The notes beneath the pieces are model-generated. The model did not search any database, was not told the origin of the DNA, and worked only from the letters and a program-made list of their open reading frames with translations. From Bradyrhizobium sp. CIAT3101 (GTDB lineage Bacteria; Pseudomonadota; Alphaproteobacteria; Rhizobiales; Xanthobacteraceae): a stretch of DNA of 64,000 nucleotides. The position numbers and the translations under genes are program-made. Positions 1-64,000 of the stretch are shown here, piece after piece (position 1 is the first letter of the stretch; each line of letters opens with the position of its first letter). The stretch covers positions 6,035,001 to 6,099,000 of the forward strand of contig NZ_CP121634.1 in the NCBI RefSeq assembly GCF_029714945.1. Reading direction: 5' to 3'.

Positions 1-633
1 GAGCACGGCAATATCGAGCTCCCGTTCGAGCGGAGCCGCAAGCGCGGCGCCATCGAGGTTGGTGCAGAGGATGACGATTGCGTCGGCGCCCTCCGCCGCC
101 ACGGCGCGGATCATGTCGGAGATCGTCGCGGGCGCGACCTCGCCGAAGGAGAAATTGTCGCGCAGGCCGAGGTGCCGCTCGGCATGCGGCGCAATGCCCT
201 CTTCGGCCCAGACATCGGCGATGCGCCGCTGCACGTCATCGGTATAGGGCGAGACCAGACCGACACGTTTGGTGCGAAGTGCGCGGGCGGCATCGATGCA
301 GGCGAGCGTCGAGGTCGTCGCCGGCACGCTGGTGCGCGCCGCGATGGCCTGGCAAAGGCTCCTGTCGCGACCGATGCCGAGCCAGCTCGCCGACGTACCG
401 TTCCAGGCAATCGCGTCGACCTTGGCATCGGCCAGCAGGTCGGCGGCCGGCAGCATCACCGAGGCATCGAACTGGCTCAGCGCTGCTGCGTCGAGCGCGA
501 TCTCGGTGACGCGGAAACGGGAGAAGTGCGCGGTAATGCCGTCAACGCCGTGCAGCATGGCGCAGGTCGCAGGCTCCAGCACCGAATTGGAGGACGGCGT
601 GATCATCCCGAGACGCTTGCGCAGGACTGACAT
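1..633 (-). CDS. Asp/Glu racemase / maleate isomerase-family protein (3' part cut by window edge)
   Basis: The reading frame begins with an ATG whose complement is at 631-633 and is still open at base 1, so 211 codons are visible and the C-terminus is missing. The N-terminus (MSVLRKRLGMITPSSN) and the later segment VILCTNLDG are typical of the COG3473 group, which includes maleate cis-trans isomerase, arylmalonate decarboxylase and EutA. Members use one or two active-site cysteines on small dicarboxylic substrates. The second cysteine is present in CTNLDG. The segment where two-cysteine members have the first one reads WNGTSASW, with Gly in its place. The gene lies downstream of, and in the same direction as, the PepSY gene, with 126 bp between. 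The family call is good; the reaction cannot be named. Confidence 0.7.
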   Translation of the reverse strand, partial: MSVLRKRLGMITPSSNSVLEPATCAMLHGVDGITAHFSRFRVTEIALDAAALSQFDASVMLPAADLLADAKVDAIAWNGTSASWLGIGRDRSLCQAIAARTSVPATTSTLACIDAARALRTKRVGLVSPYTDDVQRRIADVWAEEGIAPHAERHLGLRDNFSFGEVAPATISDMIRAVAAEGADAIVILCTNLDGAALAAPLERELDIAVL

Positions 634-759
634 CGATCGCGATTACTCCGTTGCCACGACGCGCGCGGCTGCGCCCCCCGGAAAGGATCATCCTCGGCCC
701 TTGGCGCCTGCGCAACCCGCAATTTTTGCAGGCTGCATGTCATCTGTTCGCCAGGCGTT

Positions 760-2193
760 TCAGGCGGTAAAGGTCGCCCGCAAACGCCGCCAGCCGATCA
801 CGACGCCGGTGACGGAAAACACCAGGCCAAGCGCGCAAAGCCCGACGATCAGGACATCGCGCAGGCGCGGATGCGCCATGAGAACCGGGAAATCGAGCGT
901 GTGCAGCGCGCTGTAGAACCAGCGATAGGCCCGCCGCGAGGCATTCAGCCGTTGCAACACGCTGCCGTCGGCGCCGTCGATGTCGAACCAGAGATCACCG
1001 CAGCGGGAACGGTAGGCGGGCGCGCCGGGAACGATGGACTGCGCGGGATAGTCATCGTGATCTGCGACAAGGAACGCCGCGCCGCAGTCGGCCGCCAGGC
1101 GCGTCGTCAGGCTGAGAACGTCCTGCTCATCAACGAACGCCATCTTCCGATCGCGGGCTGGCTCGCCGCCCTTCATCAAGGTCTGACTGTCAAGGCCGGT
1201 CCGGTCGCGCCGAAACACCGCTCCGTTGAAAGCAAACCATTCGATTTCGAGGACTGATGGCAACAAGCGCCGCTGATCAACTGATGGAGCCGTGCGCCAG
1301 TCGGGCACGGCATTTGTCACGGCGGCCTCGGCCGGGGTCAACTGCCCGCGCGAAAACAGCCGGCCGTGATCCATCGAGAGCCAGCCACTGAAAATCCAGG
1401 TCAGCACGAAAACGGTCGAGACGAGCCCGATGATATGATGCAGGGCGTGCCAGCCGCGATAAGGCGACGAGATCCGGCGGCCTTGAATCCTGATCCTGAC
1501 GACACCGAGCACCGCCCCCAGCACCGCCGCGATCAAGGCCACCAGCGACAGTGTCGAGACGACCTGGTCCCACAGCGGCCAATTGCTCCTGAGAACCGTC
1601 GGATAGATCCAGTGCACGACACTGCCGACCCAATTCCATCCACGCTCGCCGCGGCTCGTATCCAGCACGACTTCGCCGGTGCGCGACGAGACATAGATCT
1701 CGGTCCCGGCCGCATCGCGGAGAGCTATGCGGAACAGGGGCCGGTGGCGATCGAAACCGTTCGGCACGCTCCATTGGTCGTAATCAGCACGCGCAGCTAT
1801 CCCGGCCCGCGCGGCATCGAGCCCACGGCTGCGGGCATGGTCTTGCGCAATGGCGAGCGCGAGATCGGGAAATTCCACCGATGCGTCCGTCCCGTCTGAC
1901 GCATGGACCGCCCGCACGCGCGATGGACCCGACACGACGTAGACCGGCCCGTCGCTGCGCCGGATCAGGCGAACGCGGATGGCGTCGCTCATCCTGCTGG
2001 CCACGACTGCGTCGGCAACCGGAATGATCGACGCTCCGCCCTGCACCGGCGCAAGCCCGGCAAAGCGTTCCGCTTCCGTCAGCGACGGAAACGGAACGAA
2101 GTGCATCACGATGCCGCTCGCGAACCACATCGCGAACAGGAGGCAGAACGCGATCCCGAGCCAGCGGTGCAACAGGACGATCGCGCCCATCAT
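760..2193 (-). CDS. PepSY-associated transmembrane protein
   Basis: A 477-residue inner-membrane protein with the PepSY-TM layout. There is an N-terminal membrane segment (about residues 4-27, HRWLGIAFCLLFAMWFASGI), a periplasmic PepSY-like region, a segment near VVSTLSLVALIAAVLGAVLG, another near HHIIGLVSTVFVLTWIFSGW, and a last one before the C-terminus (VLIVGLCALGLVFSVTGVV). Such proteins often accompany TonB-dependent receptors and some are thought to reduce or move metal-ligand cargo across the inner membrane; that role is family knowledge and was not shown here. It starts with two consecutive ATG codons 12 bp after the stop of the TonB receptor gene. It is therefore almost certainly co-transcribed with that gene and falls under the same cobalamin riboswitch. 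Confidence 0.8.
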   Translation of the reverse strand: MMGAIVLLHRWLGIAFCLLFAMWFASGIVMHFVPFPSLTEAERFAGLAPVQGGASIIPVADAVVASRMSDAIRVRLIRRSDGPVYVVSGPSRVRAVHASDGTDASVEFPDLALAIAQDHARSRGLDAARAGIAARADYDQWSVPNGFDRHRPLFRIALRDAAGTEIYVSSRTGEVVLDTSRGERGWNWVGSVVHWIYPTVLRSNWPLWDQVVSTLSLVALIAAVLGAVLGVVRIRIQGRRISSPYRGWHALHHIIGLVSTVFVLTWIFSGWLSMDHGRLFSRGQLTPAEAAVTNAVPDWRTAPSVDQRRLLPSVLEIEWFAFNGAVFRRDRTGLDSQTLMKGGEPARDRKMAFVDEQDVLSLTTRLAADCGAAFLVADHDDYPAQSIVPGAPAYRSRCGDLWFDIDGADGSVLQRLNASRRAYRWFYSALHTLDFPVLMAHPRLRDVLIVGLCALGLVFSVTGVVIGWRRLRATFTA

Positions 2194-2205
2194 GTGGTCA
2201 GCGCC

Positions 2206-4563
2206 CTACCATTTGAACGCCGCGGAGATTTCGTAGGTCCGCGGTGCGCCCAGCAGGATCTGGTCGGGATAAAACGGGTCGCCCCAGATTGCGTAGCGCT
2301 TGTCGGTGAAGTTGCGCACCCGGAAAGTCAGGCGGGCCTGGTCGACGGCGTTGAACACGGTCTTCGGGATATCGACGAAGGCGTAGACATCGCCGACGGT
2401 GTAGGCATTCATGGTTACGGTGTTGGCGTCGGTGTTGTAGCGGTCGCCGACATGGCGGCCGGTGATGCCGACCTCCACCGGCCACGGCGTGAAGAAGCGC
2501 CAGGACGCACCGGCATTGGCGACGATGCGCGGCACGTTCGGCGGCGTGTTGCCCGAGAACGAGCCGCCGGCGAAATCATAGTCGGCATAGCGCGCATCGA
2601 CATAGGCGATGTTGCCCCAGAGCCGCAGAGACTCGATCGGACGGATCGCCCCGGCAAGCTCGACACCTTTCGATTCCTGCCGTCCCGCGATGTTGAGCGT
2701 CTGGCCGCCGGCTGCCGCGTAGACGTTCTTGCGCACGATGTCGTAGGCCGAGAACGACCACTCCGCCCTGTTGTCCCACAACACGTGCTTGACGCCGGTC
2801 TCATAGGTGCGCGCGGTCGTGAGATCCAGGTTCTGGGTGGGCAAGAGCAGGAAGATGTTGTTGGCCGAGATGTCGGCGCCGGTGGCGTACTGACTGAAGA
2901 AGGTCAGGCCGGGCACGGCCTCCCAGGTGTAGCCGATGCGGCCGGTGACGGGCGCCCATGATTTCGAGAACGGAAAGCCTGCATTCTCCAGACCGAACTG
3001 GTCGGTCGAGTTGCGATCGAGCCCGATATGTTCGACGCGCAGGCCGCCGATCAACGAGAAGGTCCGCGTCAACTTCAGCCGGTCCTCGAACGACAGCGCC
3101 TCGTTGTCGATACGCGCGGTCTGCTGCTTGGTCAGGAGCGTGCCGTAGAAGCCGCGATCGGGATCGACCAGCGAGACGAAATCATTCGGAAAAGTTGCGG
3201 AACCCGGCCTGACGAAGTCGAGATAGCTCGACGACAGCGTCGTGACCATGCGATTGTCGAAGCCCGCGATATTGGCGTCCCAGACCAGGTCGGTGATGTT
3301 ACCGACAAGGCGCTGGCTGTGCGCAACATAGAAGCGCTCGCGATAAACCTGGTTTTTTGTGGAATCAAACGCCTCGACCTCGTTATTGAACCAGCTGCGC
3401 TCGGCGCCGTAACCATAGGCCTGGCTCTTCAGCGTCAGGTCAGGCGCCAGTTTCAACTCAAAGCCGCCACGCAGCCAGACCTCTTGCGCTACGTTGCGGT
3501 TATCGAGGACGTTGTAGTTGGTGTTGAAGGTGCGATCGTCGATCGTAATTGCACCGAGGTTCGATTTAGTGAAATCCGACACATAGGTGCCGGAGACGAT
3601 TCCTGCCGTGGCGTGCGAGCCGCTGAAGGCGACCGGCACCAGCGGCGCGCCCCAATAGGCTTTTGAGCGGTCCTCGCGGTACTCGATCGCACCCCACACC
3701 TTAAGGCTGTCGGAGATCCGGTAGTTGAGCTGGCCGGAGACGTCGAGCGTCTTGGTGTTGGTGTCGTCGGCAAAGCCGTTGAGCGAGGAGCGGCTGATGT
3801 CGAAGCGATAGTCCAGCCCCTGGACGTTGGTGCTGCCACCGGAGCCGTAATGCGCGCGGAACGAGTTCAGGGAGTCATAGGAGAAGTCGGCTTCGTTCTG
3901 GATCGCACCCGTGTGCGGCTGCTTGGTGACGAAGTTGATGGCGCCGCCGGCGGCACCCTCGCCCGAGATCAGCGAGGCCGGGCCTTTCAAAAATTCGACG
4001 GCTTCGAGATTGGCCGTATCCATGACCCGCGAGGTCATGTTCTGCGGGCCGATCTTGATGCCGTTGTAGAGCGTGTTGATTTGGCTGTTGGTGAAGCCGC
4101 GCATCGAGAAGGCCGACGGCTCGGACGGATTGTCGCCGGCGGTGACGCCAACCGCGCCCTGGGCGACGTCGGAGACGGTGCGGTAGCCCTGCTCGCGGAT
4201 GGTTTCGGCCGAGATCACCTCGACGGTCGCGGGGGTCTCGCGCACGGTCAGGCCGAGACGCGAGGCGCTCTCGGCGACCGCATTGCTGTTGAGCGGTGTC
4301 GGCACTGTGGCGTTCGGCACGACCGGCTTTGGCGCGGCCGCTGCCGCGGCGGGCCTGCGTGCGGCCGTGCGGCGTGCGCTTGCCGCGTCCCGGCCGCCCG
4401 GCTTGGCCTGCTGACGGGATTGCGGCGGCGAGACCTCCACCGCAGGCAGGGGCTCGCGAGCCTGCTGCGCCAAGGCAGCTGACATGTCGGTGGCGGCAAA
4501 AGATGTGAGAGCGGCGGACGCCAGCAGGAAACGGCGTGATCGTACAATACGGATGGAAGACAC
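2206..4563 (-). CDS. TonB-dependent outer-membrane receptor, predicted corrinoid- or cobalt-related uptake
   Basis: A 785-residue receptor: signal peptide (about 1-32), an Ala/Pro-rich linker, a plug domain (about 100-220, with ETPATVEVISAETI and SMRGF), then a 22-strand-type barrel ending in the terminal aromatic residue of outer-membrane proteins (AAFKW). The plug resembles ferric-siderophore receptors more than classical BtuB. However, the gene sits directly behind a cobalamin riboswitch and beside the cobalamin locus, which points to a corrinoid or cobalt complex as cargo. The start is GTG at 4563; the Shine-Dalgarno GAGG about 9 nt upstream lies inside a hairpin (4570-4615). The PepSY gene follows 12 bp downstream. 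Receptor identity is secure; the ligand is inferred from regulation only. Confidence 0.85.
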   Translation of the reverse strand: MSSIRIVRSRRFLLASAALTSFAATDMSAALAQQAREPLPAVEVSPPQSRQQAKPGGRDAASARRTAARRPAAAAAAPKPVVPNATVPTPLNSNAVAESASRLGLTVRETPATVEVISAETIREQGYRTVSDVAQGAVGVTAGDNPSEPSAFSMRGFTNSQINTLYNGIKIGPQNMTSRVMDTANLEAVEFLKGPASLISGEGAAGGAINFVTKQPHTGAIQNEADFSYDSLNSFRAHYGSGGSTNVQGLDYRFDISRSSLNGFADDTNTKTLDVSGQLNYRISDSLKVWGAIEYREDRSKAYWGAPLVPVAFSGSHATAGIVSGTYVSDFTKSNLGAITIDDRTFNTNYNVLDNRNVAQEVWLRGGFELKLAPDLTLKSQAYGYGAERSWFNNEVEAFDSTKNQVYRERFYVAHSQRLVGNITDLVWDANIAGFDNRMVTTLSSSYLDFVRPGSATFPNDFVSLVDPDRGFYGTLLTKQQTARIDNEALSFEDRLKLTRTFSLIGGLRVEHIGLDRNSTDQFGLENAGFPFSKSWAPVTGRIGYTWEAVPGLTFFSQYATGADISANNIFLLLPTQNLDLTTARTYETGVKHVLWDNRAEWSFSAYDIVRKNVYAAAGGQTLNIAGRQESKGVELAGAIRPIESLRLWGNIAYVDARYADYDFAGGSFSGNTPPNVPRIVANAGASWRFFTPWPVEVGITGRHVGDRYNTDANTVTMNAYTVGDVYAFVDIPKTVFNAVDQARLTFRVRNFTDKRYAIWGDPFYPDQILLGAPRTYEISAAFKW

Positions 4564-4569
4564 GGTCTT

Positions 4570-4615
4570 GGACCTCGGTGTGACGTCAGTGGCACGTCAC
4601 CGCGAACCAAGGTCC
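4570..4615 (-). promoter_or_regulatory. Hairpin burying the ribosome binding site of the TonB receptor gene
   Basis: On the minus strand GGACCTTGG (complement of 4607-4615) can pair with CCGAGGTCC (complement of 4570-4578), nine base pairs including one G-U. The second arm holds the GAGG that serves the GTG start at 4563. A nested seven-base-pair stem, GTGACGT with ACGTCAC (4580-4586 and 4594-4600), sits inside it. There is no U-run, so this is not an intrinsic terminator. It fits the expression platform of a translational riboswitch. Confidence 0.55.
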
Positions 4616-4689
4616 CATCTTCCGGCTGGTAAGCCCTCCGATGAAGCCGAATGTCTGTACTCCCCGACCGACATCTTCGCGTGTGACCA

Positions 4690-4872
4690 CGGCTGACGGC
4701 AGGTCTCCTGGCTCGCGGGTCGTGACCGCTTCGTCGCCTTCCCGGGACCGAGGACCCAGTGGCTTGTGACGAAGGATTCACCGCTTACAGTTGCGGGGGC
4801 AGCTGCGGCATTGGGGACCATGTCCCCGCACCGCATTCCCTTTTCATCCCCTCTCGGGGAAACCGTCAAAGT
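4690..4872 (-). promoter_or_regulatory. Cobalamin riboswitch upstream of the TonB receptor gene
   Basis: Read on the minus strand, this segment contains the conserved landmarks of the adenosylcobalamin aptamer in order: a 5' part with GACGGTT and GATGAAAAGGGAATGCGGTG, the core GCTGCCCCCGCAACTGTAAG, and the 3' B12 box AGCCAGGAGACCTGCC (complement of 4698-4713). About 134 nt separate the B12 box from the GTG start of the receptor gene. By family knowledge cobalamin binding lowers expression. The ends given are approximate. Confidence 0.93.
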
Positions 4873-4954
4873 CATCTAGGGTTACGATCAAGACAGAGTC
4901 AATGTACAAGCTGCGGCGTTATTGCCACAGCGACCAACTTCTTTGGAGATAAGC

Positions 4955-5527
4955 ATGGAAGGCGAGACCTTCCTCTGGCTGATCCGGCATGCGCCGGTCG
5001 AGGGCGTCAAGGGGACGATCCACGCCGCCGACGCGCCCGCAGATCTCGGCGATCGCGTGCAGCTCGAGAAGCTACGACGGTGCTTGCCACGGGATGCGGC
5101 GAGCTATGCGAGCCCTTCGCGACGCACGGCCGAGACGGCGCGCGCGCTGGGGCTCGAGCCTGACCTGCTGCCCGAATTCAGCGAGCAGGATTTCGGCGAC
5201 TGGACCGGCCGGCGCCATGACGAGCTCGCAGCGAACGGCGGCGAGGCCTATGCGCAATTCTGGAGCGATCCGGCGTGCGGGCGGCCGCCCGGCGGCGAGA
5301 GCTTTGAAGAACAAGTCGCGCGCGTGCGGTTGGGCCTTGCGCGGATCGTCGCTCGTCAGGCAGCGCTGATCGTGCATTCCGGCACCATCCGCGCCGCGTT
5401 GTGCATCGCGCTGGATCTGACGCCGCACGCGGCCTTGCGCTTCGTCGTCGATCCGCTGTCGCTGACCCGGATCGACCGGCTCGCGACCGGCTGGCGCGTC
5501 GTCTCGGTCAATCAGCGCGTGGCCTAG
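4955..5527 (+). CDS. cobC: CobC-type histidine phosphatase (alpha-ribazole phosphatase)
   Basis: A 190-residue member of the histidine phosphatase superfamily. It has the phospho-acceptor motif LIRHAP near the N-terminus, SPSRRTAETA, EQDFGDWTG, PPGGES and the late HSGTIRAAL, all in the order seen in CobC. The expected reaction is removal of the 5'-phosphate from alpha-ribazole phosphate (or from cobalamin phosphate) in nucleotide-loop assembly. ATG at 4955 is preferred over the in-frame TTG at 4922 because GGAG at 4945-4948 lies six bases before it. It converges on cobT, and the two stop codons share the palindrome CTAG at 5524-5527. A generic phosphoglycerate-mutase-like phosphatase is possible, but location and motifs favour CobC. 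The name follows Salmonella usage. Confidence 0.8.
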   Translation: MEGETFLWLIRHAPVEGVKGTIHAADAPADLGDRVQLEKLRRCLPRDAASYASPSRRTAETARALGLEPDLLPEFSEQDFGDWTGRRHDELAANGGEAYAQFWSDPACGRPPGGESFEEQVARVRLGLARIVARQAALIVHSGTIRAALCIALDLTPHAALRFVVDPLSLTRIDRLATGWRVVSVNQRVA

Positions 5528-6576
5528 GACGGCCGGTCCGGGACGTTGGCCTGTGCGAACGTCGCCATGTCGTTGTGAAGGCTACAGGCCGAGCGCACCA
5601 GCGGCAGCGCGATCGCAGCGCCCGATCCCTCGCCAAGCCTGAGATCGAGGCTGATCAGCGGCTGCACGTTCAGCGCGCGCAGCACCAGCCGGTGCCCCTG
5701 CTCCGCCGATTGATGCGACGGCAGCAGGAACGGTTGGCACGACGGATTGAGCCGCACCGCCGCGAGCGCCGCGACCGACACGATAAAACCATCGATCAGC
5801 ACGGGAATGCGCGCCTGCGCAGCCGCTATGATCGCGCCCGAGATCGCCGCGATCTCGAGGCCACCGACGGCGCACAGGATCTTCTCGGGCGCCGCACCCG
5901 TAACGCCATGACGCGCGATCGCCCCATCGATCACCCGCGCTTTGTGCGCACGGCCCGCCGCATCCACGCCGGTGCCGTGGCCCGCAATTTCCTCGGCAGC
6001 GACGCCGAGCAGGCTCGCGGCGATCGCCGCCGAGGTCGTGGTGTTGCCGATACCCATCTCGCCGAAGATCAGGAGATCGGGCTGATCGGCCTTCGCCCGC
6101 ACCACTGCGCGCTGTCCCGCCTCGAAGGCGAACGCCAGCTCCGCCGGCGTGAGCGCAGCTTCGACGCTGAAATCGCGCGTGCCAGGGCGTGGCTTGTCGG
6201 TGACGATATCAGGCATCGCCTCTTGTGCCAGCGTTCCGGCGTCGACCACTTCGAGGCTCGAACCGAGCTCGCGCGCCAGCACCGAGATCGCGGCGCCGCC
6301 CGAAGCAAAATTCGCCATCATCGCGATGGTGACGGCCTGCGGATAGGCCGACACGCCCTGCGAGACGATGCCGTGATCGCCGGCAAAGATGATGATCGGC
6401 ACGCGCGCGGCGCGAGGGCGTTCAGTCGCCTGCAAGCCGGCAAGCTCGATCGCAAGCTGCTCGAGCCGCCCAAGCGCGCCGGTCGGCTTTGTCAGTTGTG
6501 TCTGTCGCGCGATCGCCGCATCGCGATGCGCAACGGAGATCTCGGGGCATTTCCGGGTGACCCATTCAGGGAGCAT
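5524..6576 (-). CDS. cobT: Nicotinate-nucleotide--dimethylbenzimidazole phosphoribosyltransferase
   Basis: A 350-residue enzyme that transfers ribose phosphate from nicotinate mononucleotide to 5,6-dimethylbenzimidazole, giving alpha-ribazole phosphate (CobT in Salmonella, CobU in P. denitrificans). Visible motifs are FAGDHGI (about 64-70), the phosphate-binding GEMGIGNTT (172-180), and RLGEGSGAA with the catalytic glutamate at E316, matching E317 of the Salmonella enzyme. ATG at 6576 is chosen because it gives the normal family length and leaves 10 bp after the cobF stop; a longer frame would run into cobF. It is the last gene of the cobL-to-cobT block. BluB, which makes the base used here, is encoded at 26.1 kb. 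Confidence 0.95.
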   Translation of the reverse strand: MLPEWVTRKCPEISVAHRDAAIARQTQLTKPTGALGRLEQLAIELAGLQATERPRAARVPIIIFAGDHGIVSQGVSAYPQAVTIAMMANFASGGAAISVLARELGSSLEVVDAGTLAQEAMPDIVTDKPRPGTRDFSVEAALTPAELAFAFEAGQRAVVRAKADQPDLLIFGEMGIGNTTTSAAIAASLLGVAAEEIAGHGTGVDAAGRAHKARVIDGAIARHGVTGAAPEKILCAVGGLEIAAISGAIIAAAQARIPVLIDGFIVSVAALAAVRLNPSCQPFLLPSHQSAEQGHRLVLRALNVQPLISLDLRLGEGSGAAIALPLVRSACSLHNDMATFAQANVPDRPS

Positions 6577-6586
6577 GCTGCCTCGC

Positions 6587-7336
6587 TTACGGCCTGCGCT
6601 TGAGAATGTAACTGTCCATGATCCAGCCATGCCGCTCGCGCGCCTCGTGTCGTGCGGCAACGATGCGCGGGCCGACCTCGGTGAGCCGGCCGGACATGAT
6701 GATCTGATCGGCCATGCCGAGATAGGCGCCCCACCAGATGTGAAGTCCGGCCGGATCGAGCGACTGGAACGCCGTGCCGCCGTCGAGCATCACGACGACC
6801 GTATCGACGCCCACTGGCCAGCCGCCTTCACGCAAGCGGCGTCCCGTCGTGACCAGAAACGGCTCGCCGATGTCGTTGAGCGGCAGCGCATGCGCCGCGC
6901 ACAGCGTCTGGATCGAGGTGATGCCGGGCACGACCTCGATTTCTGGCAACGGATTGAGCCGCCGCGCGATGCGCAGCGAGGAATCGTACAGCGAGGGATC
7001 GCCCCAGATCAGCAGCGCGACCTTGCCGTCACCACCGAGATGATCAACGATCGACCGCGACCAGGTCGCCGCGACCGCGTCATGCCAATCGTCCACGCCC
7101 TTGCGGTAGTCGGCCTCACCGGCATCGCGCACGGGCAGATCGAACTCGGCGATGCGCGTGGTGCCGTTGGCGAGTACATCCGCGCAGATGGTCCGCCTGA
7201 GATCGGCGAGATCGGATTTTGCCGTCCCCTTGCGTGGGATCAGGACAAGATCGGCGGCGTTGATCGCGCCAATCGCAGCGCGCGTGAGCTGCCCGGGATC
7301 GCCGCAGCCGATGCCGATCAGGGAGAGCGTCATCAT
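6587..7336 (-). CDS. cobF: Precorrin-6A synthase (deacetylating)
   Basis: A 249-residue SAM-dependent tetrapyrrole methylase that methylates C-1 of precorrin-5 and releases acetate, giving precorrin-6A. The start MTLSLIGIGCGDPGQLT, the SAM-pocket region LLIWGDPSLYDSS and the segment EIEVVPGITSIQTL are characteristic of CobF. CobF is specific to the oxygen-dependent pathway and replaces CbiD, so it is a strong marker of the aerobic route. It begins with two ATG codons; the first overlaps the cobA stop in an ATGA arrangement, implying translational coupling. Confidence 0.95.
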   Translation of the reverse strand: MMTLSLIGIGCGDPGQLTRAAIGAINAADLVLIPRKGTAKSDLADLRRTICADVLANGTTRIAEFDLPVRDAGEADYRKGVDDWHDAVAATWSRSIVDHLGGDGKVALLIWGDPSLYDSSLRIARRLNPLPEIEVVPGITSIQTLCAAHALPLNDIGEPFLVTTGRRLREGGWPVGVDTVVVMLDGGTAFQSLDPAGLHIWWGAYLGMADQIIMSGRLTEVGPRIVAARHEARERHGWIMDSYILKRRP

Positions 7337-8064
7337 GACGATCCGTCCTCCGCCAGCGCGCCGAACATGATTACGGCCGCCGTGGAAGCAGCACCGCCAC
7401 GCGCGAGCTGCTCGGCAAGCTCGGCAATCGTGGTGCGCACCAGCCGCTCGTCGGCGCGGCCGAGGGACTCCGCGAACAGCGCCGGCGTATCGGGCGAGAG
7501 CCCGTGCTCGATCAATTTCGCGACCAGCGCCGGAAAGGTGCGCCGACCCATATAGACCACGGTCGTCGCATCAGGATCGGCCAGCGCCGCCCAGTTCAAA
7601 TTCTGCGGCAACTCGCCGGTGACGTCGGCCCCGGTGACGAACTGCACCCGGCGCGAGGTGTGGCGACGGGTCAGGGGAATCCCGGCTTGCGCCGCGGCGA
7701 CGCAGGCCGAGGTGACGCCGGGAACGATCTCATAGCCGATGCCGGCTTCGCGCAGCGTCTCCAGCTCCTCCTCGAGCCGGCCAAAAATGCCGGCATCGCC
7801 AGACTTCAGCCGGACCACGCGCACGCCGGTGGCGGCATAGTCCACGAGCAGGCGATTGACGTGATGCTGTTTTGTCGACGGCCGCCCTGCCCGTTTCCCG
7901 ACCGCGACGAGATTGGCCCCCGGACGCGCCAGATCGAGAATCGCGCCCGAGGCGAGATCGTCATAGAGCACGACGTCGGCCTCGCGCAGCCGCGCGGCGC
8001 CCTTGAGCGTGAGAAGCTCGGGGTCGCCGGGGCCGGCGGAGATGAAGGAGACGAAGCCGCTCAC
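7333..8064 (-). CDS. cobA: Uroporphyrinogen-III C-methyltransferase (SUMT)
   Basis: A 243-residue enzyme that methylates uroporphyrinogen III at C-2 and C-7 to precorrin-2, the entry step of the corrin branch and also the branch point to siroheme. Diagnostic motifs are SAGPGDPELLTLKGA, VLYDDL, RLKSGDAGIFGR and EIVPGVTSA. There is no CysG-type dehydrogenase/ferrochelatase extension, as expected for a dedicated cobalamin enzyme. The start is GTG at 8064, overlapping the cobB stop by four bases (GTGA). Confidence 0.95.
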   Translation of the reverse strand: MSGFVSFISAGPGDPELLTLKGAARLREADVVLYDDLASGAILDLARPGANLVAVGKRAGRPSTKQHHVNRLLVDYAATGVRVVRLKSGDAGIFGRLEEELETLREAGIGYEIVPGVTSACVAAAQAGIPLTRRHTSRRVQFVTGADVTGELPQNLNWAALADPDATTVVYMGRRTFPALVAKLIEHGLSPDTPALFAESLGRADERLVRTTIAELAEQLARGGAASTAAVIMFGALAEDGSS

Positions 8065-9371
8065 CGGTCCTCCGCGATCAGATGGAAGAAGGTGCCAGTC
8101 GCGTGGTCCCGCCGCGAGCCGGTCTCAGCGATGACGGCGCCTGTCGCATCATGCACGACCGCCAGCGGCGTATCGGGCTGGGCGACGATCGTCGAGTAAT
8201 GGAATTCATGACCGCGCAGGCGCGCTCCAACCTGATGGCCCGGCATGGGCGCCGCGAGCGCGGCAAGACGATAGCCGAGATGCATGCGGCGCTTGGCAAA
8301 GCTCGTCTCCAGTCCGAGCAGGCCCGTCATCTCATGACGGAGACCGTCGGCATCGGTCAAGGCAGTCCCCAGCACCATATACCCCCCGCATTCGCCGTGC
8401 ACGGGTCGTGTCTCGGCGAAGGCGCGCAGGCCACTGCGGAAGCGCGCGTTGGCGGCGATCTTGCCGGCATGAAGCTCGGGATAGCCGCCGGGCAGCCAGC
8501 ACACGTCGGCGTTGGCGTCGGGTGCTTCGTCGGCGAGCGGCGAGAAGGTCGAGATTTCCGCGCCCGCCGCGCGCCAGGCTTCCAGCATATGCGGATAGAC
8601 GAAGGAAAACGCGGCATCGCGGGCGAGTGCAATGCGCTGGCCCGGCGGCGTCACGCTCAGGCCGTTTGTCGCTGGTTGCACGGACCACGCGGCTGCGGCT
8701 CGCAGCACCGCGTCGAGATCGACGTGCCCTGAGACAAAGCGCGCGGCCTCGTCGATCAGTTTTCCGATCTCGGCCTGTTCCTCGGCCTGAACTAGGCCGA
8801 GATGCCGCTTCGGCAGGCTGATCTCGGCATGGCGCGGCAGCGCGCCGAACACAGCGATGCCGACGTCATTGAGCGCGCGCCGCACAAGATCCTCGTGGCG
8901 CGGGCTGGCAACGCGATTAAGCACCACGCCGGCAAGGCGCACGCCGGGGCGGTAGTCACGCAGGCCCGCGGCAATCGCCGCGGCTGTTTGCGCCTGTCCG
9001 GAGGGATCGATCACGAGCACCACCGGCCAGCCCAGCATCTCCGCGATGTCGGCGGTGGCGCCGGTGCCGGAAACACCGCGCGTGGCGACGCCGTCGAACA
9101 GGCCCATCGAGCCCTCGGTGAGCACGATGTCGGCATCAGTGCCGCGGCTGATGAGATGCGCGATACTGGCGCGATCCATCGCCCAGCTATCGACATTGAC
9201 GGAGGCGCGCCCCGTGGCTGCGGCATGGAAGGCGGGATCGATATAGTCAGGCCCGCTCTTGAAGCACTGCACGCGTAATCCGCGATTGCGCCAGGCGCGC
9301 GCCAGCGCCAGCGTCAGCGTGGTCTTGCCGACGCCGGAGGCCGGCGCGGAGATGACGAGACCCGCCGGCAT
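8061..9371 (-). CDS. cobB: Cobyrinate a,c-diamide synthase (hydrogenobyrinate a,c-diamide synthase)
   Basis: A 436-residue ATP- and glutamine-dependent amidase acting on the a and c side chains. In the cobalt-late pathway its substrate is hydrogenobyrinic acid and its product feeds CobN. The N-terminal half has the P-loop PASGVGKTT (10-18). The C-terminal class-I glutamine amidotransferase half has WLPGGYPELH and GECGGYMVLG with the nucleophile at C328. ATG at 9371 is preferred to the adjacent GTG at 9374 because GGAGG then lies seven bases upstream. It overlaps the cobM stop. Confidence 0.95.
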   Translation of the reverse strand: MPAGLVISAPASGVGKTTLTLALARAWRNRGLRVQCFKSGPDYIDPAFHAAATGRASVNVDSWAMDRASIAHLISRGTDADIVLTEGSMGLFDGVATRGVSGTGATADIAEMLGWPVVLVIDPSGQAQTAAAIAAGLRDYRPGVRLAGVVLNRVASPRHEDLVRRALNDVGIAVFGALPRHAEISLPKRHLGLVQAEEQAEIGKLIDEAARFVSGHVDLDAVLRAAAAWSVQPATNGLSVTPPGQRIALARDAAFSFVYPHMLEAWRAAGAEISTFSPLADEAPDANADVCWLPGGYPELHAGKIAANARFRSGLRAFAETRPVHGECGGYMVLGTALTDADGLRHEMTGLLGLETSFAKRRMHLGYRLAALAAPMPGHQVGARLRGHEFHYSTIVAQPDTPLAVVHDATGAVIAETGSRRDHATGTFFHLIAEDR

Positions 9372-10153
9372 CACGACGCCTCCGGAAAACGCGGCTCAGT
9401 GCCGACAGGGCGATAGCGGCGGTCGTAGTCGGCGGCATAGAGACGACTCTCGTCGAAATCCGCCGCACCAATCGTCTTGCCCACCAGGATGAGCGCGGTG
9501 CGCTCCATCTCGACGCCGACGGCCGCATCGAGCGTCGCCAGCGTAGCGCGAACAATGCGCTGATCCGGCCAGCTCGCGCGCCAGACGATCGCGACCGGGC
9601 AATCCGTGCCGTAATGCGGCGTCAGCTCGGCGACGACCTTGTCGAGCAGATGAATCGACAGATGAATGGCCAGCACTGCGCCGGTCGCCGCAAAGGCTGC
9701 GAGCTTCTCGCCCTCGGGCATTGCGCTGGCGCGGCCCGGTGTGCGCGTCAGCACCACCGTCTGGGCAAGACCGGGCAATGTCAGCTCGGCCTCGATAGCC
9801 GCTGCGGCCGCCGAGAACGACGGCACGCCAGGTGTCACCGTGAAAGGAATGCCGAGCGCACGGAGGCGGCGAAGCTGCTCGCCCATCGCTGACCAGATCG
9901 AGAGATCGCCGGAATGCAGCCGCGCGACGTCCTTGCCCTCCGCATGCGCGGCCGTGATCTCCGCGATGATCTCGTCGAGCGACAGAGGCGCGGTGTTGAC
10001 GATGCGCGCACCGTTCGGGCAATGCGCCAGCACGCCCTCGGGCACCAGCGAGCCCGCATAGAGGCAGACCGGACAGGACGCGATGAGATCGCGCCCCCGC
10101 AAGGTGAGAAGATCGGCGGCGCCCGGCCCGGCGCCGATGAAATGCACCGTCAT
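9371..10153 (-). CDS. cobM: Precorrin-4 C11-methyltransferase
   Basis: A 260-residue tetrapyrrole methylase that converts precorrin-4 to precorrin-5. It starts [20 protein letters not shown] and carries [19 protein letters not shown] and [13 protein letters not shown], all typical of CobM/CbiF. The ATG at 10153 was chosen because the family's conserved N-terminal strand starts there; upstream in-frame sequence is only out-of-frame cobE. It overlaps cobE (ATGA) and cobB, so it belongs to a tightly coupled operon. Confidence 0.95.
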
Positions 10154-10518
10154 GGACCGTCTCCTTCCGCGATCGCCGCGGTCGCGGTGCGATCCTGCGA
10201 GACCGCGCGCGGTGCGATGAGCCGCGCGCGTGGGCCGGCGGCGGCGAGCGCCGCCGCTTCGGCAACCGATCCCGTGCCGAACTTTTCGGCGACCAGCTGC
10301 GACTGCGTCGGCGTCGCGATACCGGCCAGCATGTCGGCAGCGATGGCCTTGATTGGAACGCCACACTCGTGCGCGAGCAATTTCAGTGCCTCGGCATCAG
10401 CCTTGTCGCTGACGGTTGCCACGGCCGCGAGGCCATCGGCACCGCCCGCCGCCGCAAGCGCATCGCGTAACGAGGCGAGCGTAACATCTTTTTTGAATCC
10501 GAGCCCGGCGACCTTCAT
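10150..10518 (-). CDS. cobE: CobE / CbiG C-terminal-like cobalamin biosynthesis protein
   Basis: A 122-residue protein matching the CbiG C-terminal domain family. It starts [20 protein letters not shown] and continues with the conserved run of short strands around [17 protein letters not shown]. CobE is required for aerobic B12 synthesis, and family work suggests it binds or hands on a corrin intermediate rather than doing chemistry. It lies between cobL and cobM, the place CobE usually takes, with four-base overlaps on both sides. The start at 10518 gives the expected length. Function beyond pathway membership is inferred. Confidence 0.85.
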
Positions 10519-11696
10519 CGGACCGCACTCCACTGCACCACCGGCCGCACGGCCTCCCAGGAGCGATAGCGGCCGAGCGGAGCGGCATGCGCAATCTCGA
10601 CCCGCATCAGCTCGCCGCCATACTGCTGATGCAGCTCGCCGAGCAGCGCTTCCGTCTCCAGCGTCACCGAATGTGCAACCAGCCGGGCGCCCGGCGCAAG
10701 CCGCGCCCAAATTGCATCGAACATCGCACGATCGAGACCGCCACCGACGAAGACGGCGTCGGGCACATCCAGCGTTACGAGCGCTTCCGGCGCCTGTCCC
10801 GTGACGACGGTGATCCGATGCGCCAATCCGTACGTCGCAGCATTGCTGCGGATGTTCGCGACGCGATCCTCTCGGATCTCAACGGCGATCGCAGTTCCTC
10901 CGCACATCGCCCACTCCACCGAGATCGAGCCGGAACCAGCACCGATGTCCCACAGACGCTCACCGGAACGCGGCGCCAGGGCCGAGAGCGCGAGCGCGCG
11001 CACCGGCCGCTTGGTGATCTGGCCGTCGTGAACAAAGAGATCGTCCGAAAGTCCGGAGCTGCGAGGAATGCTCTGCCCGCCCCTCGCCTCAATTGCGACC
11101 GCAACGAGGTTTCCCGCGAGATCGCCCACAAGGCGGTCCGCACGATGCTCTGCAATACTTTCGCGCGGCCCGCCGAGCGCTACGAGGCTCCAGAATGCCG
11201 AGGCGCCCCATCCGCGACCGCTCAGCCATCTTGCGAGATCGCCGGCAGCCTTGCCGTCGCGCATAAGACAAAGGATCCGCGCGCCCGGAGCCAGATGCGG
11301 CGCGAGACGCTCGAATGGCGCAGCATGAAGCCCGAGGCAGACAACGGATTCGAGCCGCCAGCCCAGCCGCGCGGCGGCGAGCGAGAAGGTCGATGGTGCG
11401 GAGTACGCAATCCACTCACCAGCAGCCAATTTCTCGGCGAGGCCCGCTCCGGCGCCATGCCAGAACGGATCGCCGGAAGCGAGCACCGCCGTCGGCCGGC
11501 CGCGGCAGCTCAGCACGATGTCAGCATCGAACGGCACCGGCCACGCGCGGCCGCGGTCGCCGACATCCGCGAGCGCGAGATGACGCTCGCCGCCGAACAC
11601 GGTTTCCGCGTTAGCCAGCGCCTTTCGACTTGCTTCCGACAGCCCGGCAAGGCCATCTTCGCCGATACCGATGATGGTCAGCCAGGGATCAACCAT
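10515..11696 (-). CDS. cobL: Precorrin-6B C5,15-methyltransferase (decarboxylating)
   Basis: A 393-residue fusion of a CbiE-like methylase (about 1-210, starting WLTIIGIGEDGLAGLS) and a CbiT-like methyltransferase/decarboxylase (about 220-393, with the SAM loop LWDIGAGSGSISVEWA). It methylates C-5 and C-15 and removes the C-12 acetate carboxyl to give precorrin-8X. Its ATG (complement of 11694-11696) overlaps the start codon of cobK on the other strand. No promoter space of its own exists outside cobK. It is the first gene of the cobL-to-cobT block. Confidence 0.95.
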   Translation of the reverse strand: MVDPWLTIIGIGEDGLAGLSEASRKALANAETVFGGERHLALADVGDRGRAWPVPFDADIVLSCRGRPTAVLASGDPFWHGAGAGLAEKLAAGEWIAYSAPSTFSLAAARLGWRLESVVCLGLHAAPFERLAPHLAPGARILCLMRDGKAAGDLARWLSGRGWGASAFWSLVALGGPRESIAEHRADRLVGDLAGNLVAVAIEARGGQSIPRSSGLSDDLFVHDGQITKRPVRALALSALAPRSGERLWDIGAGSGSISVEWAMCGGTAIAVEIREDRVANIRSNAATYGLAHRITVVTGQAPEALVTLDVPDAVFVGGGLDRAMFDAIWARLAPGARLVAHSVTLETEALLGELHQQYGGELMRVEIAHAAPLGRYRSWEAVRPVVQWSAVR

Positions 11697-12441
11697 GATG
11701 CGCGCCCTTATTCTGGGCGGAATTGCCGATGCGAGCCTGCTCGCCGCCGAGATCGCGCACGCGGGGATTGACGCCGTGTACTCCTACGGCGGCCGTACAC
11801 GGATGCCTGCCGATCAACCGCTGCCGACCCGCATCGGCGGCTTCGGCGGCGTGAGCGGGCTTGTCGATTACATCAGGCGCGAAGCCATCACGCATGTGAT
11901 CGACGCGACGCATCCCTTCGCAGCCGAGATGAGCCGCAATGCCGTTGAGGCGTGCGCGAACACCGGCACGCCGCTGATCGCGCTCGAGCGCGCGCCCTGG
12001 ACCAGCGCACCTGGCGACAAGTGGATTGAAACCGGGGATGTCAACGCCGCGGCCGCTGCCCTTCCCGAAGCGCCCGCACACGTGTTCCTCGCCATCGGCC
12101 GTCAGCACATCGCGCCGTTCGCGGCGAAGACGCAGCACGCCTACACGCTGCGCTTCGTCGATCCGCCCGAAGCGCCGCTGCCCTTCACTGCCGATGTACT
12201 CGTGTCGCGCGGGCCGTTCACACTCGACGGCGAGCTCGACATGATGCGCAAGCGCGGCATCGATTGGGTCGTCGCCCGCAATTCCGGCGGCGACGGCGCG
12301 CGCGCCAAGATCGATGCCGCCCGTAGGCTCGGCCTGCCCGTGATCATGATCTCGCGACCAACGCTGCCGAAGCGGCTGCGGGTGGAGAGCGTCGCTGAAG
12401 TGATGCAGTGGCTCGCTCATGGCGACCGCCTCGGCGCATAG
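11695..12441 (+). CDS. cobK: Precorrin-6A reductase
   Basis: A 248-residue NAD(P)H-dependent reductase converting precorrin-6A to dihydro-precorrin-6A. The N-terminus MRALILGGIADASLLAAEI, the middle VIDATHPFAAEMS and the C-terminal pattern ARNSGG then LPVIMISRP are diagnostic of CobK/CbiJ. Two ATGs occur in tandem (11695 and 11698); the first is taken because AGGG at 11684-11687 is then seven bases away. The gene is alone on the plus strand. Its 3' end overlaps cobJ by 25 bp and its start overlaps the cobL start codon, so it is wedged between the two leftward cob blocks without any intergenic DNA. Confidence 0.93.
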   Translation: MMRALILGGIADASLLAAEIAHAGIDAVYSYGGRTRMPADQPLPTRIGGFGGVSGLVDYIRREAITHVIDATHPFAAEMSRNAVEACANTGTPLIALERAPWTSAPGDKWIETGDVNAAAAALPEAPAHVFLAIGRQHIAPFAAKTQHAYTLRFVDPPEAPLPFTADVLVSRGPFTLDGELDMMRKRGIDWVVARNSGGDGARAKIDAARRLGLPVIMISRPTLPKRLRVESVAEVMQWLAHGDRLGA

Positions 12442-13151
12442 ACCCAACGCCCGACACGGCGCGTCTGCGAATTTCCGACGATGACGAGCGTGCGCATGTC
12501 GGCCATCTCGGGCGTTGCGTCGTTCAGCGTCACGGTCACGATGGTCTCGTCGGCTGCGCTGATCGCGCGTGCGAAGATCACCAGCCGCTCGCCGCAGCCG
12601 GCCTCCTTCAACACCGCGAGCGCGCGGCCAAATCCTTCCGCCCGGCTCGCCGAGCGAGGATTGTACAGCGCAATCGAAAAATCAGCTTCGGCGGCAAGCC
12701 GCAGGCGCTGCTCGATCAAGGCCCATGGCTTGAGATTGTCGGAGAGATTGATCGCGCAGAAATCGTGACCGAGCGGCGCACCGGCGCGCGCGGCCGCGGC
12801 CAGCATCGCGGTGATCCCCGGCAGCACACGGATCGGCAGCTCCCGATATTGCGGCGCCTGCTCGAGCGCTTCGAACACGGCGGAGGCCATCGCAAAGACG
12901 CCGGGGTCGCCGGAGGACACGACGACGACTTGTCCGCCTGCGGCGGCAAGCCGCAGAGCCTCGGCCGCCCGCTGCAGCTCTTCGCGGTTGTCGGACGGAT
13001 GTAGGGAGAGCCCGGGGCGCGGCGGAACGCGCGCGACATAGGGCGCGTAACCCAGAATATCCGTCGCGGCGGCGAGCGCGGCGGAAACCTCCGGCGTCAC
13101 CAGTGCATCACTGCCCGGCCCGAGGCCCGCAATGGTCAGCGTTCCCGTCAT
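12417..13151 (-). CDS. cobJ: Precorrin-3B C17-methyltransferase (ring contraction)
   Basis: A 244-residue tetrapyrrole methylase that methylates C-17 and contracts the macrocycle to precorrin-4. Motifs include MTGTLTIAGLGPGSDALVTP, the region VVVSSGDPGVFAMASAVFEA, RVLPGITAMLAAAARAGAPL and IALYNPRS, all characteristic of CobJ. The ATG at 13151 fits the family start and overlaps the cobI stop (ATGA). It is the last gene of the riboswitch-led operon. Its 3' end lies inside cobK on the opposite strand. Confidence 0.95.
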   Translation of the reverse strand: MTGTLTIAGLGPGSDALVTPEVSAALAAATDILGYAPYVARVPPRPGLSLHPSDNREELQRAAEALRLAAAGGQVVVVSSGDPGVFAMASAVFEALEQAPQYRELPIRVLPGITAMLAAAARAGAPLGHDFCAINLSDNLKPWALIEQRLRLAAEADFSIALYNPRSASRAEGFGRALAVLKEAGCGERLVIFARAISAADETIVTVTLNDATPEMADMRTLVIVGNSQTRRVGRWVYAPRRSP

Positions 13152-13879
13152 TCGGCAGCGTCCGGATGCCGGCCTTTGCCGTGCACGAGAACGATCGCGA
13201 AGTACGGACAATCGGCGGCATCGATCTCGACGAGCCGCGCGACGCGTTCGCCCGGCATGGTGCCGCGCTCGACCAGCCAGGCATCATCGAGCCGGCCGGC
13301 GGACGCGAGCGCGCGGCGCACCTTTGCGAGATTGCGGCCGGTCTTCATGATCACGAGCGCGTCGGAATCGCGCATGCGCCTTTCGAGCTCGGCCTCGGGA
13401 AGCGTGCCCATCAGCACCGTCGTCACGTCGTCGCCAAGCGCGATCGGTTGTCCCACCCCGTTCCAGCAGCCGACCATGCCGGGAATACCGGCGATCACCT
13501 CGATCTCGACGCGGCCTTGCAGGCGCGTGTGCAGATGCATGAAGGAGCCGTAGAAATAGGGATCGCCTTCGCAGAGCACGACGACATCGACGGCGCGGGC
13601 CAGTCGCGCGAGGCGTTCGGCCCATTCGTCGTAAAAGCCGGCCAGCAGCTGGACGTAGTCCGGGCTGTCGAAAGCGAGCTCGGTCGTGACCGGATATTCC
13701 ATGGGATATTCGGTGACGTCGGTCGCCAGCATACCCTCGACGATGCGCCGCGCCTGACCCGGCCGGCCCTTCTTGCGGAAATAGGCGACGTGCTTCGCGC
13801 CGCGCACGGTGCGATCGGCGCGCAAGCTCATCAGATCGGGATCGCCAGGGCCGAGACCGCAGCAGATGATCCGTCCCAT
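13148..13879 (-). CDS. cobI: Precorrin-2 C20-methyltransferase
   Basis: A 243-residue tetrapyrrole methylase that adds the C-20 methyl to precorrin-2, giving precorrin-3A. The sequence starts MGRIICCGLGPGDPDLMSLR, and VVLCEGDPYFYGSFMHL and EVIAGIPGMVGCWNGVG are typical for CobI. The ATG at 13879 follows the cobH stop after two bases. The order cobH-cobI-cobJ keeps consecutive or cooperating methylation steps together. Confidence 0.95.
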   Translation of the reverse strand: MGRIICCGLGPGDPDLMSLRADRTVRGAKHVAYFRKKGRPGQARRIVEGMLATDVTEYPMEYPVTTELAFDSPDYVQLLAGFYDEWAERLARLARAVDVVVLCEGDPYFYGSFMHLHTRLQGRVEIEVIAGIPGMVGCWNGVGQPIALGDDVTTVLMGTLPEAELERRMRDSDALVIMKTGRNLAKVRRALASAGRLDDAWLVERGTMPGERVARLVEIDAADCPYFAIVLVHGKGRHPDAAE

Positions 13880-13881
13880 CT

Positions 13882-14511
13882 CTATTCGCTCCGGCTTGCG
13901 AGCGCGTTCACGGCGGCGACCGTAATCGCGGAGCCGCCGAGGCGGCCTTCGACCGTCAGTGCCGGCACCGGCGGATCGGCCATCAGCGCAGCCTTGGATT
14001 CGGCCGCACCGACGAAACCGACGGGGCAGCCGATGATCGCCGCGGGCCGCGGACAGTCGCGGTCCTCGAGCATGTTGAGCAGATGAAACAGCGCCGTCGG
14101 CGCATTGCCGATCGCGACGATCGCACCGTGGAGATGCGGCCGCCACAGCTCCAGCGCCGCGGCCGAACGCGTGTTGCGCATGGACTGCGCCAGCGCGGGA
14201 ACGGTCTCGTCACCAAGCGTGCAGATGACGGCGTTGGCCGCGGGCAACCGCGCGCGCGTAATTCCCTCCGAGACCATGCGCGCATCGCACAGGATCGGCG
14301 CGCCCTTCTGCAACGCCGCGCGCGCGGCGGTGGCCATCCCCGGCGTGAAGCGGATGTACGTCTCCAGGCCAACCATGCCGGCGGCATGGATCATCCGCAC
14401 CACGACCTGCTCCTCATCAGGCGCGAAGCGCGCCAGATCGGCCTCGGCCCTGATGGTCGCGAAGGATTGCCGGTAGATCGCCGCGCCGTCGGTCTCATAT
14501 GTGTGCGGCAT
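13882..14511 (-). CDS. cobH: Precorrin-8X methylmutase
   Basis: A 209-residue isomerase that shifts the C-11 methyl to C-12, giving hydrogenobyrinic acid, the first stable corrin of the aerobic route. The catalytic histidine is expected at H42 in VRMIHAAGMVG. Further family signatures are APILCDARMVSEGI, GNAPTALFHL and IGCPVGFVGAAESK. Length is normal. Its start codon overlaps the cobG stop by one base (TGATG). Confidence 0.95.
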   Translation of the reverse strand: MPHTYETDGAAIYRQSFATIRAEADLARFAPDEEQVVVRMIHAAGMVGLETYIRFTPGMATAARAALQKGAPILCDARMVSEGITRARLPAANAVICTLGDETVPALAQSMRNTRSAAALELWRPHLHGAIVAIGNAPTALFHLLNMLEDRDCPRPAAIIGCPVGFVGAAESKAALMADPPVPALTVEGRLGGSAITVAAVNALASRSE

Positions 14512-15671
14512 CAGTGCCCTCCCATCAGGATGGAGGGATCGCGAACGATGTCGTCACGGTCGAGCCCGCGCAGGATCGGCTCATCGCGCGTCGACCCGCC
14601 GCGCACGAGATCGAATCCTGCGCCCGTCGCGACCAGCGTGATCGCGGCTGCACCGGAATGGGCGCAGCCCTTGGCGCAGCCCGAGACGTGAAGCCGCGAG
14701 GCTGCGCCGATGTTCGGCGCCAGCGCCGCGGCAAGCGCGCGGGTGTCGGCATGCGCCTCGCGGCAACGCGGCGCGCCGCTGCAGGCGATGACGCGCAGCG
14801 CCGGATCGTAGGCCTCCGTGATCAGGCCGGACGCGGACGGCATCGTCCGCTCGCCCTCGCTCAGGACCATCCGCCACGGCGTCATCCGCAGCGCGTGCCC
14901 GCAGCCGGAAAGCTGATTGAGCGTCGCATGTGGCATCTGCCCGAAGGCAACGCCGACCATGGCCCCTTGCGGATAAAGGCCGGGACGCACGGCTGCCATG
15001 ATGGGCGCAGGCTCCGCCTCACCACGCAGCACTTCGGGCAATTTCGCGCCGGCCGCAAGATGCGTTGCCATCCGCCCTCGTCCATCCCTGACGCCGGACG
15101 CGACGAACCAGCGTGCAACAGCAAGCGCGGTCGCCACGGCCTCGCCACGTGCAACGCTGCGGCCGAACCTGGCGCCGTCCGGGCGCACAAGGAGGCGGCC
15201 GACGGCGTCACGCTCGATCCGCACGTCAGCGGAATTGCCGGCGAGCACGCGCGACTTGCCGTCATCGATGGCGAAGCCGAATTTCGTCGGCAGCTCGAGC
15301 ATCGAGTCTGCCAACGCTTCTTCGAGCTCGGCCGCAAGTGCCTGGGTCTCGTCGCCGTCGCGCCAGAACGGCGTGACCAGGATGTTGCGCCGGGATTCGG
15401 TGTCGGCGTCAGGGTCCAGCAGCGTCAGTTGCGCCAGACCATCAAGCAGCAGCCGGTGGCTGCTCTCGCTGACGCCCCTGATCTGGAGATTGGCGCGGCT
15501 GGTCACGTCGATCAGACCATTGCCGTGGCGCTCGGCAAGATGCGCAAGCCCGGCGGCCTGTGCCGCATCGATCCGGCCGCCGAACGGGCGCACGCGGACC
15601 ACGAGCCCGTCGCCCGATTGCATCGGCCGCAGCGCGCCGGGACACCAGCCCTTCACCGAAGCCGCGCTCAT
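14511..15671 (-). CDS. cobG: Precorrin-3B synthase (Fe-S monooxygenase)
   Basis: A 386-residue protein of the nitrite/sulfite reductase ferredoxin-like family that hydroxylates precorrin-3A at C-20 using O2 and forms the lactone precorrin-3B. Two ferredoxin-like half domains are visible (SRANLQIRGV near 58-66; the second in the C-terminal half). The 4Fe-4S cysteines appear as C297-x5-C303 (CSGAPRC) and C332-x3-C336 (CAKGC). CobG is specific to the oxygen-dependent pathway. It overlaps cobN by four bases (ATGA). Confidence 0.95.
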   Translation of the reverse strand: MSAASVKGWCPGALRPMQSGDGLVVRVRPFGGRIDAAQAAGLAHLAERHGNGLIDVTSRANLQIRGVSESSHRLLLDGLAQLTLLDPDADTESRRNILVTPFWRDGDETQALAAELEEALADSMLELPTKFGFAIDDGKSRVLAGNSADVRIERDAVGRLLVRPDGARFGRSVARGEAVATALAVARWFVASGVRDGRGRMATHLAAGAKLPEVLRGEAEPAPIMAAVRPGLYPQGAMVGVAFGQMPHATLNQLSGCGHALRMTPWRMVLSEGERTMPSASGLITEAYDPALRVIACSGAPRCREAHADTRALAAALAPNIGAASRLHVSGCAKGCAHSGAAAITLVATGAGFDLVRGGSTRDEPILRGLDRDDIVRDPSILMGGH

Positions 15672-18600
15672 GACGCCTCCTTCAGCGCAGCCGCAATCGA
15701 GTTGCGGCGCGTTCGCCAGAGCGAGGCCTCATGCAGGCGCGTAAAGCAGGTCTCCATCGCGGCCAGCGCCGCCGGATTTTCGCGCGCCATGAAGGCACGG
15801 ATTTCGGCATCGCCGAGCGTCGCGTCATAGTAGAGATCGAACAGATGCGGCGGCACCGCGCCGGCGAGATGGGCGAAGGCGGCCATGTGCTCCAGCGTTG
15901 CGGTGATTTCGGCGGCGCCGCGAAAGCCGTGGCGCATCATGCCGGCGATCCAGGCCGGGTTGGCGGCGCGCGCACGGACCACGCGCGAGATTTCTTCCGT
16001 CAGCGTGCGCGCATGCGGCTGCTCAGGGCGGGTCGTATCGAGATGATAGAGCGATGGTCCGGCAGCACCGAGATGGGCAGCAGCAGCCGCGATGCCTGCT
16101 TCATGCGCGGCATAGTCGGCGGCGAGCAGCAGATCGGTTTCCGGCAGATCCTGCACGTGAACGAACGCATCGGCGGATGCGAGCCGCTGCTCGATGCCGG
16201 CGCGATCGGGCTTGATCTCCCCATCGGCCGAGAACGCCCACGACGATGCCGACAGCCAGGCCTCGCCGGCGGCATCGCGCGTCTCGGGCGTGAACGCATC
16301 GGGGATCGCCGAGAGGCCGACGCCGTATTGCCCGGGCCGCGGCGCGAACACGCGGGAGGCGCGGTGGCGATAGGGATTTTCCTCGCCCTCCTCCTCGCGC
16401 GATGCCAGCGCTTCGGTGGCGGCTCCGAACAATTGCGCAAGGCCTGCGAAGACATCGCGGAACAGGCCTGACACGCGCAGCGTAACGTCGATGCGAGGAC
16501 GGCCGAGTTCGGCCGGCGCGATGATGTCGTAGCCGGTGACGCGGCCGGAGGCGTGATCCCAGCGCGGCGCGAGACCGGCGAGATGCAGCGCCATCGCGAA
16601 TTCTTCGCCTGCGGTCCGCATGGTCGCGGAGCCCCAGAGATCGACCACGAGGCCCTTCGGCCAATCGCCGTGATCCTGCAGATGGCGGCGCAACAGCTCT
16701 TCGGCGAGTTTTATCCCCTGTGCATGCGCCGGCGGCGTCGGCACGGCGCGCGGATCGACGGCAAAGAGATTGCGTCCCGTCGGCAGCACGTCATGACGCC
16801 CGCGATAGGGCGCGCCAGATGGGCCGGGCGCAACGCGCTGCCCCCCAAGCGCGGCAAGCAATGCGTCCCGCTCGGCGTCGCCGCAGTCACCGCGACCGAA
16901 CACATGCAGACCGTCGCCGAACTGGCTTTCCTTGAGATCGCAAACGAAGCGGTCGATCCGCGGGATCGCTTCGGCCGGAGCCGCCGAGGCATCAAGCCCG
17001 AGATCGTCTTCGAGGCCGGCTGCGCGCGCCTCCTCGCGGATCGCGGCGATCAGGCGCTGGCGACGGGCGGGATCGAGACCATCGGCGGTCGAATACTCGT
17101 CGAGCAGGCGTTCCAGCCGACGCAGGCCTTCCGGCACCGCGGATTGCGCGAGCGGCGGCGGCAGATGGCCGATGGTGACGGCGCCGATGCGCCGCTTGGC
17201 CTGCGCGGCCTCACCGGGATCGTTGACGATGAAGGGATAGATGACGGGCAGATCGCCGATCAGCGCTTCCGGCCAGCAGCTTGCGGACAGCGCCACGGAT
17301 TTTCCCGGCAGCCATTCCAGCGTGCCGTGCGCCCCCATGTGCACGACGGCATCACACCCCTGCCCGCGGAGCCAAAGATAGAACGCGACATAGGCATGAC
17401 GCGGCGTGCGGGCGAGATCGTGGTAGTCGGAATCGCGTGTCGTCGCATCGCCGCGCTCGGCTTGGACCGCGAAGATCGATTGGCCGCAGGCAATCGCGGC
17501 GAAGTGGAATGCGCCATCGCGGCAGCTCGGATCGCTCTCCGGCGCGCCCCACGCTTGCGCGAGATCGTCCTGCAGGCCCTGAGGAAGACGCGCGAGCATC
17601 GCGCGGTACGCGGCGACGCTCCAGCTCAGATGCTGGTTCAGCAACGTCTCGCCCAGCGCACGGACCGGCGCGACATCGAAGCCGGCCTCAGCGAGATCGG
17701 CCACCATCGCCTCGACCGAGGCAAGCGCGTCGAGACCGACCGCATGCGCGATCTGGTGCGGACGTCCGGGATAGTTCGAGAGCACAATGGCCAGCCGCTT
17801 CTCGGCGGCCGGTGTCTCCGCAAGCCGCCGCCAGGCCGCAACGCGGGCGGCGATGGCATTCACGCGCTCCTCGTCCGGCTGATGCGCCAGATGCGAGAAC
17901 TGCAGATCCGGATCGCGCGCGGCAGCCGATTTGAAACTCACCACGCCCGCGAACAGCCGGCCGTCGACCTCGGGCAGAACCACATGCATCGCGAGGTCAC
18001 CGGGCGACAGGCCGCGCAGCGACTCCGCCCAATCCTCACGGCGCGCCGATGAGAGCGCGACCTGGAACACCGGACATGACGCGGCATCGAACGGCGTCGT
18101 GCCGTCGTCGCCCATCGCCGAGAACGCCGTCGCATTGACGATCGCAGCCGGAGGATTCTTGGCGAGATGGTCCCGCAACCAATCTGCGACGCCCGCAGCC
18201 TTCAGCGAGGTCACGAACACGCCGTGCGCGTCAAAGCCCTTCTCGCGCAGAGCAGCGATCAGTGCATCGACCGGGCCGGTGTCCGCGGCGGTGAGATAGG
18301 AGCGATAGAACGTCACCAGCGCGCGCGGCTTTCCTTCGCCCGTCAACGGCGCGGCGATCACGCCACGTGCGGGATCGTAGAAACCCATCTCGGGCACGTT
18401 CATCTCGCCGACGACGGGCCCGGCATAGAGACCCGAGGCCAGCGCGAGCTGCGCGATCGCGGCTTGCGCCGCAACGGGACCACCGGTGTCGCAGAGCACT
18501 TTCAGCCGGCGCAGCGTCGAGACCGGCAAGGTGGAGTACGCATCGAGCCGCGTGTCGTCGCGACCATCGGCCGGCAGCACGGCGAGCACGATGTTGCGAT

Positions 18601-18916
18601 CTCTTGCCAGCTGCTGGAGCGCCGCGAGGCCATAGGGCCAATAGGACTCACCGCCGATCAGCCGCACCAGAATGCCGCGCGCCTGCGACAGCGTGCGCTC
18701 GACATAGGTATCGACCGAGAGGGGATGACGGAGCTCCGCGAGGTTCGCCAGGCGCAGCGACGGCAGGCTGTTGCGGCCGCGCCGCCAGCCGGCCGCAAAC
18801 GCCGCCAGATCGGAATCCGAGTACGAGAGCACCACGAGATCGGCCGGGTCCTGGCCGATGTCCCTTGGCGTCGCGGTCTCTTCCAGACCGCGGCTCTCGC
18901 GGAAGACGACGTGCAT
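15668..18916 (-). CDS. cobN: Cobaltochelatase large subunit
   Basis: A 1,082-residue CobN/BchH-family subunit that binds hydrogenobyrinate a,c-diamide and, with an AAA-ATPase pair (CobS and CobT in P. denitrificans naming), inserts cobalt. Diagnostic stretches are MGAHGTLEWLPGKSVALS in the middle, PVIYPFIVNDPGEAAQAKRR just after it, and the C-terminal TLEHMAAFAHLAGAVPPHLF. It is shorter than the roughly 1,275-residue P. denitrificans protein; no frameshift is apparent. The start codon overlaps the cobW stop by one base. Genes for the two small chelatase subunits are not in this window. Confidence 0.95.
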   Translation of the reverse strand: MHVVFRESRGLEETATPRDIGQDPADLVVLSYSDSDLAAFAAGWRRGRNSLPSLRLANLAELRHPLSVDTYVERTLSQARGILVRLIGGESYWPYGLAALQQLARDRNIVLAVLPADGRDDTRLDAYSTLPVSTLRRLKVLCDTGGPVAAQAAIAQLALASGLYAGPVVGEMNVPEMGFYDPARGVIAAPLTGEGKPRALVTFYRSYLTAADTGPVDALIAALREKGFDAHGVFVTSLKAAGVADWLRDHLAKNPPAAIVNATAFSAMGDDGTTPFDAASCPVFQVALSSARREDWAESLRGLSPGDLAMHVVLPEVDGRLFAGVVSFKSAAARDPDLQFSHLAHQPDEERVNAIAARVAAWRRLAETPAAEKRLAIVLSNYPGRPHQIAHAVGLDALASVEAMVADLAEAGFDVAPVRALGETLLNQHLSWSVAAYRAMLARLPQGLQDDLAQAWGAPESDPSCRDGAFHFAAIACGQSIFAVQAERGDATTRDSDYHDLARTPRHAYVAFYLWLRGQGCDAVVHMGAHGTLEWLPGKSVALSASCWPEALIGDLPVIYPFIVNDPGEAAQAKRRIGAVTIGHLPPPLAQSAVPEGLRRLERLLDEYSTADGLDPARRQRLIAAIREEARAAGLEDDLGLDASAAPAEAIPRIDRFVCDLKESQFGDGLHVFGRGDCGDAERDALLAALGGQRVAPGPSGAPYRGRHDVLPTGRNLFAVDPRAVPTPPAHAQGIKLAEELLRRHLQDHGDWPKGLVVDLWGSATMRTAGEEFAMALHLAGLAPRWDHASGRVTGYDIIAPAELGRPRIDVTLRVSGLFRDVFAGLAQLFGAATEALASREEEGEENPYRHRASRVFAPRPGQYGVGLSAIPDAFTPETRDAAGEAWLSASSWAFSADGEIKPDRAGIEQRLASADAFVHVQDLPETDLLLAADYAAHEAGIAAAAAHLGAAGPSLYHLDTTRPEQPHARTLTEEISRVVRARAANPAWIAGMMRHGFRGAAEITATLEHMAAFAHLAGAVPPHLFDLYYDATLGDAEIRAFMARENPAALAAMETCFTRLHEASLWRTRRNSIAAALKEAS

Positions 18917-19950
18917 CAGACTCCCAATCCCGCCTTGATCGCGGCCTCATCGATATCGCCGTGCTCGCCGATCACGACGAGCTTCGATTGCCTGCCGCCC
19001 GCGCCCCAGGGCTTGTCGAACTGGTGGCGCACGCGCTCGCCGACCGCCTGCAGCAGCAGGCGCATCGGCTTGCCCGCCACTGCGATGTAGCCCTTGGCGC
19101 GCAGCACGTTCTGCTCGCGGGCCAGCTTCTGGACGGATGCGACCAGCGCATCGACGTCAGTCACTTCAGGCAGATCAATCACGACCGAAGCAAAATCGTC
19201 GTGCTCGTGCTCTTCCTCGCCGTCATGGTGCGAGGGGCGCGCGGCGAGATCGTTCTCGGCGGCGGCGCCGAGACCAAGAATGACGCGCGCGTCGATCGCG
19301 CCGTCGGTGATGGGCAGCATCGGCACGCGGCGCGGCATCTCGGCGGTAATCAGCGCCTTGGCGGCCTCGATGCCGGCGCTGCCGGCCAGATCGGCCTTGG
19401 TCAGCAGCACGATATCGGCACAGGCGATCTGGTCTTCGAACACCTCCGACAGCGGCGTCTCGTGATCGAGATTTTCGTCGGCCGCGCGCTGTGCTTCGAC
19501 AGCAACCGGATCCGGCGCGAAGCGACCGGCGGCGACAGCCTCGGCATCGGCCAGTGCGATCACGCCGTCGACCGTGATCCGCGAGCGGATCTCCGGCCAG
19601 TCGAACGCCTTCAGCAGCGGCTTCGGCAGAGCCAGCCCCGAGGTCTCGATCAGGATGTGATCGGGCCTCACCGGCCGCGCCAGCAGCTTCTCCATGGTCG
19701 GAATGAAGTCGTCGGCGACGGTGCAGCAGATGCAGCCGTTTGCGAGCTCGACGATGTTCTCCTCCGGGCAGTTCGCATCGGCGCAGGACTTCAGGATCTC
19801 GCCGTCGACGCCCTCGCTGCCGAACTCGTTGACGAGCACCGCGAGCTTCTTGCCGTTGGGATTGCTGAGCAGATGCTGGATCAGCGTGGTCTTGCCAGAG
19901 CCGAGAAAACCGGTGACGACCGTCACAGGGACTTTTGCGAGCGAATTCAT
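18916..19950 (-). CDS. cobW: CobW-family G3E GTPase (metallochaperone)
   Basis: A 344-residue P-loop GTPase of the COG0523 family. It has Walker A GFLGSGKTT (14-22), the metal-binding CICC motif (73-76 in NGCICCT), the guanine-specificity motif TKAD (about 184-187), and a histidine/acid-rich loop HHDGEEEHEHDD (241-252) before the CobW C-terminal domain. CobW is needed for aerobic B12 synthesis and is thought to deliver cobalt to the chelatase; it lies directly before cobN, which fits. ATG at 19950 is chosen because it immediately precedes the conserved VPVTVVTGFLGSG segment. It overlaps the DUF1636 gene by four bases (ATGA). Confidence 0.94.
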   Translation of the reverse strand: MNSLAKVPVTVVTGFLGSGKTTLIQHLLSNPNGKKLAVLVNEFGSEGVDGEILKSCADANCPEENIVELANGCICCTVADDFIPTMEKLLARPVRPDHILIETSGLALPKPLLKAFDWPEIRSRITVDGVIALADAEAVAAGRFAPDPVAVEAQRAADENLDHETPLSEVFEDQIACADIVLLTKADLAGSAGIEAAKALITAEMPRRVPMLPITDGAIDARVILGLGAAAENDLAARPSHHDGEEEHEHDDFASVVIDLPEVTDVDALVASVQKLAREQNVLRAKGYIAVAGKPMRLLLQAVGERVRHQFDKPWGAGGRQSKLVVIGEHGDIDEAAIKAGLGV

Positions 19951-20321
19951 TCGGCGGCCTCCGGCAACACGGCAATGGGGGGAATGCGGGCAAGCGACTG
20001 CTTGCGAAAGATTTCCGGCCGACTGCGCCAGGGCACGAGGCCGTCGGGCGCGGCGGCATAGGCGACAGCGCCCGCGACCACGTCCTGCGCGTTGGCATCC
20101 GACAGCCGGCCATAGACATAGGACCAGCGGCCGGGCGCGCTCAGCGCGACCGAGCAGCCCTGGCTGCATGCAGACAGGCATTCGACGGGAACCACATTGA
20201 CACCGTCGGGCACGCCGGCCTCGAGGATCGCACCATGCAGACGCTTGCCGGGCGTAACCTCGCCCTCGCCAAGCGTCTGGCCGGCGCGGCAGGTGATGCA
20301 GACATGCAGTGTGACGGTCAT
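19947..20321 (-). CDS. DUF1636 five-cysteine protein, cobW partner of unknown function
   Basis: A 124-residue protein starting MTVTLHVCITCRAG. It has five cysteines in the spacing C8-x2-C11 and C48-x3-C52-x3-C56 (CLSACSQGC), reminiscent of thioredoxin-like 2Fe-2S ferredoxins, plus a C-terminal WRSRPEIFRKQS segment. This matches the DUF1636 family, which has no assigned function. It is the first gene after the second cobalamin riboswitch and is coupled to cobW by ATGA. The ATG at 20321 follows GAAGAGG, which can be sequestered by an upstream complementary run. A role in metal or electron delivery for cobalt insertion is inference. Confidence 0.85.
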   Translation of the reverse strand: MTVTLHVCITCRAGQTLGEGEVTPGKRLHGAILEAGVPDGVNVVPVECLSACSQGCSVALSAPGRWSYVYGRLSDANAQDVVAGAVAYAAAPDGLVPWRSRPEIFRKQSLARIPPIAVLPEAAE

Positions 20322-20322
20322 C

Positions 20323-20357
20323 GCCTCTTCCAGAAGTAACAGCGGGAGGCGAAGAGG
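20323..20357 (-). promoter_or_regulatory. Ribosome-binding-site sequestering hairpin of the second cobalamin riboswitch
   Basis: On the minus strand GCCTCTTC (complement of 20350-20357) is perfectly complementary to GAAGAGGC (complement of 20323-20330), an eight-base-pair stem with a 19-nt loop. The second arm is the Shine-Dalgarno sequence for the DUF1636 ATG at 20321. No U-run follows. This fits a translational expression platform. Confidence 0.6.
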
Positions 20358-20431
20358 CTCACGAACCTTCTCTGCGAAGGCCCGTTTCCCCGTCGCGGAA
20401 CACCCCGTCCGCCGGTCCAAAAATCGTCCGC

Positions 20432-20640
20432 GCTGGCAGGTCTCCCGGCTTGCGGAGCAGGGTTTCCCCTTCGATCCCCGCCTTCCCGATCCGCAAGTAG
20501 GATCAGTGGCTTTGGGCATCTCTCCGGTCACGGTCGCGGGGGCGGCTGCAGTTTGGACCCAAATCTTGCCGATTCGGACCCTATCGCATTCCCTCTTCGC
20601 CTGTCATAGGACAGGAACCAACGCCGGGTCACCATTTGCC
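20432..20640 (-). promoter_or_regulatory. Cobalamin riboswitch upstream of the DUF1636-cobW-cobN operon
   Basis: On the minus strand the segment shows, in order, GGCGAAGAGGGAATGCGATAG, the core GCCGCCCCCGCGACCGTGACC and the B12 box AAGCCGGGAGACCTGCC (complement of 20435-20451). The core reads CGCGACCGT where the consensus has CGCAACTGT, a mild deviation. About 113 nt separate the B12 box from the first start codon. Its 5' end lies within about 40 bp of the divergent cobO start. The outer limits are approximate. Confidence 0.92.
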
Positions 20641-20677
20641 CCCGGCCGCCTCTTGTCAAGCCGAAGGACCCTGTCAG

Positions 20678-21313
20678 ATGAAGCCTGAGCCGGACACCCA
20701 GACGGCCGAGGAAACCGACGCCAAGCACGCCGCGAAAATGGCGAGAATCAAGGTCGCCCGCGACAAGATCATGGCGACCAAGAGCGGCGAAAAGGGCCTC
20801 GTCATCGTCCACACCGGCGCCGGCAAGGGCAAGTCCTCCTCCGCGTTCGGCATGATCGTCCGTTGCGTCGCCCATGGCTTTCCCTGCGCGGTCGTGCAGT
20901 TCATCAAGGGCGCCTGGGACACTGGCGAGCGGCGCCTGCTGACCGGGCATTTCGGCGAGCTCTGCCAGTTCCACGCCATGGGCGAAGGCTTCACCTGGGA
21001 GACGCAGGACCGCGCCCGCGACATCGCGGCGGCGCGCGCCGGCTGGGAGAAGGCCAAGGAGCTGATCCTCGATGCCAATCTGCGCATGGTCGTGCTCGAC
21101 GAGATCAACATCGCGCTGCGCTATGACTATCTCGACATCGCGGAGGTCGTCGACTTCCTGAAGACCTCGAAGCCGCCGATGACGCATGTCGTGCTCACCG
21201 GGCGCAACGCCAAGGACGAGCTGATCGAGATCGCCGATCTCGTCACCGAGATGACGCTGGTGAAACATCCGTTCCGCTCGGGCATCAAGGCGCAGGCCGG
21301 CGTCGAGTTCTGA
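20678..21313 (+). CDS. cobO: Corrinoid adenosyltransferase (CobA/CobO/BtuR type)
   Basis: A 211-residue enzyme that transfers the 5'-deoxyadenosyl group of ATP to Co(I) corrinoids such as cobyrinate a,c-diamide. The P-loop variant [14 protein letters not shown] (45-58), the motif [11 protein letters not shown] and the Walker-B-like VLDEIN are diagnostic of this type, as opposed to PduO or EutT. ATG at 20678 is chosen because AAGGA lies about ten bases upstream and the upstream in-frame codons fall in the riboswitch region. CobQ follows 23 bp downstream. The divergent riboswitch transcript must begin very close to, or inside, the start of this gene. Confidence 0.95.
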
Positions 21314-21336
21314 CGACGCCAAGCTCTGAAAAAACC

Positions 21337-22785
21337 ATGGCACGCGCATTGATGATCCAGGGGGCCGGCTCGGACGTGGGCAAATCGCTCATCGTCGCCG
21401 GCCTCGCGCGCGCGTTCACGCGACGCGGCCTGCGCGTGCTCCCGTTCAAGCCGCAGAACATGTCGAACAATGCCGCCGTCACCGTCGATGGCGGCGAAAT
21501 CGGCCGTGCGCAGGCGCTGCAGGCGCTCGCCGCAGGCGTCGAGCCGCACACCGACATGAACCCGGTGCTGCTGAAACCCGAGACCGATGTCGGCGCACAG
21601 GTCGTCGTGCATGGCAAGCGCATCGCGACCGCACGTGCGCGCGAATATGCGGCGATGAAGCCGTCACTCATGGGCGCGGTCCTGGAGAGTTTCGAGCGCC
21701 TGAAGGCGCGCGCCGATCTGGTGCTGGTCGAAGGCGCCGGCAGTCCGGCTGAAGTGAATCTGCGCAAGGCCGACATCGCCAATATGGGCTTTGCCCGCAA
21801 GGCGGACGTCCCCGTCGTGCTGGTCGGCGACATCGATCGCGGCGGCGTCATCGCGCAACTCGTCGGCATCAGGACGGTGATCGACCCCGATGATGCCGCG
21901 ATGATCCAGGGGTTTGTCATCAACAAATTCCGTGGCGATCCCGCGCTGTTCGACGATGGCTACAAGCTGATCGCGCAGAAGACCGCATGGCGCGGCTTCG
22001 GCGTGCTGCCCTGGTTTCCGCGCGCCGGCGAGCTGCCGGCCGAGGATGCGCTCGGCCTGAGCGACGCGCGCAAGCCCGGACAATGCAAGATCGCCTGCCT
22101 CGCGCTGTCGCGGATCGCCAATTTCGACGACCTCGATCCGCTCAAGCTCGAGCCGGGCGTGGATCTCGTGATGGTGCGTCCGGGCGAAGCGATTCCCGGC
22201 GACGTCAGGCTCGTCATCATCCCCGGCTCAAAATCCACCCGCGGCGATCTTGCCTTCCTGCGCGCGCAGGGATGGGACATAGATCTGCTCGCGCATCACC
22301 GCAGGGGCGGCCACGTGCTCGGCCTCTGCGGCGGGTACCAGATGCTCGGACGCAGCGTCGCCGATCCTGATGGCATTGAAGGGCCCGCGGGCGACACGCC
22401 GGGCCTCGGCCTTCTGGATGTCCAGACGGTGATGAGCCCGCAGAAGACGCTGACGCGTGTCGCGGCCGTGCATGCGGCGACGGATCAGCCGATCCAGGCC
22501 TACGAAATCCACATCGGTCGCACCGACGGGACCGATCGCGCACGGCCATTCGCCAAACTGAACGGCGAGCCGGAAGGCGCGATCTCGCGCGATGGGCGCG
22601 TGCAAGGCAGCTATCTGCACGGCCTGTTCACATCGGATGAGTTTCGCAGGGCGTACCTCGCGCAGCTCGACATTCCCGTGGGCAACGAGCCGTACCACGC
22701 CAGGGTCGAGAGCGCGCTCGATGCGCTGGCCGATCACATCGAGCAGCATCTCGACGTCGAAGGCCTGCTCGCGCTAGCGCGCTAG
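21337..22785 (+). CDS. cobQ: Cobyric acid synthase
   Basis: A 482-residue glutamine-dependent amidase that amidates side chains b, d, e and g of adenosylcobyrinate a,c-diamide. The N-terminal half has the P-loop [10 protein letters not shown] (8-17), FKPQNMSNN (37-45) and [12 protein letters not shown] (131-142). The C-terminal class-I amidotransferase half has IPGSKST (295-301) and [10 protein letters not shown] with the nucleophile at C331, plus a late HGLF histidine. It is co-oriented with cobO. Its last 12 bases overlap the 3' end of cobD on the opposite strand. Confidence 0.96.
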
Positions 22786-23754
22786 GACCTCGGCAAGGCG
22801 CGACCATTCGGCCTCGGCGCCCGGAAGACCCAGGCGCAACCATGAGGGGTTTTGCGCAAAGACGCGGGACCAGATCTGGCCGTGCGCCAGCTTTTCCTGC
22901 GCGGCAAGCGCGTCCGGCGTTTCGTAGAGACGAAACAGCGGCGCGCCGCCGACCAGCCGCCAGCCGTGAGGCTGCACCATGGCGTCGAGACGAACACAGT
23001 CATGCGCAAGCCGCTCCGACGTCGCCTTGGCCCAGACATCGTCACGCAAGGCACGGCAGCCGATCGCGATCGCGGCTCCGGAGACCGGCCATGGACCTGA
23101 CGCCGCCGCGAGCTTGCCGATGTCGGCCGAGTCGCCGATCACGAACCCAAGCCGCAGGCCGGCAAGACCATAGAACTTTCCGAACGAGCGCAGGATCAGC
23201 AGCCCCGGCCGTCCCGCTTCCGAGGCCAGCGAGAGCTCGGGAACCGCGTCAGCAAAACTCTCGTCGATGACGAGGTGACCGACGCGCGGCAACAGCGCGA
23301 GCAAATCCTTCGGCGTGTAACGGCGGCCGTCCGGGTTGTTGGGATTGACGACGATGGCAAGGTTCGCCCCCGCCAGCGCGTCGAGCGCCCTCACCTCCTC
23401 GACCTCCCATCCCGCGGTCGAGAGAACGGGAGCATATTCGTTGTAGGTCGGCGCGAGAATGCGCGCCCGGCCGCGCGGCGCAAGCTGCGGCAGCATTTGA
23501 ATGGCGGTTTGCGCGCCGCCCAACGCAACGATCGGTTCGCTCGTCCGATAGGCGTGCCGGGCCGCTTGGTGCAGGGCCTCGATCTCGGATCGCGATGGCA
23601 AAGCCTGCCAATGATGCGCGTCGATCCCGCCCACGGGATATGGCAGCCGGTTGATCCCGGTCGACAGATCGATCCAATCCTCCGCGCGTCCGCCAAACCG
23701 CTGCTGGGCCAGATCGAGATTTCCACCGTGCTCGCGCATGCCCTGTTCTTTCAC
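22774..23754 (-). CDS. cobD: Threonine-phosphate decarboxylase-like PLP enzyme
   Basis: A 326-residue class I/II aminotransferase-fold enzyme (CobD in Salmonella, CobC in P. denitrificans). It makes (R)-1-amino-2-propanol phosphate for the nucleotide loop. Signatures are HGGNLD near the N-terminus, [24 protein letters not shown], and the PLP-lysine region [18 protein letters not shown] at 23754 overlaps the cbiB stop (GTGA); an ATG at 23739 is an alternative, giving MREHGGNLD. Being coupled to cbiB puts the maker and user of the aminopropanol unit together. Confidence 0.93.
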
Positions 23755-24704
23755 GCGAAGGCCAGGATCGCAAGGACGCCAGCGAGCAGCAGCATGGCGC
23801 GGCGGTAGACGGTCAAGCCCTCGACGATGTCGGCCGCAAGCGGATCGCGCGCGCCTTCATTGAGCCAGGGCTCCTCGGTCGCGCTGCCGTGATAGATGCG
23901 GGGGCCACTCAGCCGCACGCTGAGCCCGCCTGCCATCGCGGCTTCGGGCCAGCCGGCATTGGGCGAGCGATGACGGCGCGCATCGCGCGTCATGCATGAC
24001 AGCGCCTCGGAGCGCTGCTGTGCGAGCAACACGAACAAAAATCCGGTCAGGCGAGCCGGAATGAAATTCGCGACATCGTCGATGCGCGCTGCCGCCCAGC
24101 CAAAGGCCTCGTGGCGTTCGCTGCGATGGCCGATCATGGAGTCCAGTGTGTTGATCGCCTTGTAGCCGAGGATGCCCGGCAGGCCGAACAGCGCGCCCCA
24201 GAACACCGGCGCGACGATGCCGTCGGAGGCATTTTCGGCGAGGCTCTCGATCGCCGCGCGCGCAATCCCAGCTTCATCGAGCGCGGCGGGATCACGGCCG
24301 ACGATGCGCGAGACCGCTTCGCGCGCAGCGGCGATGTTACCGCCCAGCAGAGGATTTGCGACCGCCGCCACGTGATCATGCAGCGAACGCAAGGCGACCA
24401 GCGGCCAGGCCAGAATGCCGACCAGCACGATTCCGATCCAGCCCCAAGGAAGCAGGAACCGAAGCAAGGACTGGAGCAGCCAGCCAAGAGCAACCGCGAG
24501 CGCAATCACCAGAAGCGCGCCGGCAACGCCGGCGGCGCGGCGGAGCGCCGGCGGGTCAGACTCGCGATTCCAGCCGGCGTCGATGGCGGCGATCAGCCGG
24601 CCCAGCCAGGTGACGGGATGGCCGATCCGCGCGAACAACGGCGCTGGCCAACCCGTGAGGGCATCCACCGCCATCGCCACCACCATCGCGCCCGCAAAGC
24701 CCAC
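23751..24704 (-). CDS. cbiB: Adenosylcobinamide-phosphate synthase
   Basis: A 317-residue membrane protein (CbiB; CobD in P. denitrificans) that joins adenosylcobyric acid to aminopropanol phosphate. It has several hydrophobic segments (for example AGALLVIALAVALGWLL and WGWIGIVLVGILAWPLVAL) and the conserved loop ESLAENASDGIVAPVFWGA followed by YKAINTLDSMIGH. The C-terminal motif RDARRHRSPNAGWPEAAMAG is also diagnostic. GTG at 24704 is chosen because AGGAGG sits five bases upstream. It is divergent from cobU with 121 bp between the start codons. Confidence 0.95.
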   Translation of the reverse strand: MGFAGAMVVAMAVDALTGWPAPLFARIGHPVTWLGRLIAAIDAGWNRESDPPALRRAAGVAGALLVIALAVALGWLLQSLLRFLLPWGWIGIVLVGILAWPLVALRSLHDHVAAVANPLLGGNIAAAREAVSRIVGRDPAALDEAGIARAAIESLAENASDGIVAPVFWGALFGLPGILGYKAINTLDSMIGHRSERHEAFGWAAARIDDVANFIPARLTGFLFVLLAQQRSEALSCMTRDARRHRSPNAGWPEAAMAGGLSVRLSGPRIYHGSATEEPWLNEGARDPLAADIVEGLTVYRRAMLLLAGVLAILAFA

Positions 24705-24825
24705 GCCTGCCTCCTGTCCCGCCCCTGTTGCGCAAAGCGAGGGGCCAGCGCAAGCCCCTACCCGCCTGATTTCGGCTTTGTCTTTGGCCGCGATTGGTGA
24801 TTAGTCAGCCTCACAGGAGACTTTT

Positions 24826-25329
24826 ATGGCCGTCATCTTGATCACGGGCGGAGCGCGATCGGGCAAGAGCAAGCGTGCGGAAACGCGCACGCGCGCCTTT
24901 CCGGGGCGGCCCGTCTATGTCGCGACGGCCGAGGCGCTCGACGTGGAAATGGACGCGCGCATCGCCAGACACCGCGCGCGCCGCGGAACCGACTGGATCG
25001 AGCGCGAGGTGCCGCTCGATCTTGTGGACGCGCTGACTGCTACCGACGGCGGCGGCGCGCGGCTCGTCGACTGTCTGACGCTGTGGCTCTCCAACCTGAT
25101 GCATGCGGAGCGCGACTGGGAACGCGAGGTCACCGCGCTCGCCGCCGCGCTGCCCCGCCTCACGAGCCCGGTCGTCTTCGTCACCAATGAAGTTGGACTC
25201 GGCATCGTGCCCGACAACGCATTGGCGCGCAGCTTTCGCGACGCCGCCGGACTCATGAACCAGACCCTTGCGGCGGCCGCCGACGAAGTCGAGTTCGTCG
25301 TCGCCGGCCTGCCGATGAAACTGAAATGA
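24826..25329 (+). CDS. cobU: Bifunctional adenosylcobinamide kinase / adenosylcobinamide-phosphate guanylyltransferase
   Basis: A 167-residue enzyme (CobU in Salmonella, CobP in P. denitrificans) that phosphorylates adenosylcobinamide and then attaches GMP. The P-loop GGARSGKS (8-15), YVATAEALDVEMDARI, and the guanylylated histidine in ARHRARR (H49) are visible. ATG at 24826 follows AGGAGA at 24815-24820. It is coupled to cobS by ATGA and starts a rightward three-gene operon ending with bluB. No cobalamin riboswitch is visible in the 121-bp promoter region. Confidence 0.95.
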   Translation: MAVILITGGARSGKSKRAETRTRAFPGRPVYVATAEALDVEMDARIARHRARRGTDWIEREVPLDLVDALTATDGGGARLVDCLTLWLSNLMHAERDWEREVTALAAALPRLTSPVVFVTNEVGLGIVPDNALARSFRDAAGLMNQTLAAAADEVEFVVAGLPMKLK

Positions 25330-26111
25330 CGCCGCGCGCCGACATTCCAAAAGACATCGTTGCCGACCTCAGGATCGCGGCATCCTTTGTCACGATCCTG
25401 CCGGTGGCCTCGTCAGAGCCGGCCGGCGATAGCGCCATCGCGCGCGCGACCTGGGCGCTGCCGGTCGCGGGATTGCTGGTGGGCCTTGCGGGCGCTGTGG
25501 TCTACGCGCTCACAAGCAAATTGGGACTGGCGTCAGGCATGGCCGCCCTGCTCGCCCTCGCCGCAACGACTCTCGTCACCGGCGCGCTGCACGAGGATGG
25601 CCTTGCAGATACCGCCGACGGCCTCGGCGGCGGACGGACGCGCGAACGCAAGCTCGAGATCATGCGCGACAGCCGGATCGGCAGCTATGGCGTCTGCGCG
25701 CTGATCCTGTCGTTCGGCCTGCGCTGGAGTGCGTTGGCCGCGATCGGCAATCCATGGGCGGTGATGCTGGCGCTCGTCTCCGCGCATGCGGCGGCTCGCG
25801 CGGGCTTGCCGGCCTTCATGTCGCTGGTCGCCCCGGCACGTCCCGACGGGCTCTCCGCGCGCGCCGGATCGCCACCGGGCCGCAGCGTGGCCATCGCCTT
25901 CGCAGTTGGAACGCTCGCCCTCGCCCTTGCGCTCGGACCCGCCAAGGCGCTGGTCGGCCTGGTCCTGCTGTCGCTTGCCGGGCTGATCCTGGCGCGGCTC
26001 GCGATCCGCCAGATCGGCGGGCAGACCGGCGACATCCTCGGCGCGTTCGAGCAGGTCGGCGAGATCCTGATCCTGCTGGTCGCTGCAGCCTTCCTTCACG
26101 CGGGAGGATGA
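25326..26111 (+). CDS. cobS: Adenosylcobinamide-GDP ribazoletransferase (cobalamin synthase)
   Basis: A 261-residue polytopic membrane enzyme (CobS in Salmonella, CobV in P. denitrificans; not the chelatase CobS). It joins adenosylcobinamide-GDP with alpha-ribazole or its phosphate. The acidic motif GALHEDGLADTADGLGGG, followed by RERKLEIMRDSRIGSYG, is diagnostic; it binds metal and GDP substrate. Multiple hydrophobic segments follow. The start overlaps the cobU stop, and bluB begins three bases after its own stop. Confidence 0.95.
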   Translation: MTPRADIPKDIVADLRIAASFVTILPVASSEPAGDSAIARATWALPVAGLLVGLAGAVVYALTSKLGLASGMAALLALAATTLVTGALHEDGLADTADGLGGGRTRERKLEIMRDSRIGSYGVCALILSFGLRWSALAAIGNPWAVMLALVSAHAAARAGLPAFMSLVAPARPDGLSARAGSPPGRSVAIAFAVGTLALALALGPAKALVGLVLLSLAGLILARLAIRQIGGQTGDILGAFEQVGEILILLVAAAFLHAGG

Positions 26112-26114
26112 TTG

Positions 26115-26747
26115 ATGGTCGAGTTCGACGACGCCTTCCGCCGGCAATTGCACGAACTGTTCGTATGGCGCCGCGACGTGCGTCGCTTTCGCCCCGATGC
26201 GCTGCCCGACGGCGCCATGGAGCGGCTGATCGAGACCGCCTGTCTGTCGCCATCGGTCGGCCTGAGCCAGCCGTGGCGCTTCGTCACCGTCGATGATGCC
26301 GCACGGCGCCGCGACGTGATCGACGATTTTAGGGCATGCAACGCCGACGCGCTGAATTGCTATTCCGGCGAACGCGCGGCGCGCTATGCCGCGCTCAAAC
26401 TCTCTGGGCTCGAACAGGCACCAGGCCATCTCGCCGTGTTCGCCGACAAGGCCAGCGACATCGGCCATGGCCTCGGACGCGCGACCATGCCGGAGACCAC
26501 CGAATATTCAGTCGTCGCGGCCATCACCGCCATGTGGCTCGCCGCACGTGCGGAAGGCATCGGGCTCGGCTGGGTCTCCATTCTCAGTCCGGAGCGCATC
26601 CACGGCGTGCTCGACGTGCCTGTCTCCTGGAAGTTCATCGCCTATCTCTGCATCGGCTATCCCGAGACGGAGTGCGATCAGCCCGAGCTCGAGCGGGCGA
26701 AGTGGGAACACCGGAGAGGCGCGGACGAATTCACGCTGCGGCGTTGA
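26115..26747 (+). CDS. bluB: 5,6-dimethylbenzimidazole synthase
   Basis: A 210-residue flavin-destructase of the nitroreductase fold that breaks down reduced FMN with O2 to give the lower ligand base dimethylbenzimidazole. Visible motifs are FVWRRDVRRFRPD (FMN phosphate binding), SPSVGLSQPWRF, the lid region with YSGERAARYAALKL, and GLGWVSIL. ATG at 26115 is chosen because GGAGG at 26103-26107 is seven bases away; TTG at 26112 is less likely. It is the third gene of the cobU-cobS-bluB operon and supplies CobT. The gene is oxygen-dependent, like cobG. Confidence 0.95.
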   Translation: MVEFDDAFRRQLHELFVWRRDVRRFRPDALPDGAMERLIETACLSPSVGLSQPWRFVTVDDAARRRDVIDDFRACNADALNCYSGERAARYAALKLSGLEQAPGHLAVFADKASDIGHGLGRATMPETTEYSVVAAITAMWLAARAEGIGLGWVSILSPERIHGVLDVPVSWKFIAYLCIGYPETECDQPELERAKWEHRRGADEFTLRR

Positions 26748-26755
26748 TCCAAGCT

Positions 26756-26786
26756 CGTCATGCCCGGGCTTGTCCCGGCCATGACG
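26756..26786. terminator. Palindrome between convergent bluB and tpsB, probable bidirectional terminator
   Basis: CGTCATG-C-CCGGG, a five-base loop, then CCCGG-C-CATGACG forms a stem of 7 plus 5 base pairs with a single C-C mismatch. Palindromes of this CGTCATGCCCGGGC type are frequent between genes in Bradyrhizobium and relatives. No long U-run is present, so termination is inferred from the position between two converging genes. Confidence 0.5.
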
Positions 26787-26804
26787 GAGAGAGAAAGCCA
26801 ATAG

Positions 26805-28499
26805 CTACGATTTGCTCTTGCCGACAACGGCAGCCACAGGCGTGGTGCTCGGCTGCTTCTCGAACATCAGCAGCGGGCGGACGATGACGCGGCCATAGGC
26901 CTCGTAGTGGTGCTGGGTCGAAACGGCATTCTTCAGCGGCGTCGCGTAATTGGCTTCGAACGTCATGAACTGCGCATAGGTCCAGGAGAAGCCCACGCCG
27001 ACCGAGGTCATTTCCGTGACGCCGGGGAATGTCGAGTACACCGCACCCCAGTCGGTGAAGATGTAGGTGTCGAATCCCCTCAGCCATTGCGACCAGTTGT
27101 AGTGCAGCTCGGCGTTGAAATAATAGCCGCTGTCGCCGGACGCCGCGTTGGTCGGATAGCCGCGCACGGTGGTGGGGCCGCCGATCGTGAAGATCTGGTC
27201 GCCGGGCAGCAGCTTTTCCTGCGTATATTGCCAGCTCGCCAGCACATTGGCGCTGAAATTGGCGGGGCCCGCGGCGCTGTTCGCGATCAGCGTGCCGGTA
27301 TAGGTGTTGAACGTGCGATTGTTGCCGAGCACGTGGTCTTGCCATTCGATGTAGTTCACCGCGGGCGAGACCGTGATCGAATAGGTGTTGCCGGAATTGG
27401 TCACGGAGACGCCGGCCGTGGCCTTGTCGTAATGGTCGTCGGTCACCGCGACGGTCGAGAACCGGCTCACCGTCTTGCCCTCGGTCTCGGCGGCGTTGAG
27501 CAGCACCAGCCAGTTTTGCGTCACCCACACCGGCTGGCTGAAATTGACCGCGGCCTGGCTCGACCGCCCGGTGACGTCGAGCGCCGTGAACGGCCCGTCG
27601 ATAATCTTGATCTTGCCCTCGGTGTAGCTGACGCCGGCGCGACCGCCCCAGGGGTTGACCGGGATGCTGTAGGCGACGTTGCCGTTGAGGTTGCCGTCGG
27701 AGCGGACGCCGTAAAAGGTCAGACGGTCGTCGACGCCGAACAGGCCGTGGCGCTTGTAGAAGGTGCCGCCTTCCCAGCGGCCCGTATTCTCCGAGCCCTG
27801 GTTGTCGACAAAGAGCTGCCAGGTATCGACCGGCGGCTCGATCACCGCAAACTGCAGGTCGGTCAGGCCGAAGCTCGAGCCGGGCTGGAGCAGCGCCTTG
27901 ATCTGCACGTCGTTGGTCCGGTTGAACCAGGTCACGTCGCGATTGAGCTTGGGGACGTCGAGGACCTCGCCTTCCGGCTCCTTGACGCGCTGAAGGATGT
28001 AGTCGGTGCGGGTCTGCTTGTTGCCCTCGATCGTCGTCTTCTGGAGCCGGCCCTCGGTCAGCTTGATCTTGACCACCCCGTCCTTGGGATCCTGATCAGG
28101 CAGGGTCGCGATGCCGGTCACGATGCCGCGCTCGGTGTAGATCGCATTGATATCGGCGACGATCTGCAGCAGCGCCGCGATGTCGACGTTCTTGCCGACA
28201 TATTTCTTCGCGATCTCGTCGAGCTCGGCCGGCGTGATGAATTTGGATGGGTCGAATTCGAGCTTGCGCAGGCGGAATTTCGGACCGCCCGGCTTCATCA
28301 GCGGCGATTTCTCACGTGCGCCGCCGATCACGGCCGGGCCGTTCAGCTTGGGCGGCTCGCTCTGCTGTTCGAACTGGCGGCGTTGGCGGTCGACGTCGTT
28401 CTGGATCGCGCCAGGATTGATCGAGGGCACCTGCGCGCGCGCGGCCACGATGCTCGACGCTGCAAGTCCCACCCCCAGTGCTGCCCCCAGAACCCGCAT
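26805..28499 (-). CDS. TpsB outer-membrane transporter (ShlB/FhaC/HecB family)
   Basis: A 564-residue protein with a signal peptide (MRVLGAALGVGLAASSIVAARA), an N-terminal helix/linker, POTRA-like domains (about 70-230, KFRLRKLEFDPSKF and GVVKIKLTEGRLQKTTIEGN) and a 16-strand-type barrel. The barrel includes the conserved lid-loop motif region TIGGPTTVRGYP, the VRGY signature of two-partner secretion transporters. It should export the adhesin encoded immediately upstream across the outer membrane. It starts six bases after the stop of the giant adhesin gene, so the two form one transcription unit. The 3' end converges on bluB. Confidence 0.93.
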   Translation of the reverse strand: MRVLGAALGVGLAASSIVAARAQVPSINPGAIQNDVDRQRRQFEQQSEPPKLNGPAVIGGAREKSPLMKPGGPKFRLRKLEFDPSKFITPAELDEIAKKYVGKNVDIAALLQIVADINAIYTERGIVTGIATLPDQDPKDGVVKIKLTEGRLQKTTIEGNKQTRTDYILQRVKEPEGEVLDVPKLNRDVTWFNRTNDVQIKALLQPGSSFGLTDLQFAVIEPPVDTWQLFVDNQGSENTGRWEGGTFYKRHGLFGVDDRLTFYGVRSDGNLNGNVAYSIPVNPWGGRAGVSYTEGKIKIIDGPFTALDVTGRSSQAAVNFSQPVWVTQNWLVLLNAAETEGKTVSRFSTVAVTDDHYDKATAGVSVTNSGNTYSITVSPAVNYIEWQDHVLGNNRTFNTYTGTLIANSAAGPANFSANVLASWQYTQEKLLPGDQIFTIGGPTTVRGYPTNAASGDSGYYFNAELHYNWSQWLRGFDTYIFTDWGAVYSTFPGVTEMTSVGVGFSWTYAQFMTFEANYATPLKNAVSTQHHYEAYGRVIVRPLLMFEKQPSTTPVAAVVGKSKS

Positions 28500-28505
28500 T
28501 TCGAC

Positions 28506-31500
28506 CTACCACGCCTCCGCGAGGCGACTCACCGCCGGCTTCGTCATTGCATCAATTGCTGCGTCCTTCCAGCCCGGACGACCCGCGCGCTGCCCCTGGC
28601 GGCGCAGCTTGCGCATGTCGTTGAGCCCTTCGACGTTCACCGCGGGACCCGACCCGATGGTCTCGACCGGACGCGGCGAGAGCAAAGCGTCGAGCCGTGC
28701 ATGGCCGGAGAGACCGAGCTGATAGAACGTCCCTGCCCCGCTCTTCTGCGCCAGCCAGGTGTCGATGCTCTCATGCCCCTCGCCGTCGACGGCGATGTTG
28801 CGGGCCATGCTGGCACCGGTGTAGTCGCTGCAGCAGGCGTGGTTAGAGCCGTAATTCGTGACGGTCGCCGAGATATCGCCGGTGTAGGACACCACATAGG
28901 CGTTGGTGACAGTGGCGTTGCCGACCTGGCTCAGCGTGAATACGCCGCCCGGCTGGTAGAGCTGGAGCGTCGGCCAGTTGGACGGCGCCAGCGTACGGTT
29001 GTTCAGCAGCACCTGCTCGCTCGCCGTGGTGAGCGTCAGCTGGCCCGGCACGTAGCCGTTCAGGACAGTCACAGAGTGCGCATCGGTCAGGATGTTCGCA
29101 TCCACGACCTTGAGCTGGTTGATGATGATGCTATCCGGGTCGATCGTGACATTGGCCGAGGTCGCGACGCCGCCATTGTAGCCCGTGATGTTCAGGATCA
29201 GCGGAACCGGCGGATTCGAGCGGATCTGCTCGCCCCTGACGGTGATGGTGTCGGCGGCGAGGTCGAGCTCCTTGACCACGCTGACCCAGTTGATGGTCAG
29301 GTCGCCCGACGACGTCATCTTGACCACTTCGCCGGTGATCCGGTCGAACGAGACGCCTCCGGCCACATCGAAACGGGTATCGCCGCTGGCGGAGATCGAT
29401 CCGCCGCGAAGTTTGCCGGTGTCGGACTTGATGTCGAGATCGCCGGCATCGCCCGGGATGCCCGTCGTGGTGATCTGGCTGAAGACGATGTCGTCGTGGG
29501 CATGCAGTGTTTGCTTGCCGCCGCTGGTGGTGGTGCCGAGGGTGATGCCTCCGGCCGTCGCCGTGACATCGAGCGTGCCGCCGGCGGTGAGGTTGTCCCA
29601 CTTGACGACGGTGCCCTTGAGAACCGCGTTACCGGTCGAAGCCGTGAGGTTATGACCCATGTTGGTGCCGGCGGCGATCAGCGACGCCGAGCCGTGAGCC
29701 GAGACCGAGCCCAGCGTCGGCACACCGCCGGCCATCACCGTCTGCGCCAGGATGAAGCCATTGTCCGCATCGACATTGATGCTTCCGACGTCGCCGGTGA
29801 TGCCCGCAGCCGTCAGCGCATTGAAGGTCACGTTGTCGTGGGCGTGGATGGTCTGCGTGCCGCCGCTCTGTGCGGTCTGCAGGTTAATGCTGCCCTGGCT
29901 CGCGGTGGCGCCCAGCGTCGTTCCGACGTTGAGGACGTTCCAGTTGATCGGGCCGCCGGCGGTCAGCAGGCCGGCGCCGGTCGTCGCCGCAAGCGTGTTG
30001 CCGGTGATGGTGGTGGCGGCCAGCAGCGTCGCCGAGCCGTTGGCGGAGACCGAGCCCAGCGTCGTCGCGCCGCCCGACGTCACCGTCTGTGCCAGGATGA
30101 AGCCGTTGTCGGCAGTGACGCTGATGTTGCCGACGTCGCCGGCATTTCCGGTGGTGGCGAGCGCGTTGAACGTGACGTTCTGGCTGGCGTGGATCGTTTG
30201 CGCGCCGCTGCTGCCGGCGGTCCCGATCACGATGCTGCCGTTGGCGGTGACGGCGCTGAAGCTGCCGCTCGCGCCCACAGCCGTTCCCGCGGCCACCTGG
30301 TCGAGCGTCAGGCCGCCGGTGCCGACGATGTCGACGCTACCCGCGGCCGCCGAGAGCACACTCGCCTCGGTGTCAGTGAGCGCCTTCAGATAGACGTTGC
30401 CGGCGCTAGCGCTGGCCGAAAACAGGCCTGCGTTGAAGGCGAGCCGGCCCGTCGCGCTGCCGATGCCGTTCGACGCGCTGAGCGACAGCGCGGCGCCGGC
30501 GCCTGAGGTCACGAAGGTGGTCTGGCCGTCGCCATTGCCGATGATCGCGCCCAGCGATGCCACGCCACCGGCCGTGACGATGATCGACGGCGCGTTGCCG
30601 GCCGCAGCGTACGACAGCGACGTGTTGAGCTGACCGAGGACCGCATCGCCCGTCGTGGTGACCGAGATCACCTTGGCCGCGTTGATGGCCGAATAGGCGC
30701 CCATCGACAGCGTCGCGGCCACAAGCGTCACCCCGTCGGTGGTGCTGGTCGCAACCACCGGCGCGGCGCTGGTGCCGGCCGCGAAGGTCATGCCGCGGTT
30801 GGCGAGGAGCTGCATCAGGCCGTCGCTGGTGAGATCGGCATTGATGGTGAGCGCGCCGCGCGACGCGTTCAAGGTCATCGCGCCGCCCGCCATGAGCGAT
30901 CCATAGGCGCCGCTGGAGCCGACCGCGAGGTCGCCGGTGACCGCGAGCAGGCTGAAATCGCCGCCGGCGGAGCCGGTCACCGCGCCGGAGATGTTCACCT
31001 GCAGCGGCTGGAAGGTCGCGCCGTTGAAGCCGATATTGCCGCCGGCGCGCAGGTCGAGGTCGGTGCCGAGGATGTGGATCGCGCTGCGGTCCGTGAAGCC
31101 GGCCTCGGCGTAGATGCTGCCGGTCGCGGCGAGCTGGATCTCGTTGCCGGCGGAGATGTTGCCGAGGACGAGATCGCCGGTGGTCTGCTTCACATAGATG
31201 CCCTGGCCGGACGAGACCTGGTCGAGCTGGTCGTTGGCCGGATTGGCAAAGGCGATCTGGATCGCGTTCGCTTTGGTCGCGGGATTGCTACCGGCAGCGC
31301 CGGGGGCACCGATATTGCCGTGCTCGGCGATCAGAGTGAGGTTGGCGATATCACCTGAGATCACGGGCACGCCGGTCACGCCGGCGGCAGCGGTGATGCC
31401 GGTCACGGCGTCGAGCTTGACGTCGCCGCGGCCGGTCACCTGGATGCCGTTGGCTTGCGCGGCCGCGATCGGGCCATAGCTCGCGGTGACGCCGCCGAGC

Positions 31501-34500
31501 GTCAGGCTGTTCTTGCTGCCGAGATAGATGTTCGACAGCGCGTTGGCCGAGATCGCGACGGGGTTGTCGAGCACGACGAGATTCTGCTGCGACAGGCTGA
31601 CCGTATAGGTCACGACATGGGTCGTCGGATCCGTGACCGCGCCGACGGTGAGCTGACCGGGACCGGCCGAGGAGAGCAACGCCCTCTGATCCGGCGTCAA
31701 CGACGAGGAATCGACGCTGGTGAAGGTGAAGGTCTGGGGCGCGGCCGAATTGCCGACCGAACCATGCGGCGCGTAGAGCATGATCTGGTTCGCGCTGATA
31801 TTGGCCGCGACATTCGGGTCGATCGGCGGCGGTGCCGCGCCGATCGCGGACGACGAGACCGTGTAGGCGAGCTGGCTCTGCGTCCATTGCGCGCCGGCGG
31901 TGATGACGCCGTAGACCCGCTCGGTGGTGGCGAGCGTGTAAGTATAGCGCGCATCGTAGGCATCAAGCGCCGTTTGCAGGGCCGTATTGGACGGCAGGCG
32001 CTGATCGGCGGTCGCGACGCCGTCGAACAGTTTCGCAAACAGGGTCGACGACAGCGACGTGCCGAACACGGTCCCCAGCGGATCGGTGGGTGCAGTGCCG
32101 AGCAATGTCGTCAGCGAGCTCTTGAGCTGATCGGTGTTGATCTTGCCGAGCAGGAACTGATCCTTCAGGAACCGCGTCGTGGCCTCGACCTGCATATCCG
32201 TCGTCGAGACGTTGGCGGGATCGATGCCGAGCTTGGCCGCCACCTGCGCCCGCAGGACGGTCAGACCCACCGAGGTCGGGTTGTAGGTGCTGCCGTTCGC
32301 GAAGGCGATGTTCTTGAGCTGGAAGTAGTCGTTGTAGGCCGACGTGACCATCGACTGGTAGCTGTTGACGGCGGCGGTGGCGGGATTGCCGTTGAGCAGG
32401 TCGAGATTGGTCCAGACGGACTGGAGATGCGCGCTCTCCGCCGCGGTGATACCGGCGGCCGCCTGGCCGTTCAGGATGTTGGCCTGGTTGCCGTCGGAGC
32501 CGGCCGCCTCCAGGAAGACCGGTCCGCTGGTCGACTGCACCGTGCCGATGCGCAAATCGCCCTTGGACTGGATGATGTAGGCGCCGGTGGCCGAGCTGCT
32601 GTTGAGCACGCCGCCGTCGACGGCGCCACTCGCCTGCACCGTGCCGCTCGCCTGGATCACCAGCGGATTGATGTTGGTCAGGGTGGATGTGCCGTTGACG
32701 ACGCTGCTGGTCGCGCCGATCGCGCCGGCGGCGGAGTCGATCTCGATGTTCTTGCCGATCACGACGGGGTTGGTGACGTTGTAGGCGGTCGCCGAGTTGA
32801 TGTCGCCGGTCGCCGAGAGGAAGACGTTGCCCTGCGGCGTGGCGCCTGCCGAATTCACCTTCACCTGGTTGATCGACATCGCGCCGGTCGCCGAGATCGC
32901 GATGTCGTGGTCGATCGAGCTGGCGGTCAGGCTGCCGCCATAGATCTGCACCTGGACAGGCGTTTTGGTGGTGCCGAGCGAGCCGATGCCACCGTCACCC
33001 CGAAGCGTCACGCTCGTACCCGAGATCACCGGGTTGTTGGCATTGGCGGCGACCGTGATGGACGAGTTGGCGCCGGTGGCGTTGAGCGTCGTCGCCCCCT
33101 GAACGTTGTTGATCGACCCGTTGACGACGATTCCGGAGGTCGAATTGACCACGACGTCGCTGCTGCCGCCACCAGTGAACTTGATGTTGATCGGGTTCGA
33201 CGCCTTGACCGTGTTGGTCAGCGTGAGCGTCAGGTGATCGTAGATCGCCTGGTACCAATTGTACTGGCCGTCCGCGCCGCAGCACGCGTTGGAGTGGGTG
33301 TTGAGTCCAACGGGGCTCCCGTCCGGGTTCACGCCCCCCGCCCAGTGATAGCTGCCGGTGGCGGTGGTGACCTTCTGGTAGTTGGTGCTCTGCGTGCCAG
33401 AAACCAGGCTGATCGAGCGGGTCCAGTCCTGGCCGGCGGTCTGCGTGAAGCTCCAGCCGTAGTCGAATTGCGTGCTGGTGGTCGGACGATCCAGCGTCGC
33501 CGTGTCGACCCACTGATAGAGCATGTTCTCCTGCGTCGCGTACTGGATGCCTGCCGTACCTGTCCTGGCTGCAAGCATCGAAGGATCGATCGCGGCCGCA
33601 GTGACGCTATTCGTCTCGTATCTCGATACCTGCTGGTTGCTCGCCGCCTTGGGATCGTAGACCCACCACGTCGTCTTGCCTTTCAGCTGATCGACGATCT
33701 CGACCACGCTCTGGGCGGTGGCGCTGGTGTTGATGGTGTTGGTGACAAGCTGGAGCCCGCTGGTGTTGTTGACCGTGACCGTGCCGGCGCCGCCTTTGAT
33801 CTCGATGTTGCCCTGGGTCTGGGTGCTGTCGGTCGAGGTCGAGATGATCTTGCCGTTCAGATAGACGTAGCCGCCGGCGCCCTGCGCCACGCCGTTCAGG
33901 ATGAGCTGATCGGTGAGAGCGTTGTACCTGACCCCGATCTTGGCGTCGCCAGTAGCCGACGCCGTCACAGAGCCTGAGACGTCGTAATAGACGCCGTTCC
34001 GTGCGTTGGCCTGGGCCGCGGCAAAGTCCGCGCCGCCGTTGCGGTTCTTGAGGCCGTTGCTGCCATAGATGGCATCGTACGCCGCGGCGCCGATGTTGAC
34101 CGAGTAATTGCTGCTCGAGCCGGCTTGGATGGTGCCGTTGATGTTGATCACCGACGCCGAGATGATGACCGCCTGGCCGGTGATGGTCCGGGTGGCCGTC
34201 GCGGTGGCCGGCGTATCCGCGGTCTTCGGCGTGATCGCATCCGGCTGGATGTTGATGACCTGGAAAAAGCCCGAGCTGTCGCAGGCTGTCGCACAATTGA
34301 ACGGCGTCTTGTACGGACCGCTATCCGTATAAACGTTGCGGCCGTCATAAGTCGTTTTCTTCCACTGCGCGAGCACGACATTGGTCGAGTCCAGCGACTG
34401 CCCCTCGATGATCTTGAGCGTATTGACGTCCGGCACGCTGCCGGCATCGGGAGTGCTGGTGTTCCCAGGCGTGCCCCGGCCCACCGGCAGGAAGATCGAC

Positions 34501-37500
34501 GAATAGAGCGAGAGCCCGTCGTAGTACGTCATCAGCATGCGCGCGGTGAAGATCGTGCTGGCGTCGGCGTTGGCGACCGGTTGATACACGCCGTGGGTGC
34601 CGTCGGTGCAGCAATAGTAGAAATACGGGTGATCCCCGCCCGAGGCGATATGCGGAGCGGTGTAGTAGTCACCATAGGCGCCGAGATAGGTCGCCGCCGT
34701 CATCACCGCCGTCAGCGCGTCAGTCGGCCGGTTTTCGGTCGTATCCCATTGCGAGGTGACCGCGCTGCTGCTGTCGTAGAAGGTCCCGACGCCGCCGAGG
34801 AAGGTGAACGTGCCTTTGGGCACCACGATCTGGACGGTTGCGGCGCTGAGTGACTGCGATGCGACCACGCTGCCGAGATTATTGACGATCTTGAGCAGGC
34901 CGTTCGCGTTGTTGACGGCGCCGTTGAAATAGATGTCGGGGGTGCGGGTCAGCACGTTGCCGTTCTGGTCGATGCCCTGGCCGGTGCTGGGATCGAGGCC
35001 GTTATAGGTGGCTGAGATGTCGATGACCGGCGTCGCACTCGGCATGGCAGTGAAGGTCACATTTGAGTGCGAATCCGGGTCGACATGGTCGATCTGGCGA
35101 TAGGTGATGTTTCCTCCGCTCACGTCGGTGACCGTGAGATTGCCCAGGCTCATGAAGTCGAGGCCCTTGTTCTCGATCTTGATCAAGGGCGAGCTGCGCG
35201 CGATGACCGCCGGCGCGGCCGGGTTCGTGCCGCTGTTGCCGGTCAGCTTCTGAGCCAGGATCGAGACGTTGCCGGCGGACACCAGCATGTCGCCGAACGC
35301 GAAGGCGTTACCGGGCGCGTCGGAGGTGAACGGCGCCTGCTTGATCAACGTGTCGATCTGGCGCTGGATGTCGCCGGTCGTATCGGTGCCGGACGGCGAC
35401 ATCGTGGCGGGCGCCGTAGGCGTCGCCGCCGCGAGCTGGGAGCGAACTTGCGCCGCGGTCAGGCCGGTCAGCGTCGCGAGCTGGTTGACCACCAGCTGGT
35501 AGGGATTGAAGTTGCCGACGATGGTGTACTGGACCGCCTGGTGGTTCCAGCTCATCGTCGAGCTCAAGTGATTGGCGTCGGAAACGGACTCGAGGGTCAG
35601 CTCGGAGTAAGGGCTGGTCGTGCTCAGGGTCGGCGCGCTCGCGCCGAGCTCGATCGTGACGGTCAGGTCGTTGTCGATGCCCGCCACCACCAGGCCATTG
35701 AGTGCGACATCGCCGGTTCCGCTGGTGTGGCTGTGATTGTCGCTGTTCTTGGCGCTGAAGATGTCCAGATACGGATTGTAATTGCTGCCGTTGCCAGCGG
35801 CAGTGACCTGCCCCTGGGTCGCACCCAGGTAAATGTTCTGCACGCCGAGCACGCTCGAGGTGTTGGCGAGCGTCAGGCTCGTGGTGTCGTCGGCATTGGC
35901 CGTGCCGCGGTAGAGCGTGGAGATCGGGATCGCGGTGTTGTTGTAGACGACCGTCGTCGCCGTCGCCTGCACGCTGCTGAAGACACTGCCGTCGCCGGCG
36001 AGGCCGGCATACATGGTGATGTCGTGCCAGGCCTCGATCTTCGCGTTGTTGCCGACGTTGACGGCCTGATTGGCGTGGACCCAGGTGTTGGTGCTGGCGC
36101 CGACACCGGCGATCGCGCCATAGAGGCTGGCGTTGGCATTGTTGGCCGCCGCCATCTTCGCCGCCGTGCCGACATAGATCTTGCCGGCGCTGAACAGCTC
36201 ACGGGCATTGATATTGACCTGGAGCGTGGCGTTCGCCGTCATGTCGGACTCGGCGCCGCCGCCGGCGAAGAGCGCGGCCGTCGCCAGGCTCACCGTGTCG
36301 TTCGTATTCAGCGTGTTGTAGGCCTCGATGTTGATCACCCCGTTCGACGTCCGCGGATCGTCGTTGAGGCTCAGGACCGTCCCAGCATCAATATTGGTGG
36401 TGACGGTCTGGGTGACGGTCGAGTTGCTGAGCGCCGCGGCGCCCGCGAACATGCCGCCCGAACCCGACCGCGCGCCGCCGCCGGCCTGATTGACGATGTC
36501 ATTGGAGATGACAGTCATGTTACCACCGGCGGAATTGATGATCAGGTGCGTGCCGATCTCAGCGGTCGTGTCTGTGGTGACGGTGTTTTGCGCGCTGCCA
36601 CCGGAGACGCCGGCGGTGGAGGCCTGGTAGGCATCGCCGCTGGCGCCGTAATTCGTGGTGTGCTTGGCGCTCACTTTGAGGCCGCCAAAATAGAGTGTGT
36701 CGTCGGCCCCGTTGCCGTCCATCCGCGCCTGGGTGGTCGCAGTCGAACTGGTGGTCGCCACCGCCGCGGCACCCGCATAGGTGCCGCCTGCGCCGACGAT
36801 CGCGTCGGCGGCGTTGACATCGACGCCGGTCGCGAGGATCTGGAGAATACCGGTGTTGGCCGCCGACGTGATCGCGCCCGCCCCGAGATAGGCGTAGGTG
36901 TGCGCGCTGGACGAGACCTGCGCGACGCTCGCGCCCAAGGCCAGGAAGCCGCTCGAAAGGCCGGTTGCCTCCGCGTACTGGGCGCTGTCGTTTTGGGCTG
37001 CAATGGTCACGTCTGCGTTGGGAAGCGTAATTCCGGTCCCGCCATAGGCGTTGACCGTCGCGTTCTCCGAAGCCTTGGCGTAGCTGCCCTGGGCGCCGAT
37101 CAGCGATCCGCCACCGCCTGCGAGTGCCCAGGCGTAGGTCGTCGTGCCACCCGTCGGCACCAGCGCCATGGCGGCCACGGAGACCGCGCCGCCTGAGAAG
37201 ATGGCGTCGTTGCCGATATCGGCCGTGACCTGGGCCCCGACCGTCGACTGGGCGACGGCGACGCCGACCGCACCGCCGCCGACGGAGACGCCGATCGCGC
37301 TGCTCGACAAATTGGGCGTGATCGACGCCGACACCAGCGTGCCGAGCCCGGTCGCCGACGTCGCGATCGTGGCGCCCGCGCCGATATCGGCGGTCACGCT
37401 CGAATTCTCGTGAGCCTCGGCGTCCGCACCGACGCCCGCGACGATACCACCGCCGAGCGCCGTTGCCGTCGTGGTCAAGGTGCCCGCGCCTTGCGCACCG

Positions 37501-40500
37501 ACGGCGAGCGTCGAGGTATTGATGTCGGCCCCCTGCAGCACATCCGCCGAGACCGTGCTCGACCGGCTCGCCGTCGAGACCGAGGCGCCGACCGCCGCGG
37601 CGCCGCCGGTGACACCGCCGGTGAAGACGATCTGGGTCGTGGAATCCTGCGCCATCACGGCGACACCGGCGCCGCCCGTCCCGGTCACGGAGCCGCCGAG
37701 CTCTGCCTTCACATGATTTGAGACGTTGCCGACCGCCACCGCGGCATCCGCGCCAAAGTAAAGTCCCGCGCCGCCCGCGATCGCCTCGGTGTTGATGGTC
37801 TGGCCGCCATAGGCCCCGCCGCTGGCGTCCTTGACCACCGCGGCCACCATGACGGACGGCGCAGTGACGGCCGAGCTCAGATTGGCCGTCACATTGCTGC
37901 TGACACTGGTGTAGCCGATGCCGGCACCGATGCCGACATTCTTGCCGAAGCCGGCGCCGAGCAAATACATCTTGGTCGCGTTCGCGCTGGTGGCGCCGAC
38001 GTTGACCTGCATCGTCGAAATAGCGCTGCCGCCCGCGATCTGCGCGGTGACGCCGTCGGAGCCGCCGGCCAGCACGGTGCTGACGTCGTAGGTCGAGGTG
38101 ACATGCGCATTGTTCGGATTGCCGGCGGTGCCGCTCGCGACGGCATCGCTGCCGTGCGAATTGCTGGTGCTGTTGTTGACGGCCGTGATGGTGCCGTTGT
38201 TGTGGCCGTTGCTGTCGCGCTGATCGAGCTGCCCGGTTTCCTGCTGCTGCGTATCGGCATCGGCCGTGTTGGAGCCGATGATGATGACGCCGACCGTCGC
38301 GCCGATGCCCACGCTGCCGCCAACGCCCGCGGTGACCGCATAGGACAACACCTCCTTGGTGCTGAGCGCGTCGACATTGATCGCGCCGGACGAGTTCAGG
38401 TCGCTGTTGTTGATTTCCGCAGTGGTCTGGCTCTTGAAGACGAGCACGTTGGCGGCCGCGCCGATACCGACGCCGGAGCCGCTAGCACCGATCGCGATCG
38501 CGCCGGCGATCTCCTTGATCTCGACATCCTCGTTCGCGGCGACGGTGACGGCGCCGGCCGCACCACCCGTCGGCGATCGCAGCGTGGTGTCGTAGACACC
38601 GGCGATGGTGGTGTTGTTGGCGATCTCGATGTTCGCCATGCCGGCGATCGCGGCCGATCCGGTCGCGAGCGAGCCGCCGACCGAATAGGCCTGGAAACGA
38701 TCGACCGTGTTGGCCTCGACGTCGAGCGCGCCGCTCAGATTGAGCGCGGTCGTGTGGGTCGTGTTGCCGCCATGATAGTAGAACTCGTCGCCGACATAGG
38801 CCTCGGTCCGGTTTGCCGAGACCTGGACCAGGAAGGCCGCAGAGACCGCCGCCTGGCTGCCATAGGCCGCCGAGCCGCCCGCCGAATAGATGGCGGTGGT
38901 GTCCATGGCATTCACGGTGAGCGACGACGCCGTCATCGCGCCGCCGTCGACATAGGCCTCGGTGGTCGCGGTAAAGACGTTCAGGGCGACCGAGCCGGTG
39001 TTGAAGCCGACGCCGATCGAGGACGCATCCTGCTCGGCATTGGCCTTCACGGTGACGGCGCCGACGGTCGCGGACGGCGTCGACGAAAGACTGCCGACGG
39101 TCGAATTGGTGACATACGCCATCGTGGTGCGCGACATCGTCGTCGAGATGACGGTCGCGCCGCCACCGCCGGTGCCGGTCGGGGGCACGATGCCGGCGCC
39201 GAACGCGCCGGAATAGGAGAAGCTCGAGGCCGCGACGTCGATCTGCGGCAGCAGCCCCGCGCTGGTCAGGCGCGTGTCGATGCTGGCGCTGTCGATATAG
39301 GCGGTGGTCGACCCGCTCAGCACCGAGGTGATCGGGTTGACCATGATGGAGATGCCGGTGCCGGCTGCGATCGTCATGACATTGGTCACGACGGCCTGGT
39401 GCGAGCTCGCGACCACGGCGAGGCCCTTCACCGTGTCCTGGATCTCGCTCAGATCGGGCGTGTGGTCGGTCGGCGCCTGGAAGCCGCTGAGATCGTTCGC
39501 ATGCGCCAGCGTGCCGCTATTGACCGACAGCGTGTCGGTCGAGCTGGTTCCGAGCGCGTCGACCTTGGTGTTTGCTCCGCTGATATACGCCGAGGTGCTG
39601 CCGGTGATCTGGTTCGTTACCATCGAGCCGGCGCCGCCGGCCGGCCCCTTGGAGATCGAGAGCGCGCCGGCGGACACGACAACGTTATCCGTGTTGCTTG
39701 CGATCACCGCGACGTTGTTGTTGGCGATGACGTCGGATCCCTTGGTGGCGCCCAGCGCGGCACTGTCGGTAATGCTGGCAGTGACGTTGGTTCCCATCAG
39801 GTTCGTCGCGACCGAGCCTGCGAGGCCGACCTGCGAGGAGATCGCGATACCGACGGCGACGGTCGAGATCGTGGCGTTCGAGCTTGCGCCGAGGGCGACG
39901 GTGCCTGTCGAGGTCACCTTCGAACCGGTGATGCCGGCGCTGACATTGTTGGCAATGTTGCTGTTGACGAGCGCCAGACCCGCGGCGTTTCCGCCATTCG
40001 GCGCGATCGCGGCGACTGCAGCCGAACCGGTGATCTTGGAATTGTCGGTCGCGTTGATCGTCACGGAGCCGGCCGACACGGTCGAACCCGTGGAGTTCGA
40101 CTGGCTCTTGCCGATGTTGGCCGACACGGTGTTGGTGATCGAGCTGATCGTCAGCGCGGCGGTACCGGCGCACTGCCCGCTGGCCGCGCCGATGCCGAGC
40201 GCGACCGACTGGATCGCCGAGGAGTCGGTTGCGGTCACATTGACGCGGCCGACCGCCGTCGTCAGCACGTTGGCAATGTAGGCCGAATGCGTCGTCGCGA
40301 TGGTGTCGTAGACCAGCGAAGCGCCGATATCGTTCTTGGCGGCCTCGATGACGCCGGCGACGGAAACGATGCCGCCGCCGGGTCCGTTACCCACCCCCCC
40401 GTTGAGCGCGGCCGCACTGAAGTCGACGCAGTTCTGCCCTCCGGTGCCGCCGTGGGTCGTACAGGTGTCCGACGCGAGGAGCCCGCTGTTCGACTTCTTG

Positions 40501-43500
40501 ACCAGATTTCCAAGCGCGGTGTCGAGCGCCGACACGTCGCCGCTGTCGGCGATCACCGTGATCGACCCGACATTGATGCTGACCGTCGCTCCGCTGTCGA
40601 TATAGGCCGTCGTGGTCGGCGATATCTCGTCAACCACAATGGCACCGGTCAGCGAATTGCCGTTCGTCGACGCGCCCCCCGACGCCGCGCCGGCCGCGAT
40701 CACGCTGGCATTGTCGGCGAGCACCTGCAACGTGTCGTAATTGGAGATCGAGCTCGAGAGGATGTGGGCGTCAGTCGCCTTCCCGCTGGTCGGATCGGAG
40801 ATCGAGGCATAGGTCAGCGCGATACCGACACCCGCCTTGCCACCCGAGAAATAGAGCACGCCGCCGCCGATCGCGATGTTCGTGGTCTGGTAGGCGTCGA
40901 CCTCGAGGGTGCGGTTGACAACGCCCGTCCGGCCCGTGACGGTCGAGTTCTCGATATAGGCATTGGCGCTGTCGGTGATGATGCCGACCGAGGCCGACAA
41001 CGAGGCGGAATTGGCCTTCGATCCCGAGATGCCCAGCGCGACGACGGTCTCGGAGCCGCCATTGAGCGCCATGACCTTCAAGGTATCCTGATTGTTCAGC
41101 GTCGTGCCGTAGATATAGGCGAGCGTGTGGTTGCTGGACATCGCCGAGGCGATGGCGCCGCCGACGGCCACGCTGGTCGATCCCTCGCTCCCGGCCATGT
41201 TGGCCGCAGCCGAGCCGGAGCCATTGTCCAGAATGGTGTCGTTGAGCGCCTGGACCAGTGTCTTGGTGCTCACCAGGCTCGTCGTGGTGTATTTGTCGAT
41301 CGTCCCGGCGTTCTTGATATAGGCGCTGGTGCCGAGCGAGACATCGCTCACCGAGGAGCTGCCGGCGAGATCGATGCTGAAGCCGCTGGTGCTCGATCCG
41401 GACTTCGCACCGACTTGACTCGCACCGGCTGCAACGCCCGCGGTACCGCCGGTTGCGGCCGACGTCACCGCCCCCGCCTTGGTCGCGAAGCTGGACACGC
41501 CCGGCTCCGAGATCGCTGCTGCGATCGAGGCCGCCGTGATGCGTCCGGACGTCGTCGCGGAAATGATCAGGTTGTCGGCCTTCACCGAGCCGCTGCCGCC
41601 GCTGGTTCCCGAGAAAGGATCGTCGACGTTGAAGGCACCGCCCCGGATATCGCTGCTGTTGTCGCCGATATTGGCAGCGGTGTCGGCGGTCGCCCCGAGA
41701 TAGGCGACGGCGAGACCGACCGCCGAGTTGGCGCTGATCGAGACCGCGCCGGCGATCGACAGCATCGACAGGTCCTGGGCGGCATAGATGTTGACGGTCG
41801 GCGCCTCCACGGTCGCCCCCGCTCCGATCGAAGCATGGGTCGTGTTGTCGACCAGCGCAATCGAGGTGATGCCGTTCAGCGCCAGCGAACCCTGGGCCTT
41901 GCCCGACGTCGGCGCGACACCGAAGAACTGATCGGTCGTGACGGCTTCGACGGAGATGTTGTCGTTCGCCTTCACCGTCGCATTGGCGGCGACGCCGGCG
42001 ATGGTGTTGTTGGAGAGCTGGACCAGATTGAGCGAGCCGCCGAACGACGAGCCGCCGGACGTGTTGCCGATGAAGCCGAACGTGCCGATGTTGCCGGCGA
42101 CGTCGATCGAGGCGGTATAGGAGTTGGCCGTGACGGCAAGCGTCGCGTCGAAAGCCTGGGTGCCGTTGTTGAGGTTGGCCGTCCACGCGCCGCTGCCGCA
42201 CGACGCGACGGTGCAGGTCGCATTCAGGTTGGCGTCGGTCGCGACCCATGCCGTGGTGTTGTTGTGGACGATGAAATTGTTCAGCGAGCCGGAAATTCCG
42301 AGCGTGTCGCCTGCGTCGGCGCCTGCGTTCGCGTAGCTGGTGATGATGTTGCCGCTGACGCCAAGACTGCCGTTGAGATGGCTCAACACCTCGGTCAACC
42401 CGGCCCATTGGGTCCAGGTGTTGGTGATCGGCATCGAGGTGTTTGCGGCGACGCCGATGTTCGGCGCATTGATGGTCACGCCTTCGCCGATATAGGCATT
42501 CGAATTGTGGGTGTAGTTGCCCCAGGCCACGGCCGCGCTGACCGCGTAGGACTGGCCGTTGATCGGGCTCGAGGTGATCGCCGCCGTCGTCGAATTGTTG
42601 CGCACGCCGACGTCGGTCACGTTGGAGACCACCGCGACGTTGCCGGTCGTGTAGATCGACGGCGCGCCACCGCTGGGATTGGTCGCGATCGCCGCCGTGG
42701 CATTTTCGGTGCTGTTGGCGAGCGTGAGCGCCGCGGAGGCCTTGAGATTCAAATCGGCCGTGAGCAGCGTGCTGGTCATCTGCGACACGATGATACTGGT
42801 CGGCGCGGAGCCGACGGCCGCAACACCCTGCAGGCCCGCGATCAGCGTCGGTGTGCCGGTGATGGTCGACGCCATGGTCGAGTTCGACGTGGTGTTCGAG
42901 ACGGCATTGACCGTCACCGGACCGGTCATCGGATTGGCGCTGGTTCCCAGCGATGATCCCAGCGTGGCGTTGGCGGAGGTGTTGATGTTGCTCATCGCCA
43001 TCGCGCCGCCGACATTGCCGTTGAGCGCAGGATTATCCAGCGCGACCGATGTCGCCGATGTCGAGAAGCTGTTGTTGTTGGTCGCGTAGATGGCAAGGCC
43101 GCCGGCCGAACCGCTCGCCGTCCCCGCGCTCAGATGCGCGCCGGTCTCGACATTCGCGTTGGTCGTCACCGAGGCGTTGGTATAGGCGAACGTCGCAACC
43201 ACGGCCGCGCTGGTGGTTGCCGCGATCGCGGCGACGTTCACCGTGGCGTTGTTGGTGGAGGTGATGTTCAGGTAGCCGCCGGCCGAAATGGTCGCGTTGC
43301 TGGCGACGTTGGCGGAGACATTGCCGATGACGTTGCCGACCACGGCCGAAGCGCCGAACGGAAGACCGCCGCCGATCGTGGATGCGAGCACCGGATCCGC
43401 CGCCGTTTCCGACCCGGTCGCGGTGATCAGGACGTTGCCGCTCGCGGAAATATTGGCATGACCATTGATGGCAACGTTGGCCGTCGCGCTCGCGGCGACA

Positions 43501-45113
43501 TATCCGGCATTGACGCCGAGGTTCAGCCCCGCAACGGTCTCGCCGAGCATCGCGAAAAGACCGGCCGTCGAGCTCAGCATGTTCGACACCGCCGTCGAGG
43601 TCGCACCGATGCTGATGTTTCCGCCGGTGATCTGGCCATCGACCGTGATGCCCGTCGTCGCATAGGCGTGACCCGATATCAGGGTCTGGCTGGCGGTCGC
43701 CGCGAGGGTGACGCTGCCGTCGGTGTAGCTGGTGCCGGAATTGACCGCCTGGGCCAGAATCTTCGCGCCGTTGACGATGGAGATCGTTTTCGCGTCGAGC
43801 TCGACATTGTTGGCATTGCCGGTCGAATGACCGTTGACGTCGAGACGGCGGGCATCGATCACGGCATGCGCGGCGAGCGTAATCGAATTGTCCGCCTGGA
43901 CGACGTAAGTCGCACCGGCGCTCAGCGCTGCGATGGCGTTGGCGACGGACGTGTTCGACAGGGTCACGCCGGCGTCGCCCTGGCCCGCATCGCCGATCAC
44001 CACATCGGTCGGGTCGATCACCAGCGTGCCCGCCTTGCCGTTCGGCGCGCTGAGGTTGATGGAGACACCGCTGCCGATGTCGATGACGCCGTTTCCGCTG
44101 AGCTCGACCAGGCCCGCATTGCCCGTCTTCGAGCCGGCGTTGATCGCCGCACCGCTCTTCACGGTCAGGTCGTTGCCGGCCTTGACGAGGACGCCGCCGG
44201 CATCGCCGGTTCGGCTCGCGGTGCTCAGCTTCGCATTCTTGCCGATCTCGGCGTTGTTGCCGGCCACGACCGCAATCGTGCTCGGCGTCGTGGTCTTGCT
44301 GCGCGCCGTCAGCCGTCCGTTGACGGTTGCGTTGTTGACGGCTCCGATGTGGATCGAGCCGTTGCTCACGGTGATGGCGCTGGCGCTGCGCAGGCCCTTC
44401 GAATTGACGGAGGCCGCGAACTTCGCGGCGTGATCGAGATTGGCGATGTCGCGCTGGCTTGCGCCGCCGACGAGGACGTTCTGCCCGGTCAGGCGGACGC
44501 CGTCGATGGCGTTGATCCGGCCGTAGATCCTGATATTGCCGTCCGGCGAGACCGGGAACGAGCCGGCCATCAGATTGCCGACCGCCGTGCCGTTGATCGC
44601 CCCTCCGGGTCCGATCAGGCTGTCGGTGAACTCGCGCGTCGGCGTCGAGACGTTGAGGCTGCCGACATTCACCGTGCCGCTGCGGCCGACGACGAAGCCC
44701 TTGGGATCGGCGAAGTAGACGTTACCGCCGATGGCGCCGTTCATGTAGGAGTTCAGCGTGCCGTTGACGTAGACCGGCGCATCGCGAACGATGTTGACCA
44801 GGTTCTGCGTGCCGGTCGGCAGCTGCAGATTGACGGTGTTGCCCTGCCCGACGCTGAACTGCGAGAACGAGTTGAAGGCGTTGGCGCCCGCCACCGTCGA
44901 CGTCGTGACGTTGGTGACGCCGCCGGAGGTCTGCAAGGCGGTGCCGGTACGGCCGTCCGGAACGATGACGTTCGCGGTCTGCGCCTGCAGGCGGACGCTG
45001 AACACCGGCAGGAAGACCATCTGCATCGCGCAGAGCAGCGACATCGAACGGAAGCGTGCAAGTCCCTGCAGCATCCGTTCGTTGTTGTCTCGCCTCGCAG
45101 ACGGTCCGCGCAT
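28506..45113 (-). CDS. Giant filamentous hemagglutinin-type adhesin (TpsA), 5,535 residues
   Basis: One uninterrupted frame of 16.6 kb. It has a long signal peptide (about 1-45, MSLLCAMQMVFLPVFSVRLQA) and a TPS secretion domain (about 46-230) starting ANVIVPDGRTGTAL, with FNSFSQFSV, VNGTLNSYMNG and ADPKGFVVGRSG in the place of the usual NPNG motif. A very long Gly/Ala/Ser/Thr/Asn-rich body built of degenerate beta-helix repeats follows. Three Cys-Cys pairs lie at about residues 3501, 3944 and 5427, and three repeats of about 115 residues lie near the C-terminus. No CdiA-type VENN motif or recognisable toxin tip is seen; the end is basic and short. The layout resembles LktA-type filamentous adhesins. 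GAAGAGG precedes the ATG at 45113. Role in surface attachment is inferred. Confidence 0.93.
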   Translation of the reverse strand: MRGPSARRDNNERMLQGLARFRSMSLLCAMQMVFLPVFSVRLQAQTANVIVPDGRTGTALQTSGGVTNVTTSTVAGANAFNSFSQFSVGQGNTVNLQLPTGTQNLVNIVRDAPVYVNGTLNSYMNGAIGGNVYFADPKGFVVGRSGTVNVGSLNVSTPTREFTDSLIGPGGAINGTAVGNLMAGSFPVSPDGNIRIYGRINAIDGVRLTGQNVLVGGASQRDIANLDHAAKFAASVNSKGLRSASAITVSNGSIHIGAVNNATVNGRLTARSKTTTPSTIAVVAGNNAEIGKNAKLSTASRTGDAGGVLVKAGNDLTVKSGAAINAGSKTGNAGLVELSGNGVIDIGSGVSINLSAPNGKAGTLVIDPTDVVIGDAGQGDAGVTLSNTSVANAIAALSAGATYVVQADNSITLAAHAVIDARRLDVNGHSTGNANNVELDAKTISIVNGAKILAQAVNSGTSYTDGSVTLAATASQTLISGHAYATTGITVDGQITGGNISIGATSTAVSNMLSSTAGLFAMLGETVAGLNLGVNAGYVAASATANVAINGHANISASGNVLITATGSETAADPVLASTIGGGLPFGASAVVGNVIGNVSANVASNATISAGGYLNITSTNNATVNVAAIAATTSAAVVATFAYTNASVTTNANVETGAHLSAGTASGSAGGLAIYATNNNSFSTSATSVALDNPALNGNVGGAMAMSNINTSANATLGSSLGTSANPMTGPVTVNAVSNTTSNSTMASTITGTPTLIAGLQGVAAVGSAPTSIIVSQMTSTLLTADLNLKASAALTLANSTENATAAIATNPSGGAPSIYTTGNVAVVSNVTDVGVRNNSTTAAITSSPINGQSYAVSAAVAWGNYTHNSNAYIGEGVTINAPNIGVAANTSMPITNTWTQWAGLTEVLSHLNGSLGVSGNIITSYANAGADAGDTLGISGSLNNFIVHNNTTAWVATDANLNATCTVASCGSGAWTANLNNGTQAFDATLAVTANSYTASIDVAGNIGTFGFIGNTSGGSSFGGSLNLVQLSNNTIAGVAANATVKANDNISVEAVTTDQFFGVAPTSGKAQGSLALNGITSIALVDNTTHASIGAGATVEAPTVNIYAAQDLSMLSIAGAVSISANSAVGLAVAYLGATADTAANIGDNSSDIRGGAFNVDDPFSGTSGGSGSVKADNLIISATTSGRITAASIAAAISEPGVSSFATKAGAVTSAATGGTAGVAAGASQVGAKSGSSTSGFSIDLAGSSSVSDVSLGTSAYIKNAGTIDKYTTTSLVSTKTLVQALNDTILDNGSGSAAANMAGSEGSTSVAVGGAIASAMSSNHTLAYIYGTTLNNQDTLKVMALNGGSETVVALGISGSKANSASLSASVGIITDSANAYIENSTVTGRTGVVNRTLEVDAYQTTNIAIGGGVLYFSGGKAGVGIALTYASISDPTSGKATDAHILSSSISNYDTLQVLADNASVIAAGAASGGASTNGNSLTGAIVVDEISPTTTAYIDSGATVSINVGSITVIADSGDVSALDTALGNLVKKSNSGLLASDTCTTHGGTGGQNCVDFSAAALNGGVGNGPGGGIVSVAGVIEAAKNDIGASLVYDTIATTHSAYIANVLTTAVGRVNVTATDSSAIQSVALGIGAASGQCAGTAALTISSITNTVSANIGKSQSNSTGSTVSAGSVTINATDNSKITGSAAVAAIAPNGGNAAGLALVNSNIANNVSAGITGSKVTSTGTVALGASSNATISTVAVGIAISSQVGLAGSVATNLMGTNVTASITDSAALGATKGSDVIANNNVAVIASNTDNVVVSAGALSISKGPAGGAGSMVTNQITGSTSAYISGANTKVDALGTSSTDTLSVNSGTLAHANDLSGFQAPTDHTPDLSEIQDTVKGLAVVASSHQAVVTNVMTIAAGTGISIMVNPITSVLSGSTTAYIDSASIDTRLTSAGLLPQIDVAASSFSYSGAFGAGIVPPTGTGGGGATVISTTMSRTTMAYVTNSTVGSLSSTPSATVGAVTVKANAEQDASSIGVGFNTGSVALNVFTATTEAYVDGGAMTASSLTVNAMDTTAIYSAGGSAAYGSQAAVSAAFLVQVSANRTEAYVGDEFYYHGGNTTHTTALNLSGALDVEANTVDRFQAYSVGGSLATGSAAIAGMANIEIANNTTIAGVYDTTLRSPTGGAAGAVTVAANEDVEIKEIAGAIAIGASGSGVGIGAAANVLVFKSQTTAEINNSDLNSSGAINVDALSTKEVLSYAVTAGVGGSVGIGATVGVIIIGSNTADADTQQQETGQLDQRDSNGHNNGTITAVNNSTSNSHGSDAVASGTAGNPNNAHVTSTYDVSTVLAGGSDGVTAQIAGGSAISTMQVNVGATSANATKMYLLGAGFGKNVGIGAGIGYTSVSSNVTANLSSAVTAPSVMVAAVVKDASGGAYGGQTINTEAIAGGAGLYFGADAAVAVGNVSNHVKAELGGSVTGTGGAGVAVMAQDSTTQIVFTGGVTGGAAAVGASVSTASRSSTVSADVLQGADINTSTLAVGAQGAGTLTTTATALGGGIVAGVGADAEAHENSSVTADIGAGATIATSATGLGTLVSASITPNLSSSAIGVSVGGGAVGVAVAQSTVGAQVTADIGNDAIFSGGAVSVAAMALVPTGGTTTYAWALAGGGGSLIGAQGSYAKASENATVNAYGGTGITLPNADVTIAAQNDSAQYAEATGLSSGFLALGASVAQVSSSAHTYAYLGAGAITSAANTGILQILATGVDVNAADAIVGAGGTYAGAAAVATTSSTATTQARMDGNGADDTLYFGGLKVSAKHTTNYGASGDAYQASTAGVSGGSAQNTVTTDTTAEIGTHLIINSAGGNMTVISNDIVNQAGGGARSGSGGMFAGAAALSNSTVTQTVTTNIDAGTVLSLNDDPRTSNGVINIEAYNTLNTNDTVSLATAALFAGGGAESDMTANATLQVNINARELFSAGKIYVGTAAKMAAANNANASLYGAIAGVGASTNTWVHANQAVNVGNNAKIEAWHDITMYAGLAGDGSVFSSVQATATTVVYNNTAIPISTLYRGTANADDTTSLTLANTSSVLGVQNIYLGATQGQVTAAGNGSNYNPYLDIFSAKNSDNHSHTSGTGDVALNGLVVAGIDNDLTVTIELGASAPTLSTTSPYSELTLESVSDANHLSSTMSWNHQAVQYTIVGNFNPYQLVVNQLATLTGLTAAQVRSQLAAATPTAPATMSPSGTDTTGDIQRQIDTLIKQAPFTSDAPGNAFAFGDMLVSAGNVSILAQKLTGNSGTNPAAPAVIARSSPLIKIENKGLDFMSLGNLTVTDVSGGNITYRQIDHVDPDSHSNVTFTAMPSATPVIDISATYNGLDPSTGQGIDQNGNVLTRTPDIYFNGAVNNANGLLKIVNNLGSVVASQSLSAATVQIVVPKGTFTFLGGVGTFYDSSSAVTSQWDTTENRPTDALTAVMTAATYLGAYGDYYTAPHIASGGDHPYFYYCCTDGTHGVYQPVANADASTIFTARMLMTYYDGLSLYSSIFLPVGRGTPGNTSTPDAGSVPDVNTLKIIEGQSLDSTNVVLAQWKKTTYDGRNVYTDSGPYKTPFNCATACDSSGFFQVINIQPDAITPKTADTPATATATRTITGQAVIISASVININGTIQAGSSSNYSVNIGAAAYDAIYGSNGLKNRNGGADFAAAQANARNGVYYDVSGSVTASATGDAKIGVRYNALTDQLILNGVAQGAGGYVYLNGKIISTSTDSTQTQGNIEIKGGAGTVTVNNTSGLQLVTNTINTSATAQSVVEIVDQLKGKTTWWVYDPKAASNQQVSRYETNSVTAAAIDPSMLAARTGTAGIQYATQENMLYQWVDTATLDRPTTSTQFDYGWSFTQTAGQDWTRSISLVSGTQSTNYQKVTTATGSYHWAGGVNPDGSPVGLNTHSNACCGADGQYNWYQAIYDHLTLTLTNTVKASNPINIKFTGGGSSDVVVNSTSGIVVNGSINNVQGATTLNATGANSSITVAANANNPVISGTSVTLRGDGGIGSLGTTKTPVQVQIYGGSLTASSIDHDIAISATGAMSINQVKVNSAGATPQGNVFLSATGDINSATAYNVTNPVVIGKNIEIDSAAGAIGATSSVVNGTSTLTNINPLVIQASGTVQASGAVDGGVLNSSSATGAYIIQSKGDLRIGTVQSTSGPVFLEAAGSDGNQANILNGQAAAGITAAESAHLQSVWTNLDLLNGNPATAAVNSYQSMVTSAYNDYFQLKNIAFANGSTYNPTSVGLTVLRAQVAAKLGIDPANVSTTDMQVEATTRFLKDQFLLGKINTDQLKSSLTTLLGTAPTDPLGTVFGTSLSSTLFAKLFDGVATADQRLPSNTALQTALDAYDARYTYTLATTERVYGVITAGAQWTQSQLAYTVSSSAIGAAPPPIDPNVAANISANQIMLYAPHGSVGNSAAPQTFTFTSVDSSSLTPDQRALLSSAGPGQLTVGAVTDPTTHVVTYTVSLSQQNLVVLDNPVAISANALSNIYLGSKNSLTLGGVTASYGPIAAAQANGIQVTGRGDVKLDAVTGITAAAGVTGVPVISGDIANLTLIAEHGNIGAPGAAGSNPATKANAIQIAFANPANDQLDQVSSGQGIYVKQTTGDLVLGNISAGNEIQLAATGSIYAEAGFTDRSAIHILGTDLDLRAGGNIGFNGATFQPLQVNISGAVTGSAGGDFSLLAVTGDLAVGSSGAYGSLMAGGAMTLNASRGALTINADLTSDGLMQLLANRGMTFAAGTSAAPVVATSTTDGVTLVAATLSMGAYSAINAAKVISVTTTGDAVLGQLNTSLSYAAAGNAPSIIVTAGGVASLGAIIGNGDGQTTFVTSGAGAALSLSASNGIGSATGRLAFNAGLFSASASAGNVYLKALTDTEASVLSAAAGSVDIVGTGGLTLDQVAAGTAVGASGSFSAVTANGSIVIGTAGSSGAQTIHASQNVTFNALATTGNAGDVGNISVTADNGFILAQTVTSGGATTLGSVSANGSATLLAATTITGNTLAATTGAGLLTAGGPINWNVLNVGTTLGATASQGSINLQTAQSGGTQTIHAHDNVTFNALTAAGITGDVGSINVDADNGFILAQTVMAGGVPTLGSVSAHGSASLIAAGTNMGHNLTASTGNAVLKGTVVKWDNLTAGGTLDVTATAGGITLGTTTSGGKQTLHAHDDIVFSQITTTGIPGDAGDLDIKSDTGKLRGGSISASGDTRFDVAGGVSFDRITGEVVKMTSSGDLTINWVSVVKELDLAADTITVRGEQIRSNPPVPLILNITGYNGGVATSANVTIDPDSIIINQLKVVDANILTDAHSVTVLNGYVPGQLTLTTASEQVLLNNRTLAPSNWPTLQLYQPGGVFTLSQVGNATVTNAYVVSYTGDISATVTNYGSNHACCSDYTGASMARNIAVDGEGHESIDTWLAQKSGAGTFYQLGLSGHARLDALLSPRPVETIGSGPAVNVEGLNDMRKLRRQGQRAGRPGWKDAAIDAMTKPAVSRLAEAW
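29250..30350 (-). repeat. Tandem repeats of about 115 codons in the C-terminal part of the adhesin gene
   Basis: Three successive copies share the pattern QTIHAxxNVTFNALxxxGxxGDVG, ADNGFILAQTV and TLGSVSAxGSA. The shared QT(I/L)HA start recurs near 30200, 29855 and 29510, a period of about 345 bp. The copy nearest the 3' end is the most diverged. Boundaries are approximate. Such repeats can change copy number by recombination. Confidence 0.8.
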
Positions 45114-45184
45114 TTCAGATCCTCTTCATCGGCATTGGCGCCGATCCACAACCGCGTGGGAGAATGATGTGAGATCGTCCCGGA

Positions 45185-45952
45185 TCAGAACTGACCGGGC
45201 GGAAGCTTGAAGACGTCGGGGCTCTTGGCGTCGGCCACGTAGAACAGCAGCAGGCTCGTCGGCGTGAGCACGCGCTGGTTGTTCTCCTTGTTCTCGAACG
45301 TGCCCTGCAGCAGCAGGATCACCGAACGATCCTTGGCGTCGCTGCCGCGGAACATCACGATGCCGCCGTTGACGGGCATGTTGACCGCGATGGAGTCGGG
45401 CTTGAAGCCTTCGCTGAGGAAGTGCGCGCGCAGGATGTTGGCGTTGGAGAACAGCTTCTCCGCCGTCAGCGCCGCATCGGTCGCCTTGGACCAGACCGCG
45501 CCGATCTGGATCAGCGACTTGGATTTGTAGCCGAACACGTAGGAGAGCTCGGCGGTGCCGCCGTTCGGCAGCAGATCCGGAACGGTCAGCAGCACGCTAT
45601 GGGTCAGCTCGGACGGATTGTCCTGCGCCTTGATCGCGTCGGCCTTCGGGCTGAAATCCTTGGTCATCGCCGCGCGCACGTCGGCCTCGTTCATGCCGAA
45701 CTTGGCGGAGCGGAAACCGTCGATCGTCTTGGTCTTGTCGTCGGCAGGCGCCGTGGCGGCCTCGCTCGAGGCTGAAGGTGCCGCACTGGCAGGGGCTGCC
45801 GCGCCGGGCGACGCACCGGCCGCGACCGCCTTCGGCGCCGTCGCAGCCTTCTGCTTGGGCGTCGCGCCCTGCACGCCCTGAGCCGCCAGCGGCCCGGCCG
45901 CAACAATGGTGAGAAGGCCGACAAGGGCCGGGACAAGGTAGATTTTGCGCAT
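45185..45952 (-). CDS. Exported protein of unknown function at the head of the two-partner secretion operon
   Basis: A 255-residue protein with a signal peptide (MRKIYLVPALVGLLTIVAAGPLAAQ), an Ala/Pro-rich low-complexity linker (about 26-70), and a folded C-terminal domain starting DGFRSAKFGMNEADVRAAM and ending FKLPPGQF. I recognise no named family. The segment FGMNEADVRAAM is similar in style to small periplasmic proteins with a repeated x-G-M-x-x-x-E/D-V/I-x-x motif, but that is a loose resemblance. ATG at 45952 is preferred over TTG at 45970 because GAAGG precedes it by six bases. It lies 71 bp upstream of the adhesin gene, in the same direction. Confidence 0.75.
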   Translation of the reverse strand: MRKIYLVPALVGLLTIVAAGPLAAQGVQGATPKQKAATAPKAVAAGASPGAAAPASAAPSASSEAATAPADDKTKTIDGFRSAKFGMNEADVRAAMTKDFSPKADAIKAQDNPSELTHSVLLTVPDLLPNGGTAELSYVFGYKSKSLIQIGAVWSKATDAALTAEKLFSNANILRAHFLSEGFKPDSIAVNMPVNGGIVMFRGSDAKDRSVILLLQGTFENKENNQRVLTPTSLLLFYVADAKSPDVFKLPPGQF

Positions 45953-46238
45953 TGTAAACCTTCGAAACAAACCTGAAACAACAGCTCAAAAATCGGCAGT
46001 TACGAAATCGGCTTCCCCGAATCGCGGTCCGCAACCGAGACGGAAATGTTGCAATGCCAGAAGGCCTTACAGGGCGTCACGGAGCAGACATCAACCGAAA
46101 CAGCGATTCAGGTAGCAATACGGTATTGGGGTCCCTGTGGCTGCGAATGAAGGTTCACAAGCGCATTTTTTCATCAATTGTCGCCGCCAGGCTTTCGCGT
46201 TATGCACAACGCCAGGGACAACTTTTGCGAAACATTTC
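45953..46238. other. Divergent intergenic region between the TPS operon and the sensory operon
   Basis: This 286-bp stretch holds the start regions of two diverging operons and should contain both promoters. It is visibly less GC-rich near 45953-46000 and 46130-46200 than the flanking genes. No operator dyad, riboswitch or RNA gene could be recognised by eye. Confidence 0.4.
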
Positions 46239-47282
46239 ATGACTGAACGGCCCGCACCTGCCCGCGTTGTGCCGGCGGTCGCCCGCCGCGATTTCATTCG
46301 CCTTGCGGGCGCAACCGCCGCGGGCTTCTTTGCGCTCGGCGCAACGTCGGATCGCATGCGAATCGTCGCCTCGATCACCAGCCTGTCGCTCGACGACGAG
46401 CTGACCAGACGCAACATGACCGAAAGCTCGACCACGCGCCTCGGCGCGCTGATCGCCGGCCTGAGGCAGCGTGGCTGGGTCGAAGGGGTCAACTACCGTT
46501 TCGAGGTCCGCTCGAGCTTCGGCGGTCCGGACAAGATGAAGGCCGCGGTCACGGAGCTCATCGACCTCAAGCCGGATGTCATCCTCACCGGCTCGACCGT
46601 CGAAACCGCAGCCATCATGGCGGCCACCAAGACCATCCCGATCATTTTCGCGACATCCAACGACCCCATCGGCAATGGCTTCGTCCAGAGCCTCGCTCAT
46701 CCCGGCGGCAACATCACGGGCTTCACCAGCAGCACGCCCGAGATGGGCGGCAAATGGCTTCAGCTGATCAGGGAGGCCGTGCCGGATATTCAGCGCGTCG
46801 GCGTCCTGTTCAATCCGGCGAGCACTCCTCGCGCCGGGCGCTTCTACCTCGATTCCGTCGAGCAGGAGGCCGCGGCCGCAGGCGTGACCGTGGTGGTCAC
46901 GCCGATCAGCACGGCGGCCGAAATCGACGGCGCGATCAGCCGTTTCGCCGAGCCGCCGAAGGCGGCGATGATCTCGCTCGTCGACAGCTTTCTGGTGGTG
47001 AACCGGCAGGCGATCGTCGCAACGGCCGCGAAATATCGCGTGCCGATGATCTATCCGTTCCACTACTTCATGGATGCCGGCGGGCTGATGAGCTATGGGC
47101 CGACGCTGGAGGTGCGCTCGGCCGATTACGTCGATCTCATCCTGCGCGGCACCAAGGCCGGCGATCTGCCGGTGCAATCGCCGCGGAAGTACGAGCTCCT
47201 GATCAACCGCACCGTTGCCAACGCGCTCGGGCTGACGATCCCGTTCACGCTGCTCGTGCGCGCCGACGAGATTCGCGAGTGA
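46239..47282 (+). CDS. Periplasmic substrate-binding protein, PF04392 type, probable sensor accessory
   Basis: A 347-residue protein with a twin-arginine-type signal (RRDFIRLAGATAAGFFALGA, RR at 16-17) followed by a two-lobe binding fold: LRQRGWVEGVNYRFEVR, DVILTGSTVETAA, PIIFATSNDPIGNGFVQSL, PGGNITGFTS. These motifs are typical of the ABC-transporter substrate-binding family PF04392. Some family members bind amino acids; the ligand here cannot be told. No permease or ATPase lies beside it. Instead it overlaps the hybrid histidine kinase gene by four bases (GTGA), suggesting that it presents a ligand to that kinase. ATG at 46239 was chosen because it precedes a sensible export signal. Confidence 0.85.
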   Translation: MTERPAPARVVPAVARRDFIRLAGATAAGFFALGATSDRMRIVASITSLSLDDELTRRNMTESSTTRLGALIAGLRQRGWVEGVNYRFEVRSSFGGPDKMKAAVTELIDLKPDVILTGSTVETAAIMAATKTIPIIFATSNDPIGNGFVQSLAHPGGNITGFTSSTPEMGGKWLQLIREAVPDIQRVGVLFNPASTPRAGRFYLDSVEQEAAAAGVTVVVTPISTAAEIDGAISRFAEPPKAAMISLVDSFLVVNRQAIVATAAKYRVPMIYPFHYFMDAGGLMSYGPTLEVRSADYVDLILRGTKAGDLPVQSPRKYELLINRTVANALGLTIPFTLLVRADEIRE

Positions 47283-49975
47283 ACGAGGCGGTCGACCAGG
47301 GACATCTGCGAACGCCTCCGGGCCGGCTTTTCCGCAAATATCTCTACTCGATCGTCGCCCTCGCCTTTGCCGTGCTCGCCATCAACACCGGCTTCGACGT
47401 CTGGTTCTCCTATCGCGAGCAGAAGCAGCTTCTCGCCGCGACCCAGCGCGAGCAGGCCGCAAGCGCGGCCATCCAGATCGGCCAGTTCGTCGGCCAGATC
47501 GAAAACCAGATCAGATGGCTTGCCCGCCTGCCCGCAGAACTCTCGACCAACGAGGACGTGCGCCTCAACGCCATCCGCCTGATGCGCCTCTCGCCCGCGA
47601 TCGCCGAATTGACCGAGCTCGATGCGCAAGGCCGCGAGCAGGTGCGGGTGTCGCGCCGCGTCGCGGACAGGATCGGCAGCAACGCCGACCATTCTTCCTT
47701 TGCGTCGTTCCGCGGCGCCAATGAAAGCCGGGCCTATTACGGGCCGGTCTATTTCTTCGGCGATACCGAGCCCTACATGACGATCGCCACCCGCGGCGTC
47801 GGCAGCACACCCAACGTGGTCGTCGCAGAGGTCAATCTGCGCTTCATCTGGGATCTCGTCGCCGGGATCAGGGTGGGCAACACCGGCAAGGCCTATGTGG
47901 TCGATCGGCTGGGCGTGCTGATCGCACATCCCGATCTGTGGCCGGCGCTCCGCCGCAGCGATCTGTCACGGCATCCGGATGTGCGCGCCGCGCTCGACGG
48001 AGTCGGGCCGCCCACCGGCGGCCTGGTCAAGGAGGATTTTTCCGGACAACGCGTGCTGTCGACCTATGCCACGGTCCCCTCGCTCGGCTGGCTGGTGTTC
48101 GTCGAGCTTCCGCTCAGCGAAGCCTACGCGCCGATCTACGCCTCGATCGGACGGTCGACGTTCCTGCTGGTCGCGCTGCTGGTCATCGCGGCTCTCGTGT
48201 CGCTCTGGCTCAGCCGGCGCATGACCGTGCCGATCCAGCTGCTGACGCAGGGCGCGCGGCGGATCGAGAGCGGCGATCTCAAACTGCGGCTCGCGATCAG
48301 GACGGGTGACGAGCTCGAGGCGCTCGGCGACCAGTTCAACCGGATGGCCGCGCATTTGCGCGAATCCTATGCCACGCTGGAGCGGAAGGTCATCGAACGG
48401 ACCTCAGAGCTCGAGAAGGCGCGCGACCAGGCTCTGGCCGAGCACGATGCGGCCGAGCGCGCACGCAGCGTCGCGGTTGCGGCCAACGAAACCAAATCGC
48501 GCTTCCTCGCCGTGGTCAGCCACGAGCTGCGCACGCCGCTCAACGGCGTCATGGGCGTGCTGCAGCTGCTCGACGACGGCAGGCTCAGTGAGGTCCAACG
48601 CCGCCACCTCGCAACCGCCGCCGCCTCGGGCGAAACGCTGATCGCGCTGGTCGATGCCATTCTCGAATATGCCCGGCTCGAAGCCAGCGCCGAAACGCTG
48701 GAGACGCGCGACTTCCGCCTCGACCAGCTGATCGAGACCGCCGCCGATCTGATGCGGCCGCAAGCCTTCGGCAAGGGACTGAGCTTCGACCTCGACTGCG
48801 ATGCGACGATCGGCACCTCCGTGCACGGCGATCCCGTCAGGCTCAATCGCATCCTGCTCAACTTGATCGGCAACGCCATCAAGTTCACCCCGAGCGGCGG
48901 CATCTCCCTGAGCGCGACAGCCGAACGGCGAAACGACGATGCGCTGCTCCGCGTCGTCGTTCGCGACACCGGCATCGGCATCGCGCCCGACATGCACGAG
49001 CGGATTTTCGAGGACTTCGTGCAGGCCGACGACAGCATCGCGCGGCGGTTCGGCGGCACCGGCCTCGGGCTTGCGATCGCGCGTCGCCTCACCCGGCTGA
49101 TGCGCGGCGAGCTGACGGTGGAGAGCACGCCCGGCCAGGGCAGCGTGTTCACGCTGCTCGTTCCGCTTCGTGACGCCGCCAGCGGCATCGCGCAAGGCGC
49201 GATTGCGCCGCCATCGCGGCAGCGCCACGTGCTGCTGGTCGACGACGATCCCGTCAATTGCGAGGTCGGCGAAGCCATTTTGAACCGGCTCGGCCACCTC
49301 TGCGCGATCGCCAGGAACGGCGCGGAAGCGGTGGCGCTCGCGCGCGACCACGCATTCGACGTCATCCTGATGGATCTGCACATGCCCGACATGGATGGCG
49401 TGGAAGCGGCCGCACGCATTCGACAGCTTTCGCTGCAGCCGATGCCGCGGATCATCGTCGTGACCGCCGACGTCTCGCGCAGCACCCGCGAGCGGCTCGC
49501 AGCCGCAGGAATCGCCAGGGTCGTCAGCAAGCCGATCCTGATCAACGCGCTTCGCGAGGCGATCGAGGATGAATCCGGGGATGGCGCGACCGACGCACCG
49601 CTTGCGGCCGGCGCCTTGATCGACCGGAATTTTCTCGACGACCAGAAGGAGCTGCTCGGACCGACGCAGATCGCGAAGCTCCATCATCTGCTGCAGGAGA
49701 CCAGCGAAAAACTGATCGCCGATATCACTGCGGCCGCCGCGTCCGGCGACCACAATCAGCTCGCACGATCCGCGCATCAGCTCGGCAGCGCGGCGAGCGC
49801 GCTGGGCCTCGTCCACCTGTTCGAGCGCTGCCGCGACATCGAGCTGACGGCGCCGACGATGTCGCCCGACGAATGCCGGGATGCGGCGCGCGAGCTGGCC
49901 GCGCTTCGCGACGCATCGATCAGCGCGCTGGACAATATGCTCGCACCAGCCCAGGAACGTACGGTTACGTCCTGA
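47279..49975 (+). CDS. Hybrid sensor histidine kinase with Cache, HAMP, kinase, receiver and HPt domains
   Basis: An 898-residue membrane kinase. Order: TM1 (about 22-38), periplasmic double-Cache-like sensor (about 45-285), TM2 (about 293-311), HAMP (312-365), HisKA with phospho-accepting H415 in SHELRTPLNG, HATPase with N532 (N box) and DTGIGIAP (563-570) and GGTGLGLAIARRL, a receiver domain with VDDD (654-657) and phospho-acceptor D699 in MDLHMPDMDG plus K751, and a C-terminal HPt domain with H833 in ARSAHQLGSAAS. The full His-Asp-His relay needs an external response regulator, none of which is visible nearby. GTG at 47279 overlaps the upstream binding-protein stop (GTGA). Confidence 0.92.
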   Translation: MNEAVDQGHLRTPPGRLFRKYLYSIVALAFAVLAINTGFDVWFSYREQKQLLAATQREQAASAAIQIGQFVGQIENQIRWLARLPAELSTNEDVRLNAIRLMRLSPAIAELTELDAQGREQVRVSRRVADRIGSNADHSSFASFRGANESRAYYGPVYFFGDTEPYMTIATRGVGSTPNVVVAEVNLRFIWDLVAGIRVGNTGKAYVVDRLGVLIAHPDLWPALRRSDLSRHPDVRAALDGVGPPTGGLVKEDFSGQRVLSTYATVPSLGWLVFVELPLSEAYAPIYASIGRSTFLLVALLVIAALVSLWLSRRMTVPIQLLTQGARRIESGDLKLRLAIRTGDELEALGDQFNRMAAHLRESYATLERKVIERTSELEKARDQALAEHDAAERARSVAVAANETKSRFLAVVSHELRTPLNGVMGVLQLLDDGRLSEVQRRHLATAAASGETLIALVDAILEYARLEASAETLETRDFRLDQLIETAADLMRPQAFGKGLSFDLDCDATIGTSVHGDPVRLNRILLNLIGNAIKFTPSGGISLSATAERRNDDALLRVVVRDTGIGIAPDMHERIFEDFVQADDSIARRFGGTGLGLAIARRLTRLMRGELTVESTPGQGSVFTLLVPLRDAASGIAQGAIAPPSRQRHVLLVDDDPVNCEVGEAILNRLGHLCAIARNGAEAVALARDHAFDVILMDLHMPDMDGVEAAARIRQLSLQPMPRIIVVTADVSRSTRERLAAAGIARVVSKPILINALREAIEDESGDGATDAPLAAGALIDRNFLDDQKELLGPTQIAKLHHLLQETSEKLIADITAAAASGDHNQLARSAHQLGSAASALGLVHLFERCRDIELTAPTMSPDECRDAARELAALRDASISALDNMLAPAQERTVTS

Positions 49976-49999
49976 AATCCTGAATCATAGGGGCCGCCC

Positions 50000-50908
50000 G
50001 TGCGCGCAAGATGTCTCGCCATTCTCCTCATGCTGCTCGCGCCCGCCGCCCGCGCCGAGGAACAGTTCCCGTCCAGCTTCCGGACCAAAACCATCCCGGC
50101 CAACGGCACGCAGATCCATGTGCGGGTCGGCGGCAAGGGACCCGCGGTGATCCTGATCCACGGTTTTGGCGATACCGGCGACATGTGGGCCAGGCTCGGC
50201 GCGGACCTCGCGCGCGATCACACCGTGGTCGTGCCGGACCTGCGCGGCATGGGCCTCTCGAACAAGCCGGACGGCGGCTACGATAAATGGAATCAGGCGG
50301 CCGACATGCGCGCCGTCCTGCAGGCGCTCAACATCGACAAGGCTGTCGTCGTCGGACACGACATCGGCACCATGGTGGCCTATGCCTATGCGGCGCGCTA
50401 TCGCGACCTCACCGAAAAGCTGGTCGTGATGGATGCCCCCGTGCCGGGCGTGCCGCCCTGGGACGAGGTCGTCCGCAGCCCGCAACTCTGGCACTTCGAT
50501 TTCGGCGGCCCCGACATGGAGCGGCTGGTCAAGGGCCGCGAACGCATCTACCTCGACCGCTTCTGGAATGAATTTGCGGGCACGCCCTCCAAGGTCGACG
50601 AGGCGACGCGCCGTCACTACGCGGAGCTCTATGCACGGCCGGGCGCGATGCATTCCGCCTTCGCGCAGTTCAGGGCGATCCGCACCGACGCCGAGGACAA
50701 CAAGAAGGCAATCGCGACCAAGCTGACCATCCCCGTACTCGCCGTCGGCGGCGAAAAGTCGTTCGGCAAGATGGAAGCGGTCGTGATGCGGAACGCGGCG
50801 ACCGATGTCACCGAGGTCGTCATTCCCGGCGCCGGGCACTGGCTGATGGAGGAAGATCCGGCGGCGACCATCAAGGCGGTGCGCGCGTTTCTCGACGGCA
50901 AGAAATAG
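50000..50908 (+). CDS. Exported alpha/beta hydrolase, epoxide hydrolase-like
   Basis: A 302-residue hydrolase with a signal peptide (about 1-19, ending PAARAEE). The fold motifs are HGFGDTGDMW (oxyanion region), DLRGMGLSNKP, and the nucleophile elbow GHDIGTMVAYAYA with an aspartate (D121) rather than serine. The catalytic histidine is probably H280 in PGAGHWLMEE. An Asp nucleophile is typical of epoxide hydrolases and haloacid-type dehalogenases. The substrate cannot be deduced. GTG at 50000 is preceded by AGGGG (49989-49993). It lies 24 bp behind the kinase gene in the same direction and may be co-transcribed with the sensory pair. Confidence 0.82.
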   Translation: MRARCLAILLMLLAPAARAEEQFPSSFRTKTIPANGTQIHVRVGGKGPAVILIHGFGDTGDMWARLGADLARDHTVVVPDLRGMGLSNKPDGGYDKWNQAADMRAVLQALNIDKAVVVGHDIGTMVAYAYAARYRDLTEKLVVMDAPVPGVPPWDEVVRSPQLWHFDFGGPDMERLVKGRERIYLDRFWNEFAGTPSKVDEATRRHYAELYARPGAMHSAFAQFRAIRTDAEDNKKAIATKLTIPVLAVGGEKSFGKMEAVVMRNAATDVTEVVIPGAGHWLMEEDPAATIKAVRAFLDGKK

Positions 50909-51084
50909 GACGACGAGCCGAGCTGAGATGTCTCAGTTCGGCGTTTTCCCTCATCGGACGCCCCGAGCCGCGCGTGGCTTCCGGTTGTAATCCCAAACCG
51001 ACTTCACGCGGAATGCCGCTATAGGCAGCCGACTCGAGTAGACGAGCAATCAGCGGTCGCGATAATTTCAGAGTCGCGCGTTTC

Positions 51085-51399
51085 CTAATTCGCGATTTCA
51101 AGACTAGCCGCAACGTCCTCACCTGTACGAGCGAGCCGACGCATTCGCGTATCCTTCATCGCTGAGGAAAGATCGCGGATCAGTTCCCTGAGCTCTGGTG
51201 CGAGGTGGGCCGCATTTGCGACCTTGATGACGTAAGGAGGCTTGATCGCGTTCATGCCGCCCCCGAAAATTGAATCCAAGAAGGCGCCCACAATATCACC
51301 ATGCCATTCCGGCGCCCCTATTGCTGCCTTGAGGGCTGATCGAAAATCGCAAGCGGTTTTCCAATTGCTGGCATCGAGTTCTATTGTCAAAATGGTCAT
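51085..51399 (-). CDS. Barstar-like small protein, possible immunity protein
   Basis: A 104-residue protein. Its segment DFRSALKAAIGAPEWHGDIVGAFLDSIFG followed by PPYVIKV follows the barstar pattern (a helix, a short-loop aromatic-Gly, an acidic helix, then a PP-led strand). Barstar-type proteins neutralise secreted ribonucleases, in solitary or polymorphic-toxin settings. The similarity is by eye only. ATG at 51399 overlaps the stop of the upstream small gene (ATGA). The surrounding 0.7 kb is visibly less GC-rich than its neighbours, hinting at acquisition. No toxin gene is adjacent. Confidence 0.55.
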   Translation of the reverse strand: MTILTIELDASNWKTACDFRSALKAAIGAPEWHGDIVGAFLDSIFGGGMNAIKPPYVIKVANAAHLAPELRELIRDLSSAMKDTRMRRLARTGEDVAASLEIAN

Positions 51400-51728
51400 T
51401 TTGGTGCGGCCTGAGGTACCCTCGTTTCGAATGGCGGTCCCAGATGATCGCAAAATTCCACCACGCCGGATGCAATAACTTCGTCCGTTTGCTCTGAATG
51501 ATCCCAGAGTCGGACTGATTCGTCGCAATGGCGAAGGATGAAGTTGCCGTCGAGGTCGGCGCCAATAATCGAGACATCCTTACCATGCCACCATGATGCT
51601 CTCAGAGGACGCCAATCATCACCGCGGATCAGGAAGGCAACTTTAAGCTCTCTGTCGGGATTAATCGCAAAGGTCTTCCGCTGACCATCGGATCGAACTC
51701 GTTCGATGGCCTCGTGATCTCGTGTCAT
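51396..51728 (-). CDS. Small protein of unknown function coupled to the barstar-like gene
   Basis: A 110-residue protein with no signal peptide or membrane segment. The C-terminal half, GADLDGNFILRHCDESVRLW then DHSEQTDEVIASGVVEFCDH, has the rhythm of the SMI1/KNR4 (SUKH) immunity fold: a strand with DG, a strand with the charged VRLWDH, then an ASxxEF helix. The protein is shorter than typical SUKH members, so this is a weak suggestion. The four-base overlap with the barstar-like gene implies the two are made together. Confidence 0.5.
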   Translation of the reverse strand: MTRDHEAIERVRSDGQRKTFAINPDRELKVAFLIRGDDWRPLRASWWHGKDVSIIGADLDGNFILRHCDESVRLWDHSEQTDEVIASGVVEFCDHLGPPFETRVPQAAPK

Positions 51729-51850
51729 GATGGCTAAGTCTCAGATGCAACACCACAAGTTGGTGGCCATTTACATATCATCCATGCCGCCTTCCGGTCC
51801 AAAAGCCAAGTCGCCGCACGCCCCACTTCCTGGCTCCTGTTCGCGGCCCG

Positions 51851-52804
51851 TCAGACATCGGCAGGCCCCCATAAGGACGCGTTCACCCCAGCCTCACCGT
51901 GTCCCCGCGCCTCCCCCTCCTCCCGCCCAAACCGCTCGACCAGAAAATCGATGAACAGCCGCACCTTCACCGACAAATGCCGCGTCGGCGGATAGACCGC
52001 ATAAAGCGAAAGCGGCGGCGCGGAATAATCGTCCAGCACGGTCCGCAGGTCACCCTTCCGCAACGCATCGGCCGCGATGAACTCGGGCAGCAGCGCGAGG
52101 CCCCTGCCCTTGATCGCGGCGTCGCGTAGCACCTCGGCATTGTTGACGCAGAGCGACCAGGCCGGCTGGATCCAGTGATCGCCATCTTTGCCGGTGAGCT
52201 TCCACTGATTGCCGGTCAGCAGGAAGCCGTAGGTGAGCGATGCGTGCTCGCGCAGATCCTGCGGATGCCTTGGCGTGCCGTGGCGCGCGAGATAATCCGG
52301 CGAGGCGCAGATCATGCGCGCCACCGGCATGATTTTTCGCGCGATCAGGCTCGAGGATTCCAGCTCCGCGATGCGCAGCGTCACGTCAAAGCCATCCTGG
52401 ACGGGATCGAGCAGGTCGTCGCTGAGCACGATCTGGAGCTGAAGCTCCGGGTACGCTTCCATGAACTCAGCGAGAACGGGCCCCAGCCGCATCGTGCCGA
52501 ACGACATCGGCGCGTTGACACGCAACAGCCCGCGCGGCGCCGACTGCGCCTGCGACACCGCCTGGTCGGCGGCCTCGATCTCCGAGAGGATGACGACGGC
52601 CCGCTCGAAATAGCGCTGGCCGTTCTCGGTCGGGCTGGCGTGGCGGGTGGTCCGGTTCAAAAGCTGGACACCGAGGCTCTCCTCAAGGTCGGCGATGTAT
52701 TTGCTGATCGCCGAGCGCGACAGCCGCAACTGCCGGCCGGCCTCGGCAAAGCTGCCGCTTTCGACCACTTTGACGAAGGCCCGGAGGCTGGCGACCTTAT
52801 CCAT
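51851..52804 (-). CDS. LysR-family transcriptional regulator
   Basis: A 317-residue regulator with an N-terminal winged helix-turn-helix (1-60, MDKVASLRAFVKVVESGSFA and LSRSAISKYIADLEESLGVQ) and a periplasmic-binding-protein-like effector domain (about 90-300, with GLLRVNAPMSFG). It is divergent from the MhqO/MhqD-like pair, with 131 bp between the start codons. The usual LysR arrangement predicts that it controls that pair and itself. The C-terminal tail EEGEARGHGEAGVNASLW is extra and looks unstructured. Confidence 0.92.
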   Translation of the reverse strand: MDKVASLRAFVKVVESGSFAEAGRQLRLSRSAISKYIADLEESLGVQLLNRTTRHASPTENGQRYFERAVVILSEIEAADQAVSQAQSAPRGLLRVNAPMSFGTMRLGPVLAEFMEAYPELQLQIVLSDDLLDPVQDGFDVTLRIAELESSSLIARKIMPVARMICASPDYLARHGTPRHPQDLREHASLTYGFLLTGNQWKLTGKDGDHWIQPAWSLCVNNAEVLRDAAIKGRGLALLPEFIAADALRKGDLRTVLDDYSAPPLSLYAVYPPTRHLSVKVRLFIDFLVERFGREEGEARGHGEAGVNASLWGPADV

Positions 52805-52818
52805 GGGCCCGCCCCGTG

Positions 52819-52872
52819 GATTGTTTCCAAATCGTAGACATAGACGTCATATTTGCATGGATTGTCTCCAAT
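52819..52872. promoter_or_regulatory. Paired dyads in the LysR / mhqO-like divergent promoter
   Basis: Two related dyads lie in the 131-bp intergenic region: ATTGTTTCCAAAT at 52820-52832 and ATTGTCTCCAAT at 52861-52872, each built as ATTG-N4-CAA. Their starts are 41 bp apart, about four helical turns, so both face the same side of the DNA. This fits two dimer sites of a LysR tetramer. It is inferred from sequence only. Confidence 0.55.
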
Positions 52873-52935
52873 CCAAAGCGGAACGATATTTCCTCCCAGA
52901 GCAAGACCCGCTCCCCGATTTTCAGGAGGACGACC

Positions 52936-53874
52936 ATGTCTGGACTGCACCATGTCACCGCGATTGCCGGCGACCCCATCCGCAATTTCGGCTTTTACAC
53001 CAGGGATCTCGGCCTGCGCTTCGTCAAGAAGACGGTCAATTTCGACGATCCCGGCACCTATCACTTCTACTACGGCGACGAGACCGGCCGCCCCGGCACC
53101 ATCCTGACCTTCTTCCCGTGGGCCGGCGTGTCGCCGGGCCGCCGCGGCGTCGGCGAGACCCATCAGACCGCCTTCCGCGTGCCGCAGCGCTCGCTCGGCT
53201 ACTGGACGCAGCGCTTCATCGAGAAGGGCATCGCTTACGAGGCGCTGGAAAAGCGCTTTGGCGAATCCGTGCTGCCGTTCACCGATCCTGACGGCATGGC
53301 GCTCGCGCTCGTCGGCGTCCCCGGCGCCGAGAACGAGCCCGGCTGGAGCAATGGCGACGTGCCGGCCGAGCACGCGATCCGCGGCTTCCACGGCGTAACC
53401 TTGCTGCTCGACAGCGCGACGAAGACGGCCGCCGTCCTCACCGACGTGTTCGGCTTCAAGGAGACCGGGCGCGAAGGCTCGGTGATCCGCTTCAAGGCGC
53501 CGGGCGACGTCGAAGGCAGCGTCGTCGACATCTACGAAGCGAAGGGCTTTTTGCGCGGACACCAGGGCGGAGGTTCGGTGCACCACATCGCGTTCCGCGC
53601 GGCCGATGATGCCGAGCAGGGCAAGATGGCGCAAAAGCTCGTCAGCAATCACGGCCTGCACCCGACCGAGCAGAGGGACCGCAACTACTTCCGCTCGATC
53701 TATTTCCGCGAACCCGGCGGCGTGCTGTTCGAGATCGCGACCGATATCCCCGGCTTCGCCGTGGACGAACCCGTCGCGACGCTCGGACGCGACCTGAAGC
53801 TGCCGAGCTTCCTCGAACAGCATCGCAAGCAGATCGAGGGCGTCCTGCCGAATTTGGAAGAGACCGCGTCATGA
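52936..53874 (+). CDS. Ring-cleaving dioxygenase / glyoxalase-fold protein, MhqO-like
   Basis: A 312-residue protein of two vicinal-oxygen-chelate modules. The first begins MSGLHHVTAIAGDP and carries FYTRDLGLRFVKKTVNFDD; the second begins GFHGVTLLLDSA. Putative metal ligands are the N-terminal HH, a histidine in SVHHIAFRA and a glutamate in GGVLFEIATD. This architecture matches MhqO/MhqA-type enzymes induced by hydroquinones and quinones. ATG at 52936 has a strong AGGAGGA six bases upstream (52924-52930). It is coupled by ATGA to the hydrolase gene behind it. Confidence 0.87.
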   Translation: MSGLHHVTAIAGDPIRNFGFYTRDLGLRFVKKTVNFDDPGTYHFYYGDETGRPGTILTFFPWAGVSPGRRGVGETHQTAFRVPQRSLGYWTQRFIEKGIAYEALEKRFGESVLPFTDPDGMALALVGVPGAENEPGWSNGDVPAEHAIRGFHGVTLLLDSATKTAAVLTDVFGFKETGREGSVIRFKAPGDVEGSVVDIYEAKGFLRGHQGGGSVHHIAFRAADDAEQGKMAQKLVSNHGLHPTEQRDRNYFRSIYFREPGGVLFEIATDIPGFAVDEPVATLGRDLKLPSFLEQHRKQIEGVLPNLEETAS

Positions 53875-54491
53875 CCGACTTCATCCATCGCTTCGAGCCC
53901 GCGACCAGCGCGGGCTCCCCACCCCTGTTGCTGCTGCACGGCACCGGCGGCGACGAGAACGATCTGCTCGGCCTCGGCGGGATGATCTCGCCCGGCTCCG
54001 CCTTGCTCTCGCCGCGCGGCCGCGTGCTCGAGCACGGCATGCCGCGCTTCTTCCGTCGCCTTGCCGAAGGCGTGTTCGACGAGGAGGACGTGCGCCGGCG
54101 TGCGCTCGAGCTCGGCGAGCTCGTCGCCGACGCACGGACGCAATACGGCATCGCCGCACCCATTGCGGTCGGCTTCTCCAATGGCGCCAACATCGCAGCC
54201 GCGTTGTTGCTGCTGAAGCCGGAGGTGCTCGCAGGCGCGATCCTGCTGCGCGCGATGGTGCCGCTGTCTGATCCGCCCAAGGCTGAGCTTGGCGGCAAGC
54301 CCGTTCTGTTGCTGTCCGGGCAAGCCGACCCGATCGTGCCGGCGAGTAACTCGGCCAAGCTTGCGGCGCTGTTGTCGGAAGCGGGCGCGCGTGTCGACCA
54401 CAAGGTCCTGCCGGCCGGCCATCAATTGTCGCAAACCGACGTGACGCTCGCCCGCAACTGGATCGGCAGCGTCGAGGCAAAGGCGGCATGA
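53871..54491 (+). CDS. Alpha/beta hydrolase, MhqD-like carboxylesterase
   Basis: A 206-residue cytoplasmic esterase of the phospholipase/carboxylesterase (COG0400) group. It has LLLHGTGGDENDL (oxyanion, 20-32), nucleophile S103 in GFSNGANIA, D153 in GQADPIVP and H184 in PAGHQLS. In other bacteria MhqD-type hydrolases pair with MhqO-type dioxygenases in quinone or hydroquinone resistance, and the four-base overlap here repeats that pairing. The precise ester substrate is unknown. Confidence 0.87.
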   Translation: MTDFIHRFEPATSAGSPPLLLLHGTGGDENDLLGLGGMISPGSALLSPRGRVLEHGMPRFFRRLAEGVFDEEDVRRRALELGELVADARTQYGIAAPIAVGFSNGANIAAALLLLKPEVLAGAILLRAMVPLSDPPKAELGGKPVLLLSGQADPIVPASNSAKLAALLSEAGARVDHKVLPAGHQLSQTDVTLARNWIGSVEAKAA

Positions 54492-54602
54492 ACCAATGAG
54501 CGGCGCATCGTCTTCGGACGGTGCGCCGTCTTCAGTTAAACTAACCCTGTTCGCTTGAAGCGGAACGCATTTGGTTAGATCGGTGCGCACCGAGAGCTCA
54601 GA

Positions 54603-54760
54603 TCACCTCTCCCACAGGGAGAGGTCGGAGCGCATCGAAGATGCGATCCGGGTGAGGGGTTCTGGTTTCACTGGGTGCCGCGGCCCCTCACCCGGATTGC
54701 GCTGGACGATGCTTCGCATCGCCGGGCGCAATCCGACCTCTCCCCGTCGGGGAGAGGTGA
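54603..54760. repeat. 158-bp palindromic repeat between convergent genes
   Basis: The outer ends TCACCTCTCC (54603-54612) and GGAGAGGTGA (54751-54760) are inverted repeats. Inside are smaller hairpins: CCTCTCCC-ACA-GGGAGAGG (54606-54624), GCATC-GAA-GATGC (54632-54643 region), GGATTGCG with CGCAATCC (54694-54733), and ACCTCTCCCC with GGGGAGAGGT at the right end. It fills most of the 303-bp gap between the mhqD-like gene and the chemotaxis receptor, which converge, so it may also act as a terminator. The element looks like a dispersed non-coding repeat; no transposase is encoded. Confidence 0.8.
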
Positions 54761-54794
54761 CGGTGGACGCCGATCGAACCCGACTCCGTCGCGC

Positions 54795-56453
54795 CTACGC
54801 CGCAACGTTCGACAGGAAGCGATCCACCGACGAACGCAACTGCGTGGCCTGGCTGGACAGGTCGTGAGCCGTGGCAAGAACGACGTCGGCGGTGCGATTG
54901 GCGTTGTCGGTCGCCTCGGCCGTTCCGGCGATGCTGCGCGCGACCAGGGCGGTGCCCGACGCCGCCTGCCCGATATTCCTGGAGATCTCGCCGGCCGCCG
55001 CGTTTTGCTGGCTGACCGCAGCCGCGATCCTGCCGGTGAAGCCGTCGATATCGCCGATGATCAACGCGATGGCACCGACATTGTCGACGGCCTCTCGCGT
55101 CGCCGACTGCACCTCGGTGATCTGGCTCGAAATCTCCTCCGTCGCCTTTGCCGTCTGCGTCGCCAGCGCCTTCACTTCCGACGCGACGACCGCGAAGCCC
55201 CTGCCCGCTTCGCCGGCCCGTGCCGCTTCGATCGTGGCGTTGAGCGCGAGCAGATTGGTTTGCCCTGCGATGGTCCTGATGAAGCCGACCACCTCGTCGA
55301 TCTGCTGGGCGGCACTGGCGAGCCTGCCGATGGTCTGGTTGGCGGCTTCCGCCATGCCGGATGCACGCTGCACGATGGTGGTCGCATCCGCCAGTTGGGA
55401 CGTGATGGCCTGGACGGATTGGCCGAGCTGACTTGCAGCCGACGCCACCGTCTGGACGTTCGCGGAGGTCTCCTTCGCCGTCGAAGCCGCCTCGTTCGAC
55501 TGCGTGCCCGCATTCCTTGCGGCGGAGGCGAGCCCCTGTGCGGTGTCCGTCAACTCGCCGGTCATGCGAGCGGTGTTGCTCATGACCTCGCTGAAAGCGG
55601 AACGGAAGGCATCGATCTCGGCCTCCAGACGCTGCCGATGACCGGACTGCTCCGCACTGCTCTGGTCCTTGGCAGCGATCAATGCCAGATCGTCATCGGC
55701 ACGGGTCTTCAGGCTCGCCTGCATGACAGCGAGCGACTTCAGCAGGCGCCCGAGCTCATCGCGACGACGCACCGCGATATCATCGGTGAAATTGCCGGCG
55801 GCGACGCGTTCGGCGACCCGAACCGCCGCAGAGATCGGCCGGCTCATCGAGTACGAGAATGCGAGCGCGATCATCAGCCCGATCGCGACGGTTCCGACGG
55901 CGACCGACAGCATCGTCGTGCGGGCCGCCTCCACGTCTTTCTCCGCCGCCATCCGATATTCATAACCGTACGCGGCCACCAGCTCGACCAGGTCGTCGAT
56001 CGAGGCCATCAGCCGATCGCCTTGCTCCGCCAGCAGGAAGCTGGTCGGAATCTCCGTCGCGCCACCGGGCGACGGCTTCAGGATTTTGAGCGCGGCGGTC
56101 GACCAGTCCCTGAGCTGGCTTTCGGTCTTCTCGCGGGCAGCAGAAACGTTGGGCGTCGCGGCGCGTTCACGCACGACGTTCAGGTCCTCGGCACTCTCGC
56201 GGATCAGCGACTCGAACTTTGCGACTGTTTCGCGGGAGCTGCCCGCAACCAAGCCTCGCTGAAGCATCAGGCGCGCCTCGTGCAACGCCGCGTGAGCGGA
56301 ACGCGCGTGGTTGATCCCCATCAATGGGCCGTCATAGAGACGGACCACCATGTCGCCGGAATTGCCGATGGCGCGAATGCCATAGAACGCGATGCCGCAG
56401 GCCAGGAGAAGCACGACACTGAAGGCACCGAAAATCTTGTAGCGTATCGACAT
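54795..56453 (-). CDS. Methyl-accepting chemotaxis protein
   Basis: A 552-residue receptor. TM1 lies at about 5-27, a four-helix-bundle periplasmic sensor at about 30-180, TM2 at about 182-202, HAMP at about 203-255, then a long cytoplasmic signalling hairpin. The highly conserved tip reads [19 protein letters not shown] followed by [15 protein letters not shown]. There is no C-terminal pentapeptide for methyltransferase docking. ATG at 56453 is chosen because GGAG is seven bases upstream; TTG at 56459 is unlikely. The ligand is not predictable. No che genes are nearby. Confidence 0.93.
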
Positions 56454-56537
56454 CGTCAATCTCCGGCGCTTCGGTTAGAGCGTTTTCGAGCGAAGTGGGT
56501 ACCGGTTCGCGTGAAGAAAACGCGTCAAACAAAAATT

Positions 56538-56858
56538 CTAGTCCGTCACCTTGACCATCATCTTCATGCGCGGATGAATGGCGCAGATCACCTGCACATC
56601 GCCCGCCTCCTTGAAGGTGACATCCGTCGAAGTGCCGGGCGCCTGCGATCCCAGATTGAACTCGTTGCCCTTGGTGGCGGACATGATGTTGTGCGGAACG
56701 GTGTCGTCGTTGAGGAAGGTGACGGCGTCACCTTTCTTGACCGAGACGCTCTCGGTGGAGAAAACCCGCCCCTGCTGGTGGATCACCTCGGTGGCGGCAT
56801 AGGCGCCGACCGAGAAGCCGGCGGCGATCACGCAAGTAAACAGAGCGATTGTGCGCAT
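56538..56858 (-). CDS. Small cupredoxin (type-1 copper protein)
   Basis: A 106-residue exported protein: signal peptide (about 1-21), then a plastocyanin-like fold. The copper ligands are visible as H56 in TVPHNIMS and C92, H95 and M98 in ICAIHPRMKM. It should act as a periplasmic electron carrier. It starts 17 bp after the stop of the diheme peroxidase gene and is likely co-transcribed, so it is a good candidate electron donor to that enzyme; the pairing is inferred. Confidence 0.9.
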   Translation of the reverse strand: MRTIALFTCVIAAGFSVGAYAATEVIHQQGRVFSTESVSVKKGDAVTFLNDDTVPHNIMSATKGNEFNLGSQAPGTSTDVTFKEAGDVQVICAIHPRMKMMVKVTD

Positions 56859-56875
56859 GGAAGTATCCTTCGAGT

Positions 56876-57961
56876 TCAGCGTGGGAGGACCGGCACGGCC
56901 GTGGGTTCGAGATTGCTGGTCAGCGTCTTGAGGAATGCGACGAGGTCGGCCTTGTCCTGCGCTGTCAGCTCGAGCGGACGCATGAGATCGGATCGGCTCG
57001 GACGGTCCACGCCGCCATGATCATAATGATCGATGACGGCTTCGAGCGTGGCGAGCGAACCGTCATGCATGAAGGGACTGCGACGGTCGATCTCGCGCAG
57101 GCCCGGCGTCTTGAACGCGTGCTGCATCTTGATGACATCGCGCAGATATTCGCCGCGGCCGATATCGCTGCTCGGCAGCCCGATATCCTGAAAACCCTCA
57201 TTGGTGAAGTTCCAGCCCTCGTGGCACGCGGCGCATTGCGCCTTGCCGTTGAACACGGCGAACCCGCGCTTGGCCGCTTCGGAGATGGCCTTTTCGTTGC
57301 CTTCGATCCAGGAGTCGAACGGCGCGCGCTCCGAGACCACGGTGCGCTCATAGGTGGCGATCGCTTGCGCCAGCGTCTTCGCTTTCAAGCCCTGCCCGGG
57401 AAAGCTCTCCTCGAACATCGGCTTGTATTCGGGAATGCTCGCCAGCCGCGCCATCAGATCGTCGAGCTTCATGTTCATCTCGCCGGGCGACTGGATCGGA
57501 CCGAGCGCCTGCTCTTCGAGCGTCGGAAGCCGTCCGTCCCACATGAAGATTGCGCTCCAGGCGGCGTTGACGATTGTCGGCGAATGGCGGCCGAGCTTGG
57601 CCATGCCGTGACCGACGCCGACCGCGAGCCCGTCGCCCCAACCGAAACCGGGACTATGGCAGCTTGCGCATGACTGCGCGGAGCTCACCGACAGGCGCGT
57701 ATCGAAATAGAGCTTCTTGCCGAGAGCGGCCTTCTCGGGCGTATACGGATTGTCCTTCGGAAACGGGATCGAGGCGGGCCTGCGGTACTGCGACTTCAGC
57801 GCGTCGATGCCGCTCGGCGCCTTCTGTGTGATCTCGACCTTGCGGCTTTCACCGACCACGGCGGCGCCATAACCGATCGTGCTGAAACCGAGAGCGCCGA
57901 GCACGGCCGATGCGATCGTTCCGGCAACAATGCACGCGCGAAAGGAGCCCGGCGCCGGCAT
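56876..57961 (-). CDS. Diheme cytochrome c peroxidase (CcpA/MauG family)
   Basis: A 361-residue exported protein with an N-terminal hydrophobic signal (about 10-33) and two heme c sites: C98-A-S-C101-H102 and C243-A-A-C246-H247. Around these lie RLSVSSAQSCASCH, GRHSPTIVNAAW, FMWDGRLPTLEEQA and SPFMHDGSLATLEAVIDHYD, all typical of bacterial diheme peroxidases, which reduce H2O2 in the periplasm using a small electron carrier. MauG-type oxidases are an alternative. ATG at 57961 follows GGGGGGAA. A perfect 6-bp inverted repeat lies about 18 nt upstream of the start. Confidence 0.92.
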   Translation of the reverse strand: MPAPGSFRACIVAGTIASAVLGALGFSTIGYGAAVVGESRKVEITQKAPSGIDALKSQYRRPASIPFPKDNPYTPEKAALGKKLYFDTRLSVSSAQSCASCHSPGFGWGDGLAVGVGHGMAKLGRHSPTIVNAAWSAIFMWDGRLPTLEEQALGPIQSPGEMNMKLDDLMARLASIPEYKPMFEESFPGQGLKAKTLAQAIATYERTVVSERAPFDSWIEGNEKAISEAAKRGFAVFNGKAQCAACHEGWNFTNEGFQDIGLPSSDIGRGEYLRDVIKMQHAFKTPGLREIDRRSPFMHDGSLATLEAVIDHYDHGGVDRPSRSDLMRPLELTAQDKADLVAFLKTLTSNLEPTAVPVLPR

Positions 57962-57979
57962 GCAAATTCCCCCCAGAAG

Positions 57980-57997
57980 GGTGTCATTTGCGACACC
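57980..57997 (-). promoter_or_regulatory. Inverted repeat in the leader of the cytochrome c peroxidase gene
   Basis: GGTGTC-ATTTGC-GACACC is a perfect 6-6-6 inverted repeat just upstream of the Shine-Dalgarno sequence of the peroxidase gene. It could be an operator or a small mRNA hairpin. There is no supporting evidence beyond position and symmetry. Confidence 0.3.
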
Positions 57998-58186
57998 GAA
58001 AAATCCGCAACGAAACGAATCCGTTCAGAAACATGACGAACGTATCGGCAAATCATTAAATAAGAATGGTGCGGCCTTGTCGATTTTCGGCAATTCCGCA
58101 AGCAGAAAGTGCAGGAAGAATCGGCAACAACCGGGACGTGGCGCGGTATCGATGACAGGACGAACGACCGGGCTGCCGTGTCGCGT

Positions 58187-58565
58187 TCACTCGAACCAGC
58201 CGCGCCGCTTGAACCAGATCAAGGGCAGCACGCCGCTCGCGATGATGGCCAACAGCGACAACGGATAACCGAACGTCCAGCTCAGCTCCGGCATGTTCTT
58301 GAAGTTCATGCCCCAGACACCGACCAGGATCGTGGGCGGCACGCCGACCACGGAGACGATCGTCAGGATCTTGAACAGCTCGTTCTGCTGGATGTTGATG
58401 AAGCCCAGCACCGCATCGAGCAGCAGCCGGATCTTGTCCGACAATCGCGTCTCGTAGTCGCAGGCGGGTGAACACGCACATGCCGTTTTCGAGGCTGTCG
58501 TCGGACGGCCACCTGTGCAGTTTCAGCAATGGCCGAACTCCGTCTGCCCTCGCGCTGGATCGCAC
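58187..58565 (-). pseudogene. Remnant of a CorA-type magnesium/cobalt transporter
   Basis: The frame ending at 58187 encodes the C-terminal end of a CorA protein: SDKIRLLLDAVLGFINIQQN, then the pore signature GMN in VGVWGMNFKNMPELSW, the second membrane helix, and a basic end (FKRRGWFE). Upstream, this frame has no ATG or GTG start and meets a stop codon within about 40 codons. A plausible continuation (LLKLHRWPSDDSLENGMCVF) is in another frame, pointing to a frameshift near 58465. The large N-terminal domain of CorA is absent. CorA proteins form pentameric ion channels; this fragment is unlikely to function. Confidence 0.75.
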
Positions 58566-58890
58566 GGCCTACGGCCATCCTGCGCCGGGCTAACGCATGA
58601 GGGTTCCAAACGTTCAACGTCGGGGGATCGATGGACGGGGCGCCCTCACATGACAACGCGCGGTCTTCTTCGACGATGCCATCATGCCCCTGTTTTGCCC
58701 GACGGGTCAAATCCACCGCGGATTCGCGCAAGCCATCGAGCAGGTCGCACAAGCCATTGAAGGCACTGGCCCGGGCTACTGTGCATGGGGTTGTTTCGCA
58801 GATCTTGTTCGATGCAGCCAAAAAAAATGACCTCTCCCGGATGGGGAGAGGTCAAAATCGAGTTGTCGGATTTGACTTCGGTGACCAGGT
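58566..58890. other. Region without a convincing gene
   Basis: This stretch follows the CorA remnant and ends with the terminator of the ABC transporter operon. Short open frames exist on both strands but none has a family match, a good ribosome binding site or neighbour coupling. It may hold further decayed sequence of the CorA gene; I could not align it by eye. Confidence 0.4.
58820..58853 (-). terminator. Rho-independent terminator of the peptide/nickel-type ABC operon
   Basis: On the minus strand GACCTCTCCCC (complement of 58843-58853) pairs with GGGAGAGGTC (complement of 58829-58838) across a short loop, followed by ATTTTTTTT (complement of 58820-58828). It begins about 38 bp after the stop of the substrate-binding gene. 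The stem sequence is the same CCTCTCC/GGAGAGG module found at the ends of the repeat at 54603-54760. Confidence 0.9.
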
Positions 58891-60384
58891 CTACTCCCAG
58901 GACCAGGCCGAGAAATCGTTCTCGAACTGCGGGACTTCCTTCCAGACGCCCTTCAGCTTCTTGTTGATGACCGTCGGCCATTGCGGTTGGAACAGGAAGC
59001 CGGCCACCGCGTCGGTCGCCAGCATCTTCTGGGCATCGCCGAGCAGCTTTGCGCGGCCGGCCTCATCGGGCGTCGACACGACCTGCTTGTAGAGCGCGTT
59101 GAAGGCGTCGCTGTTGTAGCCGAGATAGAAGTCGGGCTCGGTCAGCTTGACGAGATCGAACGGCTCGACATGGGAGACGATGGTGAGGTCGTAATTATGC
59201 GGCCCGTTCGGAGCAAAAGCCTGCGACAGCCACTGCGCCCACTCGACGTTCTCGATCTTGGCGTTGATGCCGACCTTGGCGAGCTGGGCTGCGAGGATCT
59301 CGCCGCCCTGCCGCGCGTAAGGCGGCGGCGGCAGCTTCAGGCTGAGTTCGAGCGGCGCGGTGACGCCGGCTTCAGCCAGCAGCTTCTTCGCCTTCTCGGG
59401 GTCGTAAGGGTTGACGGCGGTGGTGTCGACATAGCCGAGCGAGCCCGGCGTGTAGAAGCTGCCGATCGGCGTGCCGAAACCTTCGACCGCGCCGTCGATC
59501 ATCGCCTTGCGGTCGATAGCGGCGAGGATCGCGCGGCGCACCCGCACGTCGTCGAGCGGCTTCTTCTTCTCGTTGATGGCGACGATGGTCTTGGCCTTGG
59601 AGCCGCCGACCAGCACGGTAAAGCGCGGATCGCTCTTGAACTGCGCGACGCCGCGGGTGGTGACGCGCGGGAACGCATCGACGTCACCGGACAGCAGAGC
59701 CGCGATCTGCGCGGCGGGATCGCCGATGAAGCGGATCGTCACCTTGGACAGCTTGATCGCGGACGCGTTGCGATAGTCGGCCCATTTGTTCAGCGTGAGC
59801 GAGGAGCCCTTGACCCAGGCGCCCAGCTGGTACGGCCCGGTGCCGACCGGCTGGGTCACGTTGGTCGCAGCGCTCTTCGGCTCGACGATCGAGCCGCTCG
59901 CCTGCCCCAGCAGGAACGGCAGGTTCGGCTCGGGATATTTCAGCGTGAGCGCAATCGTCTCGGCGTCGGGCGCATCGATCTTCTCGAAAGCCTGGAACAG
60001 GCTCTTGTCCTTGTTGGTGCTGTTCGCGGCCGCGTTGCGCTCGAACGAGAATTTGACGGCCGCGGAATCGAACGCCTCGCCGTTCTGGAATTTGACGCCC
60101 TTGCGCAGCTTGAACGTATAGGTCTTCAGGTCGGGCGACGCGGTCCAGCTCTCGGCGAGCAGCGGCGCGACCGAGCCGTCCTCGTTGATCTTGGTCAGGG
60201 TCTCGTAGATGTTGTAGAGCGTGACCTCGGCGATCGCGGCGGCGGCTGCGTTGGTGGGATCGAGCCCCGGCGGCTCCAGCGTCATGCCCATGACGACGCT
60301 GTCCTTCTTGCTCTGCGCCAGCACCGGCAGCGGCGCCGCGGCCAATGCTGCGGCAAAAGCGACGATCGTTAGCTTCTTCAACAT
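58891..60384 (-). CDS. Extracellular substrate-binding protein, family 5 (peptide/nickel/opine type)
   Basis: A 497-residue periplasmic binding protein with a signal peptide (MLKKLTIVAFAAALAAAPLPVLAQ) and the SBP_bac_5 pattern. Typical stretches are VVMGMTLEPPGLDPTN, VTLYNIYETLTKINEDG, TYTFKLRKGVKFQNGEAFDS and the later NVTQPVGTGPYQLGAW. Family members bind di- or oligopeptides, opines, nickel chelates or glutathione. It is the last gene of a five-gene operon, 58 bp after the second ATPase gene, and is followed by a strong terminator. The ligand cannot be read from sequence alone. Confidence 0.92.
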   Translation of the reverse strand: MLKKLTIVAFAAALAAAPLPVLAQSKKDSVVMGMTLEPPGLDPTNAAAAAIAEVTLYNIYETLTKINEDGSVAPLLAESWTASPDLKTYTFKLRKGVKFQNGEAFDSAAVKFSFERNAAANSTNKDKSLFQAFEKIDAPDAETIALTLKYPEPNLPFLLGQASGSIVEPKSAATNVTQPVGTGPYQLGAWVKGSSLTLNKWADYRNASAIKLSKVTIRFIGDPAAQIAALLSGDVDAFPRVTTRGVAQFKSDPRFTVLVGGSKAKTIVAINEKKKPLDDVRVRRAILAAIDRKAMIDGAVEGFGTPIGSFYTPGSLGYVDTTAVNPYDPEKAKKLLAEAGVTAPLELSLKLPPPPYARQGGEILAAQLAKVGINAKIENVEWAQWLSQAFAPNGPHNYDLTIVSHVEPFDLVKLTEPDFYLGYNSDAFNALYKQVVSTPDEAGRAKLLGDAQKMLATDAVAGFLFQPQWPTVINKKLKGVWKEVPQFENDFSAWSWE

Positions 60385-60442
60385 GCCTAACTCCCCGGCC
60401 TTCTTCTGTATTCCTGAGGCTACGCCAATCCTGCGGGCGACA

Positions 60443-61447
60443 TTAGCCTTCCATACCCGCCTGCGGCAATGCCATCACGGCCTCCGCCTTGTGGCAGGCG
60501 GCGAGATGTCCCTCGCCCACCCTGCGTAGCAAGGGCGGAACCTCGCGGCAATGCTGGTCGGCGAGCGGGCAGCGCGCCACATAGGGGCATCCGGTCGCAG
60601 CCGCCGATTGCGAGGCGATCGCCTGGACCCCGCGCCGCCGCCGGCCGCCGCCGGCACGTGCCCGCGGCACCGCGTCCAATAGCGCCCGCGTATAGGGATG
60701 GGCGCAGCGCTCGAACAGATCTTCGGGGCGCCCCTGCTCGACCACCCGGCCGAGATACATCACCGCGACCTCGTCGCAGAGATAGTCCACGACAGCGAGG
60801 TCGTGGCTGATCAGGATGTAGCTCAGCCCAAACTGCTGCTGCAGGTCCTGCATCAGGTTCAGCACCTGGGCCTGCACGGAGACATCGAGCGCAGAGACGG
60901 GCTCGTCCGCGACGATCAGCTTCGGCTGGGTGATCAGCGCACGCGCAATCGCGATGCGCTGGCGCTGTCCGCCCGAAAACTCGTGCGGATACTTGTCCAT
61001 GTCCGCATCGCGCAAGCCGACCTGCTTCAGCACCGCGGCGACGCGGGAACGGAACGTGCTGCGGTCGGCATCATCGAGCACGGTGAGCGGCTCGGCGACG
61101 ATGCGCGCAATGGTCTGGCGTGGATCGAGCGATCCATAGGGATCCTGGAACACCATCTGGAAATCGCGCCGCGCACGGCGCAATTCATCGGGAGAGATGC
61201 GGTTGAGATCGCGGCCGAGCAGCGTGACCTGTCCCGCGGCCGGCCGCTCCAGCGCCATCACGACGCGCGCAAAGGTGGATTTGCCGGAGCCGGACTCGCC
61301 GACGATGCCGAGGCTCTTGCCGGCCTGGACCTGCACGCTGACGCCATTGAGCGCCCGCACCTGTCCCGGTGGACGGAACAGGCTTTCGCGCGGCAGCGTG
61401 TAACGCTGCTCGAGATCTTTGACGTCGAGAAGCGGAGCTGCGGTCAT
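60443..61447 (-). CDS. ABC transporter ATP-binding protein, DppF/OppF type
   Basis: A 334-residue ATPase with Walker A GESGSGKST, Q-loop region FQDPYGSLDPR, signature SGGQRQRIAIARAL, Walker B LIVADEPVSALD and switch histidine in ILISHD. The C-terminal oligopeptide-transporter extension has the cysteine cluster CPYVARCPLADQHC, which in relatives can bind a 4Fe-4S cluster. ATG at 61447 overlaps the stop of the DppD-type gene by four bases (ATGA). It energises transport together with that paralogue. Confidence 0.93.
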   Translation of the reverse strand: MTAAPLLDVKDLEQRYTLPRESLFRPPGQVRALNGVSVQVQAGKSLGIVGESGSGKSTFARVVMALERPAAGQVTLLGRDLNRISPDELRRARRDFQMVFQDPYGSLDPRQTIARIVAEPLTVLDDADRSTFRSRVAAVLKQVGLRDADMDKYPHEFSGGQRQRIAIARALITQPKLIVADEPVSALDVSVQAQVLNLMQDLQQQFGLSYILISHDLAVVDYLCDEVAVMYLGRVVEQGRPEDLFERCAHPYTRALLDAVPRARAGGGRRRRGVQAIASQSAAATGCPYVARCPLADQHCREVPPLLRRVGEGHLAACHKAEAVMALPQAGMEG

Positions 61448-62457
61448 GCTGACAGCGCCCCGACATTCGCGGCCATCGAGACATCGGTGCGGACACAGCG
61501 CACGACATGCGCGGGGCCGACCTCGACCATCGGCGGCAGCGCCGCGCGGCATTTGTCCTCGACCAGCGGACAGCGCTCGCCGAAGGCACAGCCAGCCGGC
61601 AGATCGGCGAGCTCCGGCACCGTGCCCGAGATCGTCGTCAGCCGCGTCCCCTTGCGCGCACCGAGCCGCGGACGCGCGCGGAACAGGCCCTGCGTATAGG
61701 GATGGCCCATGCGGCGGAACACCTCGTCGGTCGGCCCGCTCTCGACGACCGTGCCGCCATACATCACCATCATGCGCTGCACGTTCTCGGCGATGACGCC
61801 AAGATCATGCGAGATCAGGATCATCGACATGCCGCGCTCCTCGACGAGGTCGGCGATGAGATCGAGGATCTGGCCCTGGATGGTGACGTCGAGCGCCGTG
61901 GTCGGCTCGTCCGCGATCAGGAGATCCGGCTCGCAGGCCAGCGCCATCGCAATCGTGACGCGCTGGCGCTGGCCGCCCGAGAACTGGTGCGGATAGGCAT
62001 CGATGCGCTTGGCGGGATCAGGCAGCCCGACGCGGTCGAGCAACGCGATCGCCTCCCTGCGCGCCTGCGCGGCGGAATATTTCTTGTGACGCCGCAGCGG
62101 CTCGGCGACCTGATGGCCGATCGTGTGCATCGGGTTGAGCGCCGTCATCGGCTCCTGGAAGATCATGCTGATGCGGTTGCCGCGCAAGCCGCAATATTCC
62201 GCGTCCGGCAGCCGCGCGAGCTCGCGTCCATCCAGCTTGATGCTGCCGGTGATATCAGCGCTGTCCGGCAGCAATCCCATCAGCGACAGCGCCGTGACCG
62301 ACTTGCCGCAGCCGGATTCGCCGACGAGCCCGAGCGTCTCGCCGCGCTTCAGCGCAAAACTGACGCCGCGCACGGCCTGCGCCGGGCCGCGGCTGGTGTT
62401 GAGGCGGACGCCGAGATTGTCGACCTCGATCAGCGGCATGGTTGCGGGATCAGCCAT
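61444..62457 (-). CDS. ABC transporter ATP-binding protein, DppD/OppD type
   Basis: A 337-residue ATPase with Walker [22 protein letters not shown], signature [14 protein letters not shown], Walker [13 protein letters not shown] and ISHDLGV. The C-terminal domain has the cysteine cluster [14 protein letters not shown]. It begins two bases after the stop of the upstream permease gene, so the operon is tightly packed. It forms a heterodimer with the DppF-type subunit by family analogy. Confidence 0.93.
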
Positions 62458-62459
62458 CG

Positions 62460-63353
62460 TTACCGCTCCCGCGCCAGTCTGGGATCGAGCAGATCGCGCA
62501 AGCCGTCACCGAGCAGGTTGAGGCCGAGCACCGCGATCGCGATCGCCGCACCCGGGTAGACCGCGAGCATCGGCGACTGGAACAGCATGGTCTGCGCATC
62601 GTTCAGCATGCGGCCCCAGGACGGCTGCGGCGGCTGCGTGCCGAGGCCGAGATAGGACAGCGCCGCCTCGGCGAGAATGGCGAGCGCGAACTGGATGGTC
62701 GCCTGCACGATCAGGATCGACAGGATGTTCGGCAGCACATGCTCGATGGTGATGCGGAAAGCGCCCTTCCCCGAGGCACGCGCCGCCAGCACGAATTCAC
62801 GCGCCCAGATCGCATTGGCCGAGCCGCGCGTCAGCCGGGTCAAGGTCGGGATCTGGAAGATGCCGATCGCAATGATCGAGGTCAGCATGCCTGGCCCCGC
62901 GACCGCGGCGAGCATGATCGCGGAGAGCACGGCAGGAAAGGCGAAGGTGAAGTCGGAGAAGCGCATGATGACCTCTTCGGTCCAACCGCGCTTGGCCGAC
63001 GCGATCAGACCAAGGCAGACGCCGAAGGTGAGACCGATGCTGACCGCGATGATGCCGACCAGGATGGTCGAGCGGGCGCCGGCGAGCAACAGCGAGACGA
63101 TATCCCGGCCGAAGGAGTCGGTGCCGAGCCAGTGCGCGGCCGAGGGCGGCCGGAGTTTCGAGGCGATGTCGATCTCGTAGGGCGACCACGGCGTCCACAC
63201 CAGCGAGAGCGCGGCCGACGCGACCACCAGCAGGCTGAGCACGCCGCCCAGCACAAAACTGCGATGGCGCAGCGCGCGGCCCCAGAAAGTCTTGGCCGGC
63301 AGGGGACGCGTTGCGACCGGCGCATCAACCGAACTTGTCAGGGGCGCGCTCAC
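62460..63353 (-). CDS. ABC transporter permease, DppC/OppC type
   Basis: A 297-residue inner-membrane permease: cytoplasmic N-tail, TM1 (about 33-52), the periplasmic motif [12 protein letters not shown], then five more membrane segments with the coupling loop [20 protein letters not shown] that contacts the ATPase. GTG at 63353 overlaps the stop of the DppB-type gene (GTGA). The motif LGTDxxGRD is diagnostic of this subunit. Confidence 0.93.
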
Positions 63354-64000
63354 AGGTCGTGCACCTTGATGCGGGGATCGATGAAAGCATAGAGCACGTC
63401 GACCACGAAATTGACGATGACGACCATGGCAGCCAGCAGCATCACGCAATTGCGCACCACGATCAGGTCTCGGTTGGCGATCGACTGGAAGATCAGGCGG
63501 CCGAGGCCCGGCAAATAGAACACGTTCTCGATGACGATGGTGCCGGCGAGCAGGTTGGCGAATTGCAGGCCCATCACCGTCATCACGGGGATCATCGCAT
63601 TGCGCAGCACGTGGCTCCACAGCACTTCGCGCTTGCCGAGCCCTTTGGCGCGCGCGGTGCGAACGAAATCTTCGCGCAGCACTTCGAGTACGGCCGAGCG
63701 GGTGACCCGGGCGAGGATCGCGGCCTGCACCACGGCAAGCGAGATCGACGGCAGCAGCAGCGATTTGACGCCGGGCCAGATACCGTCATCCCAACCGGCG
63801 AAGCCGCCTGCCGAGAGCCATTGCAGCCGCACGGCGAACAGGAGGACCAGGAGAATCGCAAACCAGAAGTTCGGCAGCGCGATGCCGATCTGGGTCAGCG
63901 ACATCACGCCGACGTCGCCGAGCTTGTTGTGGTTGGCCGCGGTGTAGATGCCGGCCGAGAGCGCCAGCACCACCGTGATGAGCATCGACATGATCGCGAG
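63350..64000 (-). CDS. ABC transporter permease, DppB/OppB type (5' part beyond window)
   Basis: 217 codons of a DppB-type permease are visible; the N-terminal part lies past the right edge of the window. Membrane segments and the coupling loop VLREDFVRTARAKGLGKREV and HVLRNAMIPVMTVMGLQ are present, with the typical C-terminal end FVDVLYAFIDPRIKV. It is the first gene of the operon seen here. Any promoter or further upstream gene is outside the window. Confidence 0.9.
   Translation of the reverse strand, partial: LAIMSMLITVVLALSAGIYTAANHNKLGDVGVMSLTQIGIALPNFWFAILLVLLFAVRLQWLSAGGFAGWDDGIWPGVKSLLLPSISLAVVQAAILARVTRSAVLEVLREDFVRTARAKGLGKREVLWSHVLRNAMIPVMTVMGLQFANLLAGTIVIENVFYLPGLGRLIFQSIANRDLIVVRNCVMLLAAMVVIVNFVVDVLYAFIDPRIKVHDL

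Follow-up and report, generated by a model that had tools for sequence, protein, structure and literature searches.

In a noncontiguous operon, co-directional genes are co-transcribed through an inner gene of the opposite strand, and the two RNAs may control each other by polymerase collision or RNase III. Such an operon raises an open question: since antisense RNA that is not translated should be terminated by Rho, how would it cross its antisense gene? A described example is the menE-menC-MW1733-ytkD-MW1731 operon of Staphylococcus aureus, which, in the available parts of its source (PMC7154746), resembles the cob locus analysed here in having an opposite-strand gene inside the operon, to which a long RNA would be antisense. 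Excerpts of the same source describe Listeria rli39/aspocR, where a B12 riboswitch likewise stands ahead of an RNA antisense to a B12-related gene. A third likeness is laoB of Escherichia coli, a frame with signs of translation opposite a known gene, and the same paper, as far as it was available, describes translational coupling through short same-strand overlaps in operons (PMC5810103). Among cob genes themselves, the accessible text of PMC4070679 reports overlaps between neighbouring pairs among cobH, cobI, cobJ, cobK and cobL in Ensifer and in Pseudomonas denitrificans SC510. In our literature search, no paper was found to describe a frame translated across cobK.

The window, the whole 64,000-nucleotide stretch of DNA that was analysed, carries a minus-strand cob cluster whose gene identities were assigned with curated NCBIfam models and whose leader is a cobalamin riboswitch (20418..20637; Rfam RF00174, E 3.2e-25), the aptamer lying upstream of the cob genes on the same strand. 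It is followed on that strand by a DUF1636 gene (19947..20321), cobW (18916..19950), cobN (15668..18916), cobG (14511..15671), cobH (13882..14511), cobI (13148..13879) and cobJ (12417..13151), then by cobL (10515..11696), cobE of the CbiG C-terminal domain family (10150..10518), cobM (9371..10153), cobB (8061..9374), cobA (7333..8064), cobF (6587..7336) and the phosphoribosyltransferase gene cobT (5524..6576, start codon uncertain). Between cobJ and cobL lies cobK, encoding precorrin-6A reductase, on the plus strand (11695..12441). The first-pass annotation had placed cobK within this riboswitch-led cluster, overlapping the end of cobJ at 12417 by 25 bp and the start of cobL at 11696 by 2 bp, and the open reading frames, NCBIfam and Rfam all bear this out. 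That annotation had missed an open frame of 243 codons opposite cobK (12420-11689, minus strand), which we call the bridge frame: its ATG forms an ATGA with the cobJ stop codon, and its stop lies 8 nt into cobL. The junctions of the operon are a chain of short overlaps into which the bridge frame fits.

The comparison across genomes for which the first-pass annotation had called shows that the layout is shared across the class. Of 204 alphaproteobacterial genomes surveyed, 55 had one or no recognised flank; among the other 149, with both flanks recognised, cobK ran opposite to the genes on either side in 144. This is the usual layout in Alphaproteobacteria and not a chance arrangement; treating it as a local curiosity was too narrow, the more so as gene overlaps had been reported for Ensifer (PMC4070679, in the portion available), and the idea that it is peculiar to Bradyrhizobium was dropped. 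Outside the class the layout occurred in three genomes, one of which keeps the bridge frame. In a tree, 99 of 100 rows with the layout fall inside a single 107-row clade with 99% support, and an antisense cbiD-cobK pair is still present in relatives. Such near-single descent would suit a reading in which the orientation is an inherited, functionless relic, possibly a remnant of that cbiD-cobK pair, and the open frame an accident of high-GC codon bias.

We consider that reading extremely unlikely, because the openness of the frame, its start codon and the position of its stop all depart from expectation. Of 161 genomes with cobK between cobJ and cobL, 154 have an intact bridge frame. Taking one genome per genus, it is open in 41 of 47 genera, where codon usage alone would leave about 20.5 open (P 2.9e-15, assuming independence of genera). 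Codons of cobK that would read as antisense stops are absent from a close set of 30 genomes, 29 from the window's genus and one from genus g67 (0 against 28.8 expected), and in 84 other genomes with the same gene order and orientation (cobL<cobK>cobJ<) they number 35 against 100.7, with 29 of the 35 falling in two low-GC genomes. Other A-ending codons in cobK occur at normal frequency (observed/expected, O/E, 1.01 in the close set and 0.91 in the 84), and the counts show no general avoidance of rare codons in these cobK genes. Avoidance of antisense stops is also absent where cobK adjoins cbiD (224 observed against 191.5 expected, O/E 1.17, 60 genomes), and where cobK is co-directional with its upstream gene the ratio is 1.04 (17 genomes). 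Control genes gave, for the close and the 84-genome sets respectively, 1.09 and 1.14 for cobJ, 2.13 and 1.31 for cobL, and 0.64 and 0.83 for cobI; in the 84-genome set only, the ratios were 1.01 for cobM, 1.19 for cobH, 1.02 for cobA, 0.94 for cobB and 0.65 for cbiD (9 genomes). Two genomes, G316 and G364, retain the layout and have lost the frame, so the bridge is dispensable in some genomes.

The start of the frame is also conserved. Over the cobJ stop, the 154 intact frames carry ATG in 110, GTG in 36, TTG in 4, CTG in 3 and TTA in 1. The start triplet falls inside cobK in 39 genera and in 35 of them imposes a histidine on CobK; the matching position shows no histidine conservation in CobK proteins encoded beside cbiD. 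A Shine-Dalgarno-like GAGGCGG, read by eye, precedes the start (12426..12432, minus strand), and such matches lie ahead of the bridge start in 27 of 47 genera, compared with 17.3% of control positions. At the other end, 150 of the 154 intact frames stop no more than 20 nt from a candidate cobL start, although the existence of several candidate cobL starts makes this weaker evidence than it appears. Among the 30 close genomes the stop falls at the identical place in 27 (TGA 19, TAA 6, TAG 2), a count that excludes the remaining 3, in which the frame stops 5 nt ahead of a TTG candidate cobL start. A stop in another frame is likewise found near the cobL start in all 30, so a single conserved stop near cobL proves little. 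A Shine-Dalgarno-like AAGGG for cobL lies inside cobK (11705-11709, minus strand). Both the cobJ-to-bridge and the bridge-to-cobL junctions resemble the other junctions of the operon. Taken as a start-open-stop unit, the frame across cobK appears to be kept under selection, which gives strong indirect support for read-through.

A conserved start, an open frame and a conserved stop are also what a true overlapping gene would show, its functional protein sharing DNA with cobK. A protein search with the bridge frame found 43 relatives, three of them called hypothetical protein in Bradyrhizobium records, and antisense BLOSUM scores are slightly above expectation in all three genera analysed, which lends this reading slight further support. 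Against it, silent changes in cobK are not scarce (synonymous O/E 0.96, 1.22 and 1.09 in the three genera) even though more than 90% of them alter the antisense amino acid. The amino acids of the bridge frame thus look unconstrained, and the purifying selection on amino acids expected of an overlapping protein gene is not seen. Nor is there a recognisable domain or fold: the frame matches no NCBIfam or Pfam model, and AlphaFold2, run on 42 sequences, predicted no fold (mean pLDDT 39.7, pTM 0.12). Silent-change rates, the missing domain match and low AlphaFold2 confidence together disfavour a protein gene, which we judge very unlikely.

We also looked for signals that would separate cobJ from cobL. 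The first-pass annotation had seen no terminator after cobJ, and a simple scan of the minus strand from the cobJ stop to the cobL start agrees; across 5000-21500 the scan gave 7 matches, the same as the mean for shuffled sequence (7.0). Sigma-70 consensus and terminator scans gave matches at chance level only, and synonymous-site conservation was used in their place. Downstream of cobJ, terminator-like sites occur in 2 of 114 loci of this layout, and Rfam matches occur between the two halves in 0 of 40. A riboswitch lies 3-20 kb upstream in at least 31 of 44 genomes. A B12-box pattern scan detected 2 of 5 known riboswitches and was replaced by Rfam scans. A shared promoter in the gap between cobK and cobL was dropped as a candidate for the window's genus, most of whose loci have no gap.

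The first-pass annotation had left two readings standing: either the riboswitch transcript continues past cobK into cobL, or cobL has a promoter within cobK. On the latter, the first operon would end at cobJ, a second would begin within cobK, and the frame would be translated only from that or other antisense RNA. Antisense start sites are common in Bradyrhizobium japonicum (PMC4842269, from the part available), and in the window's genus cobK codons ~180-219 show few synonymous changes (P 0.0064 and 0.023 for 25- and 15-codon windows in 21 genomes; 0.017 and 0.07 in 30 genomes), a block that is unexplained and could mark such a promoter. However, two other genera have no synonymously conserved block in cobK, and cobK codons 11-60, the expected site of a promoter with the usual leader of 20-40 nt, show normal synonymous variation (O/E 0.91-1.01), giving no support to a promoter near cobL. 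Moreover, the position of a start codon over the cobJ stop is best understood if the ribosomes come from cobJ. We therefore hold an internal cobL promoter to be unlikely, and the continuous transcript has strong, if indirect, support from the selected frame and the absence of a separating signal.

The expression of cobK itself would depend on plus-strand RNA. The gene lies in an open reading frame at 11671-12441, with its conserved start ATG at 11695 and a further in-frame ATG 24 bp upstream in the window; four of the 30 closest loci (L009, L012, L019, L022) have ATA in place of the first cobK ATG, so the exact start varies. The promoter and ribosome-binding site of cobK probably lie within the first 28 codons of cobL (11613..11696, read on the plus strand), which are synonymously conserved (O/E 0.33 and 0.53) and contain weak consensus matches at TTGCTT (11630-11635), CATCTT (11654-11659) and AGGG (11684-11687). 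A second genus conserves cobL codons 15-37. The promoter is only suggested, since a third genus (g274) lacks such a block at the 5′ end of cobL and the 5′ ends of cobN, cobB and cobT are also conserved with no antisense gene opposite.

Our preferred explanation, in which we have good confidence on the strength of these sequence patterns, is a single riboswitch-led noncontiguous operon of ~15 kb, interrupted by antisense cobK, with translation bridging the interruption. Having passed the cobalamin riboswitch, RNA polymerase would transcribe the genes from cobW to cobJ, then the strand opposite cobK, and continue into cobL, cobE, cobM, cobB, cobA, cobF and cobT. Ribosomes ending cobJ would reinitiate at the ATGA overlap, read ~243 codons whose sequence is arbitrary, terminate where cobL begins and initiate again on that gene, thereby coupling cobJ to cobL, while their presence on the antisense stretch would prevent Rho from ending the transcript there. 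Overlaps of the ATGA type are a form of translational coupling in operons. Operons in general can, we think with somewhat less assurance, cross an antisense gene by means of a translatable bridge frame of free sequence that is start-stop coupled at both ends. It seems similarly plausible that the sole job of the bridge is to carry ribosomes, shield the RNA from Rho and feed the next gene, with selection acting on the absence of stops and not on a protein. The locus would then suggest an answer to how an antisense gene is crossed, kept in 41 of the 47 sampled genera. If this is true, some frames annotated as hypothetical proteins are translated for translation's sake, and B12 riboswitch control may reach seven more cob genes beyond the reversed cobK. 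All 8 named records tested keep an intact frame; 7 of them carry an annotated cobL start, and in 6 of these the overlap with cobL is 8 nt.

Set beside the known systems, the cob locus differs from each in a definable way. For Ensifer and P. denitrificans SC510, the accessible text of PMC4070679 mentions neither read-through nor an antisense frame. In the part of PMC5810103 available, laoB is argued to encode a protein and to have a phenotype, whereas the amino acids of the bridge frame seem free to change. Compared with ordinary coupled overlaps, the coupled middle frame here is the complement of a gene and not a conserved protein. The Listeria antisense RNA is described in the available text as a regulator (PMC7154746), while the antisense stretch at the cob locus would link one half of a coding operon to the other. 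Finally, the antisense part of the S. aureus men operon is, in the same text (PMC7154746), an internal untranslated region, whereas the corresponding stretch here has been kept open, with start-stop coupling at either end. We thus read the cob locus as a variant of the noncontiguous operon, one in which a kept translatable frame speaks against an untranslated inner part.

The cob cluster is led on the minus strand by a cobalamin riboswitch (20418-20637, Rfam), and curated models supported the gene names proposed in the first-pass annotation, with cobE matching the family model of the CbiG C-terminal domain and a DUF1636 gene, absent from that gene list, lying between the riboswitch and cobW. 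The overlaps proposed for the plus-strand cobK (11695-12441), 25 bp with cobJ and 2 bp with cobL, were also correct. Opposite cobK, the minus strand holds an open frame of 243 codons (12420-11689), here called the bridge frame, which is codon-aligned with cobK; its ATG (12420-12418) overlaps the cobJ TGA as ATGA, and its stop (11691-11689) lies 8 nt into cobL. With this frame included, all junctions from DUF1636 to cobF are overlaps of 1-8 nt, except for a 2-nt gap at cobH-cobI. A second cobalamin riboswitch (4681-4882, minus strand, Rfam), downstream of the cluster, precedes a TonB-dependent receptor gene (2206-4563, minus strand). The window also holds a minus-strand open reading frame of 5535 codons (28506-45113), of which 1666 N-terminal and 999 C-terminal residues have no Pfam match (E 0.01).

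cobK neighbourhoods were compared across 204 genomes of Alphaproteobacteria and 19 from elsewhere in the phylum, an uneven sample biased to the window's genus and family. Both flanks of cobK were recognised in 149 of the 204, and cobK, alone or with a same-strand cbiD, is antiparallel to both in 144 of these and not in the other five. The arrangement cobL<cobK>cobJ< (layout A) was found in 114 genomes, and cobA or cobB<cbiD>cobK>cobM< (layout B), where the gene preceding cobK was CbiD in all five proteins checked, in 23. Among the 19 genomes outside the class, layout A occurs in three, and in the other 16 cobK runs in the same direction as the gene upstream of it. Since 99 of 100 layout A rows in a 199-row CobK tree group in one 107-row clade with 99% support, layout A probably had a single origin and was then retained. 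In cbiD-type clusters such as L131, L135, L138 and L188, cbiD and cobK form an opposite-strand two-gene unit, often between cobA and cobM, and the lone antisense cobK may be a remnant left once cobF replaced cbiD. Three alphaproteobacterial loci (L072, L074, L257) read cobA<cobK>cobL>, with a co-directional cobL following cobK, and in genus g274 cobK precedes cobQ, outside the usual cluster, in 4 of 30 loci (L311-L340).

Because codon bias often leaves such frames open, the bridge frame was subjected to four tests. Its stops correspond to the cobK codons TTA, CTA and TCA, whose expected counts were derived from codon usage in the other cob genes at the same locus. Across 30 close genomes, one from genus g67 and the other 29 from the window's genus, layout A cobK contains none of them versus 28.8 expected; the 84 other genomes hold 35 versus 100.7, and G316 and G364, both low in GC, account for 29 of the 35. 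Other A-ending codons occur at a normal level (ratios 1.01 and 0.91, respectively). No avoidance is seen where cobK adjoins cbiD (224 stops versus 191.5 expected, 60 genomes) or is co-directional with its upstream gene (70 versus 67.1, 17 genomes, including 16 outside the class). The lowest stop ratios among control genes belong to cobI (0.64 in the 30 close genomes, 0.83 in the 84 others) and cbiD (0.65, nine genomes), and the remaining control genes range from 0.94 to 2.13. The two other antisense frames of cobK carry 660 and 611 stops across the 114 genomes, with shuffled codons giving 800 and 457. When one genome was taken per genus, the frame was open in 41 of 47 genera versus 20.5 expected (P = 2.9e-15, genera treated as independent).

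Denser sampling of two genera brought the layout A set to 167 entries, or 161 genomes after removal of six duplicates. For 154 of these, the frame is open throughout cobK and in phase with the triplet covering the cobJ stop. This start triplet is ATG in 110, GTG in 36, TTG in 4, CTG in 3 and TTA in 1. A cobJ TGA in the bridge phase means that the opposing cobK codon must be CAN, and therefore His or Gln; the residue is His in 35 and Gln in two of the 39 genera with the site inside cobK. At the same loci, cobJ and cobL use His and Gln codons about equally often (2079 versus 1897), and most CobK proteins adjoining cbiD have other residues at the aligned position. A Shine-Dalgarno-like match of at least four bases lies upstream of the bridge start in 27 of 47 genera, versus 17.3% of control positions inside cobJ.

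At the other end, the stop lies no more than 20 nt from a candidate cobL start in 150 of the 154 intact frames, which taken alone is modest evidence, since each cobL has several candidate starts. Among the 30 close genomes, 27 share an identical overlap between the stop and the cobL start, with TGA in 19, TAA in 6 and TAG in 2; the remaining three have a TGA 5 nt before a candidate TTG start. cobL residues 2 and 3 are variable, with nine pairs observed. Ten named records were also chosen from the 271 plasmid records that matched cobK. Layout A with an annotated cobJ occurs in eight of them (Bradyrhizobium, Paracoccus, Sphingobium, Methylorubrum, Sinorhizobium, Rhizobium, Pseudosulfitobacter and Sphingopyxis), and all eight keep the frame intact, overlapping the annotated cobL start, in the seven records having one, by exactly 8 nt in six and 26 nt in the seventh. 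Left out of this count were a Methylibium record with no cobJ in its table (no antisense stops) and an Azotobacter record with co-directional cobK (two).

The frame is broken in seven of the 161 genomes: G316 and G364, with GC of only 0.44 and 0.40; G070, where cobK and cobL are ~1 kb apart; G140, G072 and G577, where cobJ and cobK are separated by ~1.3 kb, ~0.8 kb and 43 bp; and G685, where the frame ends at the first cobK codon in the alignment, close to a cobL start. Four of the seven losses thus accompany an insertion that interrupts the gene chain, which is what the bridge hypothesis would lead one to expect. Among the three layout A genomes outside the class, the frame is intact in G619 but not in G481 or G485.

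More than 90% of silent cobK changes alter the antisense amino acid, and such changes were not scarce in three genera (observed/expected, O/E, 0.96, 1.22 and 1.09); antisense similarity scores were only slightly above expectation. The frame had no match in NCBIfam or Pfam, and a predicted model of its product from 42 sequences was unfolded (pLDDT 39.7, pTM 0.12). A protein search gave 43 relatives among the matches listed, three of them named hypothetical protein, in Bradyrhizobium, and two labelled PF02571 and PF00590, which may reflect overlap with the adjoining genes. Selection therefore seems to maintain the openness of the bridge and not its sequence.

The cobJ and cobK ends overlap in 103 of the 114 layout A genomes (median 25 bp), and terminator-like hairpins follow cobJ at two of 114 loci and cobK at none, against two of 454 control pieces inside genes. 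Each mRNA must therefore extend into the opposite gene by at least the overlap. Neither 40 layout A loci nor 17 others, 16 of which have cbiD adjoining cobK, gave an Rfam match. Of 44 layout A genomes examined, at least 31 have a riboswitch upstream of the first half of the cluster, at a distance of 3-20 kb; among the matches listed, eight have none within 25 kb and five have one elsewhere.

The first-pass annotation had offered, as an alternative to a continuous transcript, a cobL promoter inside cobK. Within the window's genus (21 genomes), the first ten cobK codons are conserved (O/E 0.55), as expected because they overlap the cobL start, and codons 11-60 vary normally, which counts against a nearby cobL promoter. 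Low synonymous change also marks 12232-12351, cobK codons ~180-219 (P = 0.0064, 25-codon windows, the same 21 genomes), a block not repeated in two other genera. For cobK itself, the cobL codons just upstream are very low in synonymous change in these genomes (O/E 0.33 for codons 1-10 and 0.53 for 11-28), and by eye the plus strand of codons 1-28 carries a weak promoter-like pair with a ~28-nt predicted leader and AGGG 7 nt before the ATG; a B. japonicum study gives a usual leader length of 20-40 nt (PMC4842269). In a second genus cobL codons 15-37 are conserved, with a codon ending in TA retained, by eye, despite a Leu/Val change, and a third genus has no conserved block at the cobL 5' end. 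Since the 5' ends of cobN (codons 2-37), cobB (5-41) and cobT (2-32, only six genomes) are synonymously conserved with no antisense neighbour, cobL 5' conservation is only suggestive of a candidate cobK control region.

Rho terminates untranslated RNA. We propose that the riboswitch-led RNA would be continuous through the region opposite cobK and that ribosomes would move from cobJ through the bridge to cobL. Rho protection and ribosome supply to cobL would be the likely benefits. Within the literature searched, we found no account of a bridge across cobK; the direction of cobK has likely been mentioned earlier, and we do not claim it as new. In other noncontiguous operons, the long RNA lowers expression of the inner opposite gene, and here it may do the same to cobK. 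A study of Dickeya dadantii reports 83 noncontiguous operons (PMC9239193), and the text of a study of the Ensifer cob genes reports gene overlaps without mentioning an antisense frame (PMC4070679). The cob arrangement, a putative noncontiguous operon, differs from those elsewhere in keeping its antisense stretch translatable.
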